A stretch of 64,000 nucleotides of DNA from the NCBI RefSeq assembly GCF_014899185.1, contig NZ_CP045201.1, positions 1,534,501 through 1,598,500 of the forward strand, written 5' to 3'. A program made the position numbers and the translations under genes. Below are positions 1-64,000 of the stretch, one piece after another. The DNA is from Pseudooceanicola spongiae (GTDB lineage: Bacteria; Pseudomonadota; Alphaproteobacteria; Rhodobacterales; Rhodobacteraceae). How positions within the stretch are numbered: the stretch's first letter is position 1; each line of letters begins with the position of its first letter. The notes below the pieces were generated by a model that worked only from the letters and a program-made list of their open reading frames with translations, ran no database searches and was not told the origin of the DNA.

Positions 1-387
1 CCCCGCCGCCAGCGCCTGCCGCGCCCCCGCCATATCCTGCACCTGACAGATCAGCTGCGCCCCCGCCGCACGAATGGCCCCGGCAAAGGGCGCCGCATCC
101 CCGAACGACAGCAACACCGCCCGCGGAGCCTGCGCCAGCACCTGCTCCAGAACCGCGACGTCGCGCGCCAGCGCCCAGGTGATCAGACCCACCCCGACCG
201 CCGCACCGTCGGCCCGCGCCATCTCCGCCTCGATCCAAGGCGCGTCACAATAGCCACCGCCGATCAGCCCCAGACCCCCGGCGCGCGACACCGCCGCCGC
301 CAGCGCGCCTCCGGCCACCCGCGCCATCGGCGCCAGCACGATCGGCACTGACAGGCCGAAGCTCTGCGTCAAGCGTGTCTCGATCAT
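1..387 (-). CDS. Nitronate monooxygenase-like flavoprotein (partial, N-terminal part)
   Basis: The first 129 residues of an FMN-dependent TIM-barrel protein of the nitronate monooxygenase (2-nitropropane dioxygenase) family; the C-terminal part lies beyond the window edge. I read the motifs VLAPMARVAGG (FMN-phosphate side of the first strand) and GGLGLIGGG, both typical of the family's N-terminus, followed by a stretch ending in ICQVQDMAGA. The start is the ATG at 387, preceded by an AAGAAGG ribosome site; a GTG directly upstream is also possible. Family members oxidise alkyl nitronates, but many roseobacter members have no proven substrate. It lies downstream of mccB on the same strand, separated by about 150 bp that hold a phased repeat array, so it probably has its own promoter. 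Confidence 0.8.
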   Translation of the reverse strand, partial: MIETRLTQSFGLSVPIVLAPMARVAGGALAAAVSRAGGLGLIGGGYCDAPWIEAEMARADGAAVGVGLITWALARDVAVLEQVLAQAPRAVLLSFGDAAPFAGAIRAAGAQLICQVQDMAGARQALAAG

Positions 388-437
388 CACTGCCGCCTTC
401 TTCTTGCTCTCATACTCCGGGGGTGTCGCGCAGCGAC

Positions 438-457
438 GGGGGCAGAGCCCCCTTTTT
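438..457 (+). terminator. GC hairpin with T-tract, plus orientation
   Basis: GGGGG-CAGAG-CCCCC followed by TTTTT. The T-tract follows the stem only on the plus strand, while both flanking genes run on minus. It would therefore stop antisense transcription entering mccB rather than end either gene. It sits between the phased array and the start of the downstream gene. Confidence 0.4.
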
Positions 458-460
458 CGC

Positions 461-497
461 ACCGTCCGGTTACCGACGGCATACCGACGCAATACCG
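461..497 (-). repeat. 11-bp phased ACCG/CGGT array, copy 1
   Basis: ACCG begins at 461, 472, 483 and 494, exactly 11 bp apart, mostly inside ATACCGAC units. In the direction of the flanking minus-strand genes the unit reads GTCGGTAT. The nearest unit is about 74 bp upstream of the start at 387. Two related arrays lie near 29.6 and 39.5 kb. The spacing puts each unit on about the same face of the helix, which suggests a protein-binding site; the protein is unknown. Confidence 0.7.
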
Positions 498-538
498 ACA
501 GCGCGATTTCCCCCATTCAGCGGCTTGCATCCGCCCCC

Positions 539-2143
539 TCACATCCGGAACAGCCCAAAGCGGGTCTCCGGAATGGGCGCATTCAGCGCCGCACTCAGGC
601 TCAGCGCCAGCACCTCCCGGCTCTTCCTCGGGTCCACGATCCCGTCATCCCAGAGCCGCGCCGACGCATAGAGCGGATGGCTCTGACGCGCGAACATCTC
701 CACGGTCGGACGCTTGAACTCCGCCTCCTCCTGCGCACTCCAGCTGCCCCCGCGCCGCTCGATCCCGTCGCGCTTCACGCTCGCCAGAACCCCCGCCGCC
801 TGTTCGCCGCCCATGACCGAGATCCGCGACGTCGGCCAGGACCACATGAAGCGCGGACTGTAAGCCCTTCCCGACATGCCATAATTCCCAGCCCCGAACG
901 AGCCGCCGACAACCATGGTGATCTTCGGCACCTCTGTTGTCGACACCGCCGTGACCATCTTGGCGCCGTGCCGCGCGATGCCCTCATTCTCGTATTTCCG
1001 CCCGACCATGAAGCCAGTGATGTTCTGCAGGAACACCAGAGGGATCTTTCGCTGACTGCACAGTTCGACGAAATGCGCCCCCTTCTGCGCGGCTTCGCTG
1101 AACAGCACGCCATTGTTGGCGATGATCCCCACCGGCCAGCCATCCAGATGCGCGAAGCCCGTCACCAGAGTCTCGCCAAAGCGTTGTTTAAATTCATCAA
1201 ATCGCGACCCGTCGACGACACGCGCGATCACCTCCCGGATGTCATAGGGCGTCTTCAGATCCGGCGGCACCACGCCGATCAGCTCCTCCGGGTCATAGGC
1301 GGGTGGCTCTGGCGACACCCGCACAGGCCCGCCTGGCCGCACCCGGTTCAACCCCGCCACACAGCGCCGTGCCAGCGCCAGCGCATGGGCGTCATCCTCG
1401 GCCAGATAATCCGCCACACCCGACAGCCGCGTGTGCACATCACCCCCGCCAAGGTCTTCTGCCGTCACGATTTCTCCGGTCGCAGCCTTGACCAGAGGCG
1501 GCCCGGCCAAAAAGATCGTGCCCTGATCCCGCACGATGATCGTCACATCCGACATCGCCGGAACATAGGCCCCGCCAGCGGTACAGGACCCCATGACCAC
1601 CGCGATCTGCGCGATCCCCTTGGCGCTCATCCGCGCCTGATTGTAGAAAATCCGCCCGAAGTGATCGCGATCGGGAAACACCTCGTCCTGATTGGGCAGA
1701 TTGGCCCCGCCGCTGTCGACGAGGTACAGACAGGGCAGATGATTTTCCTCAGCAATTTCCTGCGCCCTGAGGTGTTTCTTCACCGAGATGGGGTAATAGG
1801 TCCCACCCTTCACGGTGGCATCGTTGCACACGATCATCACCTCCTGCCCCGCAACGCGACCGACCCCGGCGATCACACCGCCACAGGGGGCGGCGTTGTC
1901 ATAGAGCCCATGCCCCGCCGTCGCGCCAATCTCCAGAAAGGGCGCGCCGGGGTCGAGCAGCCCCGCCACGCGCTCTCGCGGCAGCATCTTGCCGCGCGAC
2001 ACATGCCGCTCGCGCGCCGCCGCACCGCCGCCCGCTGCGGCCAGTTCCGCCGCGTCCCGCACCACCGAAAGTGCCTGCAGATGCGCCTCGCGGTTGGCCT
2101 TGAATACGTCAGACCCTGTCAGGATCCGCGATTGGATCTTCAT
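539..2143 (-). CDS. mccB: Methylcrotonoyl-CoA carboxylase carboxyltransferase (beta) subunit
   Basis: A 534-residue biotin-dependent acyl-CoA carboxyltransferase, which moves CO2 from carboxybiotin to 3-methylcrotonyl-CoA in leucine breakdown. It has both crotonase-like halves: an N-terminal half with [10 protein letters not shown] and [15 protein letters not shown], and a C-terminal half with [20 protein letters not shown] and the acidic [10 protein letters not shown] loop. [12 protein letters not shown] and the neighbouring ivd gene favour the methylcrotonyl over the propionyl enzyme. The ATG at 2143 is preceded by a GGGGGAAG-type ribosome site. The biotin-carrying alpha subunit is not in the window; it may lie beyond the left edge. 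The gene is separated from the acyl-CoA synthetase by ompW on the opposite strand. Confidence 0.92.
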
Positions 2144-2256
2144 GTCGTCTTCCCCCTCTGCTGCGCCCGTCCCGTCGTCTCAGCCCGGACGGCAAGGCGT
2201 TCATCGCACCATTGGCGTGCCAAAAAACACCCGCTTTTCCAAGTGTCTTCAAAAGC

Positions 2257-2270
2257 TTGACCCAGATCAA
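2257..2270 (+). promoter_or_regulatory. FNR/FnrL-type box upstream of ompW
   Basis: TTGACCCAGATCAA is a full match to the anaerobox TTGAY-N4-RTCAA. It lies 58 bp upstream of the ompW start codon (box end to ATG). FNR activates ompW in enterobacteria and FnrL-type regulators use this box in Rhodobacterales, so oxygen-responsive control of ompW is a reasonable inference. Confidence 0.75.
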
Positions 2271-2328
2271 AGATTTGCCCGGACGAACCAGCCACAGATC
2301 CGCGCGTAAGATTTGGAAAGGCACGACA

Positions 2329-2931
2329 ATGACGATGAAAACTCTGCTGCTCACGGCCACCGCCCTCGTGGCGCTGACGGGCCCGGCTGCAATGGCGCAG
2401 TCCAAGGGCGACGTCACAGTCGGTCTCGGGATTGGCTATGTCGACCCGACGTCCGACAATGGCACGCTCGCCGGCTCGAAGCTGAGCATCGGGTCCGACA
2501 CCCAGCCGACGCTGACCGTGGAATACTTCCTGACTGATACGCTCGGCCTCGAACTGCTGGCCGCGACGCCCTTCACCCATGACCTCAGCCTCGGAGGCAC
2601 CAGGATCGGCACGGTCAAACAACTGCCGCCGACGATCTCGATCAATTACCACTACGCTAATGCCACGGCTTTCACGCCGCTGGTCGGCATCGGGCTGAAC
2701 TACACCACCGCACTGGATGTCAGCTCCCCGCTCGGCAAGGTGACGCTGGAGGACTCCTGGGGCGTCGCCGCGCATCTGGGCGTCGATTACGCCATCACCC
2801 CGACCTCCGCGATCCGCACCGATCTGCGCTGGATCGACATCAATATGGACACCCGGCTCAACGGGGCGCGCATCGGCACGGCCGAGGTCGATCCCGTGAT
2901 CTTCGGGATGTCCTACATCATGACGTTCTGA
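2329..2931 (+). CDS. ompW: OmpW-family outer membrane beta-barrel protein
   Basis: A 200-residue exported protein. A signal peptide of about 23 residues ends in PAAMA. The mature part shows alternating beta-strand patterns and an OmpW-like core (GLGIGYVDPTSDN; TPLVGIGLNYTT; WGVAAHLGVDYAI; DLRWIDINMDTRLNG), ending in an aromatic-terminated barrel strand (FGMSYIMTF). OmpW proteins form eight-stranded barrels with a hydrophobic channel and are linked to passage of small hydrophobic compounds and to anaerobic or stress responses. The ATG at 2329 has GGAAAGG seven bases upstream. The gene lies alone on plus between minus-strand leucine genes, with its own FNR box and terminator. Confidence 0.9.
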   Translation: MTMKTLLLTATALVALTGPAAMAQSKGDVTVGLGIGYVDPTSDNGTLAGSKLSIGSDTQPTLTVEYFLTDTLGLELLAATPFTHDLSLGGTRIGTVKQLPPTISINYHYANATAFTPLVGIGLNYTTALDVSSPLGKVTLEDSWGVAAHLGVDYAITPTSAIRTDLRWIDINMDTRLNGARIGTAEVDPVIFGMSYIMTF

Positions 2932-2971
2932 GGCTTGCGCACCGACGCGCCTCACAACAGGCCAGACATCA

Positions 2972-2998
2972 GGGTGCGCCCGACCGGCGCGCCCTTTT
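2972..2998 (+). terminator. Rho-independent terminator of ompW
   Basis: Stem GGGTGCGCC / GGCGCGCCC (one G-U pair) with loop CGACC, then TTTT. The T-tract is present only for plus-strand transcription, so it should stop ompW but not the opposing acyl-CoA synthetase transcript. Confidence 0.6.
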
Positions 2999-3029
2999 CC
3001 CCGGCTCTCAGACGTCCGCACTCTGCGTC

Positions 3030-4589
3030 TCAGCATGTCTCACTCTCCCGCGCCGCACGCGCCTTCAGCTCCTTGCGGATCACCTTGCCGGTCACCGTCA
3101 TGGGCAGCGCCTCGACAAAGGCAATTTCCCTTGGATACGAATAGCTTGCGAGGCGGTTCTTCACGTAGTCCTGCAACTCCCGCTCGGCCACTTTCACCCC
3201 TGCTTTCAGCACGACATAGGCCTTTACGATCTCGGTGCGCAGCGCATCAGGCTTGCCGACAACGCCCACCGTCGCCACGCAGGGGTGGGTCATCAGGCAG
3301 TCCTCGATCTCGGATGGGCCGATGCGATAGCCAGAGGAGGTGATCACGTCATCCTCGCGCCCCAGAAACCGCAGGAAATCGCCCTCCATCACGCCCCTGT
3401 CCCCCGTCAGCAACCAGTCGCCGCGAAACTTGTCCAACGTCGCCTCGGGTTTGTTCCAGTATTCCAGCATCATGGCGGGTGAGCCCCGGCGAATGGCCAC
3501 ATCGCCTTCGCCTTCGCAGGGCCAGCCGTCCGGGCCGATCACATTGACGTCGAACCCCGGGACCGAGCGCCCGGCGCACCCCGGACGCGCGTCGAACAGC
3601 GCCGCACAGCAAGACACCGCCATATTGCATTCGGTCTGGCCGTAAAATTCGTTGATCGTCAGGCCAAAGGCTTGCCTGCCCCATGCCAGCATTTCGGCCC
3701 CGAGCGTCTCGCCGCCGCTGGCGATGCTGCGCAACCCCTCGATCCCAGCCCCCTCCGCCTTCAGCATCCTGAGGGCGGTCGGCGGGAAAAACACATTCTT
3801 CACAGCGCCTTGGTCAATGATCCTCAGACACTCAGCGACCTCGAACTTCGCCATCCGCGCCGCCACCACGGGCACGCCGAGCGCGAGGCCCGGCATCAAC
3901 ACATCGAACAGCCCGCCGATCCAGGCCCAGTCAGCGGGCGTCCATAGGCAATCCCCGGGCTGCCCCAGCAGATCATGGCTCAGCGCGACGCCGGGCAGAT
4001 GCCCGCTCAGCACCCGGTGGCCATGCAGCGCGCCCTTCGGCTTGCCCGTGGTGCCAGAGGTATAGATCAGCACCCCCGGCTCATCCGCTCCGGTATCCGC
4101 CGTGGAACATCGGCCCGTCGGCAAAGTCGCCGCCTCGGGCACCAGCGCGACCACGTCCAGCGCCGCCAGCATCTGCGCGCCCTCGCCGTCGCTGACCACG
4201 ATGCGCGCGCCGCAATCCTCGACCCGCGCCCGCAGGGCATCTTCGCGGAACAGCTTGAAAAGCGGCACGGAAATCGCCCCCAGCTTCCAGGCCGCGATAT
4301 GCGCCGCCGCGCACCAGGGATCTTGCGAGCGCAACACGCCGACCCGATCCCCCCGCTGCACGCCGCCCTCGGCAAGGGCCAGCGCCAGACGCTCCGCCAT
4401 GTCGCGCAGCGCGGCGTAGGAGACATCCCGCCGCGCCCCCGCCGTCAGGTCGACGATCGCCGTGCGATCCGGGTCACGCTCGGCCCAGCTGTCACAGGCC
4501 TGCGCCGCCATGTTCAGCCGGTCGGGGATCTGCCAGTCGAACGTCCGGTAGATCTCCTCGTATCCCGCGCCGCTGGCCGCAAGGATCAT
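3030..4589 (-). CDS. AMP-forming acyl-CoA synthetase of the leucine/short-chain acid group
   Basis: A 519-residue member of the ANL superfamily that activates a carboxylic acid to its CoA thioester through an acyl-AMP. Visible motifs: P-loop IYTSGTTGKPKGALHGHR, adenine-binding NEFYGQTECN, hinge region LTGDRGVMEGDFLRFLGRED, and the C-terminal catalytic lysine in TVTGKVIRKELK. The start codon overlaps the ivd stop by four bases (ATGA), so the two are translationally coupled. The position suggests a branched short-chain acid such as isovalerate as substrate, but the sequence alone does not fix it; medium-chain acyl-CoA synthetase-like members also look like this. Confidence 0.85.
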   Translation of the reverse strand: MILAASGAGYEEIYRTFDWQIPDRLNMAAQACDSWAERDPDRTAIVDLTAGARRDVSYAALRDMAERLALALAEGGVQRGDRVGVLRSQDPWCAAAHIAAWKLGAISVPLFKLFREDALRARVEDCGARIVVSDGEGAQMLAALDVVALVPEAATLPTGRCSTADTGADEPGVLIYTSGTTGKPKGALHGHRVLSGHLPGVALSHDLLGQPGDCLWTPADWAWIGGLFDVLMPGLALGVPVVAARMAKFEVAECLRIIDQGAVKNVFFPPTALRMLKAEGAGIEGLRSIASGGETLGAEMLAWGRQAFGLTINEFYGQTECNMAVSCCAALFDARPGCAGRSVPGFDVNVIGPDGWPCEGEGDVAIRRGSPAMMLEYWNKPEATLDKFRGDWLLTGDRGVMEGDFLRFLGREDDVITSSGYRIGPSEIEDCLMTHPCVATVGVVGKPDALRTEIVKAYVVLKAGVKVAERELQDYVKNRLASYSYPREIAFVEALPMTVTGKVIRKELKARAARESETC

Positions 4590-5749
4590 CGCATGGCCGC
4601 CATCAGCTCACGCCCTACCAGCATCCGTCGGATTTCGCTGGTGCCGGCGCCGATCTCCATCAGCTTGGCATCCCGGAACAGCCGCGCGACAGGCGCATCC
4701 GCCAGAAAGCCCGCCCCGCCCATGGCCTGCACCGCCTGATGCGCCACGGTCATCGCCTCTTCGGAGGCAAACAGCACGCAGGCCGCCGCATCGGCCCGCG
4801 TCACCTGACCCCGATCACAGGCGCGCGCGACCTCATAGACATAGGCACGGGCGGCGTTCATCTTGGTGTACATATCGGCAATCTTGCCCTGCATCAGCTG
4901 AAAGTCCCCGATGCTCTGGCCGAACTGCTTGCGCTCGACCATATAGGGCATGACCTCGTCCAGACAGGCCGCCATGATGCCCGTGCCAATGCCCGACAGC
5001 ACCACACGCTCATAGTCGAGGCCCGACATCAGCACGCGCACGCCCTTGCCCTCTTCGCCGAGGATATTCTCGAAGGGCACATCAACATCGTCAAAGATCA
5101 GCTCGGCCGTGTTCGAGCCGCGCATCCCCAGCTTGTCGAAATGCGCACTGGTCGAGAAACCTTTCATCGTCTTTTCAATAAGAAAGGCGGTCATCCCCTT
5201 GCTGCCCGCCTCCGGGTCGGTCTTGGCATAGACGACCAGAGTGTCAGCATCGGGGCCGTTGGTGATCCAGTACTTGTTGCCGTTCAGGGTGTAGCGGTCG
5301 TTCTTCTTCTCGGCCCGCAGGCTCATGCTGACCACGTCGGATCCCGCCCCGGCCTCGCTCATCGCAAGCGCGCCGACATGACTGCCCGAGACGAGGCCCG
5401 GCAGATATTTCTGCTTCTGCGCCTCGGTGCCGTTCAGGTGGATCTGGTTCACGCAAAGGTTGGAATGCGCCCCGTAGGACAGGCTGACACTGGCCGAGGC
5501 CCGCGCGATCTCCTCCACCGCGATGACATGCGCGAGATACCCCATACCGGCGCCGCCGTACTCCTCGGCCACCGTGACACCCAGCAGCCCCATCTCGCCC
5601 ATCTCGCGCCAGAGCGCGGGGGGAAAGGCATTGTTGGCGTCGATTTCGGCAGCCATCGGGCGCACCCGGTCCTGGGCCCAACGGTGGACCGCCTCGCGCA
5701 GTGCATTGACGTCTTCGCCCAGATCGAAACGCATCGAAGCGGTGAACAT
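4586..5749 (-). CDS. ivd: Isovaleryl-CoA dehydrogenase
   Basis: A 387-residue FAD-dependent acyl-CoA dehydrogenase that oxidises isovaleryl-CoA to 3-methylcrotonyl-CoA and passes electrons to ETF. It carries EEYGGAGMGYLAHVIAVEEI, the FAD/substrate signature AMSEAGAGSDVVSM, YWITNGPDAD, GLDYERVVLSG (the Glu at the helix-G position used as catalytic base in isovaleryl-CoA dehydrogenases) and the C-terminal QAMGGAGF. I chose the ATG at 5749 because GGAGGAGC lies just upstream and the length matches the family; a much longer upstream reading frame is non-coding. It is first in the group, followed by the overlapping acyl-CoA synthetase, and has a promoter with a palindrome next to it. Confidence 0.93.
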   Translation of the reverse strand: MFTASMRFDLGEDVNALREAVHRWAQDRVRPMAAEIDANNAFPPALWREMGEMGLLGVTVAEEYGGAGMGYLAHVIAVEEIARASASVSLSYGAHSNLCVNQIHLNGTEAQKQKYLPGLVSGSHVGALAMSEAGAGSDVVSMSLRAEKKNDRYTLNGNKYWITNGPDADTLVVYAKTDPEAGSKGMTAFLIEKTMKGFSTSAHFDKLGMRGSNTAELIFDDVDVPFENILGEEGKGVRVLMSGLDYERVVLSGIGTGIMAACLDEVMPYMVERKQFGQSIGDFQLMQGKIADMYTKMNAARAYVYEVARACDRGQVTRADAAACVLFASEEAMTVAHQAVQAMGGAGFLADAPVARLFRDAKLMEIGAGTSEIRRMLVGRELMAAMR

Positions 5750-5770
5750 CGGGCTCCTCCTTCCCTTTAT

Positions 5771-5814
5771 TGAACGCTTGTTCACACTAAGGCACGACAC
5801 CGCCCATCGGTCAA
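5771..5814 (-). promoter_or_regulatory. ivd promoter with TetR-like palindromic operator
   Basis: On minus: -35-like TTGACC (5814-5809), 18-bp spacer, -10-like TTAGTG (5790-5785), then the inverted repeat TGAACGCTTGTTCA (5771-5784) immediately after the -10, about 22 bp upstream of the ivd start. Five-base arms around a four-base centre and this location fit a repressor operator, for example a TetR-family regulator of acyl-CoA catabolism. No regulator gene is adjacent. Confidence 0.55.
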
Positions 5815-5893
5815 GCAAATGGCGTATCGGGCAGGAACCCAGACTGTCGCGCCGCGTTAGGTCTTCAATCACAGCCACCTGAAGGAGGATGTC

Positions 5894-6373
5894 GTGAAAG
5901 ACTTCGCAAACGAAATGACCAAACAGTTCTGGAAACGCATTGAAGACGTGCGGGCCGGGATGCTTCACACCGACGACACGCGCATCGTCCCGATGAGCGG
6001 CTATCCGGACTCGGATGAAAATGCGATCTGGTTCATCACCGCCGATGGCGCAGATGCCTATGAGGCCGCTGTGGCGGGTCGCGAGACCTCGTTCATCGTG
6101 TCGGATGCCTCCGCCAAGATCTATGCTCGCGTGCACGGCTCTCTGTCGGCGGTCAACGATCAGGCCAAGCTCGACGAACTCTGGAGCCCGGTCGCAAGTG
6201 CTTGGTTCAAGGATGGGCGCGAGGACAGCTCCGTCCGTCTGGTGCGCCTGACGCCGAAGAAGGCCGAAGTCTGGCTGACCGACGGCGGCGCAGGTTTCCT
6301 CTATGAAGTCGCCAAGGCCAATCTGACCGAACAGACGGCAGATGCAGGCGAACACGGGGTCATCACGTTTTGA
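5894..6373 (+). CDS. Pyridoxamine 5'-phosphate oxidase-like general stress protein
   Basis: A 159-residue split-barrel flavin-binding-type protein of the general stress group. Recognisable core: NAIWFITADGADAYEAAV, ETSFIVSDASAKIYARVHG, then a WSPVASAWFKDG loop and VRLVRLTPKKAEVWL. Such proteins bind FMN, FAD or F420-like cofactors, but the function here is not known. The GTG at 5894 is chosen because GAAGGAGG sits six bases upstream. It is divergent from ivd. The stop overlaps the TTG start proposed for creA. Confidence 0.8.
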   Translation: MKDFANEMTKQFWKRIEDVRAGMLHTDDTRIVPMSGYPDSDENAIWFITADGADAYEAAVAGRETSFIVSDASAKIYARVHGSLSAVNDQAKLDELWSPVASAWFKDGREDSSVRLVRLTPKKAEVWLTDGGAGFLYEVAKANLTEQTADAGEHGVITF

Positions 6374-6846
6374 AACCGCTGAGGCTGATGCGTGTCGCCC
6401 CCCTGATCTGCGTCGGCCTCAGCGCCTTCGCCTCGTCCGCCGCTGCAGAGCAGGTGGGCGAGGTCGGCGTCGACTGGACCGGCAACGATGTCGTGATCGA
6501 GGCGATTGCCGATCCCAAGGTCGAAGGTGTCACCTGCCATGTTGCCTATTTCAGTCGCAGCCTGATCGACCGCGTCTCCAAGGGGAACTGGTTCGAGGAT
6601 CCCTCCAACGCCTCCATCGCCTGCCGCCAGACCGGCCCGATCAAGATCGGCGATATCGACCGGGACGAGTCGGGTGAGGACGTGTTTCGCACCTCCCGTT
6701 CGATCATTCTGAAATCGCTGCGGGTCAAGCGGATCTGGGACGAAAAGAACCAGACGCTGATCTACCTCGCCCATGCGGCCGAGCTGACGGATGGCTCCGC
6801 CAAGCTGTCGATCTCGACCGTGCCGCTCTATCAGGCAGGCCACTGA
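6370..6846 (+). CDS. creA: CreA family exported protein
   Basis: A 158-residue secreted protein with an N-terminal signal peptide ending in SSAAA and the CreA core: VGEVGVDWTGNDVVIEAIADP, GVTCHVAYFSRS, a double-Cys arrangement with IACRQTGPI, and RSIILKSLRVKRIWD. The family is widespread in proteobacteria and has no settled function. The TTG start at 6370 overlaps the previous stop by four bases; an ATG at 6388 would give a shorter signal peptide and is a real alternative. It probably forms an operon with the preceding gene. Confidence 0.8.
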   Translation: MKPLRLMRVAPLICVGLSAFASSAAAEQVGEVGVDWTGNDVVIEAIADPKVEGVTCHVAYFSRSLIDRVSKGNWFEDPSNASIACRQTGPIKIGDIDRDESGEDVFRTSRSIILKSLRVKRIWDEKNQTLIYLAHAAELTDGSAKLSISTVPLYQAGH

Positions 6847-6879
6847 TCGCCTTTCCGGGTGCGCCACTGGCAGGGCGCG

Positions 6880-6902
6880 CCCCTTCGCCCACGGCGAAGG
6901 GG
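6880..6902. terminator. Symmetrical hairpin between convergent genes
   Basis: A ten-base perfect stem CCCCTTCGCC / GGCGAAGGGG with a CAC loop, followed by a smaller GCGCC-GTCA-GGCGC stem near 6917-6930. There is no T-tract. The position between the convergent creA and aminotransferase genes suggests a shared terminator or RNA 3' end. Confidence 0.45.
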
Positions 6903-6939
6903 ACAGGCAAGGGAATGCGCCGTCAGGCGCTCCGCTGGA

Positions 6940-8136
6940 TCACGCCTGCGCCTGAAACACCGCGCTGACTTCAGCGCGGATGATACGCGCGATCAGCGCA
7001 CAATCCTCCACACTGAAAGTCAGCGGCAGACGCATGTCCAGAATCGCCCGCAGCACCCTGTCGCTGGCGGGCATCGGCGCGCTCTCGGCATAGCGCCAGC
7101 TGTCATAGCGTGAGGTATAGCCCTTCGGCTCGGCATCCCCGAACCACTTCAGCTCAACCCCGCGCGCCGAACACCGCCGCAGCACCTCCGTGATCCCCGC
7201 TGCCTCCCAGTCGGGCAGCAGAAACTGGATCGACGAGCCGACATAGTGCTCAGCTGCCTGCCGCTCGACCACCTGCAACCCCGGCGTGCCGCGCAAACCG
7301 TCCTCGACCGCCACGTAGCGCGCATTCCAGGCAGCGCACTGCGCCTCCAGCCGGCGCAGCTGAGGCCGCAGGATCGCTGCCCGCAGATTGTCCATGCGCC
7401 CGGAGATATTCGGGGTGTCATATTTGGCCTGCGCATAGGCCTCGATCCCCGGCCCCGCGAGGTGGCGATCAAACAGCATGTAGCTGCCCGACAACATCGT
7501 CGCGCGCGCGGCAATATCCGCATCATCAGTGACCAGCAGGCCGCCCTCGCCCGAGTTCACATGCTTGTAGGTCTGCGTCGAATAGCAGCCCACAGCGCCA
7601 TGACGCCCGCTCGGCACGCCGTTCCAGCTGGCCCCCATGGTATGCGCGCAATCCTCGACGACGAGGACCCCAGCCGCATCGCACAGCGCCATCAGCCGGT
7701 CCATGTCGCAGATATGGCCGCGCATATGGCTCAACAGCAATACCTTGGCAGAGCGAAGCTTGGCCTCCAGATCCACGAGGTCGATCACCAGCGCCTCGGT
7801 CACGCCAACGTAGACCGGCGTGGCCCCGACGGCGGCAATCGCCCCGGGCACAGGCGCGAGGGTAAAGGCGTTCGACAGCACCCTGTCGCCGGGCCTGACC
7901 CCCACCGCCCGCAGCGCGGTCGAAATCGCGTGCCCACCGGAGGCGACCGCGAGGCAGTAGCGCGCCCCGAGCATGCCCGCGAACTCCTGCTCCAGCAGCG
8001 CCGTCTCGCCCGGTTCGCCGGGGGCGGTGTTGTAGCGGTGCAGACGCCCGCTGCGCATCACCGCAACCGCCGCTTCGATCGCCTCTTCGGGGATCGGCTC
8101 CTGCTGGGTGAAATTGCCCTTGAAGACCTCGCTCAT
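6940..8136 (-). CDS. DegT/DnrJ/EryC1/StrS family PLP aminotransferase
   Basis: A 398-residue fold-type I PLP enzyme of the sugar aminotransferase family. The catalytic lysine is in YSTQTYKHVNSGEGG, with the cofactor Asp in VLVVEDCAHTMGA and the phosphate-binding AVASGGHAISTALRA. Members transaminate keto-sugars or related ketones for polysaccharides and antibiotics. No sugar-nucleotide genes are near, so the substrate is open. It is immediately downstream of the phosphatase gene (9-bp gap), probably one transcript. Confidence 0.85.
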   Translation of the reverse strand: MSEVFKGNFTQQEPIPEEAIEAAVAVMRSGRLHRYNTAPGEPGETALLEQEFAGMLGARYCLAVASGGHAISTALRAVGVRPGDRVLSNAFTLAPVPGAIAAVGATPVYVGVTEALVIDLVDLEAKLRSAKVLLLSHMRGHICDMDRLMALCDAAGVLVVEDCAHTMGASWNGVPSGRHGAVGCYSTQTYKHVNSGEGGLLVTDDADIAARATMLSGSYMLFDRHLAGPGIEAYAQAKYDTPNISGRMDNLRAAILRPQLRRLEAQCAAWNARYVAVEDGLRGTPGLQVVERQAAEHYVGSSIQFLLPDWEAAGITEVLRRCSARGVELKWFGDAEPKGYTSRYDSWRYAESAPMPASDRVLRAILDMRLPLTFSVEDCALIARIIRAEVSAVFQAQA

Positions 8137-8145
8137 AGCGCCCCC

Positions 8146-8808
8146 TTACAGCCGCAGGCCGTCAACGACGCCCACCAGTTCGTCAAAGTGCCCGATCAGC
8201 GCCTCTGGCTCAAGCGCCGCCATATCCGCCCCCGACGGGCCGAAGGACACCAGAATCGACGGCACGCCCGCCGCGCGGGCGGTATTGCGGTCAGTATCCG
8301 TGTCACCAACAAGACAGCAGCGCGCGGGATCGCCCCCCGCGCGGCGCGCGGCTTCGCGCAGCGGCTCCGGGTCGGGCTTGCGCACCGGCAGCGTATCGGC
8401 GCCGATCAGCGCATCGAAGTCCCCCAGCACGCCAAGCGAGGTCATCAGCTGCACCGCCAGCGCCTCGGGCTTGTTGGTGCAGATCGACACCGCGTAGCCG
8501 CCCGATTTCAGCGCCGCCACGGCCTCCATCGCACCGGGATAGAGGACGGTATGCACGGCAATCGCCTGCCGGTAGGCGTCCAGCAGGATCGGGTACTGAC
8601 GGTCGATCTCGGCCTCGTCTTCTGCGCGACCGAGGCGCGAAAAGCCAAGCCGCAGCATCGCCCGCCCGCCGCGCAGGGCGACACCGGCATCCGCAGCCGT
8701 CAACTGCGGCGCGACACCCAGCCCCTGAAAGCAGGCATTCGCCGCCGCCAGCAGATCGCCGCTGGTGTCTGCCAGCGTCCCGTCCAGATCGAATACCACT
8801 GCCCGCAT
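8146..8808 (-). CDS. gph: HAD phosphatase, phosphoglycolate phosphatase-like
   Basis: A 220-residue HAD-superfamily hydrolase. Motif I is VFDLDGTLADTS (nucleophile and acid Asp), motif II is SICTNKP, motif III the Lys of VRKPDPEP, and motif IV GDTDTDRNTARAAG. The length, cap and C-terminus match Gph, which removes 2-phosphoglycolate. I take the ATG at 8808 (MRAVVFDLDGT) because AAGGGG lies six bases upstream; an ATG six codons further up is less well placed. It is divergent from glmU. Confidence 0.85.
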   Translation of the reverse strand: MRAVVFDLDGTLADTSGDLLAAANACFQGLGVAPQLTAADAGVALRGGRAMLRLGFSRLGRAEDEAEIDRQYPILLDAYRQAIAVHTVLYPGAMEAVAALKSGGYAVSICTNKPEALAVQLMTSLGVLGDFDALIGADTLPVRKPDPEPLREAARRAGGDPARCCLVGDTDTDRNTARAAGVPSILVSFGPSGADMAALEPEALIGHFDELVGVVDGLRL

Positions 8809-9036
8809 GTCTCGCCCCTTTGTCATTGGCCTTTGTCATTGGCCGCTTCCGGCAGGGTTCCGCCCGCGATTGTTGCGCATCGAAACCCAAGTTGATGGCA
8901 CAGCCGACCGGCTGGCCTTGCACCACACAGCCATCCGATTAAAACGGGCGCAACAAAAGGACAACCACAAGGGTGCGCGCCGGGGCCTGAGATGACCCGA
9001 GGCCGCCGCCCTTTCAGGCAAAGAATTGAGGGCACG

Positions 9037-10395
9037 ATGAGCAGCACGGCATGCGTCATACTGGCGGCGGGCATGGGCACGCGGATGAATTCGGACCTCC
9101 CCAAGGTCCTGCACCAGATCGCGGGCGTGCCGATGCTGGCCCATGCGATGCATGCGGCCCTGTCACTGGACCCCGCCCGACTGGTCGTCGTTGCAGGCCA
9201 CGGCGCCGAGGCCGTGACCAAAGCGGCTGAGGACATCATGCCGCTGACGCAGGTGGTGCTGCAAGCCGAACAGAACGGCACCGGCCACGCCGTCGATCAA
9301 GCCCGCGACCTGCTGGCGGATTTCGACGGCGACGTCATCGTTCTCTATGGCGACACCCCCTTCATCCGCCCCGAAACGCTGGAGGCGATGCAGGCCGCCC
9401 GCGCCAAGAACGACGTCGTCGTGCTGGGCTTCGAGGCCGCAGATCCCGGGCGCTATGGTCGCCTCGTGATGGACGGCCCCAGCCTTGAGCGGATTGTCGA
9501 GTTCAAGGATGCCTCCGTCGGCGAACGTCGCATCACCCTGTGCAACTCCGGTGTGATCTGCGCCAGTGCCGCGACGCTGTTCGATCTGCTCTCCAAGGTC
9601 AGCAACGACAATGCGGCGGGCGAGTATTACCTGACCGATATCATCGGTCTGGCCCGCGCCGCGCATCTGTCGGCCGGGGTCGTCACCTGTGACGAGGCCG
9701 AGACGATGGGCATCAACTCCCGCGCCGAGCTGGCCGTGGCCGAGGCCGCCTTCCAGACCCGCAAGCGCGCCGAGGCGATGGAGGACGGCGTGACCCTCGT
9801 CGCCCCCGACACCGTCTTTTTCGCGCAGGACACCGTGATCGGGCGCGACAGCGTGATCGAGCCGAACGTCTTCTTCGGCCCTGAGGTCACCGTTGAAAGC
9901 GGTGCCCGCATCCGCGCCTTCTCGCATCTTGAGGGCTGCCATGTCAGCCGGGGCGGGCTGATCGGCCCCTTCGCCCGCCTGCGCCCCGGTGCCGAGCTGT
10001 CCGAGGACGTCCACATCGGCAATTTTGTCGAAATCAAAGAGGCCCGCATTGATCGCGGCGCCAAGATCAACCATCTGACCTACATCGGCGACGCCGAAGT
10101 GGGCGAGGATACCAACATCGGCGCTGGTACCATCACCTGCAACTACGACGGCGTGATGAAGCACCGCACCCGCATCGGCGCGCGCGCCTTCATCGGCTCC
10201 TCGACCATGCTGGTCGCGCCTGTGTCCATCGGCGACGATGCGATGACCGGCTCCGGCTCGGTCATCACGAGCGACGTTGAGCCCGGCGCGCTGGCCATCG
10301 GACGTGCCCGTCAGGTCTCCAAACCCGGCATGGCACGCAAACTGATGGAAATCCTGAAACTCAAGAAGGCCCGTCAGGCCAAAGAGGCAGACTAA
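9037..10395 (+). CDS. glmU: Bifunctional GlcN-1-P acetyltransferase / UDP-GlcNAc pyrophosphorylase
   Basis: 452 residues with two domains. The N-terminal nucleotidyltransferase (about 1-230) has LAAGMGTRMNSDLPKVLH and YGDTPFI. The C-terminal left-handed beta-helix acetyltransferase is seen in the hexapeptide repeats around GPFARLRPGAELSEDVHIGNFVEIK, GDAEVGEDTNIGAGTITCNYDG and VAPVSIGDDAMTGSGSVI. It makes UDP-GlcNAc for peptidoglycan and LPS. The ATG at 9037 follows GAGGG. The stop overlaps the glmS start by one base (TAATG), so the pair is coupled. Confidence 0.95.
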   Translation: MSSTACVILAAGMGTRMNSDLPKVLHQIAGVPMLAHAMHAALSLDPARLVVVAGHGAEAVTKAAEDIMPLTQVVLQAEQNGTGHAVDQARDLLADFDGDVIVLYGDTPFIRPETLEAMQAARAKNDVVVLGFEAADPGRYGRLVMDGPSLERIVEFKDASVGERRITLCNSGVICASAATLFDLLSKVSNDNAAGEYYLTDIIGLARAAHLSAGVVTCDEAETMGINSRAELAVAEAAFQTRKRAEAMEDGVTLVAPDTVFFAQDTVIGRDSVIEPNVFFGPEVTVESGARIRAFSHLEGCHVSRGGLIGPFARLRPGAELSEDVHIGNFVEIKEARIDRGAKINHLTYIGDAEVGEDTNIGAGTITCNYDGVMKHRTRIGARAFIGSSTMLVAPVSIGDDAMTGSGSVITSDVEPGALAIGRARQVSKPGMARKLMEILKLKKARQAKEAD

Positions 10396-12218
10396 TGTGC
10401 GGCATCATCGGCTATCTCGGCAATCACGAGGCCTCTCCCTTTCTGGTCGAGGCCCTCAAGCGGCTTGAATATCGTGGCTACGACAGCTCTGGCATCGCCA
10501 CGATCAACGACGGCGTGCTGGACCGTCGCCGCGCCGTCGGCAAGCTGGTCAACCTCTCCGACCTTCTGGTGCACACGCCCCTGCCCGGCAAATCCGGCAT
10601 CGGCCACACCCGCTGGGCCTCGCATGGCGAACCCTCCGAGGTGAACGCCCACCCGCATCGCGCCGGCAAGGTCGCCGTGGTGCACAACGGCATCATCGAG
10701 AACTTCCGCGCCCTGCGTCGCGAGCTGGCGGACAAGGGCGACCTGCCGCAATCCGACACCGATACCGAAACCGTCGCCATGCTCGCCTCGCGCTACCTCT
10801 CCGAGGGCATGACCCCCGCGCAGGCGGTCGAGAAGACCCTGTCGCGGCTTGAGGGGGCCTTCGCCCTGCTGTTCCTGTTCGAGGGCGAGCAGGACCTGAT
10901 GATCGCCGCACGCAAGGGCTCTCCCCTCGCCATCGGCCATGGCGACGGTGAAAACTACGTCGGCTCCGACGCGCTGGCGCTGGCCCCGCTGACCGACCGC
11001 ATCACCTACCTTGAGGAAGGCGACTGGGCCGTCATCACCCGGCAGGACGTCACGATCTACGACGCCCAGGGCACCCTCGCCAACCGCGAGATGCGCCGCG
11101 TGTCGCTGGACAAGGCGCAGGTCGACAAGGCCGGTCACAAGCACTTCATGGCCAAGGAAATCGCCGAGCAGCCGCAGGTCATCGGTGACGCGGTGAAACA
11201 CTACTTCGGCCAGTCCGGCCATACCGTCACCCTGCCCGACGGCGGCATCGACTTCACCGGGGTCGAGCGTCTGGTCATGGTCGCCTGTGGCACCGCCTAC
11301 TACGCCTGCCTGACCGCGAAATACTGGTTCGAGCAGATCGCCCGCATCCCCGTCGAGGTCGATGTCGCGTCCGAGTTCCGCTACCGCGAGCCGCCGATCA
11401 CCGAAAAGACAGTCGCCATCTTCGTCAGCCAGTCGGGCGAGACGGCCGATACCCTCGCCGCCCTGCGCTATTGCCGCGACAAGGCGGACCGCGTCGTCTC
11501 GGTCGTCAACGTCGCCGAAAGCTCGATCGCGCGCGAAAGCGATCTGGCGCTGCCGATCCTTGCGGGCGTCGAAATCGGCGTCGCCTCGACCAAGGCGTTC
11601 TCCTGCCAGCTGACAGTTCTGCTGACCCTGGCGCTGGAAGCGGGCCGCCAGAAAGGCACCCTCAGCGATGAGCGGTTCGAGACCCTCGTCGCCTCGCTGC
11701 GCGCCTTGCCCGCCACTCTGGGCCGCGCCCTCGACAGCAATACCGTGGCCGAGGAGCTGTCGCTACAGATCGCCGAGGCGCAGGATATCCTGTTCCTGGG
11801 TCGTGGCCTGATGTATCCCCTCGCGCTGGAAGGCGCGCTGAAGATGAAGGAAATCAGCTACATCCACGCCGAAGCCTATGCCTCAGGCGAACTCAAGCAC
11901 GGCCCCATCGCCCTGATCGACAAACACGTCCCCGTCGTCGTCATGGCGCCGCGCGACGCGCTGTTCGACAAGACCGTGTCAAACATGCAGGAGGTGATGG
12001 CGCGCGGTGGCAAGGTGCTGCTGATCAGCGATCACGCCGGCATCGAGGCCGCGCAGGATGGTGTCTGGCGCAGTATTGAGATGCCCACCGTCGATCCGAT
12101 CCTGACCCCGATCCTCTATGCGCTGCCGGCACAATTGCTGGCCTATCATACCGCCGTTGCAAAAGGCACAGACGTCGATCAGCCGCGCAATCTGGCAAAG
12201 TCGGTGACGGTGGAATAG
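10395..12218 (+). CDS. glmS: Glutamine-fructose-6-phosphate aminotransferase (isomerizing)
   Basis: 607 residues. The N-terminal class II glutaminase starts with the catalytic Cys (MCGIIGYLG) and contains RGYDSSGIA and GHTRWASHG. Two SIS sugar-isomerase domains follow (VACGTAYYACL, SQSGETADTLAALR; FLGRGLMYPLALEGALKMKE, HAEAYASGELKHGPIALID), and the C-terminus is AKSVTVE as in the family. It makes glucosamine-6-phosphate, the precursor used by GlmM and GlmU. No glmS ribozyme is present, as expected outside Firmicutes. It is coupled to glmU, and the next two genes may be in the same transcript. Confidence 0.96.
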   Translation: MCGIIGYLGNHEASPFLVEALKRLEYRGYDSSGIATINDGVLDRRRAVGKLVNLSDLLVHTPLPGKSGIGHTRWASHGEPSEVNAHPHRAGKVAVVHNGIIENFRALRRELADKGDLPQSDTDTETVAMLASRYLSEGMTPAQAVEKTLSRLEGAFALLFLFEGEQDLMIAARKGSPLAIGHGDGENYVGSDALALAPLTDRITYLEEGDWAVITRQDVTIYDAQGTLANREMRRVSLDKAQVDKAGHKHFMAKEIAEQPQVIGDAVKHYFGQSGHTVTLPDGGIDFTGVERLVMVACGTAYYACLTAKYWFEQIARIPVEVDVASEFRYREPPITEKTVAIFVSQSGETADTLAALRYCRDKADRVVSVVNVAESSIARESDLALPILAGVEIGVASTKAFSCQLTVLLTLALEAGRQKGTLSDERFETLVASLRALPATLGRALDSNTVAEELSLQIAEAQDILFLGRGLMYPLALEGALKMKEISYIHAEAYASGELKHGPIALIDKHVPVVVMAPRDALFDKTVSNMQEVMARGGKVLLISDHAGIEAAQDGVWRSIEMPTVDPILTPILYALPAQLLAYHTAVAKGTDVDQPRNLAKSVTVE

Positions 12219-12247
12219 GCTGAGCAGAATCCGCACAGGAATCCTCC

Positions 12248-12811
12248 ATGGCCAAGCAATTTGATCAGATCGACGCGGCGCACCAGCGCTTCATCGAGGA
12301 CCAGCACCTGTTCTTTACCGGCACCGCCGGGCCCGAGGGCTATGTCAACGTCTCGCCCAAGGGAATGGACTGCCTGAGGGTGCTGGGCCCGAACCGCATC
12401 CTGTGGCGCAACATGACCGGGTCGGGCAATGAAACCGCCGGGCACCTGTCGCAGGCCAACCGCATGACGCTGATGTGGTGCTCCTTCACGACGCGCCCGC
12501 AGATCCTGCGCTGCTACGGCACGGCCCGCACCATCCACCGCCTCGATCCGGAGTGGGCCGCATTAGATGCCCATTTCACCCCGGCCTTTCAGGCCCGCCA
12601 GATCTATGACGTGGACGTCACGCTTGTGCAGACCTCCTGCGGCTATGCCGTGCCCTTCATGGACTTCGCGGGCGATCGTGACACCCTCGACAAATGGGCC
12701 GACGCGCAGGGCGAAGACAAGATCCACGACTACTGGCGCGACCGCAACACCCTGACCATGGACGGTGTCCCTACGGGCATCGTCGCGGGCAACCTCGGAC
12801 AAGATGCATGA
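12248..12811 (+). CDS. Pyridoxamine 5'-phosphate oxidase family protein
   Basis: A 187-residue FMN split-barrel protein. The N-terminal QRFIEDQHLFFTGTAGPEGYVNVSPKG and the LWRNMTGSGNETAGHL segment are typical of the PPOX group often mislabelled as pyridoxamine oxidase. No residues show that it makes PLP. It follows glmS by 29 bp with AGGAATCC before the ATG. Its stop overlaps the next start by four bases (ATGA), so it is coupled to the DNA-glycosylase-like gene. Confidence 0.82.
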   Translation: MAKQFDQIDAAHQRFIEDQHLFFTGTAGPEGYVNVSPKGMDCLRVLGPNRILWRNMTGSGNETAGHLSQANRMTLMWCSFTTRPQILRCYGTARTIHRLDPEWAALDAHFTPAFQARQIYDVDVTLVQTSCGYAVPFMDFAGDRDTLDKWADAQGEDKIHDYWRDRNTLTMDGVPTGIVAGNLGQDA

Positions 12812-13485
12812 CACTGGAAGACGCGCTCACCGCGCTCAAGACCCATGAAAAACCCGGCCACGCCGAAGGTGCTGCCGCCTATCACAAGGTCCCCCGCAGC
12901 TATCTCGGCGTCCCGAACCCCGAGATCAACGAGCTGGCGACCGAATGGCGTCGCACCCTGACGCTGCAGCAGCGCCTGACGCTGGCCGATGACCTCTGGC
13001 AGACCGATATCCACGAGGCCCGGATCGCCGCCGCCAAGCTGCTGACCCAGGCCCGCATCCGCCCCAGCGACGAACCCGTCTGGCACCTGCTGTGCAGCTG
13101 GATCGCCGATTTCGACTCCTGGGCGATTGCCGATCACGTCTCCAAGGCGGGTGAGCGGCGCATCATGGCGGACCTGTCGCGCCTCGATCACGTCGAATAC
13201 TGGACCGAGTCGCCGCATATGTGGACCCGCCGCTCCGCCCTCGTGATGACCCTCGGCCTGACCCGGCTGAACCACCCCAACGCCGAAGAAGCCGCCGCCC
13301 GCGAACGTGTGCTCGGCTGGGCGGCGCGCTATGTCGACGATCCCCAGTGGTTCATCCAGAAGGCCATTGCGAGCTGGCTGCGCGACCTCTCCAAACACGA
13401 CCCCGAGCGGGTCCGCGCCTTCCTCGACAAACATGGCGAGGACATGCGCGGATTTGCCCGCAAGGAGGCCGGCAAGAACCTGTAA
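12808..13485 (+). CDS. DNA alkylation repair protein, AlkD-like
   Basis: A 225-residue alpha-helical HEAT-like repeat protein of the AlkC/AlkD DNA glycosylase family, which excises N-alkylated purines. Family features: LADDLWQTDIHEARIAAAKLL, WIADFDSWAIADHVS, a Trp-rich WTESPHMWTRRSALVM, and FIQKAIASWLRDLSKHDPE near the C-terminus. The ATG at 12808 overlaps the previous stop; the reading frame runs upstream but as a shadow of the PPOX gene. The substrate range is not shown by sequence. Confidence 0.82.
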   Translation: MTLEDALTALKTHEKPGHAEGAAAYHKVPRSYLGVPNPEINELATEWRRTLTLQQRLTLADDLWQTDIHEARIAAAKLLTQARIRPSDEPVWHLLCSWIADFDSWAIADHVSKAGERRIMADLSRLDHVEYWTESPHMWTRRSALVMTLGLTRLNHPNAEEAAARERVLGWAARYVDDPQWFIQKAIASWLRDLSKHDPERVRAFLDKHGEDMRGFARKEAGKNL

Positions 13486-13490
13486 GCGGC

Positions 13491-13925
13491 TCAGCCGCCC
13501 GGATAGACGTCGATCTCGATCAGCCCGGCCAGCGGCACGCCAAGCGCCTGCATCGCCTGCAGCGACAGACGCGACCCGGCGGTCTCTGGCCCGTTGATCG
13601 GGATCAGCTGGGCGGAGATGGTGGTGCCGGTCTCGATGGCGGTGATCCGCCCCTTCTGCACCGTCTTGACCATCGGCGTCTTCAGCCACAGCCCCGGCTC
13701 TCCCGCCGCGCCAAGCGTCGCCACGGTGCGCCCCTTGCTGGGCCGCGCAGGCGGGCGGACCGAGACCTCTGCCGCACTTTCGGGCAGCACTTCGGCCTCG
13801 ACCTTGACGCTCGTATCAATGGGCGGCGCGGTGGGGCGCATGGTCTCGGACATCTTCATCTTCTCGCACCCGGCGAGGGCGAGGGTGAGGGCGGGGATCA
13901 ACAGGATCGCTGAGATGGCTTTCAT
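13491..13925 (-). CDS. Small lipoprotein with RlpA-like double-psi barrel features
   Basis: 144 residues. The N-terminus is a lipoprotein signal with lipobox LALAGC, followed by a Pro/Ala-rich linker. The C-terminal part (TVATLGAAGEPGLWLKTPMV ... GPETAGSRLSLQAMQALGVPL) resembles the double-psi beta-barrel region seen in RlpA/SPOR-type proteins. In roseobacter genomes I recall similar proteins labelled D-galactarate dehydratase, which this short lipoprotein cannot be. It is convergent with the AlkD gene and divergent from moaA. Function unknown; probably anchored in an envelope membrane. Confidence 0.68.
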   Translation of the reverse strand: MKAISAILLIPALTLALAGCEKMKMSETMRPTAPPIDTSVKVEAEVLPESAAEVSVRPPARPSKGRTVATLGAAGEPGLWLKTPMVKTVQKGRITAIETGTTISAQLIPINGPETAGSRLSLQAMQALGVPLAGLIEIDVYPGG

Positions 13926-14021
13926 GGCGCTTAGTTTAGGGCGTTCGCCCGCCGCTTCAATCGCACAAACATGATCTCTCGGCCCTTGTCGGCACACCCC
14001 CGCCACAATAGGTTACTTCCT

Positions 14022-15029
14022 ATGACAGCACCCCTCATTGATCCCTTTCATCGTGCCATCGACTATCTGCGCGTCTCGGTCACGGACCGGTGCGATTTCC
14101 GCTGCGTCTATTGCATGGCCGAAAACATGACCTTTCTGCCCAAGAAAGATCTGCTGACGCTGGAGGAGCTGGACCGCATGTGTTCCACCTTCATCGGCCT
14201 CGGCGTGAAAAAGCTGCGGATCACCGGGGGCGAACCTCTGGTGCGGCGCGATATCATGACGTTTTTCCGCGCCATGACCCGCCATCTCGACAGTGGCGCG
14301 CTGAAAGAGCTGACCCTGACGACCAACGGCAGCCAGCTGGAACGCTTTGCCAAGGATCTGGCCGCCGCCGGGGTGCGCCGCATCAACGTCTCGCTCGATA
14401 CGCTGGACGAGGCGAAATTCGCCCGTGTCACCCGTTGGGGCCGTCTGCCGCAGGTGCTGCGCGGGCTGGACGCGGCGCAAGCCGCTGGCCTCAAGGTCAA
14501 ACTCAACGCCGTCGCCCTCAAGGGTTTCAACGAGGATGAGCTGTTCACCCTCTCGGAATTCTGCGCCGAGCGCGGGATGGACATCACCTGGATCGAAGTC
14601 ATGCCGATGGGCGATATCGGCAACGAGGATCGCGTCGGCCAGTACTGGTCGATGCGCGACGTCCGCGCCACGCTGGAAACGCAGTACCGTCTGACCGATC
14701 TCGCCGAAAGCTCCGGCGGCCCGGCGCGCTATGTCAGGGTTGAGGAAACCGGTCAGAAGATCGGTTTCATCACCCCGCTCAGCCATAATTTCTGCGAAAG
14801 CTGCAACCGCGTCCGCATGACCTGCACGGGCGAGCTTTACATGTGCCTCGGTCAGGAAGACATGGCCGACCTGCGCCCTGCCCTGCGCAATTTCCCCGGC
14901 GACGACGCGCCGCTGGAACAGGCCATCCGCGACGCCATCTCGCATAAACCCAAGGGCCACGACTTCGACTATTCGCGCCAGCGTGCCGATGGTCAGGTCT
15001 CGCGCCACATGAGCCATACGGGCGGCTGA
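14022..15029 (+). CDS. moaA: GTP 3',8-cyclase (molybdenum cofactor biosynthesis)
   Basis: A 335-residue radical-SAM enzyme making 3',8-cyclo-7,8-dihydro-GTP, the first step of molybdopterin synthesis. Cys 24, 28 and 31 (CDFRCVYC) hold the SAM cluster, and the C-terminal [18 protein letters not shown] holds the substrate cluster. The protein ends in Gly-Gly, as required in MoaA. The ATG at 14022 is the start that gives the standard family N-terminus. No Moco riboswitch is visible. The stop overlaps the waaA start by one base (TGATG). Confidence 0.95.
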
Positions 15030-16345
15030 TGGCCCGCCCACAGGCGCAGGCGACGCCGTTCTATCACTTCTACCGGCTGGTCGCTCTGGCCGCCGCGCCT
15101 CTGCTCTGGCGGCGGGTCTCGCGCAAACTCGCCGCTGAGGGGATCCCGCCCGAGCGTCAGCGCGAACGCCTCGGCCACGCCAGCCAAGCCCGCCCCACCG
15201 GCACGCTGCTTTGGTTCCACGCCGCCAGCGTCGGTGAGAGCGTGTCGGTCCTCGCCCTCGTCCAGCGCCTGCTGGAGATGCGCCCGAACGCCCATGCGCT
15301 GATCACCTCCGGCACCGCTGCCTCGGCCAAGGTGCTGGCCGCCCGCCTGCCCGCGCGCTGCCTGCACCAGTTCGCCCCTCTCGACGCCGCCGGCCCGGTG
15401 CGCCGCTTCTTTGAGCACTGGCACCCCGACGCCGGTGTCCTCGTCGAGAGCGAGCTCTGGCCGCAGATGATCGTCACCGCCCGCAAGCGCGGCATCCCCC
15501 TGGCGCTGCTGAACGCCCGCCTCTCCAAGGGCTCGCTGCGCAACTGGGGCCGCTTTGGCGACACCTTCCGCTATCTCACCGACCAGTTCTGCATGATCCG
15601 CACTCAGGACCGCGCCACCTGGGACGGCCTGCTTGCCCTCGGCGCCAACCCCGAGACCACCGCCCAGGGCCCCAACCTCAAGGCGATGATCCTGCCGCCG
15701 CCGGTCAACGACGCCGACCTCACCCGGATGCGCGCGGCCTTTCCCGGGCCGCTCTGGACCGCCGTCTCGACCCATGAGGGCGAGGAGGCGCAGATCCTCG
15801 ACGCCCATCTTGCCGCCCGCAAGATGCTCCCCGGCCTGCGCCTGATCCTCGTCCCCCGCCACCCGACCCGCGCCGATGCGATCGTGAAACTGATCAGCGA
15901 CCGATCCCTCAGCTTCGCCCGCCGCACCCAGGGTGCAACCCCCGGCACCGCCGAGGTCTACCTCGCCGACACTCTGGGCGAGACCGGCCTCTGGTACGCC
16001 CTCGCGCCGCTGGTCTTCCTCGGCGGCTCCTTCGGCAAGGCCGGCGGCCATACCCCCTACGAGCCCGCCTTTTTCGCCACGCCCGTGCTGCACGGCCCCC
16101 ATGTCGCGAACTTCGCCGAGAGCTACGCCCAGTTCGACGCCGCCGGTGCCGCGCTGAAGGTTGCGGATGCCGCGGCCCTCACGCAGGCTGTTGCGCAGCT
16201 GCTGCAAGACCCCGACCGCATCATGCAGATGGGCGCCGCCGCGCAAACCATCTCGCAGTCGCAATCCCAGGCCATGACTCAGGTGGCCGAGGCACTGCTC
16301 AGCGCCCTCGCCCTGCCGCTTTGCGCGCCGCCCACAAGCGTGTAG
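15029..16345 (+). CDS. waaA: 3-deoxy-D-manno-octulosonic acid (Kdo) transferase
   Basis: A 438-residue inner-membrane glycosyltransferase that adds Kdo to lipid A precursor. The N-terminus has a hydrophobic anchor (YRLVALAAAPLLW), then FHAASVGE with the catalytic Glu, VLVESELWPQMI, and the GT-B C-terminal GGSFGKAGGHTPYEPAF donor loop. It is coupled to moaA and followed after 39 bp by an LPS-core-type glycosyltransferase, so the two probably act in sequence on lipid A-Kdo. Confidence 0.93.
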   Translation: MARPQAQATPFYHFYRLVALAAAPLLWRRVSRKLAAEGIPPERQRERLGHASQARPTGTLLWFHAASVGESVSVLALVQRLLEMRPNAHALITSGTAASAKVLAARLPARCLHQFAPLDAAGPVRRFFEHWHPDAGVLVESELWPQMIVTARKRGIPLALLNARLSKGSLRNWGRFGDTFRYLTDQFCMIRTQDRATWDGLLALGANPETTAQGPNLKAMILPPPVNDADLTRMRAAFPGPLWTAVSTHEGEEAQILDAHLAARKMLPGLRLILVPRHPTRADAIVKLISDRSLSFARRTQGATPGTAEVYLADTLGETGLWYALAPLVFLGGSFGKAGGHTPYEPAFFATPVLHGPHVANFAESYAQFDAAGAALKVADAAALTQAVAQLLQDPDRIMQMGAAAQTISQSQSQAMTQVAEALLSALALPLCAPPTSV

Positions 16346-16384
16346 ACCAGCCCCAAGCCGATACCCCAAATCAGGGAGACGAAA

Positions 16385-17440
16385 ATGCCCTCCGAGACAG
16401 CAAAACTCGACGTGATCGCCCCGAACTTCAAGAAACGCATGTCCGGCGTCACCTCGACCGTGTTCCGGCTGGTGCCCCTGCAGGCCCGCGACATCGCCAT
16501 CGCCAGCGCCGGCCCGAACATCCCCGACGCCGTGCCGCAAGTCCCGGTCAGCGCCCTGTTCACCATGTCGCGCAAGGGCCCCTCCGGGCCGCGGGTCTGG
16601 CACGCAAGGCGCAACAACGAAATGCTGGTCGGCATCGCGCTGAAACAGATATTGCGCAAACGGCTGAAACTGCTCTTCACCTCGGCCGCGCAACGCCACC
16701 ACACCGGCTTCACTAAATGGATGATCCGCCAGATGGACGCGGTGATCGCCACCTCCGCCCGCTCCGCCGGCTTTCTTGAGGTGCCCGCCACCGTCATCCA
16801 CCACGGCATCGACACCGAGCTGTTCAGCCCCAGCCCCGACAAGACTGCCCTGCGCGCCACGCTGAACCTGCCTGCCGACCAGATCCTCGTCGGCTGCTTT
16901 GGCCGCATCCGCCCGCAAAAGGGCAACGACCTCTTCACCGACCTGATGCTGCGCCTGCTGCCCTCGCGCCCGAACGTCACCGCCGTGATGATGGGCGGCG
17001 TCACCGAGAAGAACCGCGACTTCCACGCCGCGCTGATCGCCCAGGTCGAGGCCGCCGGCCTGACCGATCGCTTCCTCTTCCTGCCCGAAGACCCGCACTG
17101 GGACATCTCGCGCTGGTTCAAGGCGCTCGACCTCTACATCGCCCCGCAACGCTGGGAAGGTTTCGGCCTCACCCCGCTTGAGGCGATGGCCTGCGCCGTC
17201 CCCGTCGTCGCCACCCGCGCCGGCGCCTTCGAGGAACTGGTCCAGGACGGCAGCACCGGCACCCTCGTCGACATCGAGGATCTCGACGCCATGACAACCG
17301 CCACCGCCACCCTGCTCGACGACGACGCCCTGCGCGCCGCTTGGTCGCTCAACGCCCGCGCCCACGCCGCCGGCCACTGCCGCATCGAACAGGAAGCCGC
17401 CGCGATCACCAAAATCTACCGCCACCTGCTCAACACATGA
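16385..17440 (+). CDS. lpcC: Glycosyltransferase family 4, LpcC-like (LPS core)
   Basis: A 351-residue GT-B glycosyltransferase. Motifs: IHHGIDTELFSP, GCFGRIRPQKGNDLF, and the donor-site IAPQRWEGFGLTPLEAMACA with conserved Glu residues. The N-terminal VIAPNFKKRMSGVTSTVFRL matches the alphaproteobacterial LpcC group, which adds the first core sugar (mannose in rhizobia) to Kdo. The assignment rests on motif recognition and on waaA being next to it; donor sugar not shown. AGGGAGAC precedes the ATG. Confidence 0.8.
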   Translation: MPSETAKLDVIAPNFKKRMSGVTSTVFRLVPLQARDIAIASAGPNIPDAVPQVPVSALFTMSRKGPSGPRVWHARRNNEMLVGIALKQILRKRLKLLFTSAAQRHHTGFTKWMIRQMDAVIATSARSAGFLEVPATVIHHGIDTELFSPSPDKTALRATLNLPADQILVGCFGRIRPQKGNDLFTDLMLRLLPSRPNVTAVMMGGVTEKNRDFHAALIAQVEAAGLTDRFLFLPEDPHWDISRWFKALDLYIAPQRWEGFGLTPLEAMACAVPVVATRAGAFEELVQDGSTGTLVDIEDLDAMTTATATLLDDDALRAAWSLNARAHAAGHCRIEQEAAAITKIYRHLLNT

Positions 17441-17504
17441 CAACAGGCGCGCAGCCCCGCCACGCGCCCATCGTTTCCCTGTCCTAACTATCCCCGCCGG
17501 AGGC

Positions 17505-17522
17505 ATCGCCGCGCGCGGCGAT
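17505..17522. terminator. 18-bp perfect palindrome between convergent genes
   Basis: ATCGCCGCGCGCGGCGAT is self-complementary over its full length and lies between the convergent lpcC-like and M20 genes. Beside it on minus reads GCCTCCGGCGGGGATA, a phrase I recall as common just after stop codons in roseobacter genomes. It probably marks the end of the M20 transcript; there is no T-tract. Confidence 0.4.
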
Positions 17523-17537
17523 CCCCCCAGATCCGGC

Positions 17538-18701
17538 TCAGGCCACCGGCATCCGCTGCTCGACGATCCCCGCCCACCACGAACAGCCCGCCGGAATAAC
17601 CTCGTCGTTGAAGTTGTATTCCGCGTTATGCACATCGGCACTGTCGCCATTGCCGACCAGAATATAGGCACCGGGGCGTTCTTCCAGCATATAGGCGAAA
17701 TCCTCGCCCCCCATGGTGATCTCCGCCGCCGCGCAATCACCCGCCACGCCGCGCGCAACCTCAGCCGCGAACTCGGTCTGCTCCTCGCTGTTCACCATCG
17801 CCGGATAGCCCGGCATCCAGCTGATCTCGGCACTCGCGCCAAAGGCCTGCGCCGTCGAGGTGGTGATCGCTTTCATCCGCTCCTCCCCCAGCTTGCGCCC
17901 CGCATCGCTCATCGTGCGGATGGTGCCGCGCAGGGTGACATGGCCGGGAATGACGTTGAACGCTGTCGAGGAACTCTCGAACGAGGTGACCGAGACGACA
18001 ATCCGCTCGACCGGATCGGCATTGCGGCTGACGATGCTCTGCAAGGCCGACACGATCTGCGAGGCGACGACGATCGGGTCGATGGTCTGCATAGGCTTGG
18101 CGGCATGACCGCCGCGGCCCTTCACCTTGACCTCGAACTGATCGGTCGCGGCGAAAAACGCGCCGGGCCGGATGCCGAAACTGCCTAGCGGCATGCCGGG
18201 CCAGTTGTGCATGCCATAGACTTCCTGAATGCCGAACCGCTCCATCATGCCATCCGCGCACATCTCGCGACCACCACCGCCGCCCTCCTCGGCGGGTTGA
18301 AAGATCACCACGGCAGTGCCATCGAAATTGCGCGTCTCGGCAAGGTATTGCGCAGCGCCGAGCAGCATCGCGGTGTGCCCGTCGTGACCGCAGGCATGCA
18401 TCGCGCCGGGGGTCTTGCTGGCATACTCGAGCCCGGTCGCCTCCAGAATGGGCAGAGCGTCCATATCCGCGCGCAACCCGATGACCTTGCCCGCGCTGTC
18501 CGTGCGCCCGCGGATCACGCCCACCACGCCGGTGCGCCCGATGCCGGTGACAACCTCGTCACAGCCAAACGCCCGCAGCTTTTCGGCCACCAGAGCCGAG
18601 GTCCGGTGGGTCTCGAACAGGATCTCGGGGTTCTCGTGCAGATCCCGGCGCCATTTGGTGATTTCACCCTGCAGTTCGGCAAAGCGGTTCTTGATCGGCA
18701 T
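17538..18701 (-). CDS. M20 family amidohydrolase (hippurate hydrolase-like), paralogue A
   Basis: A 387-residue zinc/manganese M20D-type amidohydrolase that cleaves N-acyl amino acids. Metal-site elements: MHACGHDGHTAML (Cys/His), FQPAEEGGGG (Glu), YGMHNWPG (His), GGEDFAYML, and SADVHNAEYNFND near the C-terminus (His). The dimerisation domain is the segment around KGRGGHAAKP. It is about as similar to the next gene as tandem paralogues are. The ATG at 18701 follows AAGGAGC. It is last of the minus-strand group dppD-dppF-argE-M20-M20, which links it to uptake of a peptide-like substrate. Confidence 0.88.
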   Translation of the reverse strand: MPIKNRFAELQGEITKWRRDLHENPEILFETHRTSALVAEKLRAFGCDEVVTGIGRTGVVGVIRGRTDSAGKVIGLRADMDALPILEATGLEYASKTPGAMHACGHDGHTAMLLGAAQYLAETRNFDGTAVVIFQPAEEGGGGGREMCADGMMERFGIQEVYGMHNWPGMPLGSFGIRPGAFFAATDQFEVKVKGRGGHAAKPMQTIDPIVVASQIVSALQSIVSRNADPVERIVVSVTSFESSSTAFNVIPGHVTLRGTIRTMSDAGRKLGEERMKAITTSTAQAFGASAEISWMPGYPAMVNSEEQTEFAAEVARGVAGDCAAAEITMGGEDFAYMLEERPGAYILVGNGDSADVHNAEYNFNDEVIPAGCSWWAGIVEQRMPVA

Positions 18702-18737
18702 GTCGTGCTCCTTGAAAAATGTGTCGTCCCGCGCCGT

Positions 18738-19898
18738 TCAGGCGGTCAGCGGCAACCGGCTCTCGGCCATTTCGGCCAGCCAGCTGCAGCCATAGGGGAT
18801 GACCGCGTCGTTGAAGTCGTATTGGGGGTGATGCAGACCGGCACTGTCGCCATTGCCGACCAGAACATAGGCACCGGGGCGCATTTTCAGCATCTCGGCA
18901 AAGTCATCGGCACCCATCACCGGCGCCAGATCACTGTCGGCGACAGAGACGCGCGCCGCAGCCGCCAGCGCATGATCGACCGCCCCGGCGTCATTCACCA
19001 GCACCGGCGGGCCGGACAGAAAGGTCACTTCGGCCGCAGCACCAAAGGCCTCGGCAGTCGCTTGCGTCACGGCCTCGATCCGGCGACGCAGCGTCTCCTG
19101 CACCCCCATGTCCATGGCGCGAAAGGTGCCCTTCATCGCCACGGTGCCGGGGATGACGTTGTAGGTGTCCGTCTCGGTGCGAAAGCCACAGACCGAGATC
19201 ACGACCGGATCGGTGGCACCGACATTGCGCGCCACAATGCTTTGCAGCGAGGTCAGGATATGCGCCGCGACCAGCGTGGTATCGACGCTTTTATGGGGCA
19301 TCGCCGCGTGTCCGCCCTTGCCGATGACGCGGATATCGAACCGCTCGGGCGCGGCGAACTGCGCGCCCTTGCGCATGCTGAAATGGCCGAGCGCAATCCC
19401 CGGCCAGTTGTGCATGCCGTAAACTTCCTCAATGGCGAAGCGCTGCAACAGCCCATCGGCCAGCATCGCCGCCGCACCACCGCCGCCTTCTTCTGCGGGT
19501 TGAAAGATCACCGCGACCCGGCCCGCGAAACGGCGCGTCTCGCTGAGGTATTTTGCCGCCCCCAGCAGCATCGCCGTATGCCCGTCATGGCCACAGGCGT
19601 GCATCTTGCCGGGGAGGGTCGAGGCATGCGCCAGCCCCGTTGCCTCAAGAATAGGCAGCGCATCCATATCGGCGCGAAATCCGATGGTCCTGCCGGGGGC
19701 CGTGCCGTTGATCACACCGACCACGCCGGTGCCGCCAAGGCCCGTCACCACCTCGTCACAGCCGAACCCGTGCAGCTTTTCAGCGACGAAAGCGGCGGTG
19801 CGATGCTCCTCGAAGCGCAGCTCGGGGTGGGCATGCAGATCCCGCCGCCAGCCCGCGACCTCGCCCTGCATCTCGGCAATGCGGTTGCGTACGGGCAT
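18738..19898 (-). CDS. M20 family amidohydrolase (hippurate hydrolase-like), paralogue B
   Basis: 386 residues, same architecture as the downstream paralogue: MHACGHDGHTAMLLGAAKYL, FQPAEEGGGGAAAML, YGMHNWPGIALGHF, GKGGHAAMPHKS, and SAGLHHPQYDFND. One difference is visible: the usual GxEDFA near the C-terminus reads GADDFA (Glu to Asp), while all presumed metal ligands are present. The two paralogues are 36 bp apart and the upstream argE-like gene is 3 bp away, so all three are one operon. The enzymes probably split different N-acyl or dipeptide substrates. Confidence 0.88.
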   Translation of the reverse strand: MPVRNRIAEMQGEVAGWRRDLHAHPELRFEEHRTAAFVAEKLHGFGCDEVVTGLGGTGVVGVINGTAPGRTIGFRADMDALPILEATGLAHASTLPGKMHACGHDGHTAMLLGAAKYLSETRRFAGRVAVIFQPAEEGGGGAAAMLADGLLQRFAIEEVYGMHNWPGIALGHFSMRKGAQFAAPERFDIRVIGKGGHAAMPHKSVDTTLVAAHILTSLQSIVARNVGATDPVVISVCGFRTETDTYNVIPGTVAMKGTFRAMDMGVQETLRRRIEAVTQATAEAFGAAAEVTFLSGPPVLVNDAGAVDHALAAAARVSVADSDLAPVMGADDFAEMLKMRPGAYVLVGNGDSAGLHHPQYDFNDAVIPYGCSWLAEMAESRLPLTA

Positions 19899-19901
19899 GG
19901 C

Positions 19902-21068
19902 TCAACGCTCAGACAGCAGGTCGAGCAGCTGGCGCATGAAGTCATGCCCGGCCTCGAACTGCGCCACGGTGATATATTCGTCGGGCTGGTGGGCCTGCGC
20001 GATATCGCCCGGGCCACAGACCACGGCCGAATACCCGTGATTCTGGAAATGCCCCGCCTCGGTGCCATAGCTGACCACATGGGTGCCATTGTCGCCGGTC
20101 AGCCGCCGCGCCAGCTCCTCGGCTGCGCCGTTGATCTCGGGGGCAAGACCGGGGGCGATATACTTGGGCCGCAGCTCGATCGAGGTCTCGGGGCGGATCT
20201 GCTGCATCTCGGCCTCGACGCGGGCGGCTTCGGCGCGATAAGCTTCCTCGTACATCGACGGATCTTCGCCGGGCACACAGCGGAACGACATGACAAACTC
20301 GCAGCGCTTGGCGGTGATGTTATGGGCCGTGCCGCCGCCGATCATACCGACATGCGCATTCGTCCAGGGCGGGTTGAACAGCGCATCACTGCCCTGCGGC
20401 GTCTTCGCCATATTGGCGGCATTGACGCCATTGGCCCAGGCGATCAGCTTTGCCCCCTCCATGATCGCCGAAACACCCGTATGCGCCAGCGAGGAGTGGA
20501 CCTCGAAACCGTGCACGATGGTGTCAAAGGCGATGCTGGCCTTATGGCCGGTGACCGTCTGCATCATCGTGGGCTCGCCGATGATCGCGACGTTTCCCTT
20601 GGGCAGCGCGTTCCCGATATCGCGGAGCAGAGGGTCCGCGCCGATCACGCCGACCTCCTCGTCATAGGTCAGGGCGATCTGCAGCGGTCGGGTCAGATCG
20701 CGCCCCGCCGCCTCGGCCAGCGCCCAGACGGCGAGCGCATCGAAGGACTTCATGTCGACGCAGCCGCGACCATAGTATTTGCCGTCGCGTTCGCTGACCG
20801 TAAAGGGATCGCTGGACCAGTCCTGCCCGTCGATAGGCACCACGTCGGTATGGCCCGAGAGCACCACCGCCCCCTCGACCATCGGCCCGGCATGGGCCAT
20901 CAGACCGGCCTTCGGTTCGCTCGGATGCAGGTGGCGGACGCAGGTGACGCCGTGTTCTTCCAGATAGTCCTGCACCCAGTCGATCAGGGGCAGGTTGCTA
21001 TCCCGGCTGACGGTGGGAAACCCGACAAGGGTTTGCATGATCTGGAAGGGGCTGAGGCGGGAGCTCAT
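19902..21068 (-). CDS. argE: Acetylornithine deacetylase-type M20 peptidase
   Basis: A 388-residue M20A metallohydrolase. Visible: SGHTDVVP (His and Asp), GRGCVDMKSFDALAVWAL (bridging Asp), TYDEEVGVIGA (general base and metal Glu), IGEPTMM, and AHQPDEYI (C-terminal His). It fits acetylornithine deacetylase, but it sits with two other M20 enzymes and a peptide transporter, not with arginine genes. A role in deacylating imported N-acyl amino acids is at least as likely. The ATG at 21068 is chosen from the family N-terminus. Confidence 0.82.
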   Translation of the reverse strand: MSSRLSPFQIMQTLVGFPTVSRDSNLPLIDWVQDYLEEHGVTCVRHLHPSEPKAGLMAHAGPMVEGAVVLSGHTDVVPIDGQDWSSDPFTVSERDGKYYGRGCVDMKSFDALAVWALAEAAGRDLTRPLQIALTYDEEVGVIGADPLLRDIGNALPKGNVAIIGEPTMMQTVTGHKASIAFDTIVHGFEVHSSLAHTGVSAIMEGAKLIAWANGVNAANMAKTPQGSDALFNPPWTNAHVGMIGGGTAHNITAKRCEFVMSFRCVPGEDPSMYEEAYRAEAARVEAEMQQIRPETSIELRPKYIAPGLAPEINGAAEELARRLTGDNGTHVVSYGTEAGHFQNHGYSAVVCGPGDIAQAHQPDEYITVAQFEAGHDFMRQLLDLLSER

Positions 21069-21246
21069 GGTAGGTCTTCTTTCGGTTGGCCGTTTGCACG
21101 GGGTATTTCAGGCGGCCCGGGGCGCCGCAAAGGCAGATCGCATCACCTTAGCGCGACGGCGCGCAGGGGGGAACGGCGGACACGCGTGAAGACGGCGCCT
21201 GACCGGACCGGGGACGCGAGGCCTGTGCACCGCGCCCCTCGCCCGC

Positions 21247-22227
21247 TCAGTAACCACTGTCGGTCAGCAGCAGATAATGGTCCTCGCCCACCTTCTGATA
21301 GACCGACGGCTCAGGCTGATAGTCCAGATCGTGGATCGGCGAGGGGATCGGCTTGAAGTTCAGCTCATGCTCGCTCTTGCGGCGGGTCGGATCGGCAATT
21401 GGCACCGCCTGCATCAGCGCGCGGGTATAGGGGTGGCGCGGATTCTCGAAGATCGCGCGACGGCTGCCGATCTCGACGATTCTCCCGAGGTACATCACGC
21501 CGACGCGGTGGCTGACACGCTCCACCACGGCCATGTCATGGCTGATGAACAGGAACGACAGGCCCAGCTCGGCCTGCAGCTCCATCATCAGGTTCAGCAC
21601 CTGCGCCTGCACCGAGACATCCAGCGCCGAGACCGATTCATCCGACACGATCAGCTTGGGGTTCAGCGCCAGAGCCCGCGCGATGGCGACCCGCTGACGT
21701 TGCCCGCCCGACAGCTCATGCGGATAGCGGCGCATGAAGCTGCGCGGCAGCTCGACCCGGTCGAACAGCATTTCGATGCGCTCCTGCATCGCGCGGCCCT
21801 TCAGCGTGCCATAGTTGCGCATCGGCTCGGCCACCTGATCAGACAGCTGCATCTGCGGGTTCAGACTGGCGAAGGGATCCTGAAAGATCATCTGCATGTC
21901 GAGGCGAGCCTTGCGCAGATCCGGCGGGCTCAGCGCCATGATGTCCTTGCCGCCCAGTTCGACCTGCCCCGACAGCGGCTCGATCAGCCGCAGAAGCGAG
22001 CGGCCCGCCGTGGATTTGCCACAGCCCGACTCACCCACAAGGCTCAGCGTCTGGCCCTTGTTGATGTCGAAGGAGATATCCTCGACCGCGTGCACATTCG
22101 CCACCGTACGGCGCAGCACACCGCCCTTGACGGGAAAGCGCGTGGTCAGATTGCGCACGCTCAGCAGCACCTTGTCACTGCCGGGAATCGGAGCAATCTT
22201 TTGCCCCTCGACACCGAACAGCTTCAT
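21247..22227 (-). CDS. dppF: Peptide/oligopeptide ABC transporter ATP-binding protein (DppF-type)
   Basis: A 326-residue ABC ATPase: Walker A GESGCGKST, Q-loop MIFQDPFASLNP, signature LSGGQRQRVAIARAL, Walker B LIVSDES followed by SALD, H-loop FISHDMAV, and the oligopeptide-type C-terminal extension (ENPRHPYTRALMQAVP). The start overlaps the stop of the frameshifted partner ATPase by four bases. It probably powers the plus-strand permeases about 3 kb away. If the partner is truly broken, this subunit would have to act as a homodimer or with an ATPase from elsewhere. Confidence 0.9.
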   Translation of the reverse strand: MKLFGVEGQKIAPIPGSDKVLLSVRNLTTRFPVKGGVLRRTVANVHAVEDISFDINKGQTLSLVGESGCGKSTAGRSLLRLIEPLSGQVELGGKDIMALSPPDLRKARLDMQMIFQDPFASLNPQMQLSDQVAEPMRNYGTLKGRAMQERIEMLFDRVELPRSFMRRYPHELSGGQRQRVAIARALALNPKLIVSDESVSALDVSVQAQVLNLMMELQAELGLSFLFISHDMAVVERVSHRVGVMYLGRIVEIGSRRAIFENPRHPYTRALMQAVPIADPTRRKSEHELNFKPIPSPIHDLDYQPEPSVYQKVGEDHYLLLTDSGY

Positions 22228-23103
22228 CGGTTCGGGAAATCCTTGCCCGTCATGTCGCCGAGCTTGGGCACCGCCGCCAGCAGCGCCTTGGTATAATCAT
22301 GCTTGGGCGCGTGGAAAATCTGCTCGACCGGGCCCTCCTCGACCTTGTTGCCGCGGAACATCACGACGACCCGGTCGGCCATCTGCGCCACCACGGCCAT
22401 GTCGTGGGTGATGAACATCACCGCCGTCCCGGTCTCGCGCTTGAGACGGTCCATCAGCGCCAGAATTTCGGCCTGGATGGTAACGTCGAGCGCGGTCGTC
22501 GGCTCATCCGCGATCAGCAGGCGCGGCTCGCAGGCCAGGGCCATGGCGATGACGACCCGCTGACGCATGCCACCCGACAGCTCATGCGGGTATTGCTTGA
22601 TGCGGCGCTCAGGCTCGGGGATGCGGACCTCGCGCAGCAGCTCGATGGCGCGGCGCGTCGCCGCCGCCCGGTTCATTCCCTTGTGCAGAATCAACCCCTC
22701 GGACAGCTGCCGTCCGATGGTGAAGACCGGGTTCAGCGCCGTCATCGGCTCCTGAAAGATCATGCCGATCTCATTGCCCCGGATGGTGCGCATCAATCCC
22801 TGATCCGCCTGCGCCAGATCAATCTCTCCGCCGCCCTTGCGATCAAAAATGAGGCGCCCGCCAGAAATTTCTCCGCCCGTACTCCACCAGCCGCATCAGC
22901 GACAGCGACGAGACCGACTTGCCCGACCCGGATTCGCCGACCACGCAGACCGTCTCTCCGGGGTTGATGGTGAACGAGATGTCCTGCACACCAACGACGG
23001 GTCCATCCTTTGTCTGGAAAGACACCCGCAGGTTCTCAATACGGGCAATCGGCCCGGTTTCGGGCTGCACGGATGGGCTCGGGGGGGGCGACGTGTCCAG
23101 CAT
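22224..23103 (-). pseudogene. dppD: Peptide ABC transporter ATP-binding protein (DppD-type), frameshifted
   Basis: Two frames together make one complete DppD. The first (from ATG 23103) has RIENLRVSFQTKDGPVVGV, Walker A GESGSGKSVSS, and ends SLSLMRLVEYG before running out of frame to a stop at 22843. The second frame picks up at once with GGEISGGRLIFDRKGGGEID, then [40 protein letters not shown] and the C-terminal [11 protein letters not shown]. The shift is at the CCC run 22876-22878 (GGG on minus): one G fewer restores VEYGGEISGG. Total length 880 bp is one over a multiple of three. Either a recent mutation or a sequencing error. Confidence 0.8.
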
Positions 23104-23377
23104 GTACCAACCTGAAAGAGTGAATGATGCCAGACGCTACAGAGGCTTTTGCCGAAATGTCAAACGCCTGCCCCCACATCTCCCCCTCGCTGCATGCGTG
23201 ACGAAAGGGGAAGGCTTGCAATTTGCGCGAATCCGCTTTTCGATGAAGCCACCCGCAGGGGACCGGCCCGACAATGGCAGGGTGCACGGCAGTTTCGCGC
23301 ACCCGACCTACCGGCGCTCAGGTCGTCAGCGACAACAACCGGCCACGAAAGGTCGGATATCCAACTGGGAGAAACGC

Positions 23378-25084
23378 ATGAAACTGAAAACCGTTTTGCT
23401 TGGGGCAGCGGCTGCTTTTGCCATGGCTCCGGCGGCGATGGCGGAACGTGGCGCCGATGGCCACGTCAACGTCATCTATTGGCAAGCCCCCTCGATTCTG
23501 AACCCCTACCTCTCCGGCGGCACCAAGGACATCGAGAGCTCCTCGATCATTCTCGAACCGCTCGGCCGCTATGACCCCGATGGCAACCTCGTGCCCTTCC
23601 TGGCCACAGAAATCCCCACCGTCGAAAATGGCGGCGTGTCCGAGGATCTGACCTCGATCACCTGGAAGATCAAACCCGATCTACTGTGGTCCGATGGCAC
23701 CGCCTTCACCGCTGACGACGTTGTTTTCACCGCCGCCTATTGCATGGACCCCGAGGGCGGCTGCGCCCAGCTCTCCAAGTTCAACGGCATCAAGACGGTT
23801 GAGGCAGTCGATCCCCTGACCGTCAAGATCACCTTCGAGACCCCCCAGCCCAACCCCTACGGCGCCTTCATGGGCGGCCAGTCCCCGATCCTGCAAAAGG
23901 CACAGTTTGAAAACTGCACCGGCGGTCGCGCGGCAGAGTGCACCGAGGCGAACTTCAATCCCATCGGCACCGGCCCCTTCGTGGTCGACGAATTCAAACC
24001 GAACGACGTGATCTCGCTCTCGGCCAACCCGAACTACCGCGATCCGGCCAAACCGGCCTTCGCCACCATGACCTTCAAGGGCGGCGGCGATGCGACCGCA
24101 GCGGGCCGCGCCGTGCTGGAAACCGGCGAATTCGATTATGCCTGGAACCTGCAACTGGCGCCCGAAGTGCTGGAACAGATGGCCAAGGGCGGCAAGGGCG
24201 AAACCGTCACCGCCTATGGCACGCTGGTCGAGCGGATCGAGATGAACCTCACCGATCCCTCGCCTGATCTGGCCCCCGACATCCGCGCCACCGTCGCCGC
24301 GCCGCACCCGATCCTGTCGGATCTGAACGTGCGCAAGGCCCTGTCGATGGCCATCGACCGCGAGATCCTCGTCGAAATCGGCTATGGCTCAGCCGGCCGC
24401 GCAACCTGCAACCTGGTGCCCGCACCGGAAATGTACGCCTCGCCCAACCAGGACTGCATCCCGCAGGACATCGAGGGCGCCAAGGCCCTGCTCGACGAAG
24501 CCGGCTGGACCGACAGCGACGGCGACGGCATCCGCGACAAGGACGGCAAGAAATTCCACCTGCTGTTCCAATCCTCGACCAACGCCGTGCGCCAGAACTT
24601 CCAGGACGCGATCAAGGCCTGGTGGGGCGAGATCGGTGTTGAAACCGAGCTGCGCAACGTCTCCGGTTCGGTCTTCTTTGGTGGCGATGCGGGGTCTCCC
24701 GACACCTTCCAGAAGTTCTATGCCGATGTCGAAATGTACGCCAACAACTTCGACGGCACCGATCCGCAGGCCTATCTGGCCCAGTATCGTTGCGGCAACG
24801 AACCCAAGCCCTCCTCGCAGTGGCAGGGTGAGAACATCAACCGCTTCTGCGATCCCGCCTATGACGCCCTGCTCGACGAGCTGGCCAAGACAGGCGAGCT
24901 TGAGAAGCGCGGCGAGATCGCCAAGAGGCTGAACGAGATGCTGACCAAAGACACCTACACCATCGTGCCGCTGGTCGACCGTGGCCGCGTTTCGGGCCAT
25001 TCCAACACCCTCGGCGGTGTGGCGCTGAACACCTGGGACAGCGAACTCTGGAACGTCGCCGACTGGTACCGGATCAAGGAGTGA
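23378..25084 (+). CDS. Peptide ABC transporter substrate-binding protein (family 5)
   Basis: 568 residues. A signal peptide (MKLKTVLLGAAAAFAMAPAAMA) is followed by a DppA/OppA-type periplasmic binding fold: LEPLGRYDPDGNLVPFLA, WSDGTAFTADDVVFTAAY, GTGPFVVDEFKPND, LNVRKALSMAIDRE. An EF-hand-like DSDGDGIRDKDGKK lies in the middle and could bind calcium. Several Cys pairs (CMDPEGGC, CTGGRAAEC) suggest disulfides. It delivers a peptide or similar ligand to the two permeases. The ATG at 23378 has GGGAG upstream. It heads the plus-strand arm of the divergent island. Confidence 0.9.
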   Translation: MKLKTVLLGAAAAFAMAPAAMAERGADGHVNVIYWQAPSILNPYLSGGTKDIESSSIILEPLGRYDPDGNLVPFLATEIPTVENGGVSEDLTSITWKIKPDLLWSDGTAFTADDVVFTAAYCMDPEGGCAQLSKFNGIKTVEAVDPLTVKITFETPQPNPYGAFMGGQSPILQKAQFENCTGGRAAECTEANFNPIGTGPFVVDEFKPNDVISLSANPNYRDPAKPAFATMTFKGGGDATAAGRAVLETGEFDYAWNLQLAPEVLEQMAKGGKGETVTAYGTLVERIEMNLTDPSPDLAPDIRATVAAPHPILSDLNVRKALSMAIDREILVEIGYGSAGRATCNLVPAPEMYASPNQDCIPQDIEGAKALLDEAGWTDSDGDGIRDKDGKKFHLLFQSSTNAVRQNFQDAIKAWWGEIGVETELRNVSGSVFFGGDAGSPDTFQKFYADVEMYANNFDGTDPQAYLAQYRCGNEPKPSSQWQGENINRFCDPAYDALLDELAKTGELEKRGEIAKRLNEMLTKDTYTIVPLVDRGRVSGHSNTLGGVALNTWDSELWNVADWYRIKE

Positions 25085-25092
25085 TCCCCCCT

Positions 25093-25162
25093 CGGGGCTG
25101 GGCCTTGCGCCCGGCCCCGGAATTTGCGTACCGGTGCCGGGCGGCCCTCTGCCCGGTACCGG
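25093..25162 (+). promoter_or_regulatory. Tandem intercistronic hairpins between binding-protein and permease genes
   Basis: Two stems lie in the 165-bp gap. The first is CGGGGCTGGGC / GCCCGGCCCCG (25093-25119, one G-U pair, loop CTTGC). The second is CCGGTGCCGGGC / GCCCGGTACCGG (25131-25162, one G-U pair, loop GGCCCTCT). No T-tract follows. Hairpins here commonly protect the binding-protein mRNA and lower expression of the downstream permeases. The decamer TACCGGTGCC also recurs just beyond, at 25171. Confidence 0.6.
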
Positions 25163-25249
25163 ATGTTACGTACCGGTGCCCTGTCGCGTCTGGCCCCCGT
25201 TTTGATCGGGGCCGCGCGGCAGTCCACTCCTGACCTTCCGGGACTCCCC

Positions 25250-26272
25250 ATGCTGAATTTCACCATCCGACGGCTGATCATAGCCGTCCCCACCCTGCTT
25301 TTCATTGCCGTGGTCATCTTCGGGCTGCTGCAGCTCGCCCCCGGCGATCCGATGGCACAGGTGCCCCTGACCGTGCCCCCCGAAGTCAAGGAACGCATGC
25401 GCGAGGCCCTCGGCCTTGGCCAGCCGATCCACATCCAGTTCTGGAAATGGCTCGTGCAGTTCTTCTGGGTCGAACCTCAGGTGCTGATCGACCATATCTT
25501 CGGCAGCCACTTTGCCGATGGCAAGCTGCGCGTGCTCTCCTGGCAGACCCGCTCTCCGGTGATGGACATCGTGGTGCAGCGGATGCCCCAGACCCTCTGG
25601 GTTGTCGGGATGAGCTATATCGTCGGCATCCTGATCGCCCTGCCCATCGGCATCTATTCCGCCTACCGGCAGTATTCGATCTTTGACCAGCTCGGCACCT
25701 TCATCGCGATGATCGGCTTTTCGGTGCCGACCTTCTTTACCGGCGTGCTGCTGATCGTGATCTTTTCGGTGAACATGGACCACGGCAGTTTCTGGTGGTT
25801 CCCCTCGATCTACGACACCACGCTGAAGGTCACCGACTGGGCCAGTTTCGGCCAGCAGATCCGCCAGATGGCGATGCCCGTGACCGTGCTCGCGCTCTAT
25901 AACGCGGCGCAGATCTCGCGGTTCATGCGGGCCTCGATGCTCGACAACCTCAACCAGGACTACGTGCGCACGGCGCGCGCCAAGGGCGTGGGCGAACGTG
26001 CCGTTGTCATGGTGCATGTGCTGCGCAACTCGCTGATCCCGGTGGTCACGGTCATCGCGCTCGGCGTGCCGCAGGTCTTTGGCGGCGCCATCATCACCGA
26101 ACAGGTCTTCAAGGTGAACGGTCTCGGCCAGCTGCTGATCGGCGCGATCGAGGCGAACGATCTGCCAATGGTGCAGACGCTGACCTTCATCTTCGCGGTC
26201 CTGATCGTGCTCTTCAACCTGATTGCCGACGTCCTCTACGGCATCCTCGACCCACGGATCCGCTATGACTGA
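25250..26272 (+). CDS. dppB: Peptide ABC transporter permease (DppB-type)
   Basis: A 340-residue inner-membrane permease with about six membrane segments, starting with IRRLIIAVPTLLFIAVVIFGLLQ and APGDPMAQ, the classical DppB N-terminus. The cytoplasmic EAA loop is seen as DYVRTARAKGVGERAVVMVHVLRN. A long insertion (FWKWLVQFFWVEPQVLIDHIF) lies in the first periplasmic region, common in this subgroup. The ATG at 25250 gives the family N-terminus. The stop overlaps the DppC start by eight bases. Confidence 0.9.
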   Translation: MLNFTIRRLIIAVPTLLFIAVVIFGLLQLAPGDPMAQVPLTVPPEVKERMREALGLGQPIHIQFWKWLVQFFWVEPQVLIDHIFGSHFADGKLRVLSWQTRSPVMDIVVQRMPQTLWVVGMSYIVGILIALPIGIYSAYRQYSIFDQLGTFIAMIGFSVPTFFTGVLLIVIFSVNMDHGSFWWFPSIYDTTLKVTDWASFGQQIRQMAMPVTVLALYNAAQISRFMRASMLDNLNQDYVRTARAKGVGERAVVMVHVLRNSLIPVVTVIALGVPQVFGGAIITEQVFKVNGLGQLLIGAIEANDLPMVQTLTFIFAVLIVLFNLIADVLYGILDPRIRYD

Positions 26273-27233
26273 GCCAACACACACACCCAAACCCGTCGCC
26301 CCCACAGGCGCGACCCTCGCCGGTGGCCCCCTGCCCGAGCCGATGCCCTCCGCCCCGCCGCGCAGCCAGTGGGTCGACGTCTGGCACCAGTTCCGCCACC
26401 ACAAGGGCGCCATGGCCGGTGGCATCGTCTTCCTGTTCATCGTGCTGGCGGTGTTTCTTGGCCCCTACCTCTGGGATCTCGACCCCTCCAAGATCGACTT
26501 CCGCGCCCGGAACAACGGCCCCACCTGGGCGCATCCCTTCGGCACCGACCAGCTGGGGCGCGACATGATGGCCCGGCTGATGGCGGGCGGTCAGGTCTCG
26601 CTCGCCGTCGGCATCACCGCGATGCTGCTGGCGCTGTTCCTCGGCTCGCTCGTCGGGATTCTGGCGGGCTACTTCCGCCGCCTCGACAACATCCTGATGC
26701 GGATCACCGACCTGTTCCTCGCCCTGCCGCTGCTGCCGCTGCTGCTGGTCATGGTGCTGCTGTTCCGCGAGCCGCTCTCGGCCACCTTCGGGATCGAGAC
26801 GGGGATCTTCATCCTCATCGTCACCGCCATCGGCGTCACCTCCTGGATGCCGACCGCGCGGATCGTGCGCGGCGATGTCCTGGCCCTGAAGGAGCGCGAG
26901 TTCGTGCTGGCCGCGCGCTCCATCGGCACCACGAACCTCATGATGATCCTGCGCCACATCCTGCCCAACGTGATCTCGCCCATCGTCGTCTCGGCCACGC
27001 TGGGGATCGCCAATGCCATCATCACCGAGAGCGCGCTTTCCTTCCTCGGCCTCGGCTTTCCGCCGGACTTTCCGACCTGGGGGCGGCTGCTGTTCGACGC
27101 CGTTGACTACATGCAGCAAAACCCCGAGCGCGTGGTCATGCCCGGCATCGCGATCTCGCTGACGGTGCTGTCGGTGAACTATCTCGGGGACGGGCTGCGT
27201 GATGCCCTCGACCCGCGTATCCGCGGCCGCTAA
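26265..27233 (+). CDS. dppC: Peptide ABC transporter permease (DppC-type)
   Basis: 322 residues with a Pro-rich cytosolic N-terminus, then HHKGAMAGGIVFLFIVLAVF, HPFGTDQLGRDMMARLMAGG and the EAA loop REFVLAARSIGTTNLMMILRHILPN, and the family C-terminus NYLGDGLRDALDPRIRGR. It pairs with the DppB-type protein to form the channel. The start lies inside the end of the preceding gene. A strong hairpin follows the stop. Confidence 0.9.
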   Translation: MTEPTHTPKPVAPTGATLAGGPLPEPMPSAPPRSQWVDVWHQFRHHKGAMAGGIVFLFIVLAVFLGPYLWDLDPSKIDFRARNNGPTWAHPFGTDQLGRDMMARLMAGGQVSLAVGITAMLLALFLGSLVGILAGYFRRLDNILMRITDLFLALPLLPLLLVMVLLFREPLSATFGIETGIFILIVTAIGVTSWMPTARIVRGDVLALKEREFVLAARSIGTTNLMMILRHILPNVISPIVVSATLGIANAIITESALSFLGLGFPPDFPTWGRLLFDAVDYMQQNPERVVMPGIAISLTVLSVNYLGDGLRDALDPRIRGR

Positions 27234-27248
27234 GGTCCCGCTCAATTC

Positions 27249-27279
27249 CCCCGCCGCCCGCACAGGCGGCGGGGTCCTT
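27249..27279 (+). terminator. Hairpin ending the peptide-permease operon
   Basis: A ten-base perfect stem CCCCGCCGCC / GGCGGCGGGG with loop CGCACA, then TCCTT. The T-tract is weak, but it lies 15 bp past the dppC stop and before the EamA gene. Confidence 0.55.
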
Positions 27280-27294
27280 CAGAGACGAGGCCCC

Positions 27295-28185
27295 ATGTCC
27301 CACCGCGACTACTACGCCGGCATCGCGCTGCGCCTGCTCTCTGCCTTCCTTATCACCGCCATGTCCGCCGCCGTCCACGGCGTCGCCGCCACGGTCCCTG
27401 TCGGGCAGATCATGTTCTGGCGCTCGGCCATCGCGCTGATCCCGATCCTTGGCTACATGGCCTGGCGCGGCAACTTCCCCGCCGCCCTGCTCAGCCGCTA
27501 CCCCCGCCTGCACGCCACACGCGGATTGCTCGGCGCGGTGTCGATGGCACTGTCCTTCCTGTCGCTGGCCTATCTGCCGGTCGCCAACGCCCAGGCGCTG
27601 GCCTACCTCGCCCCCGTCCTCAGCCTGCCCATGGCCGCCTTCCTGCTGCGCGAGAAACTCTCCGCCCCCATCATCGCCGCCGTAGCCTTGGGCTTTGCAG
27701 GCGTCATCGCCCTCTTGTGGGAGGCGCTGGACATGCCCGGCGAGGGCGCGCTGATCGGTGTTGCTGCAGGCCTCGCCTATGCCTTCACCATGGCCTTCGT
27801 GCGGGTCCACACCAAACGGATGACCGTGACCGAAAGCTCCTCCACCATCGCCTTCTACTTTGCAGTCGTCGCGGCCCTTGTCGGCCTTGCCACCCTGCCC
27901 TTCGGCTGGGTGGCGCTGGACGGCACGCACTATGTCTGGCTGATCCTCGCAGGCCTGCTCGGCGGCATCGGCCATATCGTCTCGAACGAGGCGACGGCCC
28001 GCGCGCCGGTCAGCACGCTGGCCCCGTTCGATTTCACCGGGCTGATCTGGGCGCTCGGCTTCGATCTGATCCTCTTCGCGACCTTCCCCGGCCCGCTCGG
28101 CCTTGTCGGGGTTGCAGCGATCACCGCCGCCGCGCTTCTGGTGACCTTCGCGGGCCATCCCAGACGCATCGCGCCGGGGAAATAG
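27295..28185 (+). CDS. EamA/DMT family transporter
   Basis: A 296-residue inner-membrane protein with about ten hydrophobic segments forming two EamA repeats: first repeat from ALRLLSAFLITAMSAAVHG to AFLLREKLSAPIIAAVALGFAGV, second from GVAAGLAYAFTMAFVRV to the C-terminus. The family exports metabolites, amino acids or unknown solutes; the substrate cannot be read from sequence. The ATG at 27295 has GAGACGAGG upstream. It is convergent with the DUF3422 gene. Confidence 0.85.
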   Translation: MSHRDYYAGIALRLLSAFLITAMSAAVHGVAATVPVGQIMFWRSAIALIPILGYMAWRGNFPAALLSRYPRLHATRGLLGAVSMALSFLSLAYLPVANAQALAYLAPVLSLPMAAFLLREKLSAPIIAAVALGFAGVIALLWEALDMPGEGALIGVAAGLAYAFTMAFVRVHTKRMTVTESSSTIAFYFAVVAALVGLATLPFGWVALDGTHYVWLILAGLLGGIGHIVSNEATARAPVSTLAPFDFTGLIWALGFDLILFATFPGPLGLVGVAAITAAALLVTFAGHPRRIAPGK

Positions 28186-28190
28186 CCGCG

Positions 28191-29468
28191 CTAATGCAGC
28201 TTCTTGCGAATGCTGCGGATCACCCACCAGACCGCCAGCACCACAAAGGGCGTGATCATCGCCAGCAGCATCCCCTTGCTCAGATGCGTGGCGTCCGCCA
28301 GCGGGTAGGACAGATAGCCCACCAGCGACACCGCGTAATAGCTGATCGCCACCACCGACAGCCCCTCGACCGTCTGTTGCAGGCGCAGCTGCGCATCGGC
28401 CCGCCGGTCCATGCTCTCCAGCAGCGCCTGGTTCTGCGCGCTGCGCTCGACATCGACACGCGTGCGCAGCAACTCGCCCGCGCGGATCGCCCGCGGTGAC
28501 ATCGCCGCCATCCGCGCCTCGCTGGCGCGCACGGTGCGCATCGCCGGATCGTAGCGGCGCATCATGAACTCGACAAAGGTCTGACGCCCGTGAAAGCGTT
28601 CCTCGCGCAGCATCGCCACACGTTCGCGCAGGATCGCCTCATAGGCCTTGGTGGCGGCCAGCCGATAGGCCGCCTTCGCCGCCATATCCTCCACCTCCGC
28701 CGAGACACTCAGCAGGCTGCGCAGCGTCTCCTCCGAGCGGGTCGCGCCATCGCGCATTGCCCCGATCAGCCGTGTCAGTTCAGCATCCAGCCGCACCATT
28801 TCCGGGTCCAGTTCGCGCACCCGCGCAAGGCCCAGCATCGACATGGCACGATAGGTCTCGATTTCGCACAGCCGCTGCACCACCCGCCCGATCCGCCGTG
28901 TGCCGATCCCTTCGTTGGTGAAGACCGAAAACCGCAGATGCCCCGCCGGGTCGATCCGGAAATCCCCCGCGATGATGGCATCCCGCTCAATCGCATGCGA
29001 GATCGCCAGACTTTCGCCGACGAACCAGTCCTCGATCTGGCGTTGCACCGTCGCCTCGCCCGCGCTCGGCTCGACCCGCAACAGCACCGAGGTGATACGT
29101 TTGCCCGGGGCCTGCGCCAGCCAGTTGGGCGGAAACACATCGAACTCCGCCGGATCAAAGGCGCGCGGCAGGATCGAGTTGGTGAAGACCGTATAGGTGA
29201 CGAACTCGGTATGGCTCTCCCACTTCAGCATGTGCCGCCCGATCTCGCCCGACCAATGGGTCGCGCCCGGTTGCGGATGCGGCGCGCCGTGCCGGTCCAG
29301 CAGATCGATCAGATGCGCCCGCTCGGCCTCGCGGTCGCGCGCGGCGTCGGGGCCATCGGATTTCAGCGCCAGAAAGGCAACGCTGCAGGGCGAGTTCAGC
29401 GTCGGAAAGGGCCGCGCGTGCAGCTCATTGACCAGAGGATAGCGCAGAGGGTGATCTTGCAGGGGCAT
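28191..29468 (-). CDS. DUF3422 family membrane protein
   Basis: 425 residues. The N-terminus (YPLVNELHARPFPTLNSPC, a repeated feature of the family) leads into a soluble domain and an alpha-helical region. Two predicted membrane helices close the protein (LSVVAISYYAVSLVGYL and GMLLAMITPFVVLAVWW), followed by a basic tail RSIRKKLH. It is widespread in alpha- and betaproteobacteria, without known function; the layout is akin to CorA-like helical proteins with C-terminal anchors, though I see no GMN motif. One of the three phased arrays lies about 155 bp upstream. Confidence 0.85.
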   Translation of the reverse strand: MPLQDHPLRYPLVNELHARPFPTLNSPCSVAFLALKSDGPDAARDREAERAHLIDLLDRHGAPHPQPGATHWSGEIGRHMLKWESHTEFVTYTVFTNSILPRAFDPAEFDVFPPNWLAQAPGKRITSVLLRVEPSAGEATVQRQIEDWFVGESLAISHAIERDAIIAGDFRIDPAGHLRFSVFTNEGIGTRRIGRVVQRLCEIETYRAMSMLGLARVRELDPEMVRLDAELTRLIGAMRDGATRSEETLRSLLSVSAEVEDMAAKAAYRLAATKAYEAILRERVAMLREERFHGRQTFVEFMMRRYDPAMRTVRASEARMAAMSPRAIRAGELLRTRVDVERSAQNQALLESMDRRADAQLRLQQTVEGLSVVAISYYAVSLVGYLSYPLADATHLSKGMLLAMITPFVVLAVWWVIRSIRKKLH

Positions 29469-29622
29469 GGGGCAGCAGTCCGTCTGAAAGGCGTTCGCAA
29501 TGCTGTTAGACCCGAGAGCCGCCCCTGAAAAGGCAATTATTAATATTTTTCAACATGTTAGCGGAATACATTGGTATACCGCTGCCACAAAGGGCACCGC
29601 CAGAGATTTGCGCCAAAAACGC

Positions 29623-29670
29623 ACCGTTCAGTTACCGTTCAAATACCGACCGGATACCGACCGGATACCG
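29623..29670 (-). repeat. 11-bp phased ACCG/CGGT array, copy 2
   Basis: ACCG begins at 29623, 29634, 29645, 29656 and 29667: five units exactly 11 bp apart, the last three inside ATACCGAC. The left flank GCGCCAAAAACGCACCG is shared with copy 3 (as its reverse complement). In the direction of the flanking minus-strand genes the array follows the pntB terminator and precedes the DUF3422 gene. Confidence 0.75.
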
Positions 29671-29731
29671 ACATCCCGATCTGGCGGTTTCAGGCCCCCC
29701 ACCGTCAGAGCCGAGACCTGCCCCAGACGCA

Positions 29732-29760
29732 AAAAGGGCGACCCCGAGGGCCGCCCTTTT
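29732..29760 (-). terminator. Rho-independent terminator of pntAB
   Basis: Stem AAAAGGGCG / CGCCCTTTT with an inner CCC / GGG, giving a T-tract on minus just 23 bp after the pntB stop. A-rich and T-rich flanks make it usable from both sides. Confidence 0.75.
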
Positions 29761-29782
29761 GCCGTTTCAACAGAGGACCGGA

Positions 29783-31216
29783 TCAGGAGATCTTGGTCAG
29801 CAGCTCATCCAGCGATTTCTTGGCGTCGCCGTAGAACATGCGGGTATTTTCCTTGTAGAACAACGGGTTCTCGATCCCGGAATAGCCCGTGCCCTGGCCC
29901 CGTTTGGAGACGATGACCTGCTTGGCCTTCCAGCACTCCAACACCGGCATGCCAGCGATGGGGCTGTTGGGATCTTCCTGCGCCGCAGGGTTCACGATGT
30001 CGTTCGACCCGATCACGATCGCCACGTCGGTGGAGGGGAAATCTTCATTGATTTCATCCATTTCCAAGACGATATCGTAGGGAACCTTGGCCTCGGCCAG
30101 CAGCACGTTCATGTGCCCAGGCAGACGCCCGGCGACCGGGTGAATGGCGAAACGCACGTTCTTGCCCTTGGCCCGCAGCTTCTTCGTCAGCTCGGAGACC
30201 GACTGCTGCGCCTGCGCCACCGCCATGCCGTAGCCCGGAATGATGATGATGCTGTCGGCCTCGTCCAGCGCGGCTGCAACACCGTCGGCGTCGATGGCAA
30301 TCTGTTCGCCCTCGACCTCCATCGCCGGGCCCGAGGTGCCGCCGAAGCCGCCCAGAATGACCGAAACAAAGCTCCGGTTCATCGCTTTGCACATGATATA
30401 GCTGAGGATGGCACCCGACGACCCAACCAGTGCCCCGACCACGATCAGCAAATCGTTCGACATCGAAAAGCCGATCGCCGCTGCCGCCCAGCCGGAATAG
30501 CTGTTGAGCATGGAAACCACGACAGGCATGTCCGCGCCGCCGATACCCATGATCAGGTGATAGCCGACAAACAGCGCCGCCAGTGTCATGATGAACAGCG
30601 GGAAAAAGCCACCGGTGTTGAAGTACCAGATCAGGCAGAGAACCGAGAGCACAGCTGCAGCCGCGTTCAGCATATGACCGCCCGGCAGTTTCGTCGCCTT
30701 GGTGTTCACCTTGCCCGCCAGCTTGCCATAGGCAACCACCGAACCGGTGAACGTCACGGCACCGATGAAGATACCAAGGAACAGCTCAACCCGAAGAATG
30801 TTCTGCTCGACCAGTGTCTTATGCGCCAGAAGCTCGGCGAAGCCATGCAGGCCGACACGCGCCGCCGGGTCCATCGCCAGCACATGGTTCAGCTCAAAAT
30901 GCGCGTTGAACCCGACGAACACCGCCGCCAGACCGACCAGCGAGTGCATCGCCGCGACCAGTTGCGGCATCTCTGTCATCTGCACACGGGTGGCGACGAA
31001 AAAGCCGATGATGCCGCCCGCCGCGATCAGGATGACCGAGAGCAGCCAGAGGCCCGATCCCGGACCGATGAGTGTTGCAAAAACCGCAAGCGCCATGCCC
31101 GCGATCCCGTACCAGACCGCTCTTTTCGCGCTCTCCTGCCCCGAAAGGCCGCCGAGCGCGAGGATGAAGAGGACTGCCGCGACCACATAGGCCGCTGTCG
31201 TGAAGCCGAATTCCAT
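29783..31216 (-). CDS. pntB: Proton-translocating NAD(P) transhydrogenase, beta subunit
   Basis: A 477-residue protein with about eight or nine N-terminal membrane helices (from [19 protein letters not shown]) and a C-terminal NADP-binding domain III. Domain III shows the NADP site in [35 protein letters not shown], and [25 protein letters not shown]. It couples hydride transfer from NADH to NADP with proton entry, supplying NADPH. AAGGAGG lies before the ATG, 13 bp after the pntA stop. Confidence 0.95.
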
Positions 31217-31229
31217 TGATCAGACCTCC

Positions 31230-32804
31230 TTACGATTTCTGGAACATGGCGAGCATGCGCCGGGTGACGAGGAAGCCGCCGAAGATGTTGATTCCGGCCA
31301 TGAAAACCGACAACGCCCCAAGCACGATCACGATCCAGGAGCCAGAGCCGATCTGCATGACAGCGCCCAGAATGATGATCGAGGAGATCGCATTGGTCAC
31401 AGCCATCAGCGGTGTGTGCAGCGAATGCGACACGTTCCAGATCACCTGGAAGCCGATGAAGACCGACAGCACGAAGACGATGAAGTGCTGCATGAAGCTC
31501 GCCGGCGCGACAAGGCCGACACCAAGCAGCAGCACCGCACCGATGACCAGAAGACCGACCTGGTTGCGCGTTTGCTTCTTGAAGGCGGCGATCTCCACGG
31601 CACGTTTTTCCTCGTGCGTGAGTTCTTTCACCTTCTCCTTGGGTTTCTGCGCAGCGATCGCCTTGATCTTGAGCGGCGGAGGCGGAAACGTGATCTCTCC
31701 GCCGCGGGTCACCGTGGCCGAGCGGATCACATCATCTTCCATGTTGTGGTTGATGACGCCGTCCTTGCCCGGCGTCAGATCCGCCAGCAAGTGCCTGATA
31801 TTTGTGGAATAAAGGCTCGATGCCTGTGCGGCCATCCGGCTGGGGAAGTCGGTGTAGCCGATGATGGTCACGCCATTGTCGGTCATGACCTTCTCATCCG
31901 GCACGGTGCCTTCAACGTTGCCGCCCCGCTCAGCTGCGAGGTCGATGATGACCGAGCCGCGCTTCATCGAGGCAACCATATCGGCCAGCCAGAGCTTGGG
32001 TGCATCGCGGTTGGGGATCAGCGCCGTGGTGATGACGATGTCGATATCGGGCGCGATCTCGCGGAACTTGGCCAGCTGCGCTTCACGGAATTCCGGTGAG
32101 GAAACAGACGCATAGCCGCCCGTTTCCGCCCCGTCCTTCTGCGCTTCCTCAAAGTCGAGGTAGACGAACTGGGCGCCCATGCTCTCGACTTGCTCGGCCA
32201 CTTCGGGGCGCACGTCAAAGGCGTAGGTAATCGCACCGAGGGACGTCGCCGCCCCGATCGCCGCCAGACCAGCAACGCCAGCACCGACGACCAGGACCTT
32301 GGCCGGGGGCACCTTGCCCGCCGCCGTGATCTGGCCCGTGAAGAAGCGACCAAAGTTGTTACCGGCCTCGATCACAGCGCGATAGCCGGCGATGTTTGCC
32401 ATCGAGGACAGCGCATCCATCTTCTGCGCACGGCTGATACGGGGGACCATTTCCATGGCCATGACCGTCGCACCCTGCTCCTTGCACAGCTCCAGCAGCT
32501 CGGTGTTGCCGGCCGGGTTGAAGAAGCTGATCAGCGTCTGCGCGGGCGTCAGCATGCGGGCTTCGTCATCGCTCGGCGCGCGCACCTTGGCGATCACGTC
32601 GACAGCGGCAAACAGTGCGGCTTCGTCCGCAACCACGGTGACGCCCGCAGCAGTGTAGGCTTCATCCGCGAAACCAGCGACGGTGCCCGCCCCGGTCTCA
32701 ACAAAACATTCGTGTCCCAGCTTCTGCAACTGCAGCGCGGAGTCTGGCGTCATCGCGACGCGTGCCTCACCTGCGAACACTTCTTTTGGCGATCCGATTT
32801 TCAC
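31230..32804 (-). CDS. pntA: Proton-translocating NAD(P) transhydrogenase, alpha subunit
   Basis: 524 residues. Domain I binds NAD(H): IGSPKEVFAGEARVAMTPDS at the N-terminus, GAGVAGLAAIGAATSLGA dinucleotide fold, and the mobile loop around YASVSSPEF. Domain II has four C-terminal helices (VGLLVIGAVLLLGVGLV onward). This is the long single-chain alpha form, not the split alpha1/alpha2 form found in some alphaproteobacteria. I choose GTG at 32804 because AGGGGA is eight to nine bases upstream; an ATG eight codons earlier lacks a good site. Operon with pntB. Confidence 0.93.
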   Translation of the reverse strand: MKIGSPKEVFAGEARVAMTPDSALQLQKLGHECFVETGAGTVAGFADEAYTAAGVTVVADEAALFAAVDVIAKVRAPSDDEARMLTPAQTLISFFNPAGNTELLELCKEQGATVMAMEMVPRISRAQKMDALSSMANIAGYRAVIEAGNNFGRFFTGQITAAGKVPPAKVLVVGAGVAGLAAIGAATSLGAITYAFDVRPEVAEQVESMGAQFVYLDFEEAQKDGAETGGYASVSSPEFREAQLAKFREIAPDIDIVITTALIPNRDAPKLWLADMVASMKRGSVIIDLAAERGGNVEGTVPDEKVMTDNGVTIIGYTDFPSRMAAQASSLYSTNIRHLLADLTPGKDGVINHNMEDDVIRSATVTRGGEITFPPPPLKIKAIAAQKPKEKVKELTHEEKRAVEIAAFKKQTRNQVGLLVIGAVLLLGVGLVAPASFMQHFIVFVLSVFIGFQVIWNVSHSLHTPLMAVTNAISSIIILGAVMQIGSGSWIVIVLGALSVFMAGINIFGGFLVTRRMLAMFQKS

Positions 32805-32841
32805 CTGTGTCGTCCCCCTTTTGAACAACTGGCTAAAATTT

Positions 32842-32862
32842 CGCCGGGGAAAACCCCCGGCG
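32842..32862 (-). promoter_or_regulatory. Leader hairpin upstream of pntA
   Basis: CGCCGGGG / CCCCGGCG (eight-base perfect stem, five-base loop), with AAATTTTAG following on the pntA strand, about 38 bp before the pntA start. It could be a weak attenuator or an mRNA-protecting stem. Confidence 0.4.
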
Positions 32863-33320
32863 CCTCCTAGTCAGCATCGCGCAATATTATTGCGTTTCGG
32901 CTGTAGTGGATTTGCCTGCTATGACCTGCCGAGTCAAACCCATCGATGTGTGTTTTGCGCCTATGTTGCGAATTCTGTTCGAATATTTCGCCAGATGCGC
33001 GCGCCTCCGGAGCAGATGAAGCGTTTGTCCCGCGCGCAAATCAAGCGCTTATTGCATGGTAGCGCCAACACGGCTGTCCGTTTCAAAACGCCCTGTGCAG
33101 CCCAGCAACAGCACCGGCACTCCGAGATCGAAATCCGCTGACGAGCTCGGCCTTGCGCACTGATCTTGCCGCGCACCATCCAATCCTGTCCATTCGACCA
33201 TATCAACCCGGCGGCACAATACCAGCGCCATCACCTGAACACCGACGCGGCATCGTCATTGGGCCTCCGCACTGCACGGACTTGCACCGCACAGACAAGC
33301 GGCTATGGTTCACCCGTATT

Positions 33321-33337
33321 GCGGAATGATATTCCGC
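33321..33337. promoter_or_regulatory. Palindromic operator upstream of SDR gene
   Basis: GCGGAATGATATTCCGC has perfect seven-base arms around GAT. It ends 22 bp before the ATG of the SDR gene, directly ahead of its ribosome site, where a repressor would block transcription. No regulator gene is next to it. Confidence 0.55.
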
Positions 33338-33359
33338 TAAAATCTGGGAGGAGTGAGGA

Positions 33360-34109
33360 ATGCTGCAGGGCAAACACGCCATCGTTACAGGCGGCGGCAC
33401 CGGCATCGGTCTGGCCATTGCGCGGTCACTGGCAGACGCCGGCGCGCAAGTCACCATTACAGGCCGCCGCGCCGACGTGCTGAAAGAGGTGGCAGAGCCG
33501 GGCATGTTCGCCCTGCCGATGGACGTCAGCGACGAGGCCTCGGTGCGTGAGGGGATGGCAAGCGCCGTCGCGGCCCGTGGCCCGATCCAGATCTGCGTGG
33601 CGAATGCCGGCATTGCCGAGGGGCGCAAGCTGCAAAAGACCTCCTCAGAGTTCTGGCGCAAGATCATGGCGACCAATCTGGATGGCTGCTTTTACACGGT
33701 GCGCGAAAGCCTGGAATCGATGACCACGACCGACTGGGGGCGTGTGATCGCCATATCCTCGATCGCCGGATTGCGCGGTGCTCCGGGGGCTGGCGCCTAT
33801 GCCGCCTCGAAACACGGGGTGATCGGCATGATGCGTTCGTTCGCGGAGGATTTTCTGGGCGGACCGATTACCTTCAATTCGATCTGTCCGGGCTATGTCG
33901 ATACGCCCATCGTGACGCGCAATACCGATGCCATCTCCAAACGTGCGGGCGTGTCTGAAGAGGAGGCGCGCAACATGATGATCAACATGAACCGCCACAA
34001 GCGCCTGATCTCACCTGAGGAAGTTGCTGCAACCGCGCTCTGGCTGTGCAACCCGCTGATCGAAAGCGTGAATGGTACGGAAATCCGGATCGCAGGCGGC
34101 CAGCTCTAG
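33360..34109 (+). CDS. Short-chain dehydrogenase/reductase
   Basis: A 249-residue classical SDR. TGGGTGIG is the cofactor-binding Gly motif, NAG is at CVANAGIAEG, the catalytic Ser is in IAISSIAG, and YAASK carries the Tyr and Lys. ITGRRADV after the second strand contains basic residues that favour NADP(H). The C-terminus (NGTEIRIAGGQL) resembles 3-oxoacyl-CoA/ACP reductase-type members, but the substrate is unknown. The ATG at 33360 follows GGGAGGAG. The stop shares CTAG with the stop of the convergent gene. Confidence 0.87.
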   Translation: MLQGKHAIVTGGGTGIGLAIARSLADAGAQVTITGRRADVLKEVAEPGMFALPMDVSDEASVREGMASAVAARGPIQICVANAGIAEGRKLQKTSSEFWRKIMATNLDGCFYTVRESLESMTTTDWGRVIAISSIAGLRGAPGAGAYAASKHGVIGMMRSFAEDFLGGPITFNSICPGYVDTPIVTRNTDAISKRAGVSEEEARNMMINMNRHKRLISPEEVAATALWLCNPLIESVNGTEIRIAGGQL

Positions 34110-34885
34110 GCGGACCTAAGGACAGGGATCGCCCGACGCCCGGCATGCCAGGCGCGGGCGGCCTCGCCCAGACCTTCGAAAAGAGGGCGCGATACGGGAT
34201 CATGGGCCGCGTTGTATTCCGGATGCCACTGCACGGCGAGGGTATAGCCCGGCGCCCCCTCGACATAGGCGGCCTCAGGCGTGCCATCGGGCGCCCGGCC
34301 ATCGATTACAAAGCGCTTCCCCGGCGTGATGACGCCCTGACCGTGTAGCGTATTCGTCATGACCTCAGACGCGCCCATCACACGGTGGAACACCCCGCCC
34401 TCGGTAAAGGTCACCTTGTGGCGCAAGGCGAATTTTTCCTCAATCGTGCCATCCGGGGGCATACGGTGGTTCAAACGCCCCGGCAAATTGCGGATCTCAG
34501 GGTGCAAGGTCGACCCCATGGCAACCGCAACCTCTTGAAAGCCACGGCAAATTCCAAGAAACGGCTGGCCCCGTTCAACGCAGGCACGCACAAGTGGCAG
34601 AGTGATCGCATCGCGCGCCCTGTCAAAAGTGCCATGGGCCTCTGTCTCTTCATCGCCATATTCCGAGGGGTGCACATTGGGGCGACCGCCCGTCAGCACG
34701 AAGGCATCGAAGGTCTCAAGAAGCTCCTCCACCGACACCAGACCGGGGTCTGCCGGGATCAAGGCAGGCAGACCGCCCGAGACATTCGCCACCGCTTCGG
34801 AGTTCATAACCCCGCCAGCGTGGGTTCTGTAGCTGCTGTCAACAACGTGAAGATTGGTGATGATGCCGATAAGGGGTCTTGTCAT
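34106..34885 (-). CDS. Gamma-glutamyl-GABA hydrolase-like class I amidotransferase
   Basis: A 259-residue protein of the PuuD/peptidase C26 group. The nucleophile is the Cys of LGICRGFQEV; the His-Glu pair is in VQWHPEYN; the oxyanion region is VLTGGRPNVHPSEYG. PuuD hydrolyses gamma-glutamyl-GABA in putrescine breakdown, but no other Puu genes are here. It could act on another gamma-glutamyl compound. It is convergent with the SDR with overlapping stops. Confidence 0.82.
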   Translation of the reverse strand: MTRPLIGIITNLHVVDSSYRTHAGGVMNSEAVANVSGGLPALIPADPGLVSVEELLETFDAFVLTGGRPNVHPSEYGDEETEAHGTFDRARDAITLPLVRACVERGQPFLGICRGFQEVAVAMGSTLHPEIRNLPGRLNHRMPPDGTIEEKFALRHKVTFTEGGVFHRVMGASEVMTNTLHGQGVITPGKRFVIDGRAPDGTPEAAYVEGAPGYTLAVQWHPEYNAAHDPVSRPLFEGLGEAARAWHAGRRAIPVLRSA

Positions 34886-35061
34886 GCTACGCCTCTAAGC
34901 TTGATCACTAACGTAATAGCGCAAGTCAGCAAATAAAACGGAAATCACTGTGCAGAGATGCACTGCCACCTTGCGCCGCTACGATTTCGGGCAGAACCAC
35001 CGTGGCTTACCCAGGCTAAAACGTGCATCCTTCCGCCGAATAACTACCATAGATTGCATCC

Positions 35062-35082
35062 GACCTTCCGGTGGGGAAGGTC
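35062..35082 (+). promoter_or_regulatory. Hairpin in the pepN leader
   Basis: GACCTTCC / GGAAGGTC, eight-base perfect stem with loop GGTGG, about 80 bp before the pepN start. The rest of the 276-bp gap (34886-35161) shows nothing I can assign. Confidence 0.35.
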
Positions 35083-35161
35083 CCTCTTGCGCTGCGCTTG
35101 CCCTTGCAATCCGGCCCGTGGCGGTGAAACTCGCGCGCAACACGACATGAGGACGAGTGAC

Positions 35162-37726
35162 ATGAAAGACGCAGCCCCCACCCAGTCAGGTCAGACGATC
35201 TATCTGAAGGACTACACCGCCCCCGGCTGGCTGGTCGAAGAGGTGCATCTGACCTTCCGTCTTGCGCCCGAAGCGACCCGCGTGCTGAGCCGGATCCGCT
35301 TCACCCCCAACCCCGATGCGGACCAGGGCCAGTTCTTTCTGCATGGCGAGCAGCTCAAACTCATCTCCGCCAGCATTGATGGCACCCCCGTCGCCCCCGA
35401 CATCAGTGAAGAGGGCCTGACCTGCGCCGTGCCCGACGGCGCCTTCACCTGGGAGGCGGAGGTCGAGATTGCACCGGCGAAAAACTTCGCTCTCGAAGGG
35501 CTTTACATGTCGAGCGGCATGTATTGCACCCAGTGCGAGGCCGAAGGCTTCCGCAAGATCACCTACTACCCCGACCGCCCGGATGTGATGAGCGTCTTCA
35601 CCGTGCGCATCGAGGGCGACACCCCCGTCAAGCTGTCCAACGGCAACCCCGTGGCCAGTGGCGAGGGCTGGGCCGAATGGCATGATCCCTGGCCAAAACC
35701 GGCCTATCTGTTCGCGCTGGTCGCCGGAGACCTGATCAACCATCCTGACCGCTTCACCACCATGTCCGGCAAAGATGTCGAGCTGAACATCTGGGTCCGC
35801 CCCGGCGACGAGGGCAAATGCGCCTTCGGCATGGAGGCGCTGAAGAAGTCGATGAAGTGGGATGAGGAGGTCTATGGGCGCGAATACGACCTCGATATCT
35901 TCAACATCGTCGCGGTCGACGATTTCAACATGGGGGCGATGGAGAACAAGGGGCTGAACATCTTCAACTCCTCCTGCGTCCTCGCCAGCCCGGAAACCAG
36001 CACGGACGCGAACTTCGAGCGGATCGAGGCGATCATCGCGCATGAGTATTTCCACAACTGGACTGGCAACCGCATCACCTGCCGCGACTGGTTCCAGCTG
36101 TGCCTGAAAGAGGGGCTAACGGTCTATCGCGACAGCCAGTTCACCTCGGACATGCGCTCAGCTCCCGTCAAACGGATTTCGGATGTGATCGACCTGAGGG
36201 CGCGCCAGTTCCGTGAGGATAACGGCCCGCTGGCGCATCCGGTGCGGCCTGAAAGCTTTCAGGAAATCAACAACTTCTACACGGCGACTGTCTATGAGAA
36301 GGGCGCCGAGGTCATCGGCATGCTCAAACGGTTGGTCGGGGATGAGGCCTATTCCAAGGCGCTGGATCTGTACTTTGAACGTCACGATGGCCAAGCCTGC
36401 ACCATCGAGGACTGGCTTGCTGTGTTCCAGGAGTCGACGGGCCGCGATCTGAGCCAGTTCAAGCGCTGGTATTCTCAGGCAGGCACCCCGCGTCTGCACG
36501 TCAGCGAAACCTGGGAGGATGGCACCTTCACCCTGCACTTCCGTCAGGAGACGCCCCCGACCCCCGGCCAACCCGACAAGGCCCCGCAGGTCCTGCCGAT
36601 TGCCGTCGGTCTGATCGGCCCGAACGGCGACGAAGTTCAGGAAACCACGCTTCTTGAGATGACCGAGGCCGAGCAGAGCTTCAGCTTCTCCGGTCTCGGC
36701 GCGCGGCCGGTCCCGTCGATCCTGCGGGAATTTTCGGCCCCTGTGATCCTGCACCGCGACACCGACAATGCCGAACGCGCCTTTCTGCTGGCCCATGACA
36801 CAGACCCCTACAACCGCTGGGAGGCGGGGAGAACCCTTGCGAAACAAGCACTTCTGCGGATGATCGCAGATGGGGCCGAAGCGGACGCAGGCTATCTGGG
36901 CGCGCTGGCGACCCTGCTGGCGGATGAAACGCTGGACCCGGCCTTCCGTGCTCTGGCAATGGCGCTGCCGTCCGAGGATGATCTGGCGCAGACGCTGCAT
37001 GAGTCCGGCCACGTGCCTGACCCGCAGCGGATCTGGGAAAAGCGGCAAGAGATGCGCAGTGCCATGGCCGAAGCAATGCCGGATCTGCTGGCGAACCTCT
37101 ACGCGGCCCATCAGGTGCCCGGCGAGTATCAGCCCGATGCCGGTCCCGCAGCGGCCCGCTCCCTGGCCAACTCCGCGCTGGCTCTGCTGTCGCGGCGCGA
37201 CGGGGGCGATCGGGCGCGGGCCCAGTTCGCTGAGGCCGACAACATGACCCAGCAACTGGCCGCGCTGAGCTGTCTGTTGAGTATTGAGGACGGTCAAACC
37301 GAGTTGAAAGCTTTTTATGATCAATGGCATGATGATCGTCTGGTCATGGACAAATGGTTCTCGCTTCAGGTCGCTTATGCCCGCCCCGATCAGATGGCCG
37401 CCACGACCGAGCGTCTGGCGAACCACCTCGACTTCGACATGAAGAACCCCAACCGGTTCCGCGCCACCTTCGGCGCCCTGACGATGAGCCCGGCTGGTTT
37501 CCACCATGCCTCTGGCGCGGGATACAAGCTGCTGGCGGACTGGCTGATCAAGCTCGACCCGCTGAACCCGCAGACCACGGCGCGGGTGTGCAGCGCCTTC
37601 CAGAGCTGGACACGCTATGATGCAGACCGTCAGGCGATGATGCGCGAGGCGCTGGAACGGATGGCGGCGCAGCCGAAACTCAGCCCCGACACCCGCGAAA
37701 TGGTGACGCGGATCCTGAATGCCTGA
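35162..37726 (+). CDS. pepN: Aminopeptidase N (M1 family)
   Basis: An 854-residue zinc aminopeptidase. Exopeptidase signature GAMENKGLNIFN; zinc site HEYFHNWTGNRITCRDWFQLCLKEGLTVYRD (HExxH with HEYFH, third ligand Glu 18 residues on, written here as positions near 300-322 of the protein). Substrate-stalling Tyr is in NNFYTATVYEKG. The C-terminal helical domain runs to RILNA. The ATG at 35162 has GAGG about ten bases upstream; an ATG 15 bases earlier is possible. Upstream frame extension is non-coding. It degrades cytosolic peptides. Confidence 0.94.
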   Translation: MKDAAPTQSGQTIYLKDYTAPGWLVEEVHLTFRLAPEATRVLSRIRFTPNPDADQGQFFLHGEQLKLISASIDGTPVAPDISEEGLTCAVPDGAFTWEAEVEIAPAKNFALEGLYMSSGMYCTQCEAEGFRKITYYPDRPDVMSVFTVRIEGDTPVKLSNGNPVASGEGWAEWHDPWPKPAYLFALVAGDLINHPDRFTTMSGKDVELNIWVRPGDEGKCAFGMEALKKSMKWDEEVYGREYDLDIFNIVAVDDFNMGAMENKGLNIFNSSCVLASPETSTDANFERIEAIIAHEYFHNWTGNRITCRDWFQLCLKEGLTVYRDSQFTSDMRSAPVKRISDVIDLRARQFREDNGPLAHPVRPESFQEINNFYTATVYEKGAEVIGMLKRLVGDEAYSKALDLYFERHDGQACTIEDWLAVFQESTGRDLSQFKRWYSQAGTPRLHVSETWEDGTFTLHFRQETPPTPGQPDKAPQVLPIAVGLIGPNGDEVQETTLLEMTEAEQSFSFSGLGARPVPSILREFSAPVILHRDTDNAERAFLLAHDTDPYNRWEAGRTLAKQALLRMIADGAEADAGYLGALATLLADETLDPAFRALAMALPSEDDLAQTLHESGHVPDPQRIWEKRQEMRSAMAEAMPDLLANLYAAHQVPGEYQPDAGPAAARSLANSALALLSRRDGGDRARAQFAEADNMTQQLAALSCLLSIEDGQTELKAFYDQWHDDRLVMDKWFSLQVAYARPDQMAATTERLANHLDFDMKNPNRFRATFGALTMSPAGFHHASGAGYKLLADWLIKLDPLNPQTTARVCSAFQSWTRYDADRQAMMREALERMAAQPKLSPDTREMVTRILNA

Positions 37727-37858
37727 AACGTTGCGCATCACCGGGGGCGACCCGGTGGTGCGCTCACTCTTTCAGGGCCACGACGAACAGAGCCTCTTGC
37801 CCCCCGAAACGGCCTGTCCTAGAACCCGGGACCAAGCCATTCCCGGAAAGGACCGACC

Positions 37859-39373
37859 ATGCTGGACCTCACGTACGAGACCCCGAAACCCAAGGTGATC
37901 GCCGGTGCGAAACACGATTGGGAGCTGGTCATCGGCATGGAGGTCCATGCGCAGGTCGCCTCGAAGGCGAAACTGTTCTCGGGCGGCTCTACCCTGTTCG
38001 GCGCTGAACCCAACTCCAACGTTGCCTTTGTCGACGCGGCGATGCCGGGGATGTTGCCCGTCATCAATGAATTCTGTGTTGAGCAGGCCGTGCGCACCGG
38101 ACTGGGCCTGAATGCCGAGATCAACCTGTTCTCTGCCTTCGACCGCAAGAACTACTTCTACCCCGACCTGCCGCAGGGTTACCAGATCAGCCAGCTCTAC
38201 CATCCCATTGTCGGCGAAGGAGAAATTCTGGTCGACATGGCGCCCGGCATTGCGCGTCTGGTGCGGGTGGAACGCATCCACCTGGAGCAGGACGCCGGTA
38301 AATCGATCCACGACATGGACCCGAACATGTCCTTCGTCGACCTCAACCGGACCGGCGTGGCGCTGATGGAAATCGTCAGCCGCCCCGATATCCGCGGCCC
38401 GGAAGAAGCCGCCGCCTATATGGTCAAACTGCGCCAGATCCTGCGCTATCTCGGCACCTGCGACGGCAACATGCAGAGCGGCAGCATGCGGGCTGACGTC
38501 AACGTTTCCGTATGTCTGCCAGGGGCTTACGAGAAATTTCGCGAGACCGGCGACTTCGGCCACCTCGGCACGCGATGCGAGCTGAAGAACATGAACTCCA
38601 TGCGCTTCATTCAGGCCGCGATTGATGTGGAGGCGCGGCGTCAGATCGCGATCCTGGAGGCCGGAGGCAAGATCGATCAGGAAACCCGCCTGTATGATCC
38701 CGAGAAAAACGAGACCCGCTCCATGCGGAGCAAGGAAGAAGCGCATGATTACCGCTACTTCCCCGATCCCGACCTGCTGCCACTCGAGATCGAGCAGGCT
38801 TGGGTCGATGATATCAAGGCCAGCCTTCCGGAGCTGCCCGACGCGAAAAAACTGCGCTTCATCAAGGACTTCGGTCTGAGCGAATATGACGCAAGCGTGC
38901 TGACCGCCGAAGTGCCGAACGCCGTCTTCTTCGAGGAGGTCGCCGAGGCCTGCAAGGATGGCAAACTGGCCGCGAACTGGGTCATCAACGAGCTGTTTGG
39001 CCGTCTGAAGAAAGACGACGCCGACATCGAAAACAGCCCTGTCAGCCCGGCGCAACTGGCTGGCATCATCGCCCTGATCAAAGGCGATGTGATCAGCGGC
39101 AAGATCGCCAAGGACGTCTTTGAGATCGTCTATAGCGAAGGCGGCGATCCCGCTGTTATAGTTGAGGAAAAAGGCCTCAAGCAGGTCACCGATACCGGCG
39201 CCATCGAGGCGGCTGTGGACGAGATCATTGCGGCCAATCCCGACCAGGTCGAGAAGGCAAAGCAGAACCCGAAGCTGGCGGGCTGGTTCGTCGGTCAGGT
39301 GATGAAATCCACCGGCGGCAAGGCCAATCCCAAGGCCGTGAACGATCTTGTGGCGGCCAAGCTGGGGCTCTGA
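37859..39373 (+). CDS. gatB: Asp-tRNA(Asn)/Glu-tRNA(Gln) amidotransferase subunit B
   Basis: 504 residues. The N-terminal cradle kinase domain has [19 protein letters not shown] and the ligand segment [31 protein letters not shown] and [19 protein letters not shown] are signatures. The C-terminal YqeY tail domain binds tRNA ([25 protein letters not shown]). GatCAB makes Gln-tRNA and Asn-tRNA by transamidation. gatA and gatC are not adjacent. GGAAAGGA precedes the ATG. Confidence 0.96.
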
Positions 39374-39415
39374 TCTGACACCATCGGCGTGCTGAGCGTC
39401 GATTGAAGAGATAGA

Positions 39416-39446
39416 CGGGCAGAGGTGCAAACCTCTGCCCGTTTTT
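39416..39446 (+). terminator. Rho-independent terminator of gatB
   Basis: Eleven-base perfect stem CGGGCAGAGGT / ACCTCTGCCCG with a GCAA tetraloop and TTTTT. It lies 43 bp after the gatB stop. Confidence 0.9.
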
Positions 39447-39505
39447 GCATGCCACGGATCGCTCTGACCCGGCGGACCCAAGCACCAAAACCGCGAAATC
39501 GTGAT

Positions 39506-39544
39506 GTCGGTATTCCGTCGGTATCTGAACGGTATCCGGGCGGT
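39506..39544 (+). repeat. 11-bp phased ACCG/CGGT array, copy 3
   Basis: CGGT begins at 39508, 39519, 39530 and 39541, exactly 11 bp apart, the first two inside GTCGGTAT. The downstream flank GGTGCGTTTTTGGCGC is the reverse complement of the left flank of copy 2. It follows the gatB terminator and ends 75 bp before the thioesterase start. Confidence 0.75.
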
Positions 39545-39618
39545 GCGTTTTTGGCGCTGCGGCTTGCCCCCGCGGGCCAGCCTGATAGCCTGCCCTGCGA
39601 ACAAGCTCAGGAGAGACG

Positions 39619-40086
39619 ATGCCCCTTTTCACCTCGCCACTGATGACCGTGAAGCCGGAATGGACCGATTACAATGGCCACCTCAACATGGCCTATTACG
39701 GGGTCCTGTTCGACAACGGGATGGAATTCTTCACCGATGAGATCGACCTGAGCGAGGCCTATATGCGCCGCAGCGCCCATACGACCTATTCGGCCGAGTT
39801 CCGCATTCGCTACCTGCGCGAGGTCCATGCGGGCGCTCAGGTGCGTGCCACGACCCGGCTGCTGGACGTGGGCCCCAAAGCCTTTCACTTCTGTCAGGAG
39901 CTGATCCACGAAGACGGCTGGATCGCGGCCACCGGCGAGGGCATCAGCCTGCATATCGATCAGTCCGGGCCGCGCGTTGCCCCCTACCCAGAACCGCAGA
40001 TGGCGCGCTTGCTGGCCGCCGCTGAGGAGCATGCCGCAGACCCGGTGCCCGACTGGGTCGGCGCGCCGATGCGCATCCGCAAATAG
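39619..40086 (+). CDS. Hotdog-fold acyl-CoA thioesterase
   Basis: A 155-residue single-hotdog thioesterase of the 4-hydroxybenzoyl-CoA/YbgC type. The N-terminal WTDYNGHLNMAYYGVLFDNG corresponds to the active-site region (Asp/Asn-Gly-His-x-Asn-x-x-Tyr); AEFRIRYLREVHAG is the beta-strand core. It is similar to carnitine-pathway thioesterases, but no carnitine genes are near. AGGAGAGA precedes the ATG. Its promoter region holds a phased array. Confidence 0.83.
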   Translation: MPLFTSPLMTVKPEWTDYNGHLNMAYYGVLFDNGMEFFTDEIDLSEAYMRRSAHTTYSAEFRIRYLREVHAGAQVRATTRLLDVGPKAFHFCQELIHEDGWIAATGEGISLHIDQSGPRVAPYPEPQMARLLAAAEEHAADPVPDWVGAPMRIRK

Positions 40087-40116
40087 CCCCGTCCTCAGGC
40101 GGGGCATTGCCGCTCA

Positions 40117-40133
40117 GCCGCTGAAACAGCGGC
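40117..40133 (+). terminator. Short hairpin after thioesterase gene
   Basis: GCCGCTG-AAA-CAGCGGC, preceded by a smaller CCCCG / CGGGG stem just after the stop. No T-tract follows; possibly an RNA 3'-end stem rather than a true terminator. Confidence 0.3.
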
Positions 40134-40194
40134 GGGGATTGAGGCGCGGCCCGCAGTGGCGCTAAATGGCGCGATCAGATCAGAGAGAGCCGAG

Positions 40195-40716
40195 ATGACC
40201 CAGTACGACTATAAGGTGATGCCAGCTCCGACGCGCGGCACCAAGGCGCGCGGTATCAAGACCGCCGAGGGGCGCTTTGCCAATGCGTTCGAGGAGCTGC
40301 TGAACGAGATGGCCGCCAAGGGCTGGGAATACCAGCGCGCCGAAACGCTGCCGCAGGAAGAACGTCAGGGCCTGACCGGCACCTCCAGCAGCTTTCGCAA
40401 CCTGCTGGTGTTCCGGCGCGCGGCGGCCCATGCGACGGTGCAATACCGCCCCGAAGAGGCCGATACTGCGGAAGCCTTTGCCGAAGACGAGCCCGAGAAG
40501 CGCACCCCAGCAAGCCCCAGTGTCGGTTCGGCGCAGCGCAGCGAGGCGCTGCAGGGTCAGGGTCCGCGCCTGTCGGGCGTGGTGAAGTCGCCCGCCGCTC
40601 AGGTCATCGGCCGCGCCTCTGCCGTGGCTGAGGGCGAGGCAAAGCCCGCCCCGGGCGTGTCGGATGCAAGTGCGTCCGAGTGGGAAGACAAGGACGACAC
40701 TCGCAAGCCGGACTGA
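40195..40716 (+). CDS. DUF4177 domain protein
   Basis: 173 residues. The first 75 or so form a DUF4177-like domain (YDYKVMPAPTRGTK, FANAFEELLNEMAAKGWEYQRAETLP, NLLVFRR), followed by a long acidic and Ala/Ser-rich tail that looks disordered. Unknown function, common in Rhodobacterales. I take the ATG at 40195 because the domain begins at once and AGAGAGA lies upstream; the frame extends upstream without a domain. Followed by two strong hairpins. Confidence 0.75.
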   Translation: MTQYDYKVMPAPTRGTKARGIKTAEGRFANAFEELLNEMAAKGWEYQRAETLPQEERQGLTGTSSSFRNLLVFRRAAAHATVQYRPEEADTAEAFAEDEPEKRTPASPSVGSAQRSEALQGQGPRLSGVVKSPAAQVIGRASAVAEGEAKPAPGVSDASASEWEDKDDTRKPD

Positions 40717-40757
40717 GGCAGGCGCGGTGCGTCGCTGGTTGCGCTGTTCCTGAAACA

Positions 40758-40828
40758 TTTCGGGCCGGGCCGTTGCACTGGCCCGGCCCGAAAGCGTTGG
40801 ATGAGGCCCCCTTGCGGGGGTTTCTTTT
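40758..40828 (+). terminator. Double terminator after the DUF4177 gene
   Basis: First a 14-base perfect stem TTTCGGGCCGGGCC / GGCCCGGCCCGAAA (40758-40793, eight-base loop), then CCCCC-TTGC-GGGGG with TTTCTTTT (40807-40828). The second is a textbook rho-independent terminator on plus. It separates this gene from bolA on the opposite strand. Confidence 0.85.
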
Positions 40829-40889
40829 CGCGCCGGGCCTTGTGCTTCGGCGCCATTTCTCTATATTCGGCCAGCCTGAGAAATCCTTT

Positions 40890-41147
40890 TCAGGCGGTAA
40901 GTTCCAGCGCCAGCGCGTGAATGCGGCCCATCAGATCGGACCCTAAGGCGGAGTGCACGGCGCGATGGCGTGCAATACGGCTTTGGTCTGCAAAGGCGCT
41001 GGACGTCATCCGGACACGAAAATGACTCTCTCCACCCTCCTGAAAGCCCGCGTGGCCACGGTGGCTTTCACTTTCGTCCAGCACCTCAAGGTGTTCAGGC
41101 GAAAATTCGTCTTCAAGTCGCCTGCGGATCTCTGCCGTTCGTGACAT
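40890..41147 (-). CDS. bolA: BolA family protein
   Basis: An 85-residue BolA-type protein: EIRRRLEDEFSPEHLEVLDES, the HAGFQEGGESHFRV segment with the conserved HxG and SHF features, and RIARHRAVHSALG (helix with the conserved His). BolA proteins pair with monothiol glutaredoxins in iron-sulfur and stress regulation. The start at 41147 follows GAGAGGAAAAAAT. It is divergent from the J-domain gene by 75 bp, a pairing I recall from other Rhodobacterales. Confidence 0.9.
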   Translation of the reverse strand: MSRTAEIRRRLEDEFSPEHLEVLDESESHRGHAGFQEGGESHFRVRMTSSAFADQSRIARHRAVHSALGSDLMGRIHALALELTA

Positions 41148-41222
41148 ATTTTTTCCTCTCGCCTCTTCAATCTCGCGCCACACAGTCTATGCTGCAGCGC
41201 CTGACTCGGAAAGGACCGCCTG

Positions 41223-41849
41223 ATGCCCAAATCTGATCCCTTCGGTTTTGACATGTCCATTTCTTCTGCAAAGAAGAAAACCAACCGCGGTCGACGCGGC
41301 ATGACAGGGGCCTCGGAAACCTCGCGGCGCCCCTGCGAACATGAGGGCTGTGAAGAGCCCGGTAAGTACCGTGCGCCCAAAGCCCCGGATGTGCTGGACG
41401 ATTTCTTCTGGTTCTGCAAGGACCACGTCCGCGAATACAACCTGAAATGGAACTTCTTCGACGGTCGCACCGAGGCCGAAATGAACGCCCAGATGTCCGA
41501 GGACAAGGTCTGGGAGCGCAAGACCAAGCCGCTTGGCGACCCAGAGGCGCGGGCCTGGGCCCGTCTGGGGATCGAGGACCCGCATCAGGTGCTCGGCGCG
41601 AATGCGACGCAGAACCCCGGCAAGACCGGTGGCGTCACCACGCGCCGCCTGCCCCCGACCGAGCGCAAGGCGGTGGATATTCTGGATGCCCGCGATCACT
41701 GGAGCAAGGCCGAGGTCCGCAAGGCCTACAAGGCCCTGATCAAGGTGCTGCACCCGGATATGAACGGCGGCGACCGGTCGCAGGAAGAACAGCTGCAACA
41801 GGTCGTCTGGGCCTGGGATCAGCTGAAGGACAGCCGCAACTTCAAATAA
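41223..41849 (+). CDS. J-domain (DnaJ-like) protein with N-terminal Cys/His cluster
   Basis: 208 residues. The C-terminal J domain (about 150-205) has the diagnostic HPD in IKVLHPDMNGGDRS between helices AEVRKAYKALIKV and EEQLQQVVWAWDQL. The N-terminal part has CEHEGCEE and, about 20 residues later, FCKDHV, giving a C-x4-C ... C-x2-H pattern that may bind zinc. No G/F linker or standard DnaJ zinc domain, so it is a type III J-protein that would stimulate DnaK on some special client. The cobS and cobT genes nearby hint at, but do not prove, a link with cobaltochelatase AAA+ assembly. Confidence 0.85.
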   Translation: MPKSDPFGFDMSISSAKKKTNRGRRGMTGASETSRRPCEHEGCEEPGKYRAPKAPDVLDDFFWFCKDHVREYNLKWNFFDGRTEAEMNAQMSEDKVWERKTKPLGDPEARAWARLGIEDPHQVLGANATQNPGKTGGVTTRRLPPTERKAVDILDARDHWSKAEVRKAYKALIKVLHPDMNGGDRSQEEQLQQVVWAWDQLKDSRNFK

Positions 41850-41929
41850 GCGGCGCAGGATGGATTTGTCCGGGCCTTTATGGGGCCCGGGCTGGACGCT
41901 GGCGCCTGCGTGCTGTCAGAGGCGCATTT

Positions 41930-42073
41930 TCAGGGGTGTTCGGACGCCGCGCCTTGGGCGGGTACCTGCTGTGCGGGCACCTGGGCGCTGATATAATCGC
42001 TGAGCCCGGCGAGCGTGAAAAGCGCGATCACGAAAAGGCTGGCAATGCTGCGGCGGCCTTGAGGGATGAACAT
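41930..42073 (-). CDS. Small putative membrane protein (47 aa)
   Basis: The reading frame from the ATG at 42073 gives a 47-residue peptide with a basic N-terminus (MFIPQGRRS), one hydrophobic helix (IASLFVIALFTLAGL) and a repeat-like tail (SAQVPAQQVPAQGAASEHP). GGGAG lies about eight bases upstream. The hydrophobic helix and ribosome site support it; I do not recognise a family. The longer upstream frame looks non-coding. Confidence 0.42.
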   Translation of the reverse strand: MFIPQGRRSIASLFVIALFTLAGLSDYISAQVPAQQVPAQGAASEHP

Positions 42074-42231
42074 AGGGTGTCTCCCGTTGAGAGTGAGCAG
42101 GAACGACAGCGCCGCAGGGTCACGCCCGCATCGGCCTGTCAGGCCGTAACTGACCTGTCGGGACCTTAGCGCCACAACTGCAAAAAATGGATTAAGCTTG
42201 CCAGGGCGGCCTCTGCCAGCCGTCTGTTGCA

Positions 42232-42248
42232 GTAAACGCCCGGTTTAC
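42232..42248. promoter_or_regulatory. Perfect palindrome GTAAAC-N5-GTTTAC
   Basis: GTAAACGCCCGGTTTAC in the gap between the small membrane protein gene and the anti-sigma gene. It lies about 160 bp upstream of the small gene's start and could be an operator. Weak evidence. Confidence 0.3.
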
Positions 42249-42267
42249 CTCAAAAGATGCCGATATG

Positions 42268-42303
42268 AAAAACGCCCTGAGGCTCGCGGCCGGAGGGCGT
42301 TTT
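42268..42303 (-). terminator. Rho-independent terminator of the sigma/anti-sigma operon
   Basis: AAAACGCCCT / AGGGCGTTTT, a ten-base stem around a GC-rich loop, with a run of T on minus (42272-42268). It lies 22 bp after the anti-sigma stop. Confidence 0.75.
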
Positions 42304-42324
42304 GCCGTGTAGAGGGCAGATCCT

Positions 42325-43032
42325 TTAGCTGGCGATGACCTGACCGGCGGCCAGCACGGCCCCTGTCGGTTGCCCGGTGGGTGAGCCGCCGAGAGGTTCG
42401 TCCGAAATCGCCAGCGTCGCGCCGGGCAGAACCGCGGCAAGGCTGGCGGGCAGAACCACGTCCTGTTTCGAGCTGTTGGCGGGCCAGACCAGAACCGACA
42501 CCGGCGCCGCACTGCCGGCAATCAGCCAGAGGTGATAGGAGCGTCCCTCGGCCGCGCCCTGCCCTTCGCGTTTCAGGCGCAGGGCGCCCGTCTCGGCATC
42601 AAAGGCGGCGGCGAAATGCACCGGAGCGGTTTCTTCACCAATCTCGGCCACGAAATCCGGCTGAAACGCGGGCGTCAGCAGATCGGACTGGTAGACAAGG
42701 AAGGCGAACATGGCGGCCAGCGCGGCACCTGCAGCGAATTCGCCCAGACCCAGGCGCGCCCAGAAGCCCTTGGCGGGTGCTTTGGCCTCGGCGGGCCAGA
42801 GCCGCTGATGGATCGCCTGCCAGACGCGCGGCGGCACCCGGGCCTCGGCAATGCCGTCGGTCATGGCGACGAAATCGTCAGCCCAGGCCGCGACCAGAGC
42901 GCGCAGCGATGGCTCACGCGCAAGGCGATCCTCGAAAGCTGCGGCCTCGGTCGGGCTGAGCAGCGTCAGGACATACTCGGCGGCGAGAACCATGTCGCTT
43001 TCGCCCGGTGTCATTGTGGCCTCGTCGCTCAT
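42325..43032 (-). CDS. Anti-sigma factor, RskA-type
   Basis: 235 residues. The N-terminal cytosolic region (DMVLAAEYVLTLLSPTEAAAFEDRLA) is the classical anti-sigma helix set, without the HxxxCxxC zinc site of ChrR-type proteins. One membrane helix lies at about 98-115 (FAAGAALAAMFAFLVYQ). The C-terminal RskA domain shows YHLWLIAG, WPANSSKQDVVLPASLAAVLPGAT, and EPLGGSPTGQPTGAVLAAG. It is coupled to the sigma gene by an ATGA overlap. It should hold the sigma factor at the membrane until an unknown signal, perhaps regulated proteolysis, frees it. Confidence 0.85.
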   Translation of the reverse strand: MSDEATMTPGESDMVLAAEYVLTLLSPTEAAAFEDRLAREPSLRALVAAWADDFVAMTDGIAEARVPPRVWQAIHQRLWPAEAKAPAKGFWARLGLGEFAAGAALAAMFAFLVYQSDLLTPAFQPDFVAEIGEETAPVHFAAAFDAETGALRLKREGQGAAEGRSYHLWLIAGSAAPVSVLVWPANSSKQDVVLPASLAAVLPGATLAISDEPLGGSPTGQPTGAVLAAGQVIAS

Positions 43033-43571
43033 CTGGTCAGACAGTCCTTCAATTTCTTCAGACTGCGGCGCAGCCAAGTTCGCATCGTGTTCAGCGGAAC
43101 ATCATACCTCTCGGCCAGTTCCTGATAGGTCAGCCCGAGGAGATAGGCACCCTTGACGGCCTCGGACCGGTCCGCATCCAGTTCCTCCATGCAGCTCATC
43201 AGCCGCGCCCGTTCGGACCCGGCAATCGCCAGAGCCTCGGGGCCGGGGTCCGAGGACGGTATGGCATCGGCCTCCGACAGATCCGAGGCAGAGGAGCGGC
43301 GCGCCCGAAGGCGGTCGATGGCGGTGTTACGCGCGATCGTGATCAGCCAGGTCATCGGGGAATACCCGCCCGCCTGATACCGCCCGGCACTACGCCAAAT
43401 CTTGATGTAGGAATCCTGAACCGCCTCTTCGGCTTCGCTTCTCGTACCCAAGACACGCAGGGAAATGCCGAAAAGTTTCGCAGAGGTCAGTTGATATAAT
43501 TCCTGGAAAGCGGCCCTGTCGGCAAGGGCAGTGCGCGCGATCAGGTCTTCGATGTCTTCCAAGGTGGCCAT
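43029..43571 (-). CDS. ECF-family RNA polymerase sigma factor
   Basis: 180 residues. Region 2: FQELYQLTSAKLFGISLRVLG, EEAVQDSYIKIWRSAGRY, SPMTWLITIARNTAIDRLR. Region 4: AVKGAYLLGLTYQELAERYDVPLNTMRTWLRRSLKKLKDCL with its helix-turn-helix. It belongs with SigK-type ECF factors and is paired with the RskA-type anti-sigma. I take the ATG at 43571; the frame continues far upstream without meaning, and a TTG 12 bases upstream is possible. The pair sits between the J-protein and cobS genes. Confidence 0.88.
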   Translation of the reverse strand: MATLEDIEDLIARTALADRAAFQELYQLTSAKLFGISLRVLGTRSEAEEAVQDSYIKIWRSAGRYQAGGYSPMTWLITIARNTAIDRLRARRSSASDLSEADAIPSSDPGPEALAIAGSERARLMSCMEELDADRSEAVKGAYLLGLTYQELAERYDVPLNTMRTWLRRSLKKLKDCLTR

Positions 43572-43716
43572 ATTCTTACTCAAGTCCCCCGGCTGCCGCG
43601 CTGGCAACACCTGCATATTCCACGGCCCCATCTGCGTCACATGGACCCGACGCACCGGGTGCGGCGCGATTTTGCCCTTTTCCTCGCCGCCCTCTTCGAT
43701 ATGTTGCACCGAGAAT

Positions 43717-43735
43717 GCGCAGGCAGACCCTGCGC
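43717..43735 (+). promoter_or_regulatory. Hairpin upstream of cobS
   Basis: GCGCAGG / CCTGCGC with loop CAGAC, about 65 bp before the cobS ATG. I looked for a cobalamin riboswitch in 43572-43799 and saw none of its conserved boxes. Confidence 0.3.
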
Positions 43736-43799
43736 GATGCGACATGAAGAAACCGCGCAGCACGAAACGCGCGGATGACTTACAAGGGACAAGCCGACC

Positions 43800-44783
43800 A
43801 TGGCCGACGGATCGCTCGATATCAACGCCAAACCGACCGAAGAAATCTCGGTTCGCGACGTCTTCGGAATCGATACCGATATGATCATCAAGGGGTTCGA
43901 CGCCCCGACTGACCGGGTGCCGGAAGCGGACCCGACCTATCGTTTCGACCCCGACACCACGCTGGCCATTCTGGCAGGCTTCAGCCACAACCGCCGCGTC
44001 ATGGTGCAGGGCTATCACGGCACGGGCAAATCGACGCACATCGAACAGGTGGCAAGCCGGCTGAACTGGCCCTGCGTGCGCATCAACCTCGACAGCCACA
44101 TCAGCCGGATCGATCTGATCGGCAAGGATGCGATCAAGCTGCGCGACGGCATGCAGGTGACCGAGTTCCATGAGGGCATCCTGCCTTGGGCGCTGCGCAA
44201 CCCGACTGCCATCGTGTTCGACGAATACGATGCGGGCCGCGCCGACGTCATGTTCGTGATCCAGCGCGTGCTGGAAACCGACGGGAAGCTGACGCTGCTG
44301 GACCAGAACGAGATCATCACGCCGAACAAGTTCTTCCGCCTGTTCGCGACCTCGAACACGGTGGGTCTTGGCGACACGACCGGCCTCTACCACGGCACGC
44401 AGCAGATCAACCAGGCGCAGATGGACCGTTGGTCCCTCGTCGCGACGCTGAACTATCTTTCCCACGACGCAGAATCCGCGATCGTGCTGAGCAAGGCGCC
44501 GCATTACAACACCGCTGCGGGTCGCAAGATCATCGGGCAGATGGTGACGCTGGCTGGCCTGACCCGGACCGCCTTCATGAACGGCGATCTGTCGACTGTG
44601 ATGAGCCCGCGGACCGTGATCAACTGGGCCGCCAACGCCGAGATCTTCCGCAATGTCGGCTATGCCTTCCGCCTGACGTTCCTGAACAAATGCGACGAGC
44701 TGGAGCGCCAGACGGTTGCCGAGTTCTATCAGCGGTGCTTTGATGAAGAGCTGCCGGAAAGCGCCGCGGCCTCGACCAGCTGA
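43800..44783 (+). CDS. cobS: Cobaltochelatase AAA+ subunit CobS
   Basis: A 327-residue MoxR-clade AAA+ ATPase. Walker [10 protein letters not shown] at about 71-79, Walker B AIVFDEYD, sensor region [18 protein letters not shown], and the N-terminal [20 protein letters not shown]. CobS and CobT form the ATPase chaperone that drives cobalt insertion into hydrogenobyrinic acid a,c-diamide by CobN (aerobic vitamin B12 route). cobT lies 1.1 kb downstream after two small genes; cobN is not in the window. Confidence 0.95.
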
Positions 44784-44811
44784 GCGCTGGCAATTCTGGA
44801 CAGCAAGATCG

Positions 44812-44848
44812 CGCGGCGTCGGATAACTTCCGGCGCCGCGTTTCGTTT
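44812..44848 (+). terminator. Probable cobS terminator
   Basis: CGCGGCG / CGCCGCG (seven-base stem, 15-base loop) followed by TTTCGTTT, about 30 bp after the cobS stop. Confidence 0.5.
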
Positions 44849-45011
44849 GGCCCTGCAGTTTTGCGGAGATACCGACAGTTTGAGGCAGATAGCGTGCGGT
44901 GGATGCACCGGGGCGCAAGGGTTCTGCGCCTAGCCTCAGCGCATTGCGGCGCGGCACCCCCGGACGAGAGGGGCGCGCGCGTTTGCCGCACAAGGCGTCA
45001 GAGGGTCTGTC

Positions 45012-45413
45012 ATGCGAGGGCACAGGGCATATCTGGCGGCGGCCGGGCTCTGTCTGGCGGGCTGCCTCAGCGTCACGGCGGGACCGGCCGAGGCGCTGCG
45101 CCTGGACGCGATGACCCGGACCTTTGCCACCTGCACCGGGCGACTTTCGGCACTGATGGAGCATCAATGGCTGCTCTCTCCCACCGAGGCAGATGTGACC
45201 GAAAGCCACCGCCGCCAGATGATTGAACTGCTGCAGGCCGTGATGCCGGGCGAGAGCGCGCGTGACGTATTGTCGCTCAGGATCGAGGCGAAGGTTGCGC
45301 AATCTGTCCTGCTGACGCGCGCGACGTTCAACCCGGATGCCTTTGATGCGGCGCGGGCGGGCATAACCTCGGCGCGGCTGCTGGCGCAGTGCGAGGCTTT
45401 GCTGACGCAATAG
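45012..45413 (+). CDS. Exported protein of unknown function
   Basis: A 133-residue protein with a signal peptide (YLAAAGLCLAGCLSVTAGPAEA). LCLAGC resembles a lipobox, but GPAEA downstream also looks like a type I cleavage site. The mature part is mainly helical with three Cys in total beyond or near the signal (TFATCTGRLSALMEHQW; LLAQCEALLTQ), the pair CTGRL...AQCE suggesting a disulfide. I do not recognise a family. It lies between cobS and cobT. Confidence 0.65.
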   Translation: MRGHRAYLAAAGLCLAGCLSVTAGPAEALRLDAMTRTFATCTGRLSALMEHQWLLSPTEADVTESHRRQMIELLQAVMPGESARDVLSLRIEAKVAQSVLLTRATFNPDAFDAARAGITSARLLAQCEALLTQ

Positions 45414-45459
45414 CGTGAGGGGGCTTCTTTTTGGCGTCGCGCGCTTTACCTATAGCGGT

Positions 45460-45810
45460 ATGAAACGCATTGCCCTTTCCCTGCTGGTCGGCGCGGCCCT
45501 TGCTGGCCCGGTCGCGGCCCAGACCCGCCGCGATCCTGCGGAATGCGCCGCGCTCTGGTACGGCATGGTTGATGCGGGCGCGCAGTATCCCGGCACCTTC
45601 GGCCCGATGCCCGACACCCATGCGCTGGCCGACCAGTTTGCCGCCCTCGCCGGGCCTGAGGCGAAGGCGCGGATTGCCAGCCAGCGAGCTGATTTCACCC
45701 TGATCGCCAAGGCCAAGGTGCTGGGGCGCGACAAGATCTCGTCGGATCTGTTCGACCGGGTTGCGGAGTCCTGCGACGCCCTTCTGGCCAGCCAGCCCCC
45801 CACCCCCTGA
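45460..45810 (+). CDS. Small periplasmic protein of unknown function
   Basis: 116 residues starting MKRIALSLLVGAALAGPVAAQ, a clear signal peptide. The mature part has two Cys (PAECAALWYGM and AESCDALLAS), spaced as if to form a disulfide in a helical bundle. This Cys spacing recalls the preceding exported protein, though I see no strong similarity. The ATG at 45460 is chosen because it opens the signal peptide. Function unknown. Confidence 0.65.
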   Translation: MKRIALSLLVGAALAGPVAAQTRRDPAECAALWYGMVDAGAQYPGTFGPMPDTHALADQFAALAGPEAKARIASQRADFTLIAKAKVLGRDKISSDLFDRVAESCDALLASQPPTP

Positions 45811-45864
45811 AAAGAGACACGCGGGACCCTTGCCGAGGACTGCGTGGAGTGCTTTATCAACATC

Positions 45865-47739
45865 ATGAGCAAACCCAGCGACAACCCCGCCGATCCGTTC
45901 AAGAAGGCTCTGGCCGAGGCCACCAAGGTCATGGCCGACGACCACGATTTGAACGTGCAATATTCCGTCGACCCCTCGGGCAAGACGGCGGATCAGATGC
46001 GCCTGCCGCAGATCAGCCGCCGCCTGACGCGCGACGAGGTGATGCTGGCGCGCGGCACTGCCGACGCGCTGGCGCTGCACCACAAGTTTCACAACGCCAA
46101 GACCCATGCGCGCTATGTGCCGCAGGGCCAGATGGCGCGCGACCTCTACGAGGCGATGGAAACCGCGCGCTGCGAGGCCATGGGCGCCCGCGTCATGCCC
46201 GGCACCGCCAGCAACATCGACCACAAGATCGCGGGCGAGGCCAAGCGCGCCGGATACGCCGGGATCAAGACACAGGCCGAGGCACCCCTGCCCGTCGCCG
46301 CCGGCTATCTGATCCGTCACCTTGCCACCGGCCGCCCGATGCCTGAGGGCGCGGACAACGTGATGGAACTGTGGCGCGACTTCATGCAGGACCGTGCCGC
46401 AGACACGCTGGAAGATCTGCAGGCGAAGCTGTCTGATCAGGGGGCGTTTGCCAAGTTCGCCCGCCAGATCATCGACGATTTCGGCTATGGCGACCAGCTG
46501 GGCGACGACCCCGACAGCGAAGATGAGAACGCCGAGGACGACGCAGAAGACGGCGCGGAAGAGGAACAGGACCCCGATTCCACCGGCGAGGACGACAGCG
46601 ACGAGCAGCCCGAGGCCAGCCCCGACCAGACGCAGGACGATCAGCAGGACCCCTCCGAGGCGCAGGTCAGCTCTGACGATATGGCCGATCAGGACGCCGG
46701 CGAAGAGGCCGAGCTGCCCGAGGGCGAGGCCCCGATGGAGCCGCCTGCCCCCAATCCCGTTTCCGACGCCGATCCGAATTACACCGTCTACGTCAATACC
46801 TTCGACGAGGAAGTGCTGGCCTCTGAGCTGGCTGATCCGCAGGAGCTGGAGCGGCTGCGCGCCTATCTCGACCAGCAGCTCGACCCGCTGAAGGGCGCGG
46901 TCTCGCGTCTGGCGAACAAGTTGCAGCGCCGTCTGCAGGCGCAGCAGAACCGCTCATGGGAGTTCGACCGCGAGGAAGGCATTCTGGACGCCGGGCGGCT
47001 GGCACGGGTTGTCGCCAACCCGACGACGCCGCTGTCCTTCAAGGTCGAAAAAGACACCGAGTTCCGCGACACGGTCGTGACGCTGCTGCTGGACAACTCC
47101 GGCTCGATGCGGGGGCGGCCGATTTCCATCGCGGCGATCTGTGCTGATGTGCTGGCGCGCACGCTGGAACGCTGCAACGTCAAGGTCGAGATCCTCGGCT
47201 TCACCACCCGCGCCTGGAAAGGTGGCCAGAGCCGCGAAAAGTGGCTGGCCGACGGACGTCCGCAACAGCCGGGCCGTCTGAACGATCTGCGCCACATCAT
47301 CTACAAGCAGGCCGATGCGCCCTGGCGGCGCGCCCGAGACAATCTGGGCCTGATGATGAAGGAAGGTCTGCTGAAGGAAAACATCGACGGCGAGGCGCTG
47401 GAATGGGCGCACCGCCGCATGGTCGCGCGCCGCGAGCAGCGCAAGATCCTGATGGTGATTTCCGATGGCGCGCCGGTGGATGATTCCTCGCTGAGCGTGA
47501 ACCCGGCGAATTTTCTGGAGAAGCACCTGCGCGACGTCATCGCCATGGTTGAAAAGCGCAAGATGGTTGAGCTGATCGCCATCGGGATCGGCCACGATGT
47601 GACCCGCTATTACAACCGCGCCGTCACGATCACCGACGTTGACCAGCTGGCCGGCGCGATGACCGAGCAGCTCGCCAGCCTGTTCGACAATGACCCGCGC
47701 GCCCGCGCCCGGATGTTCGGCATCAAGAAGGCCTCCTGA
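45865..47739 (+). CDS. cobT: Cobaltochelatase subunit CobT
   Basis: About 624 residues. The N-terminal domain ([25 protein letters not shown] onward) is followed by a very acidic stretch (about 210-300, rich in Asp, Glu and Gln) and a C-terminal von Willebrand A domain with the MIDAS motif [13 protein letters not shown], and [13 protein letters not shown]. CobT works with CobS and CobN in cobalt insertion. A GTG at 45844 with GAGG upstream would add seven residues; the ATG at 45865 gives the usual N-terminus. The stop overlaps the next start (TGATG). Confidence 0.94.
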
Positions 47740-49562
47740 TGTTTCAGAGTTTCGAGACAACCTCTTCGCCCGATCAAGGCCCGCCCCGGCTGGCGCGGCT
47801 GCGCCTTGTGCTGGAGGCGGCGGAGCTGGATGCCTTTCTGGTGCCGCGCGCTGATGCGCATCAGGGCGAATACGTCGCGCCCCATGACGAGCGTCTGGCC
47901 TGGCTGAGCGGGTTCACCGGATCGGCTGGGTTCTGCGTGGCCGCATTGACCCGCGCGGCGGTATTCATCGACGGGCGCTACCGCGTGCAGGCCCGGGCGC
48001 AATGCGCCGAGGACTTTGAAAAGGTCGCCTGGCCTGAGGTCTCGATCGGGTCCTGGCTGCGCGAGGCGCTGCCCGACGGCGGCGTGATGGGCTATGACCC
48101 CTGGCTGCATACCCGGGGCGAGATTGACCGGCTGGCCGACAGTCTCGCGGGCAGTGGCGTGACACTTCTGGCGGTCGAGACAAACCCCGTCGATGCGATC
48201 TGGGCCGATCAGCCCGAGCCACCACGCGGCAAGATTGTCGTGCAACCGATTGAATTCGCAGGTGAGACGCTGGAGGCGAAGTGTCAGCGCCTCGCGACAG
48301 AGCTGCGCGGCAAAGGTCAGGGCGCTGCGGTGCTGACGCTGCCAGACAGCATCGCCTGGTTGCTGAACATTCGCGGCAGCGACATCCCCCGCAACCCGGT
48401 GCCGCATGTCTTTGCGATCCTGTTTGCCGATGGTCAGGTGACGCTGTTTGCCGATGACGAGAAATGCGACGACGCGCTGATTGAACACCTTGGCCCCGAT
48501 GTAACGGTGGAAAGCCCGTCCGCCTTTGCCGCCACCCTGCGCGGGCTGGCGCGTGAGGTGAAGGGGACGGTGCGGCTGGACCGGACCTCCTGCCCGATCT
48601 GGGTCGAACAGCAGTTGTCCGGCGCCAGTATCGTCTGGGACACCGACCCCTGCGCCCTGCCCAAGGCCTGCAAGAACGACACCGAGATCGCCGGCGCCCG
48701 TGAAGCGCATCTGCGCGATGCCGTTGCGATGTGCCGCTTTCTGGCGTGGTTCGACGCCACGGCCGAGACGCAAAGCCAGACCGGCCTGACCGAGATCGAC
48801 CTTGTCACCCGGCTGGAGATCTTCCGCCGTGAGACCAATGCGCTGATGGAAATCAGCTTTGAGACGATCTGTGGTGCTGGCCCGCATGGCGCTCTGCCGC
48901 ATTACCGCGTCAGCACCGACAGCAACCGCCAGCTGCAAGACGGCGATCTGGTCGTGCTCGACAGTGGCGGGCAGTATCTGGACGGGACGACAGATATCAC
49001 GCGCACTCTGCTGGTGGGCGAACAGGCGGGCGACGCTGAAAAGGCGGCCTTTACGCGGGTGCTGAAGGGCATGATCGCGATCTCGCGGCTACGCTTTCCC
49101 AAAGGGTTGGCCGGGCAGCATCTGGACGCGCTGGCGCGCTATCCGCTGTGGCTGGCGGGCTGGGATTACGACCATGGCACAGGGCACGGCGTCGGCAGTT
49201 ACCTTTGTGTGCATGAGGGGCCGCAGCGCCTCAGCCGGGTCAGCGATGTGCCCTTCCAACCGGGGATGATCCTGTCGAACGAACCGGGGTATTACCGCGA
49301 AGGCGCCTTCGGCATTCGCATCGAGAACCTGATCGTGGTGCAGGCAGCCGAGGCTCTGCCAGAGGGCGACGCGCGCGCCATGCTGGATTTCGAGACGCTG
49401 ACCTTTGTGCCCATCGACCGCCGTCTGATCGATACCGCCCTGCTGAGCGCGGAGGAAATCGACTGGATCAATGCCTATCATGTCACATGCCGGCAGAAGG
49501 TCTCCCCACGGCTGGACGGCGCGGCCGCTATATGGTTGGATCGCGCAACCGAAAATCTCTGA
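47739..49562 (+). CDS. pepP: Xaa-Pro aminopeptidase (M24B family)
   Basis: A 607-residue creatinase-fold metallopeptidase with two N-terminal domains (LDAFLVPRADAHQGEYVAPHDERLAWLSGFTGSAG) and a C-terminal catalytic domain. Metal ligands: LVVLDSGGQYLDGTTDITRT (two Asp), DHGTGHGVGSYLCVHEGP (His), LSNEPGYY (Glu) and FGIRIENLIVV (Glu). It removes N-terminal residues preceding proline. This is the long three-domain form like the eukaryotic enzyme. It is coupled to cobT by a one-base overlap, with no obvious functional link. Confidence 0.92.
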   Translation: MFQSFETTSSPDQGPPRLARLRLVLEAAELDAFLVPRADAHQGEYVAPHDERLAWLSGFTGSAGFCVAALTRAAVFIDGRYRVQARAQCAEDFEKVAWPEVSIGSWLREALPDGGVMGYDPWLHTRGEIDRLADSLAGSGVTLLAVETNPVDAIWADQPEPPRGKIVVQPIEFAGETLEAKCQRLATELRGKGQGAAVLTLPDSIAWLLNIRGSDIPRNPVPHVFAILFADGQVTLFADDEKCDDALIEHLGPDVTVESPSAFAATLRGLAREVKGTVRLDRTSCPIWVEQQLSGASIVWDTDPCALPKACKNDTEIAGAREAHLRDAVAMCRFLAWFDATAETQSQTGLTEIDLVTRLEIFRRETNALMEISFETICGAGPHGALPHYRVSTDSNRQLQDGDLVVLDSGGQYLDGTTDITRTLLVGEQAGDAEKAAFTRVLKGMIAISRLRFPKGLAGQHLDALARYPLWLAGWDYDHGTGHGVGSYLCVHEGPQRLSRVSDVPFQPGMILSNEPGYYREGAFGIRIENLIVVQAAEALPEGDARAMLDFETLTFVPIDRRLIDTALLSAEEIDWINAYHVTCRQKVSPRLDGAAAIWLDRATENL

Positions 49563-49662
49563 TCTTTCCGGCGGCACATGTCGCCGGATTTCTGCGTGGT
49601 GTGACATCAGGATGTTACATCAGCGGGTCAGGAGTGGGACGCCTTAGGGGAGGGCTGATATC

Positions 49663-50004
49663 ATGAATGATGTAAGAATTCGAAATGCACAGGGCATGTG
49701 GAGCGTGCGCGCTGGCGGCGCCGTGCTTGGGGAAAGCCGCAATGCGCTGGTGCTGTCCGAGGGCAATCTGCACGACGTGATCTATTTCCCGCGTGGCGAT
49801 ATCGCGATGGCCTTTCTGGATCGCACCGACCACACCAGCCATTGCGCCAAAAAGGGCGATGCGAATTACTTCTCGATCGTGACGAAAAGCCAGACGCTGA
49901 AGAATGCCGCCTGGTCCTATGAGACCCCGAATGATGATGTTGCACGGATCAAGGATCATCTGGCCTTCTATGCCACGGATTTCGTGACCATCGAACAGAT
50001 CTGA
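49663..50004 (+). CDS. DUF427 domain protein
   Basis: A 113-residue protein matching the DUF427 beta-sandwich: VRAGGAVLGESRNALVLSEGN, IYFPRGDIAMAFL, SHCAKKGDANYFSI and KDHLAFYATDFVTIEQI. The family is widely distributed and uncharacterised. GGGGAGGG precedes the ATG. The 100-bp gap from the peptidase gene may contain a promoter. Confidence 0.85.
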   Translation: MNDVRIRNAQGMWSVRAGGAVLGESRNALVLSEGNLHDVIYFPRGDIAMAFLDRTDHTSHCAKKGDANYFSIVTKSQTLKNAAWSYETPNDDVARIKDHLAFYATDFVTIEQI

Positions 50005-50077
50005 GACCGAGCCGATCCTGATCACGGCATGAGCGGCGTGGGGCCTGACAGCCCCGCGCCGTTGTCATGTCTGCTGG

Positions 50078-51766
50078 TCAGCTGTGTTCCTCGGCCGCGG
50101 TGGCGGCAAGGGCGCGGTTGTAGGCGCGCAGGGCATCAACGTGGAACAGAGCGCCTTTCAGCTCGGGTGGGGTGTCGGGCCCGGTCAGGGCGACGACGGG
50201 CAGGAAGGGCTCTCCGCTGCGATCAAAGGCGGGAAAGGCGGCTTCCAGGGTCGCGCCCGCGTCGAGGTAACTGCCCTGCTCGATCAGCTCCCAGCAGCGG
50301 GCCTCAGGGGCGGAGCGTTTGTCCTCCTCGCGCCGGACCAGATCACCGACGCGGATCGTGGCCAGCAGATAACTTTGCGGGCCGGCGGCAAGGTGGATGC
50401 CTCGGCGTTCCAGCTGGGTCAGGAAGAACGAGCGGTTGACCATGCGCGTGCCGATCGCGGTTGAGATCGACACCGTCACCATCACCGCGAGGGCGACGGC
50501 CCAGTCGCCCGTCAGTTCAAACACGATCAGCGTGGTGGAGATCGGCGCGCCGAGAACCGCCGCTGCAACCCCGCCAAGCCCGGCAAGGGCATAGAGGCGT
50601 GGCGAGCCGGAGATGTCGGGGAACAGACTGGTCGCGATCAGCCCGAAGGCCAGCCCAGTCAAAGCCCCCATCATCATCGCCGGAGAGAACATCCCCCCAC
50701 CCATGCGCCCGCCCATGGTGATCGCGGTGGCCAGCGCCTTGATGCAGGCGAACAGGATCGCCTCACGCAGGCCAAGATCGCCCAGCAGCGCACGGCTGGT
50801 CGTCTCATAGCCGACGCCGATGATATGGGGAAACTGAATGGCCAGCGCCCCCAGCAGCGCCCCCGCAAACACAGGGCGCAGCCAGCGCGGGATATGAAAG
50901 CGGGCCTGCACGTGGCTGGCCAGATCCTCGGCCAGGAAGGTCGAGCGCATCAGCGCCCCGGCCACCAAGCCACAGACAGCCCCCAGCATAAGGAAGGCAG
51001 GCAGCTCTTCATAGAACTGCAGGATCGAGGCTTCGGGCAGCAGGAACTCGGTCATGCCGCCGAATTCCAGCCGGTTGATCACCGTGCCTGCGACCGAGGC
51101 GATGACGATGGGGGCAAAGGCGTGAATGGCAAAGTGGCGCAGCACCACCTCAAGCGCGAAGAGCGCGCCGGCAATCGGCGCATTGAAGCTGGCCGAGACC
51201 GCCGCCGCAACGGCGCAGCCCAGCAGATCGCGCCCGGTGACACCATCGGCGCGCAGCCAGCGCAGCACCCATGTCGACATCACGGCCGCCATATGCACCA
51301 CCGGCCCTTCCCGCCCCGAGGAGCCGCCCGTACCAAGCGTGATCAGCGACGCGGCGGCAGAGGCGAGGCCGGCGCGACGCTCCACCCGGCCGTTTTGCAT
51401 CGCGGCGCCCTGAATGACGTCGGCGACTGAACGCACGCGGCCATCGGGGGTGAACAGGTGCAGGATGATCCCCACGGCGAGCCCGCCCAGAATGGGAATG
51501 CAGAGGATCATGTACCACGGCAGGCCACCCGCGAAGGAATGCAGCTTGTGCACCTCCGACACGCCATAGGCGAGGTGCTGCACGAAGGCGATTCCCTTGC
51601 GAAACAGCAGCGCGCCGGTTCCGGCAACGATGCCGACAGCCAGGGCAATCAGCCAGAACTGGACCTGATTCAAGCTGCGGTGGCGAATGAGGCGCAGCCG
51701 CGGGCCCATCGTGTCGGAGGCGCGTCCGACCATGGAGACGATGCTGCTCTTGCCACGTGACGCCAT
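50078..51766 (-). CDS. ClC-family anion channel/transporter
   Basis: 562 residues with about ten or more membrane helices. The gating-Glu motif is clear (GTGGSSGREGPVVHMAAV), as is the GxFxP-type GGGMFSPAMMMGA. The GSGIP Ser loop is not present (RSVADVIQG instead). After SFNAPIAGALFALE the residue at the inner proton-Glu position of the E. coli exchanger appears to be Val, as in ClC channels. The C-terminal 100 residues look like a worn CBS domain. The ATG at 51766 gives the family N-terminus; the frame extends upstream as non-coding. Divergent from the LuxR-type regulator. Confidence 0.88.
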   Translation of the reverse strand: MASRGKSSIVSMVGRASDTMGPRLRLIRHRSLNQVQFWLIALAVGIVAGTGALLFRKGIAFVQHLAYGVSEVHKLHSFAGGLPWYMILCIPILGGLAVGIILHLFTPDGRVRSVADVIQGAAMQNGRVERRAGLASAAASLITLGTGGSSGREGPVVHMAAVMSTWVLRWLRADGVTGRDLLGCAVAAAVSASFNAPIAGALFALEVVLRHFAIHAFAPIVIASVAGTVINRLEFGGMTEFLLPEASILQFYEELPAFLMLGAVCGLVAGALMRSTFLAEDLASHVQARFHIPRWLRPVFAGALLGALAIQFPHIIGVGYETTSRALLGDLGLREAILFACIKALATAITMGGRMGGGMFSPAMMMGALTGLAFGLIATSLFPDISGSPRLYALAGLGGVAAAVLGAPISTTLIVFELTGDWAVALAVMVTVSISTAIGTRMVNRSFFLTQLERRGIHLAAGPQSYLLATIRVGDLVRREEDKRSAPEARCWELIEQGSYLDAGATLEAAFPAFDRSGEPFLPVVALTGPDTPPELKGALFHVDALRAYNRALAATAAEEHS

Positions 51767-51978
51767 TGCGCTGTTTTCTCCCTTGCCTCTGTGCCGCCGA
51801 TCGCTGGGGCAAATGCGGTCAGTGCCGCACAAATCCTTGCCGAAACAACATGCACAGGCTGTCCATAGGATAAAGCGAAACTCCTTAACAGCACCTGCCT
51901 TTCGCTGCCTGCGCTTCTGGCGCGGATGTGGCCAGCGTGCTGCGTCTGGTGCGAAAAGCTTGCTCATACATGCGAATT

Positions 51979-51989
51979 TCATACTATGA
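51979..51989. promoter_or_regulatory. Palindrome upstream of the LuxR-hydrolase gene
   Basis: TCATACTATGA, five-base arms around one base, in an AT-rich patch 25 bp before the ATG. Possible operator or part of the promoter; weak on its own. Confidence 0.3.
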
Positions 51990-52013
51990 TTAACGAAAGC
52001 ATATGGTGAAAGC

Positions 52014-54017
52014 ATGGCCAAGACATCTGACGCACGGCCCGCATCCCCCGGCACCACGCCGCCCCGGGCCAAGCGGTCGCGCGGCAAGACACAGGGCGAG
52101 GCAGGCGGAGAGGGCGGCTGGCCTCTGGTCGGCTTGCCGAAGGAAACCACGATGGTGCCTGCGGCTCCTCAGGGGGCCATCGCCCTGCCACAGGATAGCC
52201 TCGCGAGCGATATCATCGGGCGGCTGTATGATGTGGCACTGGACCCGCTGCGGCTGGAAGATCTGCTGGAGGACTGGGATCGCCTCTATGCCCCTTTGCG
52301 GCGCGCGCAAGAGCGGGCTGTTCCGGTTGCATCGGATCCCGAAAACCCGCTGCGGCGGGTCGCGCGGCTTTATCAGAAGACCCGCCGCCCGCGCCGTCCC
52401 GCTGTGGCTGTGCCGGATCTGACGGACCATTTCCGTCGCGTCGCCGCCCTCTTGGCACAAACACAGGTGACCTGCGACCTTCGCCCCGAAGAGGTCGAAC
52501 TGGCGCGCTTTGCCCGCACGGCGGCCTTCGCCGTCGCTGGCAACCTGCGTATCGCCAGCGCCAACCGCGCGGCGCAAATAGCTCTGCAGGCCCAACAGGG
52601 GCGTGGGTTGGAGAGCCTGCCCTTTGACGAGGCGGACCGGGCCATGCTGGCCTGCCGTTTGCGTCAGGTGCTGGGAGAGGCGCCGACCGAGGAGGGGTCT
52701 GAACGCGGCTCCCTTCTGAGGCTGCGGCGGCAAGGCTCGAATCAGGTCGTGCTGCTGCATCTGACGGTCATCCGCCCCGCAGATGCGCCCGCCTTCGCCG
52801 TTGTCGTCACCTCTGAACTGCGCTGGCCCGACCGGCTGAACCAGACGCTGCGGGATGTTTTCGCCCTGACTCCGGCCGAGATCGAGATCCTGCGCGCCCT
52901 GTCTGAGGCGCTCAGCCTCAAGACCATCGCTGAACAACGGGGCCGGTCCATCGAGACCGTGCGCGCGCAGATCAAGGCCATCCTGTCCAAGACAGAAACC
53001 ACCAGCCAGAGCGAGTTGCTGCGCCTGACCCTGACGATCATGGAGGTGGTGCCTGATCCCCCGGAGCAAGATCCGTCGCTCGAGCCGTGGCGCCGTATCA
53101 GCCGTGGCACCGAAACACTGCAGGAGCGTCCGTTTCACACACTGATGCGCCCTGACGGGCGGCGGGTCGAGTATCTGTTGCTGGGCGATCCCGGGGGGCG
53201 GCCTGTCCTCTATACCCATGGCCCGCTGGGTCTGTGCCGCTGGCCCGGCGCGCTCGAACGTCAGGCGGCGGAGGCCGGGCTGTGCATCGTCGTGCCGGTG
53301 CGTCCGGGATATGGCGGCTCAACCCCGCTGGCAGGCGCTGCGGACAGGCGGCGGGAGGTCGCAGGTGACATGGCCGCCCTGATGGACCGGCTGGGCATCG
53401 CAAGCGCGGCGTTTCTGACGCTGGATCTGGATGTGCACTATGTCGTGCATCTGAACGCCATGTTCCCGGGCCGGGTCAAAGCCCTGATCGCTGTCGGCGC
53501 GAGCCTGCCGCTGACCCACCGCGCGCAGTACGAACGGATGGGGCGCTGGCATCTGTTTCACAGGGCCTGCGCACGCTATACGCCGGCGCTGTATCCCTTC
53601 CTGGTTCAGGCCGGATTTGCCATGTTGCGGCGTATGGGCAAACAGGCTTGGGTGCGTAAGATCTATATCCAATCCAAGTCCGACAGCGCCGTTGCCGACC
53701 GACCGGATGTGTTCGAGGCCATTGATGTCGGAATGGACACGATCCTGCATGATGGGTTCGAGGCGGTGGACGCCTGCGCCGCAGAGCTGATCACCAGCGA
53801 GCGTATCAGCTGGCGTCATGAGATCGAGGCGATGAGGAACAAGGTGCCGATCCATTTCCTGCATGGCGACGATGATCTGCAGATCGTGCCTGCCACACGT
53901 CAGGAACTGATCGAGGATTACCCCTGGATCGCGTTTCATCTGGTGCCCAATGCCGGGCAGCTGCTGCTGTTTCAGGCGGGTGAGATCGCGCTGAACTGGC
54001 TGAGGAAATATCAGTAG
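52014..54017 (+). CDS. LuxR-type HTH regulator fused to alpha/beta-hydrolase fold
   Basis: 667 residues. After a Pro/Ala-rich, basic N-terminus comes a sensor-like region (from about 60, DIIGRLYDVALDPLRLEDLLE; to about 270). A LuxR-type HTH lies at about 283-346 (FALTPAEIEILRALSEALSLKTIAEQRGRSIETVR...). An alpha/beta-hydrolase domain runs from about 380 to the end. The nucleophile elbow reads LTLDLDVH near 471 (Asp where Ser of GxSxG is usual) and the catalytic-His position reads NAGQLLLF near 649 (Gln). The acidic HGDDD is kept. The hydrolase domain is thus probably inactive and may bind a ligand. An ATG at 52152 with AAGGA upstream could be the true start. Confidence 0.82.
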   Translation: MAKTSDARPASPGTTPPRAKRSRGKTQGEAGGEGGWPLVGLPKETTMVPAAPQGAIALPQDSLASDIIGRLYDVALDPLRLEDLLEDWDRLYAPLRRAQERAVPVASDPENPLRRVARLYQKTRRPRRPAVAVPDLTDHFRRVAALLAQTQVTCDLRPEEVELARFARTAAFAVAGNLRIASANRAAQIALQAQQGRGLESLPFDEADRAMLACRLRQVLGEAPTEEGSERGSLLRLRRQGSNQVVLLHLTVIRPADAPAFAVVVTSELRWPDRLNQTLRDVFALTPAEIEILRALSEALSLKTIAEQRGRSIETVRAQIKAILSKTETTSQSELLRLTLTIMEVVPDPPEQDPSLEPWRRISRGTETLQERPFHTLMRPDGRRVEYLLLGDPGGRPVLYTHGPLGLCRWPGALERQAAEAGLCIVVPVRPGYGGSTPLAGAADRRREVAGDMAALMDRLGIASAAFLTLDLDVHYVVHLNAMFPGRVKALIAVGASLPLTHRAQYERMGRWHLFHRACARYTPALYPFLVQAGFAMLRRMGKQAWVRKIYIQSKSDSAVADRPDVFEAIDVGMDTILHDGFEAVDACAAELITSERISWRHEIEAMRNKVPIHFLHGDDDLQIVPATRQELIEDYPWIAFHLVPNAGQLLLFQAGEIALNWLRKYQ

Positions 54018-54096
54018 AGAGAGGGGATTTTGCGCCTGTCCGCTCTCGTACAGACGTTCTGTCCGGGAAGGAAATGCGAGCAATTTTTGATAAATC

Positions 54097-54112
54097 TACC
54101 CCATTTAGGGTA
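54097..54112. promoter_or_regulatory. Palindrome TACCC-N6-GGGTA
   Basis: TACCCCATTTAGGGTA lies 80 bp after the LuxR-hydrolase stop, in an AT-rich stretch. It may be a binding site, perhaps for a LuxR-type protein, or just a stem. No gene start lies close on either strand. Confidence 0.28.
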
Positions 54113-54166
54113 TGACGTTCTTTGCCCGCGCCGTCATAGTCAGCACAGTAAAAAGTGTCATGGTTG

Positions 54167-54213
54167 AAAGCCCAGACCGTTTGCACCCATGGGTGGCACG
54201 GTTTGGGCTTTTT
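54167..54213 (+). terminator. Terminator of the LuxR-hydrolase gene
   Basis: Long stem AAAGCCCAGACCGT / ACGGTTTGGGCTTT (one G-U pair) enclosing the inner palindrome CACCCATGGGTG, followed by a run of T. It lies about 150 bp after the stop, so the transcript has a sizeable 3' region. Confidence 0.75.
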
Positions 54214-54298
54214 CACAGCATATGTGCGTGATCAGTTTCTATTGAAAAAGCGACGCGGCGGCGTGGCATTTGTCGCTCGGGCGAAATGTGTCTCGCGC

Positions 54299-55951
54299 TC
54301 AGATCGCTTCGATCAGGCGACGCGCAGCCGCGCGCGCTTCTTCGGTGATGGCATCGCCAGAGATCATCCGCGCCAGTTCGTCCACGCGGTCTTCGGGCGA
54401 CAGCGCTGTCACCGTCGAGAGCGTAACATTGTTGCTGACCCGCTTGGCGACCTGCCAGTGATGCGCGCCGCGTGCGGCGACCTGGGGCGAGTGGGTGACA
54501 ACCAGAACCTGCCCGCCTTCGGCCAATGCCGCCAGACGCCGACCTACGGCATCGGCGGTCGCGCCACCGACACCACGGTCAATCTCGTCAAAGATCATCG
54601 TGATGCCTTCGGAATCGCCCGAGAGGCAGACCTTGAGCGCCAGCAGAAAGCGGCTAAGCTCCCCACCCGAGGCGATCTTGGCCAGCGGACCGGCCGGCGC
54701 ACCGGGGTTGGTCGCCACGGTAAAGGATACCTCGTCCCGGCCATCGGGCCCGGGTTCGGAGGGGGTCACGCGGGTCTCGAAGCGGGCGCGGTCCATCTTG
54801 AGGGGCGCGAGCTCCGCCTCGACCGCGACGTCCAGACGCAGGGCCGCGGCACGGCGGGCGGCGCTCAGCGCCTCAGCGGCCTCGTCATAGACGGCAGCCT
54901 TCGCCTTGGCTTCAAGCTCAAGTGCGGCGATCTGGTCAGCACCGCTGTCGATGGCGGTGAGGCGGGCGCGCAGGTCATCGGCCAGCGTCGACAGATCGGA
55001 GGCCGGGATGTCGTGCTTGCGGGCAAGAGCGCGCAGGGCGAACAGGCGCTCCTCTGTGGTTTCCAGCTCAAAGGGGTCGAAGTCGAGCGCTTCGAGGCAG
55101 CGCACAACGCCATCGGCGGCCTCGTCCAGCTCGGCCAGCGCACGCGCGAGGGCGGCGATCGGCGCGTCAAGGCGGCCCTCGGTGCCCTCTGCGGCACCTT
55201 CCAGCCAGCGCAGGGCATCGCCCATGGCACTTTCAGCCCCGTCGTTGCCGAGCACGGCATGGGCACGGGCAATATCGGCGCGCACCCGCTCTGCCGCCTG
55301 CATACGGCGGCGGTTGGTGTCCAGCAGCGCCTCTTCCCCCGGTTCGGGCGCGAGCTTGTCGATCTCGGCAACGGCGTGGCGCAGGAAGTCTTCTTCGGCG
55401 GCGGCCTGTTCCAGTGCGGCGCGGGCGGCATCAAGCTGCTTGGCGGCAGTGACACTGGCGCGCCACGCCTCGCGCACGCCCTGACGCTGCGGGCCGAGCA
55501 CGCCGAATTGATCCAGAATGGCGCGATGACCAGAGGGGTTGAGCAAGCCACGGTCGTCATGTTGACCATGCAGCTCAACCAGCGTTTCCGACAGCTTGCG
55601 CAGCACTTCGCCAGAGGCACGGCGGTCGTTGATCCAGGCGGTCTTGCGCCCCTCAGCCGTGTTGATACGGCGCAGGATCAGTTCAGAGCTTGAGGGCAGA
55701 CCGGCCTCGGCCAGAACGGCATGGGCGGCATGGCCCTCCTCAAGGTCGAACCAGGCGGTGACTTCGCCCTGTGCGGCCCCGGTGCGCACCAGATCCGCCC
55801 TGCCCCGCCAGCCGAGCACGAAACCCAGCGAATCCAGCAGGATGGATTTGCCCGCGCCCGTCTCACCCGTCAACACGTTGAGACCCGGCTGGAAATCCAA
55901 TTCCAGCCGGTCGATGATCAATAGGTCACGGATATCGAGACCGCGTAGCAT
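54299..55951 (-). CDS. recN: DNA repair protein RecN
   Basis: A 550-residue SMC-like ATPase acting in double-strand break repair. Walker A is GETGAGKSILLDSLGF near the N-terminus; the central part is long coiled coil; the C-terminus has ASGGELSRFLLALKV (signature) and MIFDEIDRGVGGATA (Walker B), then VTHSPQVAARGAHHWQV. Complete for the family. The start at 55951 (MLRGLDIRDLLIIDRLEL) is the standard one. Follows bamD on the same strand by 78 bp. Confidence 0.95.
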   Translation of the reverse strand: MLRGLDIRDLLIIDRLELDFQPGLNVLTGETGAGKSILLDSLGFVLGWRGRADLVRTGAAQGEVTAWFDLEEGHAAHAVLAEAGLPSSSELILRRINTAEGRKTAWINDRRASGEVLRKLSETLVELHGQHDDRGLLNPSGHRAILDQFGVLGPQRQGVREAWRASVTAAKQLDAARAALEQAAAEEDFLRHAVAEIDKLAPEPGEEALLDTNRRRMQAAERVRADIARAHAVLGNDGAESAMGDALRWLEGAAEGTEGRLDAPIAALARALAELDEAADGVVRCLEALDFDPFELETTEERLFALRALARKHDIPASDLSTLADDLRARLTAIDSGADQIAALELEAKAKAAVYDEAAEALSAARRAAALRLDVAVEAELAPLKMDRARFETRVTPSEPGPDGRDEVSFTVATNPGAPAGPLAKIASGGELSRFLLALKVCLSGDSEGITMIFDEIDRGVGGATADAVGRRLAALAEGGQVLVVTHSPQVAARGAHHWQVAKRVSNNVTLSTVTALSPEDRVDELARMISGDAITEEARAAARRLIEAI

Positions 55952-56029
55952 CGCGGGATCACTCCTGAGAGGGGCCGTTCACTTCGGCGCCGTGGGGCGG
56001 GCGCAGACCGGCTGCACCCGCGTCGCGGA

Positions 56030-56881
56030 TCACATCCATTTGCCCTGTAGGGTCTGGCGATAGATGCTCGACAACCAGCTGTCGCCCTTGGCCTCCATCT
56101 TCAAACCCTTGCCCGTCAACAGCTTGTAGCTGTCTTCGTACCAGGACGAGGACCGGAAGTTATGGCCGAGGATCGCGCCCGCGGTCTGCGCTTCGTCAGT
56201 CAGACCCAGCGAAAGATAGGCCTCGACCAGACGATGCAGCGCCTCGGGCGTATGCGACGTGGTCTGGAATTCTTCGACGACGACCCGGAATCGGTTGATC
56301 GCAGCCGAGAAATGATCGCGGCGCAGATAGTAGCGACCCACTTCCATTTCCTTGGCGGCCAGATGATCAAAGGCTAGGTCGAACTTCAGGATCGCCGAGC
56401 GGGCATATTCGCTGTCGGGATAGCGTTCGATCACCTGACGCAGCGCCTGAAGCGCCTGGAAGGTCAGGCCCTGATCACGGCCAACCTCGTCGATCTGGTC
56501 ATAATAGGAGAGCGCGAGGAGATACTGCGCATAGGCGGCATCCTCGTCCGTCGGATAGAAATCGAGGAAACGCTGCGCAGCGGCGCGGCTTTCCTCATAA
56601 TTCTTGCCCCGGTGCTGGGCAAAAGCGTTCATTATCAACGCGCGCTTGGCCCATTCTGAATAGGGATACAGCCGCTCGATCTCCGAGAAGTACTTGGCCG
56701 CGTCAGCATAGCGACGCCGGTCCATCTCGAATTCACCGCGCTCGAAGATCTGCTCCGCTGTGAAGCTTTCCATCGAGGTGCTGCTGTTGTCGATTCCCGG
56801 TGCCTGCTGACCGCATCCGGCGAGCATGGCGGCCATCAGAACCGCACCCGCCAGCCTCAATTTGAAACCGCCGCCTGTCAT
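56030..56881 (-). CDS. bamD: Outer membrane assembly lipoprotein BamD
   Basis: A 283-residue lipoprotein. The signal ends in the lipobox MLAGC, followed by TPR repeats (FERGEFEMDRRRYADAAKYFSEIERLYPYSEWAKRA..., repeated through the chain). BamD is an essential part of the BAM complex that inserts beta-barrel proteins into the outer membrane. I choose the ATG at 56881 because AAGGGG is well placed; a GTG 12 bases earlier overlaps that site. Lies between lpxC and recN as in related genomes. Confidence 0.92.
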   Translation of the reverse strand: MTGGGFKLRLAGAVLMAAMLAGCGQQAPGIDNSSTSMESFTAEQIFERGEFEMDRRRYADAAKYFSEIERLYPYSEWAKRALIMNAFAQHRGKNYEESRAAAQRFLDFYPTDEDAAYAQYLLALSYYDQIDEVGRDQGLTFQALQALRQVIERYPDSEYARSAILKFDLAFDHLAAKEMEVGRYYLRRDHFSAAINRFRVVVEEFQTTSHTPEALHRLVEAYLSLGLTDEAQTAGAILGHNFRSSSWYEDSYKLLTGKGLKMEAKGDSWLSSIYRQTLQGKWM

Positions 56882-57016
56882 GCGTGCTCTCACCCCTTAG
56901 CGTCATCATTCCGCCGGGCCTTCACAGCCCGCGCGCTCAACGGTCCTAGCACAGAAAATTCCGGGGCAAAACGCCATAACGACGACACCGGCGGGAATGC
57001 GTCAGGACCGACCCTG

Positions 57017-57937
57017 TCAGGCGACTGCGGGGATTTCTTCGCGGCTGACGCCTGCGCCCGGCAAACGTGCCGCCAGAGCGGTGCTGCAGGTCACGACGCG
57101 GTAGTTTGCCGGATTCGCGAACACGGCGCGCAGCAGCGTGTTTGTCAGGCTGTGACCTGCGCGCAGGCCCTCGTAGCGGCCCAGAATCGGCGCACCGGCC
57201 AGTGCCAGATCGCCCAGAGCGTCCAGCATCTTGTGGCGCACGGGTTCGTCCGAGTGGCGCAGGCCGCCCGGCGTGACGATACGGTCGCCATCCACCACAA
57301 CGGCGTTGTCGAGCGTGCCACCCAGAGCCAGGCCCTTTTCGTGCATCAGATCGACGTCCGCCTGACGGCAGAAGGTGCGGCTGTCGCAGAGTTCGCGCAC
57401 GAACGAGCCGTTCTCCATCACCAGCGACTTGGACTGGTGACCGATGGCAGCATCGCTGAAGTCGATCTCAAAGGCGATTTCCAACACGGGATTCGGCACG
57501 AGGCGCGCAACGGCGGCGCCGCTGGACACTTCGACGGGACGCAGGATCTTGATGGCGCGGCTCGGCGCGGACTGTGCGGCAATGCCACGCGCCAGGATGC
57601 CACGCACGAAGGGCGCGGCAGAACCGTCGAGGATCGGAACTTCGGGGCCGTCGACCTCGACAATGGCGTTGTTGATGCCGCAGCCGGAAAGCGCCGCCAT
57701 CACATGCTCGACCGTCGCAACTGAAGCGCCTGCGGCATTCACCAGACGGGTGCACAGAGGGGTACGATCCACCGCATCCCAGATGGCGGGGATCATAGCA
57801 TCGCCGAGAGCAATGTCGCTGCGCCGGAACCAGATGCCGTGATCGGCGGCGGCGGGGCGAATGGTCAGGCACACAGACCGACCGGAGTGCAATCCGGTGC
57901 CATGAAAACTGACGGGTGCTTTGATCGTATTCTGCAC
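57017..57937 (-). CDS. lpxC: UDP-3-O-acyl-N-acetylglucosamine deacetylase
   Basis: A 306-residue zinc deacetylase, the committed step of lipid A synthesis. Motifs: FHGTGLHSGR at the N-terminus, TVEHVMAALSG (zinc His), GPEVPILDGSAAPFV, RHKMLDALGDLAL (zinc His and Asp) and AGHSLTNTLLRAV (catalytic His). Complete for the family. A terminator separates it from ftsZ upstream, so it has its own promoter. Confidence 0.96.
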   Translation of the reverse strand: MQNTIKAPVSFHGTGLHSGRSVCLTIRPAAADHGIWFRRSDIALGDAMIPAIWDAVDRTPLCTRLVNAAGASVATVEHVMAALSGCGINNAIVEVDGPEVPILDGSAAPFVRGILARGIAAQSAPSRAIKILRPVEVSSGAAVARLVPNPVLEIAFEIDFSDAAIGHQSKSLVMENGSFVRELCDSRTFCRQADVDLMHEKGLALGGTLDNAVVVDGDRIVTPGGLRHSDEPVRHKMLDALGDLALAGAPILGRYEGLRAGHSLTNTLLRAVFANPANYRVVTCSTALAARLPGAGVSREEIPAVA

Positions 57938-58113
57938 TGTTCTACCCCAGATATTCTTGCGATCGCTGAACGATCTTTAACTGGATCTTAGGTAGAAGCT
58001 GGGCCCCCTGTACTCAACTCACTCTTTGCAACGAAATGAAACATCGCCCCAATCACTGGGCGGTAACTCGCATGGCACTGAAGGAAATTGAAATAATCGG
58101 GTGTTTTAAGGTG

Positions 58114-58139
58114 AAAAGACCGCCCTGAGGCGGTCTTTT
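58114..58139 (-). terminator. Terminator of ftsZ
   Basis: Eleven-base perfect stem AAAAGACCGCC / GGCGGTCTTTT with a CTGA loop. T-rich on both sides, so it can work in both directions. It lies 47 bp after the ftsZ stop. Confidence 0.88.
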
Positions 58140-58185
58140 CCGAAATATTGCAGGGCTGCGTCGTATCGTGCAGCACCAAATGTGA

Positions 58186-59958
58186 TCAGTTGGCCTGACG
58201 CCGCAGGAAGGCCGGGATCTCGATCCGGTCCTGTTCCGGCTCGCTGGCTTGCGGGGCGCGCTTGGGCGCGGCCGCAGGTTTAGCGGCGGTTTGCGGTGCC
58301 GACTTCGGTGCCATACGCGGCGCCGGCTCCGGGGTGCGCATGGCCGGCTGGTGGCGCGGCTGCGGCGCCGGAGCGCGGTGATCTTCGGCAGGCTCGGACG
58401 AGCCGGTCATGCGGTTGATCAACGAGTTGATGCCGAAGCGCGACTTCTCCTGCTCGGCGCGACGCGGCGGTGCGGCGGGCTCGGCCTGAGCGATCTGCGG
58501 CGCGGGACGTGGCGCGCGGCCAACAGCGGCCTGAAGACGCGCCAGAGCCTCGGGAGAGGGCTGACCGGGGCGACGCGGCTGCGGGGCCACGAAGGTGTCG
58601 GGTGCGCCTGCGTCCTGATAGTTCTGCGATCCCGACGCTGCGGGGCGCGGCTTGTAGGCGGGGGGCGGCAGATCATCGGCGCCACGCGCGGGCTGAGAAT
58701 GCTGACGCGGCGCGCTGTCAAACACCGGACGGTGCTGAACCGGAACCGGGCGCGCTGCGGGCTTTTGCGTACCAAAGGCTGCAGGCATCGCATTGCCGGA
58801 CTGCTCGTCCTCATACTCTTCGAACAGGGTCGGCGCGTTGGCGTCATCCTCGTCGACATCATAGGCGGGCTGGTTGCGGGTCGCGGCGGCGACACTGGCA
58901 GGCGCGGCGATGATGTCTTCTTCAACGCGGGCAGCAGGTTTCAGCGGCTCGGAGAGCTTGCGGCGCGGCACGGGGATTTCGAGGTGCTCGGTCGCGTCGA
59001 TGCCGGTCGCGACGACGGAGACGCGCATGCGCCCTTCCATGCTCTCGTCCAGGGTCGATCCGACGATGATGTTCGCGTCCGGGTCGACTTCTTCGCGGAT
59101 GCGGTTTGCGGCTTCGTCCAGTTCGAACAGCGTCAGGTCGTGGCCGCCGGTGATGTTGATCAGCACGCCACGGGCACCGCGCAGGGAAATCTCGTCCAGC
59201 AGCGGGTTGGCGATGGCTTTTTCGGCGGCCTGAATGGCGCGGGTTTCGCCATCGGCTTCGCCGGTGCCCATCATGGCCTTGCCCATCTCGTCCATGACGG
59301 CGCGCACGTCGGCAAAGTCGAGGTTGATCAGGCCGGGGCGCACCATCAGGTCGGTGACGCCTTTGACACCCTGGTACAGCACATCATCCGCGAGCGAGAA
59401 GGCCTGCGTGAAGGTGGTCTTTTCATTGGCGAGGCGGAACAGGTTCTGGTTCGGAATGATGATCAGCGTGTCGACCATCTTCTGAAGGGCTTCGACGCCC
59501 TCTTCAGCTTGGCGCATCCGCTTGTTGCCCTCGAACTGGAAGGGCTTGGTGACGACGCCGACCGTCAGAACCCCCAATTCGCGCGCGGCTTGTGCGATGA
59601 TCGGAGCAGCACCTGTCCCGGTGCCGCCGCCCATGCCCGCGGTGATGAAGCACATGTGTGCGCCCGCAAGATGGTCCACGATCTGTTCGATGCTTTCCTC
59701 AGCAGCGGCAGCGCCGACCGAGGGCTTGGCGCCAGCGCCCAGACCTTCGGTGACTTTCACACCCAGCTGCACGCGGCTTTGCGCCCGGCTTTGCTGAAGC
59801 GCTTGCGCGTCCGTGTTCGCCACGACGAAATCGACGCCCTCAAGCTCTTTTTCAATCATGTTGTTCACGGCATTGCCGCCCGCGCCACCGACGCCGAAGA
59901 CGGTAATACGGGGCTTCAACTCTTCTCCCTGACCGGGAACGCTGAGGTTCAATGTCAT
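58186..59958 (-). CDS. ftsZ: Cell division protein FtsZ
   Basis: A 590-residue tubulin-like GTPase that forms the division ring. Nucleotide motifs: [14 protein letters not shown], the tubulin signature [10 protein letters not shown] and NFDYAD-type [11 protein letters not shown]; the conserved domain ends at about 320. A Pro/Ala/Gln-rich linker of about 250 residues follows, then the conserved tail [12 protein letters not shown] that binds FtsA. This is much longer than the enterobacterial protein (383 residues), but long linkers are known in alphaproteobacteria. Lies 173 bp downstream of ftsA. Confidence 0.96.
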
Positions 59959-60131
59959 CGATTTGTCCGCCTGGTTGAGTCCCGGTTTTCCGGGGTGTTT
60001 TTCTGCCTATCAACGACAAGTTTACCGGTTTTGGCCCCGCGCGTCACCCCATAATCCGTGAAAAACCACCAAATATGGGCCAATCAGGGAAGGTGTTCGC
60101 GGTATTTCGCCTAAACCACATCATATTGCGG

Positions 60132-61466
60132 TTACCAGTTGTCCTTGAACCAGCGCACCGCACGTTTCAACGACCGCGCCGGGTAGCGATCCAGCGGCAA
60201 ATCGAAGTCCCACCACTCGTCCTGGGGATGCGCCGCGAAGAGGCACATGCCCACAGCCGAGGCAAATCCGGGTCCTGTCGCCGCCTGTGGCAGGCCGTGC
60301 ACGCGCAGCGGGCGGCCAAGGCGCACCTGCTGCCCGAGGATGCGCGACGCCAGCCCGTCGAGGCCGGGGATCTGGCTCGCGCCGCCGGTCAGCACGATCT
60401 GCTGATTGGGCAGATGTTCAAAGCCGGCGGCGTCGAGGCAATAGCGCACCTCTTCCAGCACTTCTTCGACCCGTGGGCGCATGATGCCGATCAGCTCGGC
60501 GCGGGTGACGGTGCGGCGATCTTTCTCGTAATCGCCGGTCTCGCCGCCGATCTCGATGCGCTCGCGGTCATCCATGCCGGTGGCAACGACGCCGCCGTAG
60601 AAGGTCTTCAGCCGTTCGGCATTGGCCATGGGGATCTGCAACGCCATGGAAATATCGCTGGTGACGTGATCGCCGCCCATGCGCACCGTGTCGGCATAGA
60701 TCATGTGTTTCTTCATGAAGATCGACAGCGACGTCGCGCCGCCCCCCATGTCGATGCAGGCCGCACCCAGCTCCTGCTCATCCTCGACGAGGCAGGAGAT
60801 GCCGGTGACATAGGCCGAGGAGGCGATCCCCGCCAGTTCAAGATCGCAGCGCTTGACGCAATGGGCCAGGTTCTGCACTGCCGCCGCGTCGACCGTCAGC
60901 ATATGCAGGTCGGTCGCGAGAGAGCTGCCGATCTGGCCACGCGGGTCCGACAGACCCGAGCGGTTGTCGAGCGCGAAGTTCACCGGCTGGGCGTGCAGAA
61001 CCTCGCGGCCCTCGCCGTAATCGGGCATGTCGCAGGCGGCCAGCACGCGGCTGACGTCCTGATCCGAGACCAGCTGCCCCTCGATATCGACGCGCCCGGT
61101 CAGACCGTAGCTGCGCGGACCGGCGCCTGCAAAACAGGCAATCACATGGTCAACGCGCACTTTGGCCATCTTTTGCGCGGCCTGCAGCGCCGTGCGAATG
61201 GCGCGCTCGGTCTCGGGCATCGACTCGACCTCGCCGAAGCGCACACCGCGCGAGCGGGTCGTCGCGGCCCCGATCACCCGGAACCCCGCCTGCCCTGCGA
61301 GAGAGCCAACACCATCGCCCGGCATTGCCTTGCGCCCTGCCCCGTCAAAACGCAGCACCAGACAGGCAATCTTGCTGCTGCCGACGTCGAGCACCGCCAC
61401 GACACCGCGCTGCATCGCCGCCTTGCGCATGTTGCGCATCGCCCGCTGGAATTCGTACAGCTCCAT
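60132..61466 (-). CDS. ftsA: Cell division protein FtsA
   Basis: A 444-residue actin-like ATPase that ties FtsZ to the membrane. Phosphate-1 motif VLDVGSSKIACLVL, the ACIDMGGGATSLSIFMKK phosphate-2 motif, ILTGGASQIPGLDGLA adenosine motif, and an amphipathic C-terminal membrane-targeting helix (SLKRAVRWFKDNW). The N-terminal extension (about 20 residues) is typical of alphaproteobacteria. Separated from ftsQ by 3 bp. Confidence 0.95.
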   Translation of the reverse strand: MELYEFQRAMRNMRKAAMQRGVVAVLDVGSSKIACLVLRFDGAGRKAMPGDGVGSLAGQAGFRVIGAATTRSRGVRFGEVESMPETERAIRTALQAAQKMAKVRVDHVIACFAGAGPRSYGLTGRVDIEGQLVSDQDVSRVLAACDMPDYGEGREVLHAQPVNFALDNRSGLSDPRGQIGSSLATDLHMLTVDAAAVQNLAHCVKRCDLELAGIASSAYVTGISCLVEDEQELGAACIDMGGGATSLSIFMKKHMIYADTVRMGGDHVTSDISMALQIPMANAERLKTFYGGVVATGMDDRERIEIGGETGDYEKDRRTVTRAELIGIMRPRVEEVLEEVRYCLDAAGFEHLPNQQIVLTGGASQIPGLDGLASRILGQQVRLGRPLRVHGLPQAATGPGFASAVGMCLFAAHPQDEWWDFDLPLDRYPARSLKRAVRWFKDNW

Positions 61467-61469
61467 GCC

Positions 61470-62375
61470 TTACCTTCCTGTATCCGCGACCAAGTCCCTG
61501 ATCTTTCGCCAATCTTCCGCAGCCCCGTCGGACAGCCGTACCGTCGGGCGCGAGGCCAGACGCATGTCGACCACCGTCACATCCCGATCGAGCAATTCCT
61601 GCACCTGATGCAATGCCAGCACCCGCTCCAGCGCTGGCACCGGGCGTTCCTCGGGCAGCATGATCCGCTGTCCGCGATCCAGCACCAGATCCCAGCGGCG
61701 CGCGCCAATCCGCTCCAGCCCGCGAATGCGGTCGCGCACCGGCTCGGCCACCGCCAGCAGCGCCAGCGCTTCCGGCACCGCCGCCTGCGCACCGACACCA
61801 GCCAGCAACGGCAGATCCGGGCGATCCAGACGCGACGCAAGCGTGCCAGTCACAGCGCCCACCGGGTCGACCAGCTCAACCCCATCGGGGCCGTGCCAGA
61901 GCGCGACGGGAATGCGTTCCGTCACACCGACGAACAGCACCCCACCCTTGCGCACCTGCAAGGCGGCCTCGGCCACCGAGGGCAAGGTCTGCAAGGTGTC
62001 CTTGAGCGCCGGCAAATCCAGATCAAAGGAGGAGCGCGGCAAATTCAGCTGGGCGGTCTCGCGGATTTTCTGCGCCGTTTCAGGCGAGACATCCGAAATC
62101 TCCATGGCGTTCACCATGAACTGAGGGCGGTTCTGGAAGTCGTGTTTCCAGCCCTCGACCTTGGCGACGACCATCTCGCGCCGCTCGGTATTGCCGACGT
62201 AGAGCGCTGCCGCCCCGGCGCAGAGCGCCAGTGGCAGGATCACCCGGATCGTCACGCGGAAAGTCGGCGTCAGCATCAGCCGCTGCATCCGCCAGGACCA
62301 GCGCGAGGGGGCCGGATCGTGACGCGGCTCGCCCCGGCGCTTGGCCGGGCGACGGGTGGATTTCACCGCTCGCAT
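61470..62375 (-). CDS. ftsQ: Cell division protein FtsQ
   Basis: A 301-residue bitopic protein: basic cytosolic N-terminus, one membrane segment (ILPLALCAGAAALYVG), a POTRA domain (EGWKHDFQNRPQFMVNAMEISDVSPETAQKI), and a beta domain with VGVTERIPVALWHG. It links early and late divisome proteins. I choose the ATG at 62375 because GGAGG lies eight bases upstream. It overlaps the end of ddl by 13 bp. A slightly longer frame exists but is less well supported. Confidence 0.93.
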   Translation of the reverse strand: MRAVKSTRRPAKRRGEPRHDPAPSRWSWRMQRLMLTPTFRVTIRVILPLALCAGAAALYVGNTERREMVVAKVEGWKHDFQNRPQFMVNAMEISDVSPETAQKIRETAQLNLPRSSFDLDLPALKDTLQTLPSVAEAALQVRKGGVLFVGVTERIPVALWHGPDGVELVDPVGAVTGTLASRLDRPDLPLLAGVGAQAAVPEALALLAVAEPVRDRIRGLERIGARRWDLVLDRGQRIMLPEERPVPALERVLALHQVQELLDRDVTVVDMRLASRPTVRLSDGAAEDWRKIRDLVADTGR

Positions 62376-63283
62376 GAGGCGTCCTCCACCAGCCAACGGC
62401 AAAAGGCGCCGAAGGAATAGCCGCAGGCCTGCGCATGTTCGGGCGACAGCGAGGTCGGCGTCATGCCCGGTTGTGTGTTGGTTTCCAGCAGGATCAGACC
62501 CGCGAGGCCCTTGTCGGCGTCCCAGCGGAAGTCGGTGCGCGACAGGCCACGGCAGCCAAGCGCGGCATGGGCGCGCAGCGCGAAATCGAGGCAGGCCGCC
62601 TCTATCTCGGACGGGATCTCGGCCGGGCAGACGTGGGTTGAGCCGCCGGGGTTATATTTCGCGGCATAGTCGTACCAGCCAGAGGTCATGATCTCGGTCA
62701 CGGCCAGCGCACGATCGCCGAGCACCGAGACGGTCAACTCCCGACCGGGAATGAACTGCTCGACCATCAGCGTCTCGGGCATGTTGTCGGCAATCTGCGG
62801 CGGGCTGTTGGCCCCCTCAGGCACGATATAGACACCGACCGAGGAGCCCTCGTTATAGGGCTTCACGACATAGGGCGGGGCCATCGGGTGCGCGGCGCGG
62901 ATGTCGGACTTGTGGGCCAGCAGGCTGAGGGCGACCGGCAGACCTGCCGCGACGTAGGCGGCCTTGGTCTTTTCCTTGTCCATCGCCAGAGCCGAGGCCA
63001 GAACGCCGGAGTGTGTGTAGGGAATCCGCAACCATTCGAGCAGACCCTGAACGCAGCCATCCTCGCCCCAGCGACCATGAAGCGCGTTGAAAACCACATC
63101 CGGAGAGATCTCACCAAGGCGTGCAGCGAGATCCGGACCTGCGTCCAGCTCGACCACTTCAAAGCCCTCTTCCCGTAAAGCGGCGGCGCATTCTCGCCCA
63201 GAAGACAAAGACACCTCGCGCTCAGCCGAGGGTCCGCCCTTCAGTACCACCACTTTCGGGGTTGCCCTGCTCGACAAACCCAC
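62363..63283 (-). CDS. ddl: D-alanine-D-alanine ligase
   Basis: A 306-residue ATP-grasp ligase making the D-Ala-D-Ala end of peptidoglycan precursors. N-terminal VVLKGGPSAEREVSLSSG; HGRWGEDGCVQG; VVKPYNEGSSVGVYIV; LLETNTQPGMTPTSLSPEHA (magnesium site). I use GTG at 63283 since GAGG lies six bases upstream and the length then fits the family; the open frame runs 19 codons further upstream. Overlaps ftsQ by 13 bp. Confidence 0.93.
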   Translation of the reverse strand: MGLSSRATPKVVVLKGGPSAEREVSLSSGRECAAALREEGFEVVELDAGPDLAARLGEISPDVVFNALHGRWGEDGCVQGLLEWLRIPYTHSGVLASALAMDKEKTKAAYVAAGLPVALSLLAHKSDIRAAHPMAPPYVVKPYNEGSSVGVYIVPEGANSPPQIADNMPETLMVEQFIPGRELTVSVLGDRALAVTEIMTSGWYDYAAKYNPGGSTHVCPAEIPSEIEAACLDFALRAHAALGCRGLSRTDFRWDADKGLAGLILLETNTQPGMTPTSLSPEHAQACGYSFGAFCRWLVEDASCER

Positions 63284-63352
63284 GTTGTGCCTCAATGTCC
63301 CAGGCCTTTGCGGCCCTTGTTCGCCTCCGGATTTATACAATCCGCTTTAAAT

Positions 63353-63371
63353 TGGCGCCTTTGTGGCGCCT
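63353..63371 (-). terminator. Stem in the murB-ddl gap
   Basis: GGCGCC-TTTGT-GGCGCC with AATTTAAA beyond on minus, plus a neighbouring GGGCC / GGCCC stem near 63387. The 154-bp gap holds no gene. May be a partial terminator or processing site between murB and ddl. Confidence 0.35.
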
Positions 63372-63437
63372 TATGACTGCTTTCGGGCCTGTTGCGGCCC
63401 CGTATTTATTGATCGTTTGCGAGGGGTTATCCGGCGC

Positions 63438-64000
63438 CTACCGGGGCGCGGGATCGCCTATTCGCATGATTTCCCACTCTAGCTGTATTCCCTGCGATTT
63501 AAAAACCTTTTTTCGGACTTCCTCGCCCAAGGTTTCCAAATCCGCCGCCGAAGCGCCATCGGCATTGATCAGAAAGTTGGAATGTTTCTCGCTCATCTGC
63601 GCGCCACCGACGCGCGCGCCGCGCATCCCCGCCGCGTCGATGACCGCCCAAGCCTTGAGATCGTGCACATCGTCCGCGCGCCCGGTTGAGGAAAATCCAG
63701 CCGGATTGCGAAAAGTCGAGCCCGCACTGCGCTCTTTCGTAGGCTGGGTTTCATCGCGCCGGGTCAGCTGCTGCTGCATCCGCGCGGAGAGAGCCGCAGG
63801 GTCGCCTGCCGGGCCCTGCAAGACCGCCTCGACCAGCACCCAACCTTCGGGCAGATCGCTCTGGCGGTACTGAAAGTTCAGATCCTCGGCGCTGAGCGTC
63901 ACGATCCGGCCATCACGGCTGACGGCCGTCGCGCTGACAAAGACGTCCGCCGTGTAAGTGCCGTAGCACCCGGCGTTCATCCGCAGAGCGCCGCCGACCG
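63438..64000 (-). CDS. murB: UDP-N-acetylenolpyruvoylglucosamine reductase (partial)
   Basis: The C-terminal 187 residues of MurB, running off the right edge. Visible: [14 protein letters not shown], the FQYRQSDLP segment, STFRNPAG (the GSxFKNP region with the catalytic Ser), [21 protein letters not shown], and the closing helix [21 protein letters not shown]. MurB reduces UDP-GlcNAc-enolpyruvate with NADPH to UDP-MurNAc. Same strand and order (murB-ddl-ftsQ) as in other Rhodobacterales dcw clusters. Confidence 0.95.

Follow-up and report, generated by a model that had tools for sequence, protein, structure and literature searches.

Oriented CGGT arrays at 11-bp steps form a genome-wide intergenic family that follows the G-rich strand: candidate polar sites of replication or recombination

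The host genome carries about 125 intergenic arrays (one counted twice) of the same family as three arrays found in the window, the 64-kb stretch of DNA analyzed here. The module is about 75 bp long and consists of four 11-bp half-sites on one face of the DNA with A/T tracts in phase, and its CGGT strand coincides with the locally G-rich strand. We tentatively read these arrays, with a probability of about 40%, as one family of polar, putative protein-binding sites tied to replication or recombination, the recognition sequence of which turns over between lineages.

A sequence-only reading of the window had placed arrays at 461-497 (four units), 29623-29670 (five units) and 39508-39544 (four units, ACCG on the minus strand), and the coordinates and unit counts were borne out in each case. 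The triplet pattern matches the window seven times, and 100 shuffles gave no match at all; the three arrays are genuine and beyond chance. The first module spans 453-527 on the minus strand, with the CGGT of its units on that strand, an A/T-tract head extending to 527 and a tail to 453. Its neighbors, both on the minus strand, are a carboxyltransferase gene (539-2143) and an NMO-domain gene (1-387). The second (29615-29700), which also has its five CGGT units on the minus strand, comes after a hairpin that resembles a terminator, located behind pntB (29783-31216, minus), and precedes the DUF3422 gene (28191-29468, minus, start at 29468). The third (39478-39552, CGGT on plus) has gatB (37859-39373) on its left and a thioesterase gene (39619-40086, start at 39619) on its right. 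The distances to the start codons, 74 bp for the NMO-domain gene, 155 bp for DUF3422 and 75 bp for the thioesterase, were correctly given, and arrays 2 and 3 do have the flank GCGCCAAAAACGCACC in common. GC skew of the plus strand is negative over 1-32000 (-0.05 to -0.21 per 2 kb, with one bin at -0.01), and both arrays in this stretch have CGGT on the minus strand. Around and to the right of array 3 the skew stays close to zero over 36000-60000 (2-kb bins of -0.02 to +0.06) before it turns negative again at 60-64 kb, and the effect at this array is weak.

The first interpretation given to the arrays was that of operators of one regulator located upstream of promoters. Direct repeats at 11-bp steps suit proteins of the OmpR/PhoB or excisionase type, and in the window every array is 74-155 bp ahead of a start codon, with CGGT reading along both flanking genes. 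While this common direction stands for the window, only 18 arrays genome-wide share it, out of 91 whose neighbors could be called on both sides, so the window is a misleading sample. Genes were called with a simple codon-usage script rather than a standard gene finder. With 100 arrays placed in the CGGT orientation, both neighbors point against the array in 30 cases, converge on it in 30, run with it in 18 and diverge from it in 13, and the other nine fall outside these classes. Compared with 143 array-free gaps, arrays are fewer in divergent and more numerous in convergent gaps (p = 1.7e-4), and their placement favors 3′-intergenic sites, including those behind three 5S rRNA genes. The upstream placement and constant orientation expected of regulon operators were therefore not found. 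The claim that the arrays mark promoters sharing one regulator fails because divergent gaps are depleted and the orientation to genes is inconstant, the latter being what the sequence-only reading had named as grounds to abandon it. Considering also the approximately 125 copies, operator function is very unlikely.

The architecture of the module was deduced from a list of 103 host positions reaching 3.82 Mb (about 21 further places lie beyond that point), of which 101 were analyzed, leaving out 2928325 and 3074551. Sets of 100 arrays omit one identical rrn copy, and the skew and orientation sets follow another duplicate rule and keep 101. Long flanks shared among arrays stem from rrn copies or a single duplication. 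Of 100 host arrays, 83 have exactly four CGGT units, set 11 bp apart, A/T tracts run in phase with the units, and GTTAAC-type sites occupy fixed positions on both sides of 17 of 100. The proposal that helical phasing on one face permits cooperative binding by an oligomer is thus a good reading of the data. In relatives, as far as patterns that presuppose 11 bp can tell, the spacing mostly continues outside the matched triplets: starting from 120 of them, an additional CGGT at a distance of exactly 11 bp was seen to the right in 78 of 89 cases and to the left in 30 of 39.

Several known binding sites were compared with the arrays. The LexA (SOS) box of alphaproteobacteria, GTTC-N7-GTTC, occurs in 34 of 100 arrays, and the CtrA box, TTAA-N7-TTAA, within 80 bp of none of 100. 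The CenR motif, TGA-N8-TGA (PMC9275681), is present on either strand in only 20 of 100. LexA, CtrA and CenR were all rejected as binders. Nor are the arrays MraZ boxes: the 11-bp repeat is absent from the 420 bp ahead of the mraZ frame in the 12 usable loci of 13 (the frame chosen in genome G692 was not mraZ and this locus was dropped). One array of genome G269 is found about 0.7 kb ahead of an mraZ match; the other scanned loci have none. Searches covering at most about one fifth of the host genome produced nothing convincing, either as a gene family enriched near the arrays or as a protein with internal repeats able to read four units, and no protein that binds the arrays was found, which counts against a protein-binding site.

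The arrays are strongly oriented. CGGT lies on the locally G-rich strand in 97 of 101 host arrays and 99 of 112 arrays of named relatives. Relatives that exist as named strains include Roseovarius, Shimia and Salinihabitans. With local GC skew standing in for the leading strand, the arrays are oriented along it as KOPS are. The agreement persists after gene correction (91/99 host, 89/107 relatives) and is nearly complete where the absolute skew exceeds 0.1 (60/61 and 70/74). Chance pairs of CGGT at step 11 lie on the G-rich strand in 19 of 33 cases in the host and 6 of 14 in G269, and those at steps 10, 12 and 13 in 48-69%. Chance pairs of the G-richer GCGG also prefer that strand (84/122 host, 45/54 G269), so base composition can yield part of the bias. 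These observations could be accommodated by polar anchors that organize the chromosome. Such anchors would serve a protein of the nucleoid, of DNA translocation or of segregation that, as with KOPS, requires orientation along the replichore, in which case the skew is a bystander of replication direction and local flips are inversions. Besides the orientation, three features agree with such anchors: the 3′-intergenic placement, a spacing of about 37 kb that is evener than random (CV 0.68 vs 0.99, 103 positions), and runs of one orientation such as that in G269, where all 10 forward places among the 13 listed lie within 1.13-2.26 Mb. However, a constant replication skew predicts equal values on both sides of an array, and instead a mean step and a local peak were observed at the array itself. 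Moreover, a search for a KOPS-like oligomer in the skewed tracts detected general G-richness only, with no single polar oligomer standing out. An anchor role is rather unlikely on this evidence.

The step is seen when arrays are aligned in the CGGT direction: mean skew climbs within about 2.5 kb to the left and remains high for about 15 kb to the right. At 1-2.5 kb from host arrays the skew is higher on the right in 70 of 97 cases (p = 1.5e-6), or 63 of 83 after gene correction (p = 1.2e-5). In relatives, at 1.5-4 kb, the corresponding numbers are 34 of 44 for raw skew (p = 2.4e-5) and 24 of 40 for corrected skew (p = 0.005). Closer in, at 0.3-1.5 kb, the difference is absent in relatives and appears in the host only in raw skew (64/100, p = 0.006; corrected 51/95, p = 0.08). 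Over 20 kb, the gene-corrected skew is higher on the right at nine of nine host arrays (p = 0.004; the tenth, 1824047, has one side only and was left out), one of which has negative skew on both sides. In G269, an independent genome, ten arrays give mean corrected values of 0.10-0.17 far to the left, 0.27 at -2.5 to 0 kb, 0.32 at 0 to 2.5 kb and 0.19-0.29 up to +15 kb, although only 7 of 10 are individually higher on the right (p = 0.11) and array 1012516 is negative there. Two facing arrays located 19 kb apart fit a single fork direction poorly because each has its own skew sign ahead.

Orthologous genes permitted a comparison of the same place with and without an array. At one host array, the skew of four matched genes is 0.222 in the host, 0.122 in G692, which has an array at about the same place and orientation, and 0.038 in 18 other genomes (sd 0.035, maximum 0.101). 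In a six-gene version, G690 reached 0.170 although its examined stretch lacks an array, vs 0.164 for G692, and the same comparison at gatB and pntB detected no difference between genomes with and without the array.

A one-sided tract of about 15 kb would also be expected of a start of packaging or amplification running rightward, whether the arrays are pac-like sites for a GTA or phage terminase or unidirectional origins of the iteron type. A wrap would fit the frame, which is about 99 bp long. Viral contigs include at least 120 stretches with the 15-base pattern, plus six with the GTATGAC pattern. A large share of these are probably chance matches; among those inspected, two have an informative gene context. 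In one (L342), an 11-bp CGGTA array lies between the terminase large-subunit and portal genes, and in the other (L330) an array lies within a DnaD-like helicase-loader gene. The only host match to terminase PF03237 adjoins a small open reading frame (L427:1062-1406, 114 amino acids), which by its position is taken as the putative GTA small terminase, TerS. Inspection of this protein by eye revealed no obvious HTH. A pac site calls for a small terminase with a DNA-binding domain, yet the TerS of RcGTA is reported to lack this domain, and the GTA is not known to have a binding site (PMC6854486). A GTA pac site is not supported by these results, and the packaging or amplification alternative as a whole is quite improbable.

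The distribution of the arrays is sporadic. The CGGT core was matched in just 18 of the 295 family genomes, so the site is non-essential there. Within one genus, G000, G679 and G692 bear arrays, whereas G192, G675 and G681 are poor in them. This distribution, the uneven copy number and the location behind genes could indicate a selfish element, dispersed through the genome, which has a single orientation of insertion at forks and is kept in harmless 3′ gaps with no host function. However, flanks beyond the short module are unaligned in the logo, and arrays occupy orthologous places within the genus: genus member G679 has one at the same pntB 3′ place as array 2, and both G679 and G692 have one at the same gatB 3′ place as array 3. 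Side and strand are kept in 23 of 29 clusters with shared neighbors. Informal inspection noted no transposase. Since insertion alone does not produce a skew step either, a selfish element is decidedly improbable. Some other genera have the same GTTAAC frame and 11-bp step with different unit sequences, several of them genome-wide. In 20 such loci, chosen by eye from the listed pairs, 14 have an 11-bp signal at the pair; a period scan over the whole stretches gave 22 at 11, 64 at 9, 81 at 12, and 4, 7 and 2 at 10, 13 and 14. The skew sign is positive in 13 of 17 loci by core orientation (three of the 20 had none and were left out) and in 14 of 20 by the boundary motif.

For polar sites tied to replication or recombination, the following pathway can be proposed. 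A head-to-tail protein oligomer of four subunits or domains would bend or wrap the array DNA, and the bound complex would act with replication that travels the way CGGT reads. Its most likely role would be that of a polar site for pausing, restart or the entry of recombination. Leftward resection or single-strand exposure, together with non-standard DNA synthesis to the right, could then generate the observed skew, and the binder and its specificity would change together along lineages. In bacteria, GC skew serves to infer the direction of replication; in this genome the average skew shows a step at a short oriented site that recurs every 37 kb or so, and therefore strand-asymmetric DNA metabolism seems to be started or redirected by the bound factor. 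The oriented four-unit sites suggest a DNA process that runs in one direction and uses sites of another wording in relatives. The recurrence of the frame with different units across genera is then a natural experiment, in which a DNA-binding protein and more than 100 sites change together. A bolder version, which we regard as unlikely, is that the arrays are programmed sites where recombination-dependent DNA synthesis enters and runs one way, that the protein reading them changes its specificity fast, with more than 100 sites per genome rewritten in concert between genera, and that this process, beside oriC-terC replication, shapes the asymmetry of the strands over domains tens of kilobases long.

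As judged from titles and the first parts of abstracts, no description of this array family was found among the papers listed, and known systems share only some of its properties. KOPS, which FtsK reads, are single 8-bp motifs oriented genome-wide along the G-rich (leading) strand. The arrays follow that strand too, but each is a module of four half-sites, they are about 37 kb apart, and the skew steps at the site. REP, BIME and RIB/RIP elements of enterobacteria are palindromic and intergenic, many at 3′ ends and often between convergent genes. The arrays are likewise numerous and so placed; in contrast, their units are direct repeats, strongly oriented and with a changing core. PhoB boxes are tandem direct repeats about one helical turn apart, a likeness that extends to the OmpR/PhoB family in general, CenR included, but the arrays are not promoter-placed and few have the CenR motif. 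Polar replication fork barriers (Tus-Ter, RTS1, rDNA barriers) stop or slow forks that come from one side, are in some cases located behind rRNA genes, as are some arrays, and in yeast produce long restart tracts. The arrays differ in having more than 100 copies around the chromosome, and their polarity was deduced here from sequence and skew. Apl of phage 186 is reported to bind cooperatively to direct repeats 10-11 bp apart and to bend the DNA (PMC7498355). Its repeats resemble the arrays in spacing, but it acts at two phage loci, and the arrays have not been linked to a protein of this kind. The turnover of the recognition sequence has a eukaryotic parallel. No protein similar to PRDM9 was found here, yet the exchange of the array sequence at many sites between genera resembles what occurs at PRDM9-type hotspots, where a zinc-finger methyltransferase is associated with rapid exchange of the recognized sequence at many sites. 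If the arrays are indeed entry points, they would represent a bacterial counterpart of this hotspot turnover.

The three arrays of CGGT units (ACCG on the other strand) at 461-497 and 29623-29670, with CGGT on the minus strand, and at 39508-39544, with CGGT on the plus strand, lie where the sequence-only reading had located them and keep the exact 11-bp step that it reported. They are beyond chance, since the window contains 7 overlapping triplet matches (three successive units) versus 0 in 100 shuffles. The distances of 74, 155 and 75 bp to start codons were also correct, and Pfam confirmed the genes beside the arrays (NMO, DUF3422, PNTB, GatB and thioesterase). The host genome, a single contig of 4.37 Mb, has 229 overlapping triplet matches versus 5 for the reversed control. 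Array-end patterns were found at 121 + 4 places, 64 forward and 61 reverse, and the host therefore carries about 125 arrays. These are more evenly spaced along the chromosome than random positions (mean 36.7 kb; CV 0.68 versus 0.99, 103 positions).

The logo of 100 host arrays examined in detail shows one module. Its head has A/T tracts near -29, -19 and -10, followed by GTCGGTAT at 0 and 11, RWCGGTAW at 22 and RACGGTGCGA as the fourth unit; the tail contains an A/T tract spanning +40 to +44. Strong conservation across all 100 is confined to about -30 to +47. Four CGGT units are present in 83 arrays, three in 16 and five in one, an array of the window, and in 8 of the 16 three-unit arrays the next place rightward is CAGT. 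GTTAA/TTAAC occurs at both -33 to -30 and +59 to +62 in 17/100 arrays, on the left only in 2 and on the right only in 2. Among 112 arrays of named relatives, boundary sites were found on the left in 46 (about -33, -22 and -44) and on the right, as GGTTAACRGRGCGYGCG, in 33 (about +59, +48 and +69), apart from a few strays. Because these positions are mostly shifted by 11-bp steps, the module is in helical register. In relatives, the step itself was mostly exact for further CGGT units past the matched triplet (78/89 to the right, 30/39 to the left), the triplet itself being found with patterns that presuppose 11 bp.

The suggestion that the arrays are promoter elements sharing a regulator did not hold. 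Read in the CGGT orientation, the neighbors of the 100 host arrays are both leftward in 30, convergent in 30, both rightward in 18 and divergent in 13; five of the other nine are inside a called frame and four have no called neighbor. Of 143 gaps without an array, 19 are convergent, 78 tandem and 46 divergent; by comparison, arrays are enriched in convergent gaps and depleted in divergent ones (p = 1.7e-4). A promoter role is not supported and ranks last among the readings considered; the promoter-like pattern arose because all three window arrays belong to the class with both neighbors rightward. An array is also found about 115 bp past the 5S gene in each of three copies of the rRNA operon end. 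Two host loci (3304067 and 3532181) form an inverted 1.65-kb duplication, 94% identical, that includes the end of an aminotransferase-like gene plus its array. In G269, an independent genome, the array at 554226 of contig C1 lies about 0.7 kb before an mraZ match (554966-555391), close to a region that we take to resemble RNase P RNA.

Locally, CGGT lies on the G-richer of the two strands in 97/101 host arrays and 99/112 arrays of named relatives. Agreement was 91/99 and 89/107, respectively, after coding correction at third codon positions, and 60/61 and 70/74 at |skew| > 0.1. Chance CGGT pairs at the 11-bp step were on the G-rich strand in 19/33 cases in the host and 6/14 in G269, pairs at steps of 10, 12 and 13 in 48-69%, and the G-richer unit GCGG in 84/122 and 45/54. 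Composition alone therefore yields some bias, which for CGGT is well under that of the arrays. In the window, plus-strand skew is negative over 0-32 kb, which holds the two minus-strand CGGT arrays, and near zero over 36-60 kb, around the third.

On average, the skew also steps at the arrays. In relatives, the mean coding-corrected skew on the CGGT strand climbs as the array is approached from the left: it is 0.10 at -8 to -6 kb, 0.06 at -5 to -3 kb and 0.27 at -120 to -60 bp, and 0.11-0.22 to the right out to 8 kb. The right side exceeded the left in 70/97 host arrays at 1-2.5 kb (raw, p = 1.5e-6; corrected 63/83, p = 1.2e-5) and in 34/44 arrays of relatives at 1.5-4 kb (p = 2.4e-5; corrected 24/40, p = 0.005); at 0.3-1.5 kb the difference was absent in relatives and weak in the host. 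Over 20 kb each way it held in corrected skew for 9/9 host arrays (p = 0.004), one with negative skew on both sides. Means per bin were 0.00-0.06 farther left than 2.5 kb, against 0.07-0.22 over the first 17.5 kb on the right. Around ten arrays of G269, a far-left baseline of 0.10-0.17 rose to 0.27 within 2.5 kb left of the array and 0.32 within 2.5 kb right of it, stayed at 0.19-0.29 to +15 kb and then fell to 0.09-0.15; right exceeded left in 7/10 (p = 0.11), with one array contrary. No single polar oligomer was outstanding in the skewed tracts.

Such a profile, with a short shoulder on the left and a long tract on the right, would be expected from resection or strand exposure leftward and non-standard synthesis rightward, as when a fork restarts after a polar pause or recombination enters one-ended; to this tentative reading we give a probability of roughly 0.4. 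Four head-to-tail protein subunits or domains would sit on one DNA face, with the DNA bent or wrapped.

Within the genus the arrays have common places and orientation: one lies 3′ of gatB in the host, G679 and G692, and one 3′ of pntB in the host and G679. Among 29 array-neighbor gene clusters found in more than one locus, some pairs of which may be near relatives, side and strand were kept in 23 and not in 6. Among the readings ranked after the pause or entry, a chromosome-organizing role with the skew a bystander comes first and a selfish repeat third. At host array 1463487, which has a strongly skewed tract, the mean corrected skew over a common set of four genes was 0.222 in the host and 0.122 in G692, where an array of like orientation occupies roughly the same site. 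Eighteen genomes with no array in the stretch examined averaged 0.038 (sd 0.035), with none above 0.101. With six genes the values were 0.263 and 0.164, versus 0.075 (sd 0.048) in 12 such genomes, one of which, G690, reached 0.170. A causal effect of arrays on skew would give differences in this direction; the corresponding comparison at gatB and pntB showed no difference.

The TACCG triplet pattern occurs in 18/295 genomes of the family and, at class level, in 5/385, of which three (host included) belong to that same family, with very uneven numbers; a scan of named genomes gave at least 80 loci, in genera that we recognize as presumably Rhodobacterales. A core-free search for pairs of GTTAAC sites separated by 84-90 bases matched 71/295 genomes, many by chance, and revealed other genera with different units at the same 11-bp step inside the frame: GTCGGCAT in G142, GTCGGAC with some GTATGAC in G064, GTATGAC in G146, ATCGGAC in G168 and GTGCATC in G232, among others. 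The 11-bp signal was present at the GTTAAC pair in 14/20 loci, picked by eye. Orientation by a boundary motif trained on CGGT relatives agreed with that by core in 12/17, and local skew was positive in 13/17 oriented by core (p = 0.009) and 14/20 by the motif. Over 30 chosen genomes, a degenerate triplet of GTMKG showed that such arrays are genome-wide in several (overlapping matches: G692 209, G282 208, G142 142, G679 129, G064 107, G269 88, G242 68, G217 57; controls 0-3). The host has only 39 because its later units differ, and G168, G232 and G284 have none because theirs do not fit; G192, G675 and G681, all of the same genus, have 0-2, G095 and G003 barely exceed their own controls, and the 55 matches of G146 have no valid control, since its unit is unchanged on reversal. 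GTATGAC and GTCGGAC are mixed within single arrays of G064 and G146, as are GTCGGCAT and GTCGGTAT in G286, where a GGGAGGAGG stretch also replaces a unit; this may be a core change caught in progress. G010, chosen as a negative control, gave 14 matches with GTCGGG/GTAGGG units (control 1), which suggests one more core. In G145 the reversed control (GCCAT triplets at 11 bp) gave 37 matches versus 0 real, which may represent either a coding repeat or a different type of array. A locus of G131 (146-190) has a second strong 11-bp repeat with GCAGATGGCTT-like units, apart from its GTTAAC pair.

That the arrays are packaging or amplification starts ranks second among the readings placed after a pause or recombination entry. 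Two points weaken packaging by a gene transfer agent: inspection by eye showed no obvious DNA-binding domain in the host's putative small terminase, assigned by position, and the small terminase of RcGTA has none (PMC6854486). Long 11-bp-period arrays of CGGTAACTGTT-like units occur in viral contigs L342 (2348-2563) and L334 (5124-5372); that of L342 sits between the terminase large-subunit and portal genes and is possibly a packaging site. The array at 4573 of viral contig L330, within a DnaD-like helicase-loader gene, looks like an origin with iterons, and those of loci L323, L377 and L383 are likewise inside open frames.

The array-binding protein was not found, nor was a prior description of such arrays in titles or abstract beginnings of the open-licence papers listed. 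No known kind of element was found all of whose defining features the arrays share. The module, how often it occurs, where it lies, its polarity, the mean step in skew and the other cores in a similar frame are observations; the process is a proposal. In layout, they are the same as OmpR-family boxes and as excisionase-type sites, such as those of Apl of phage 186 (PMC7498355).
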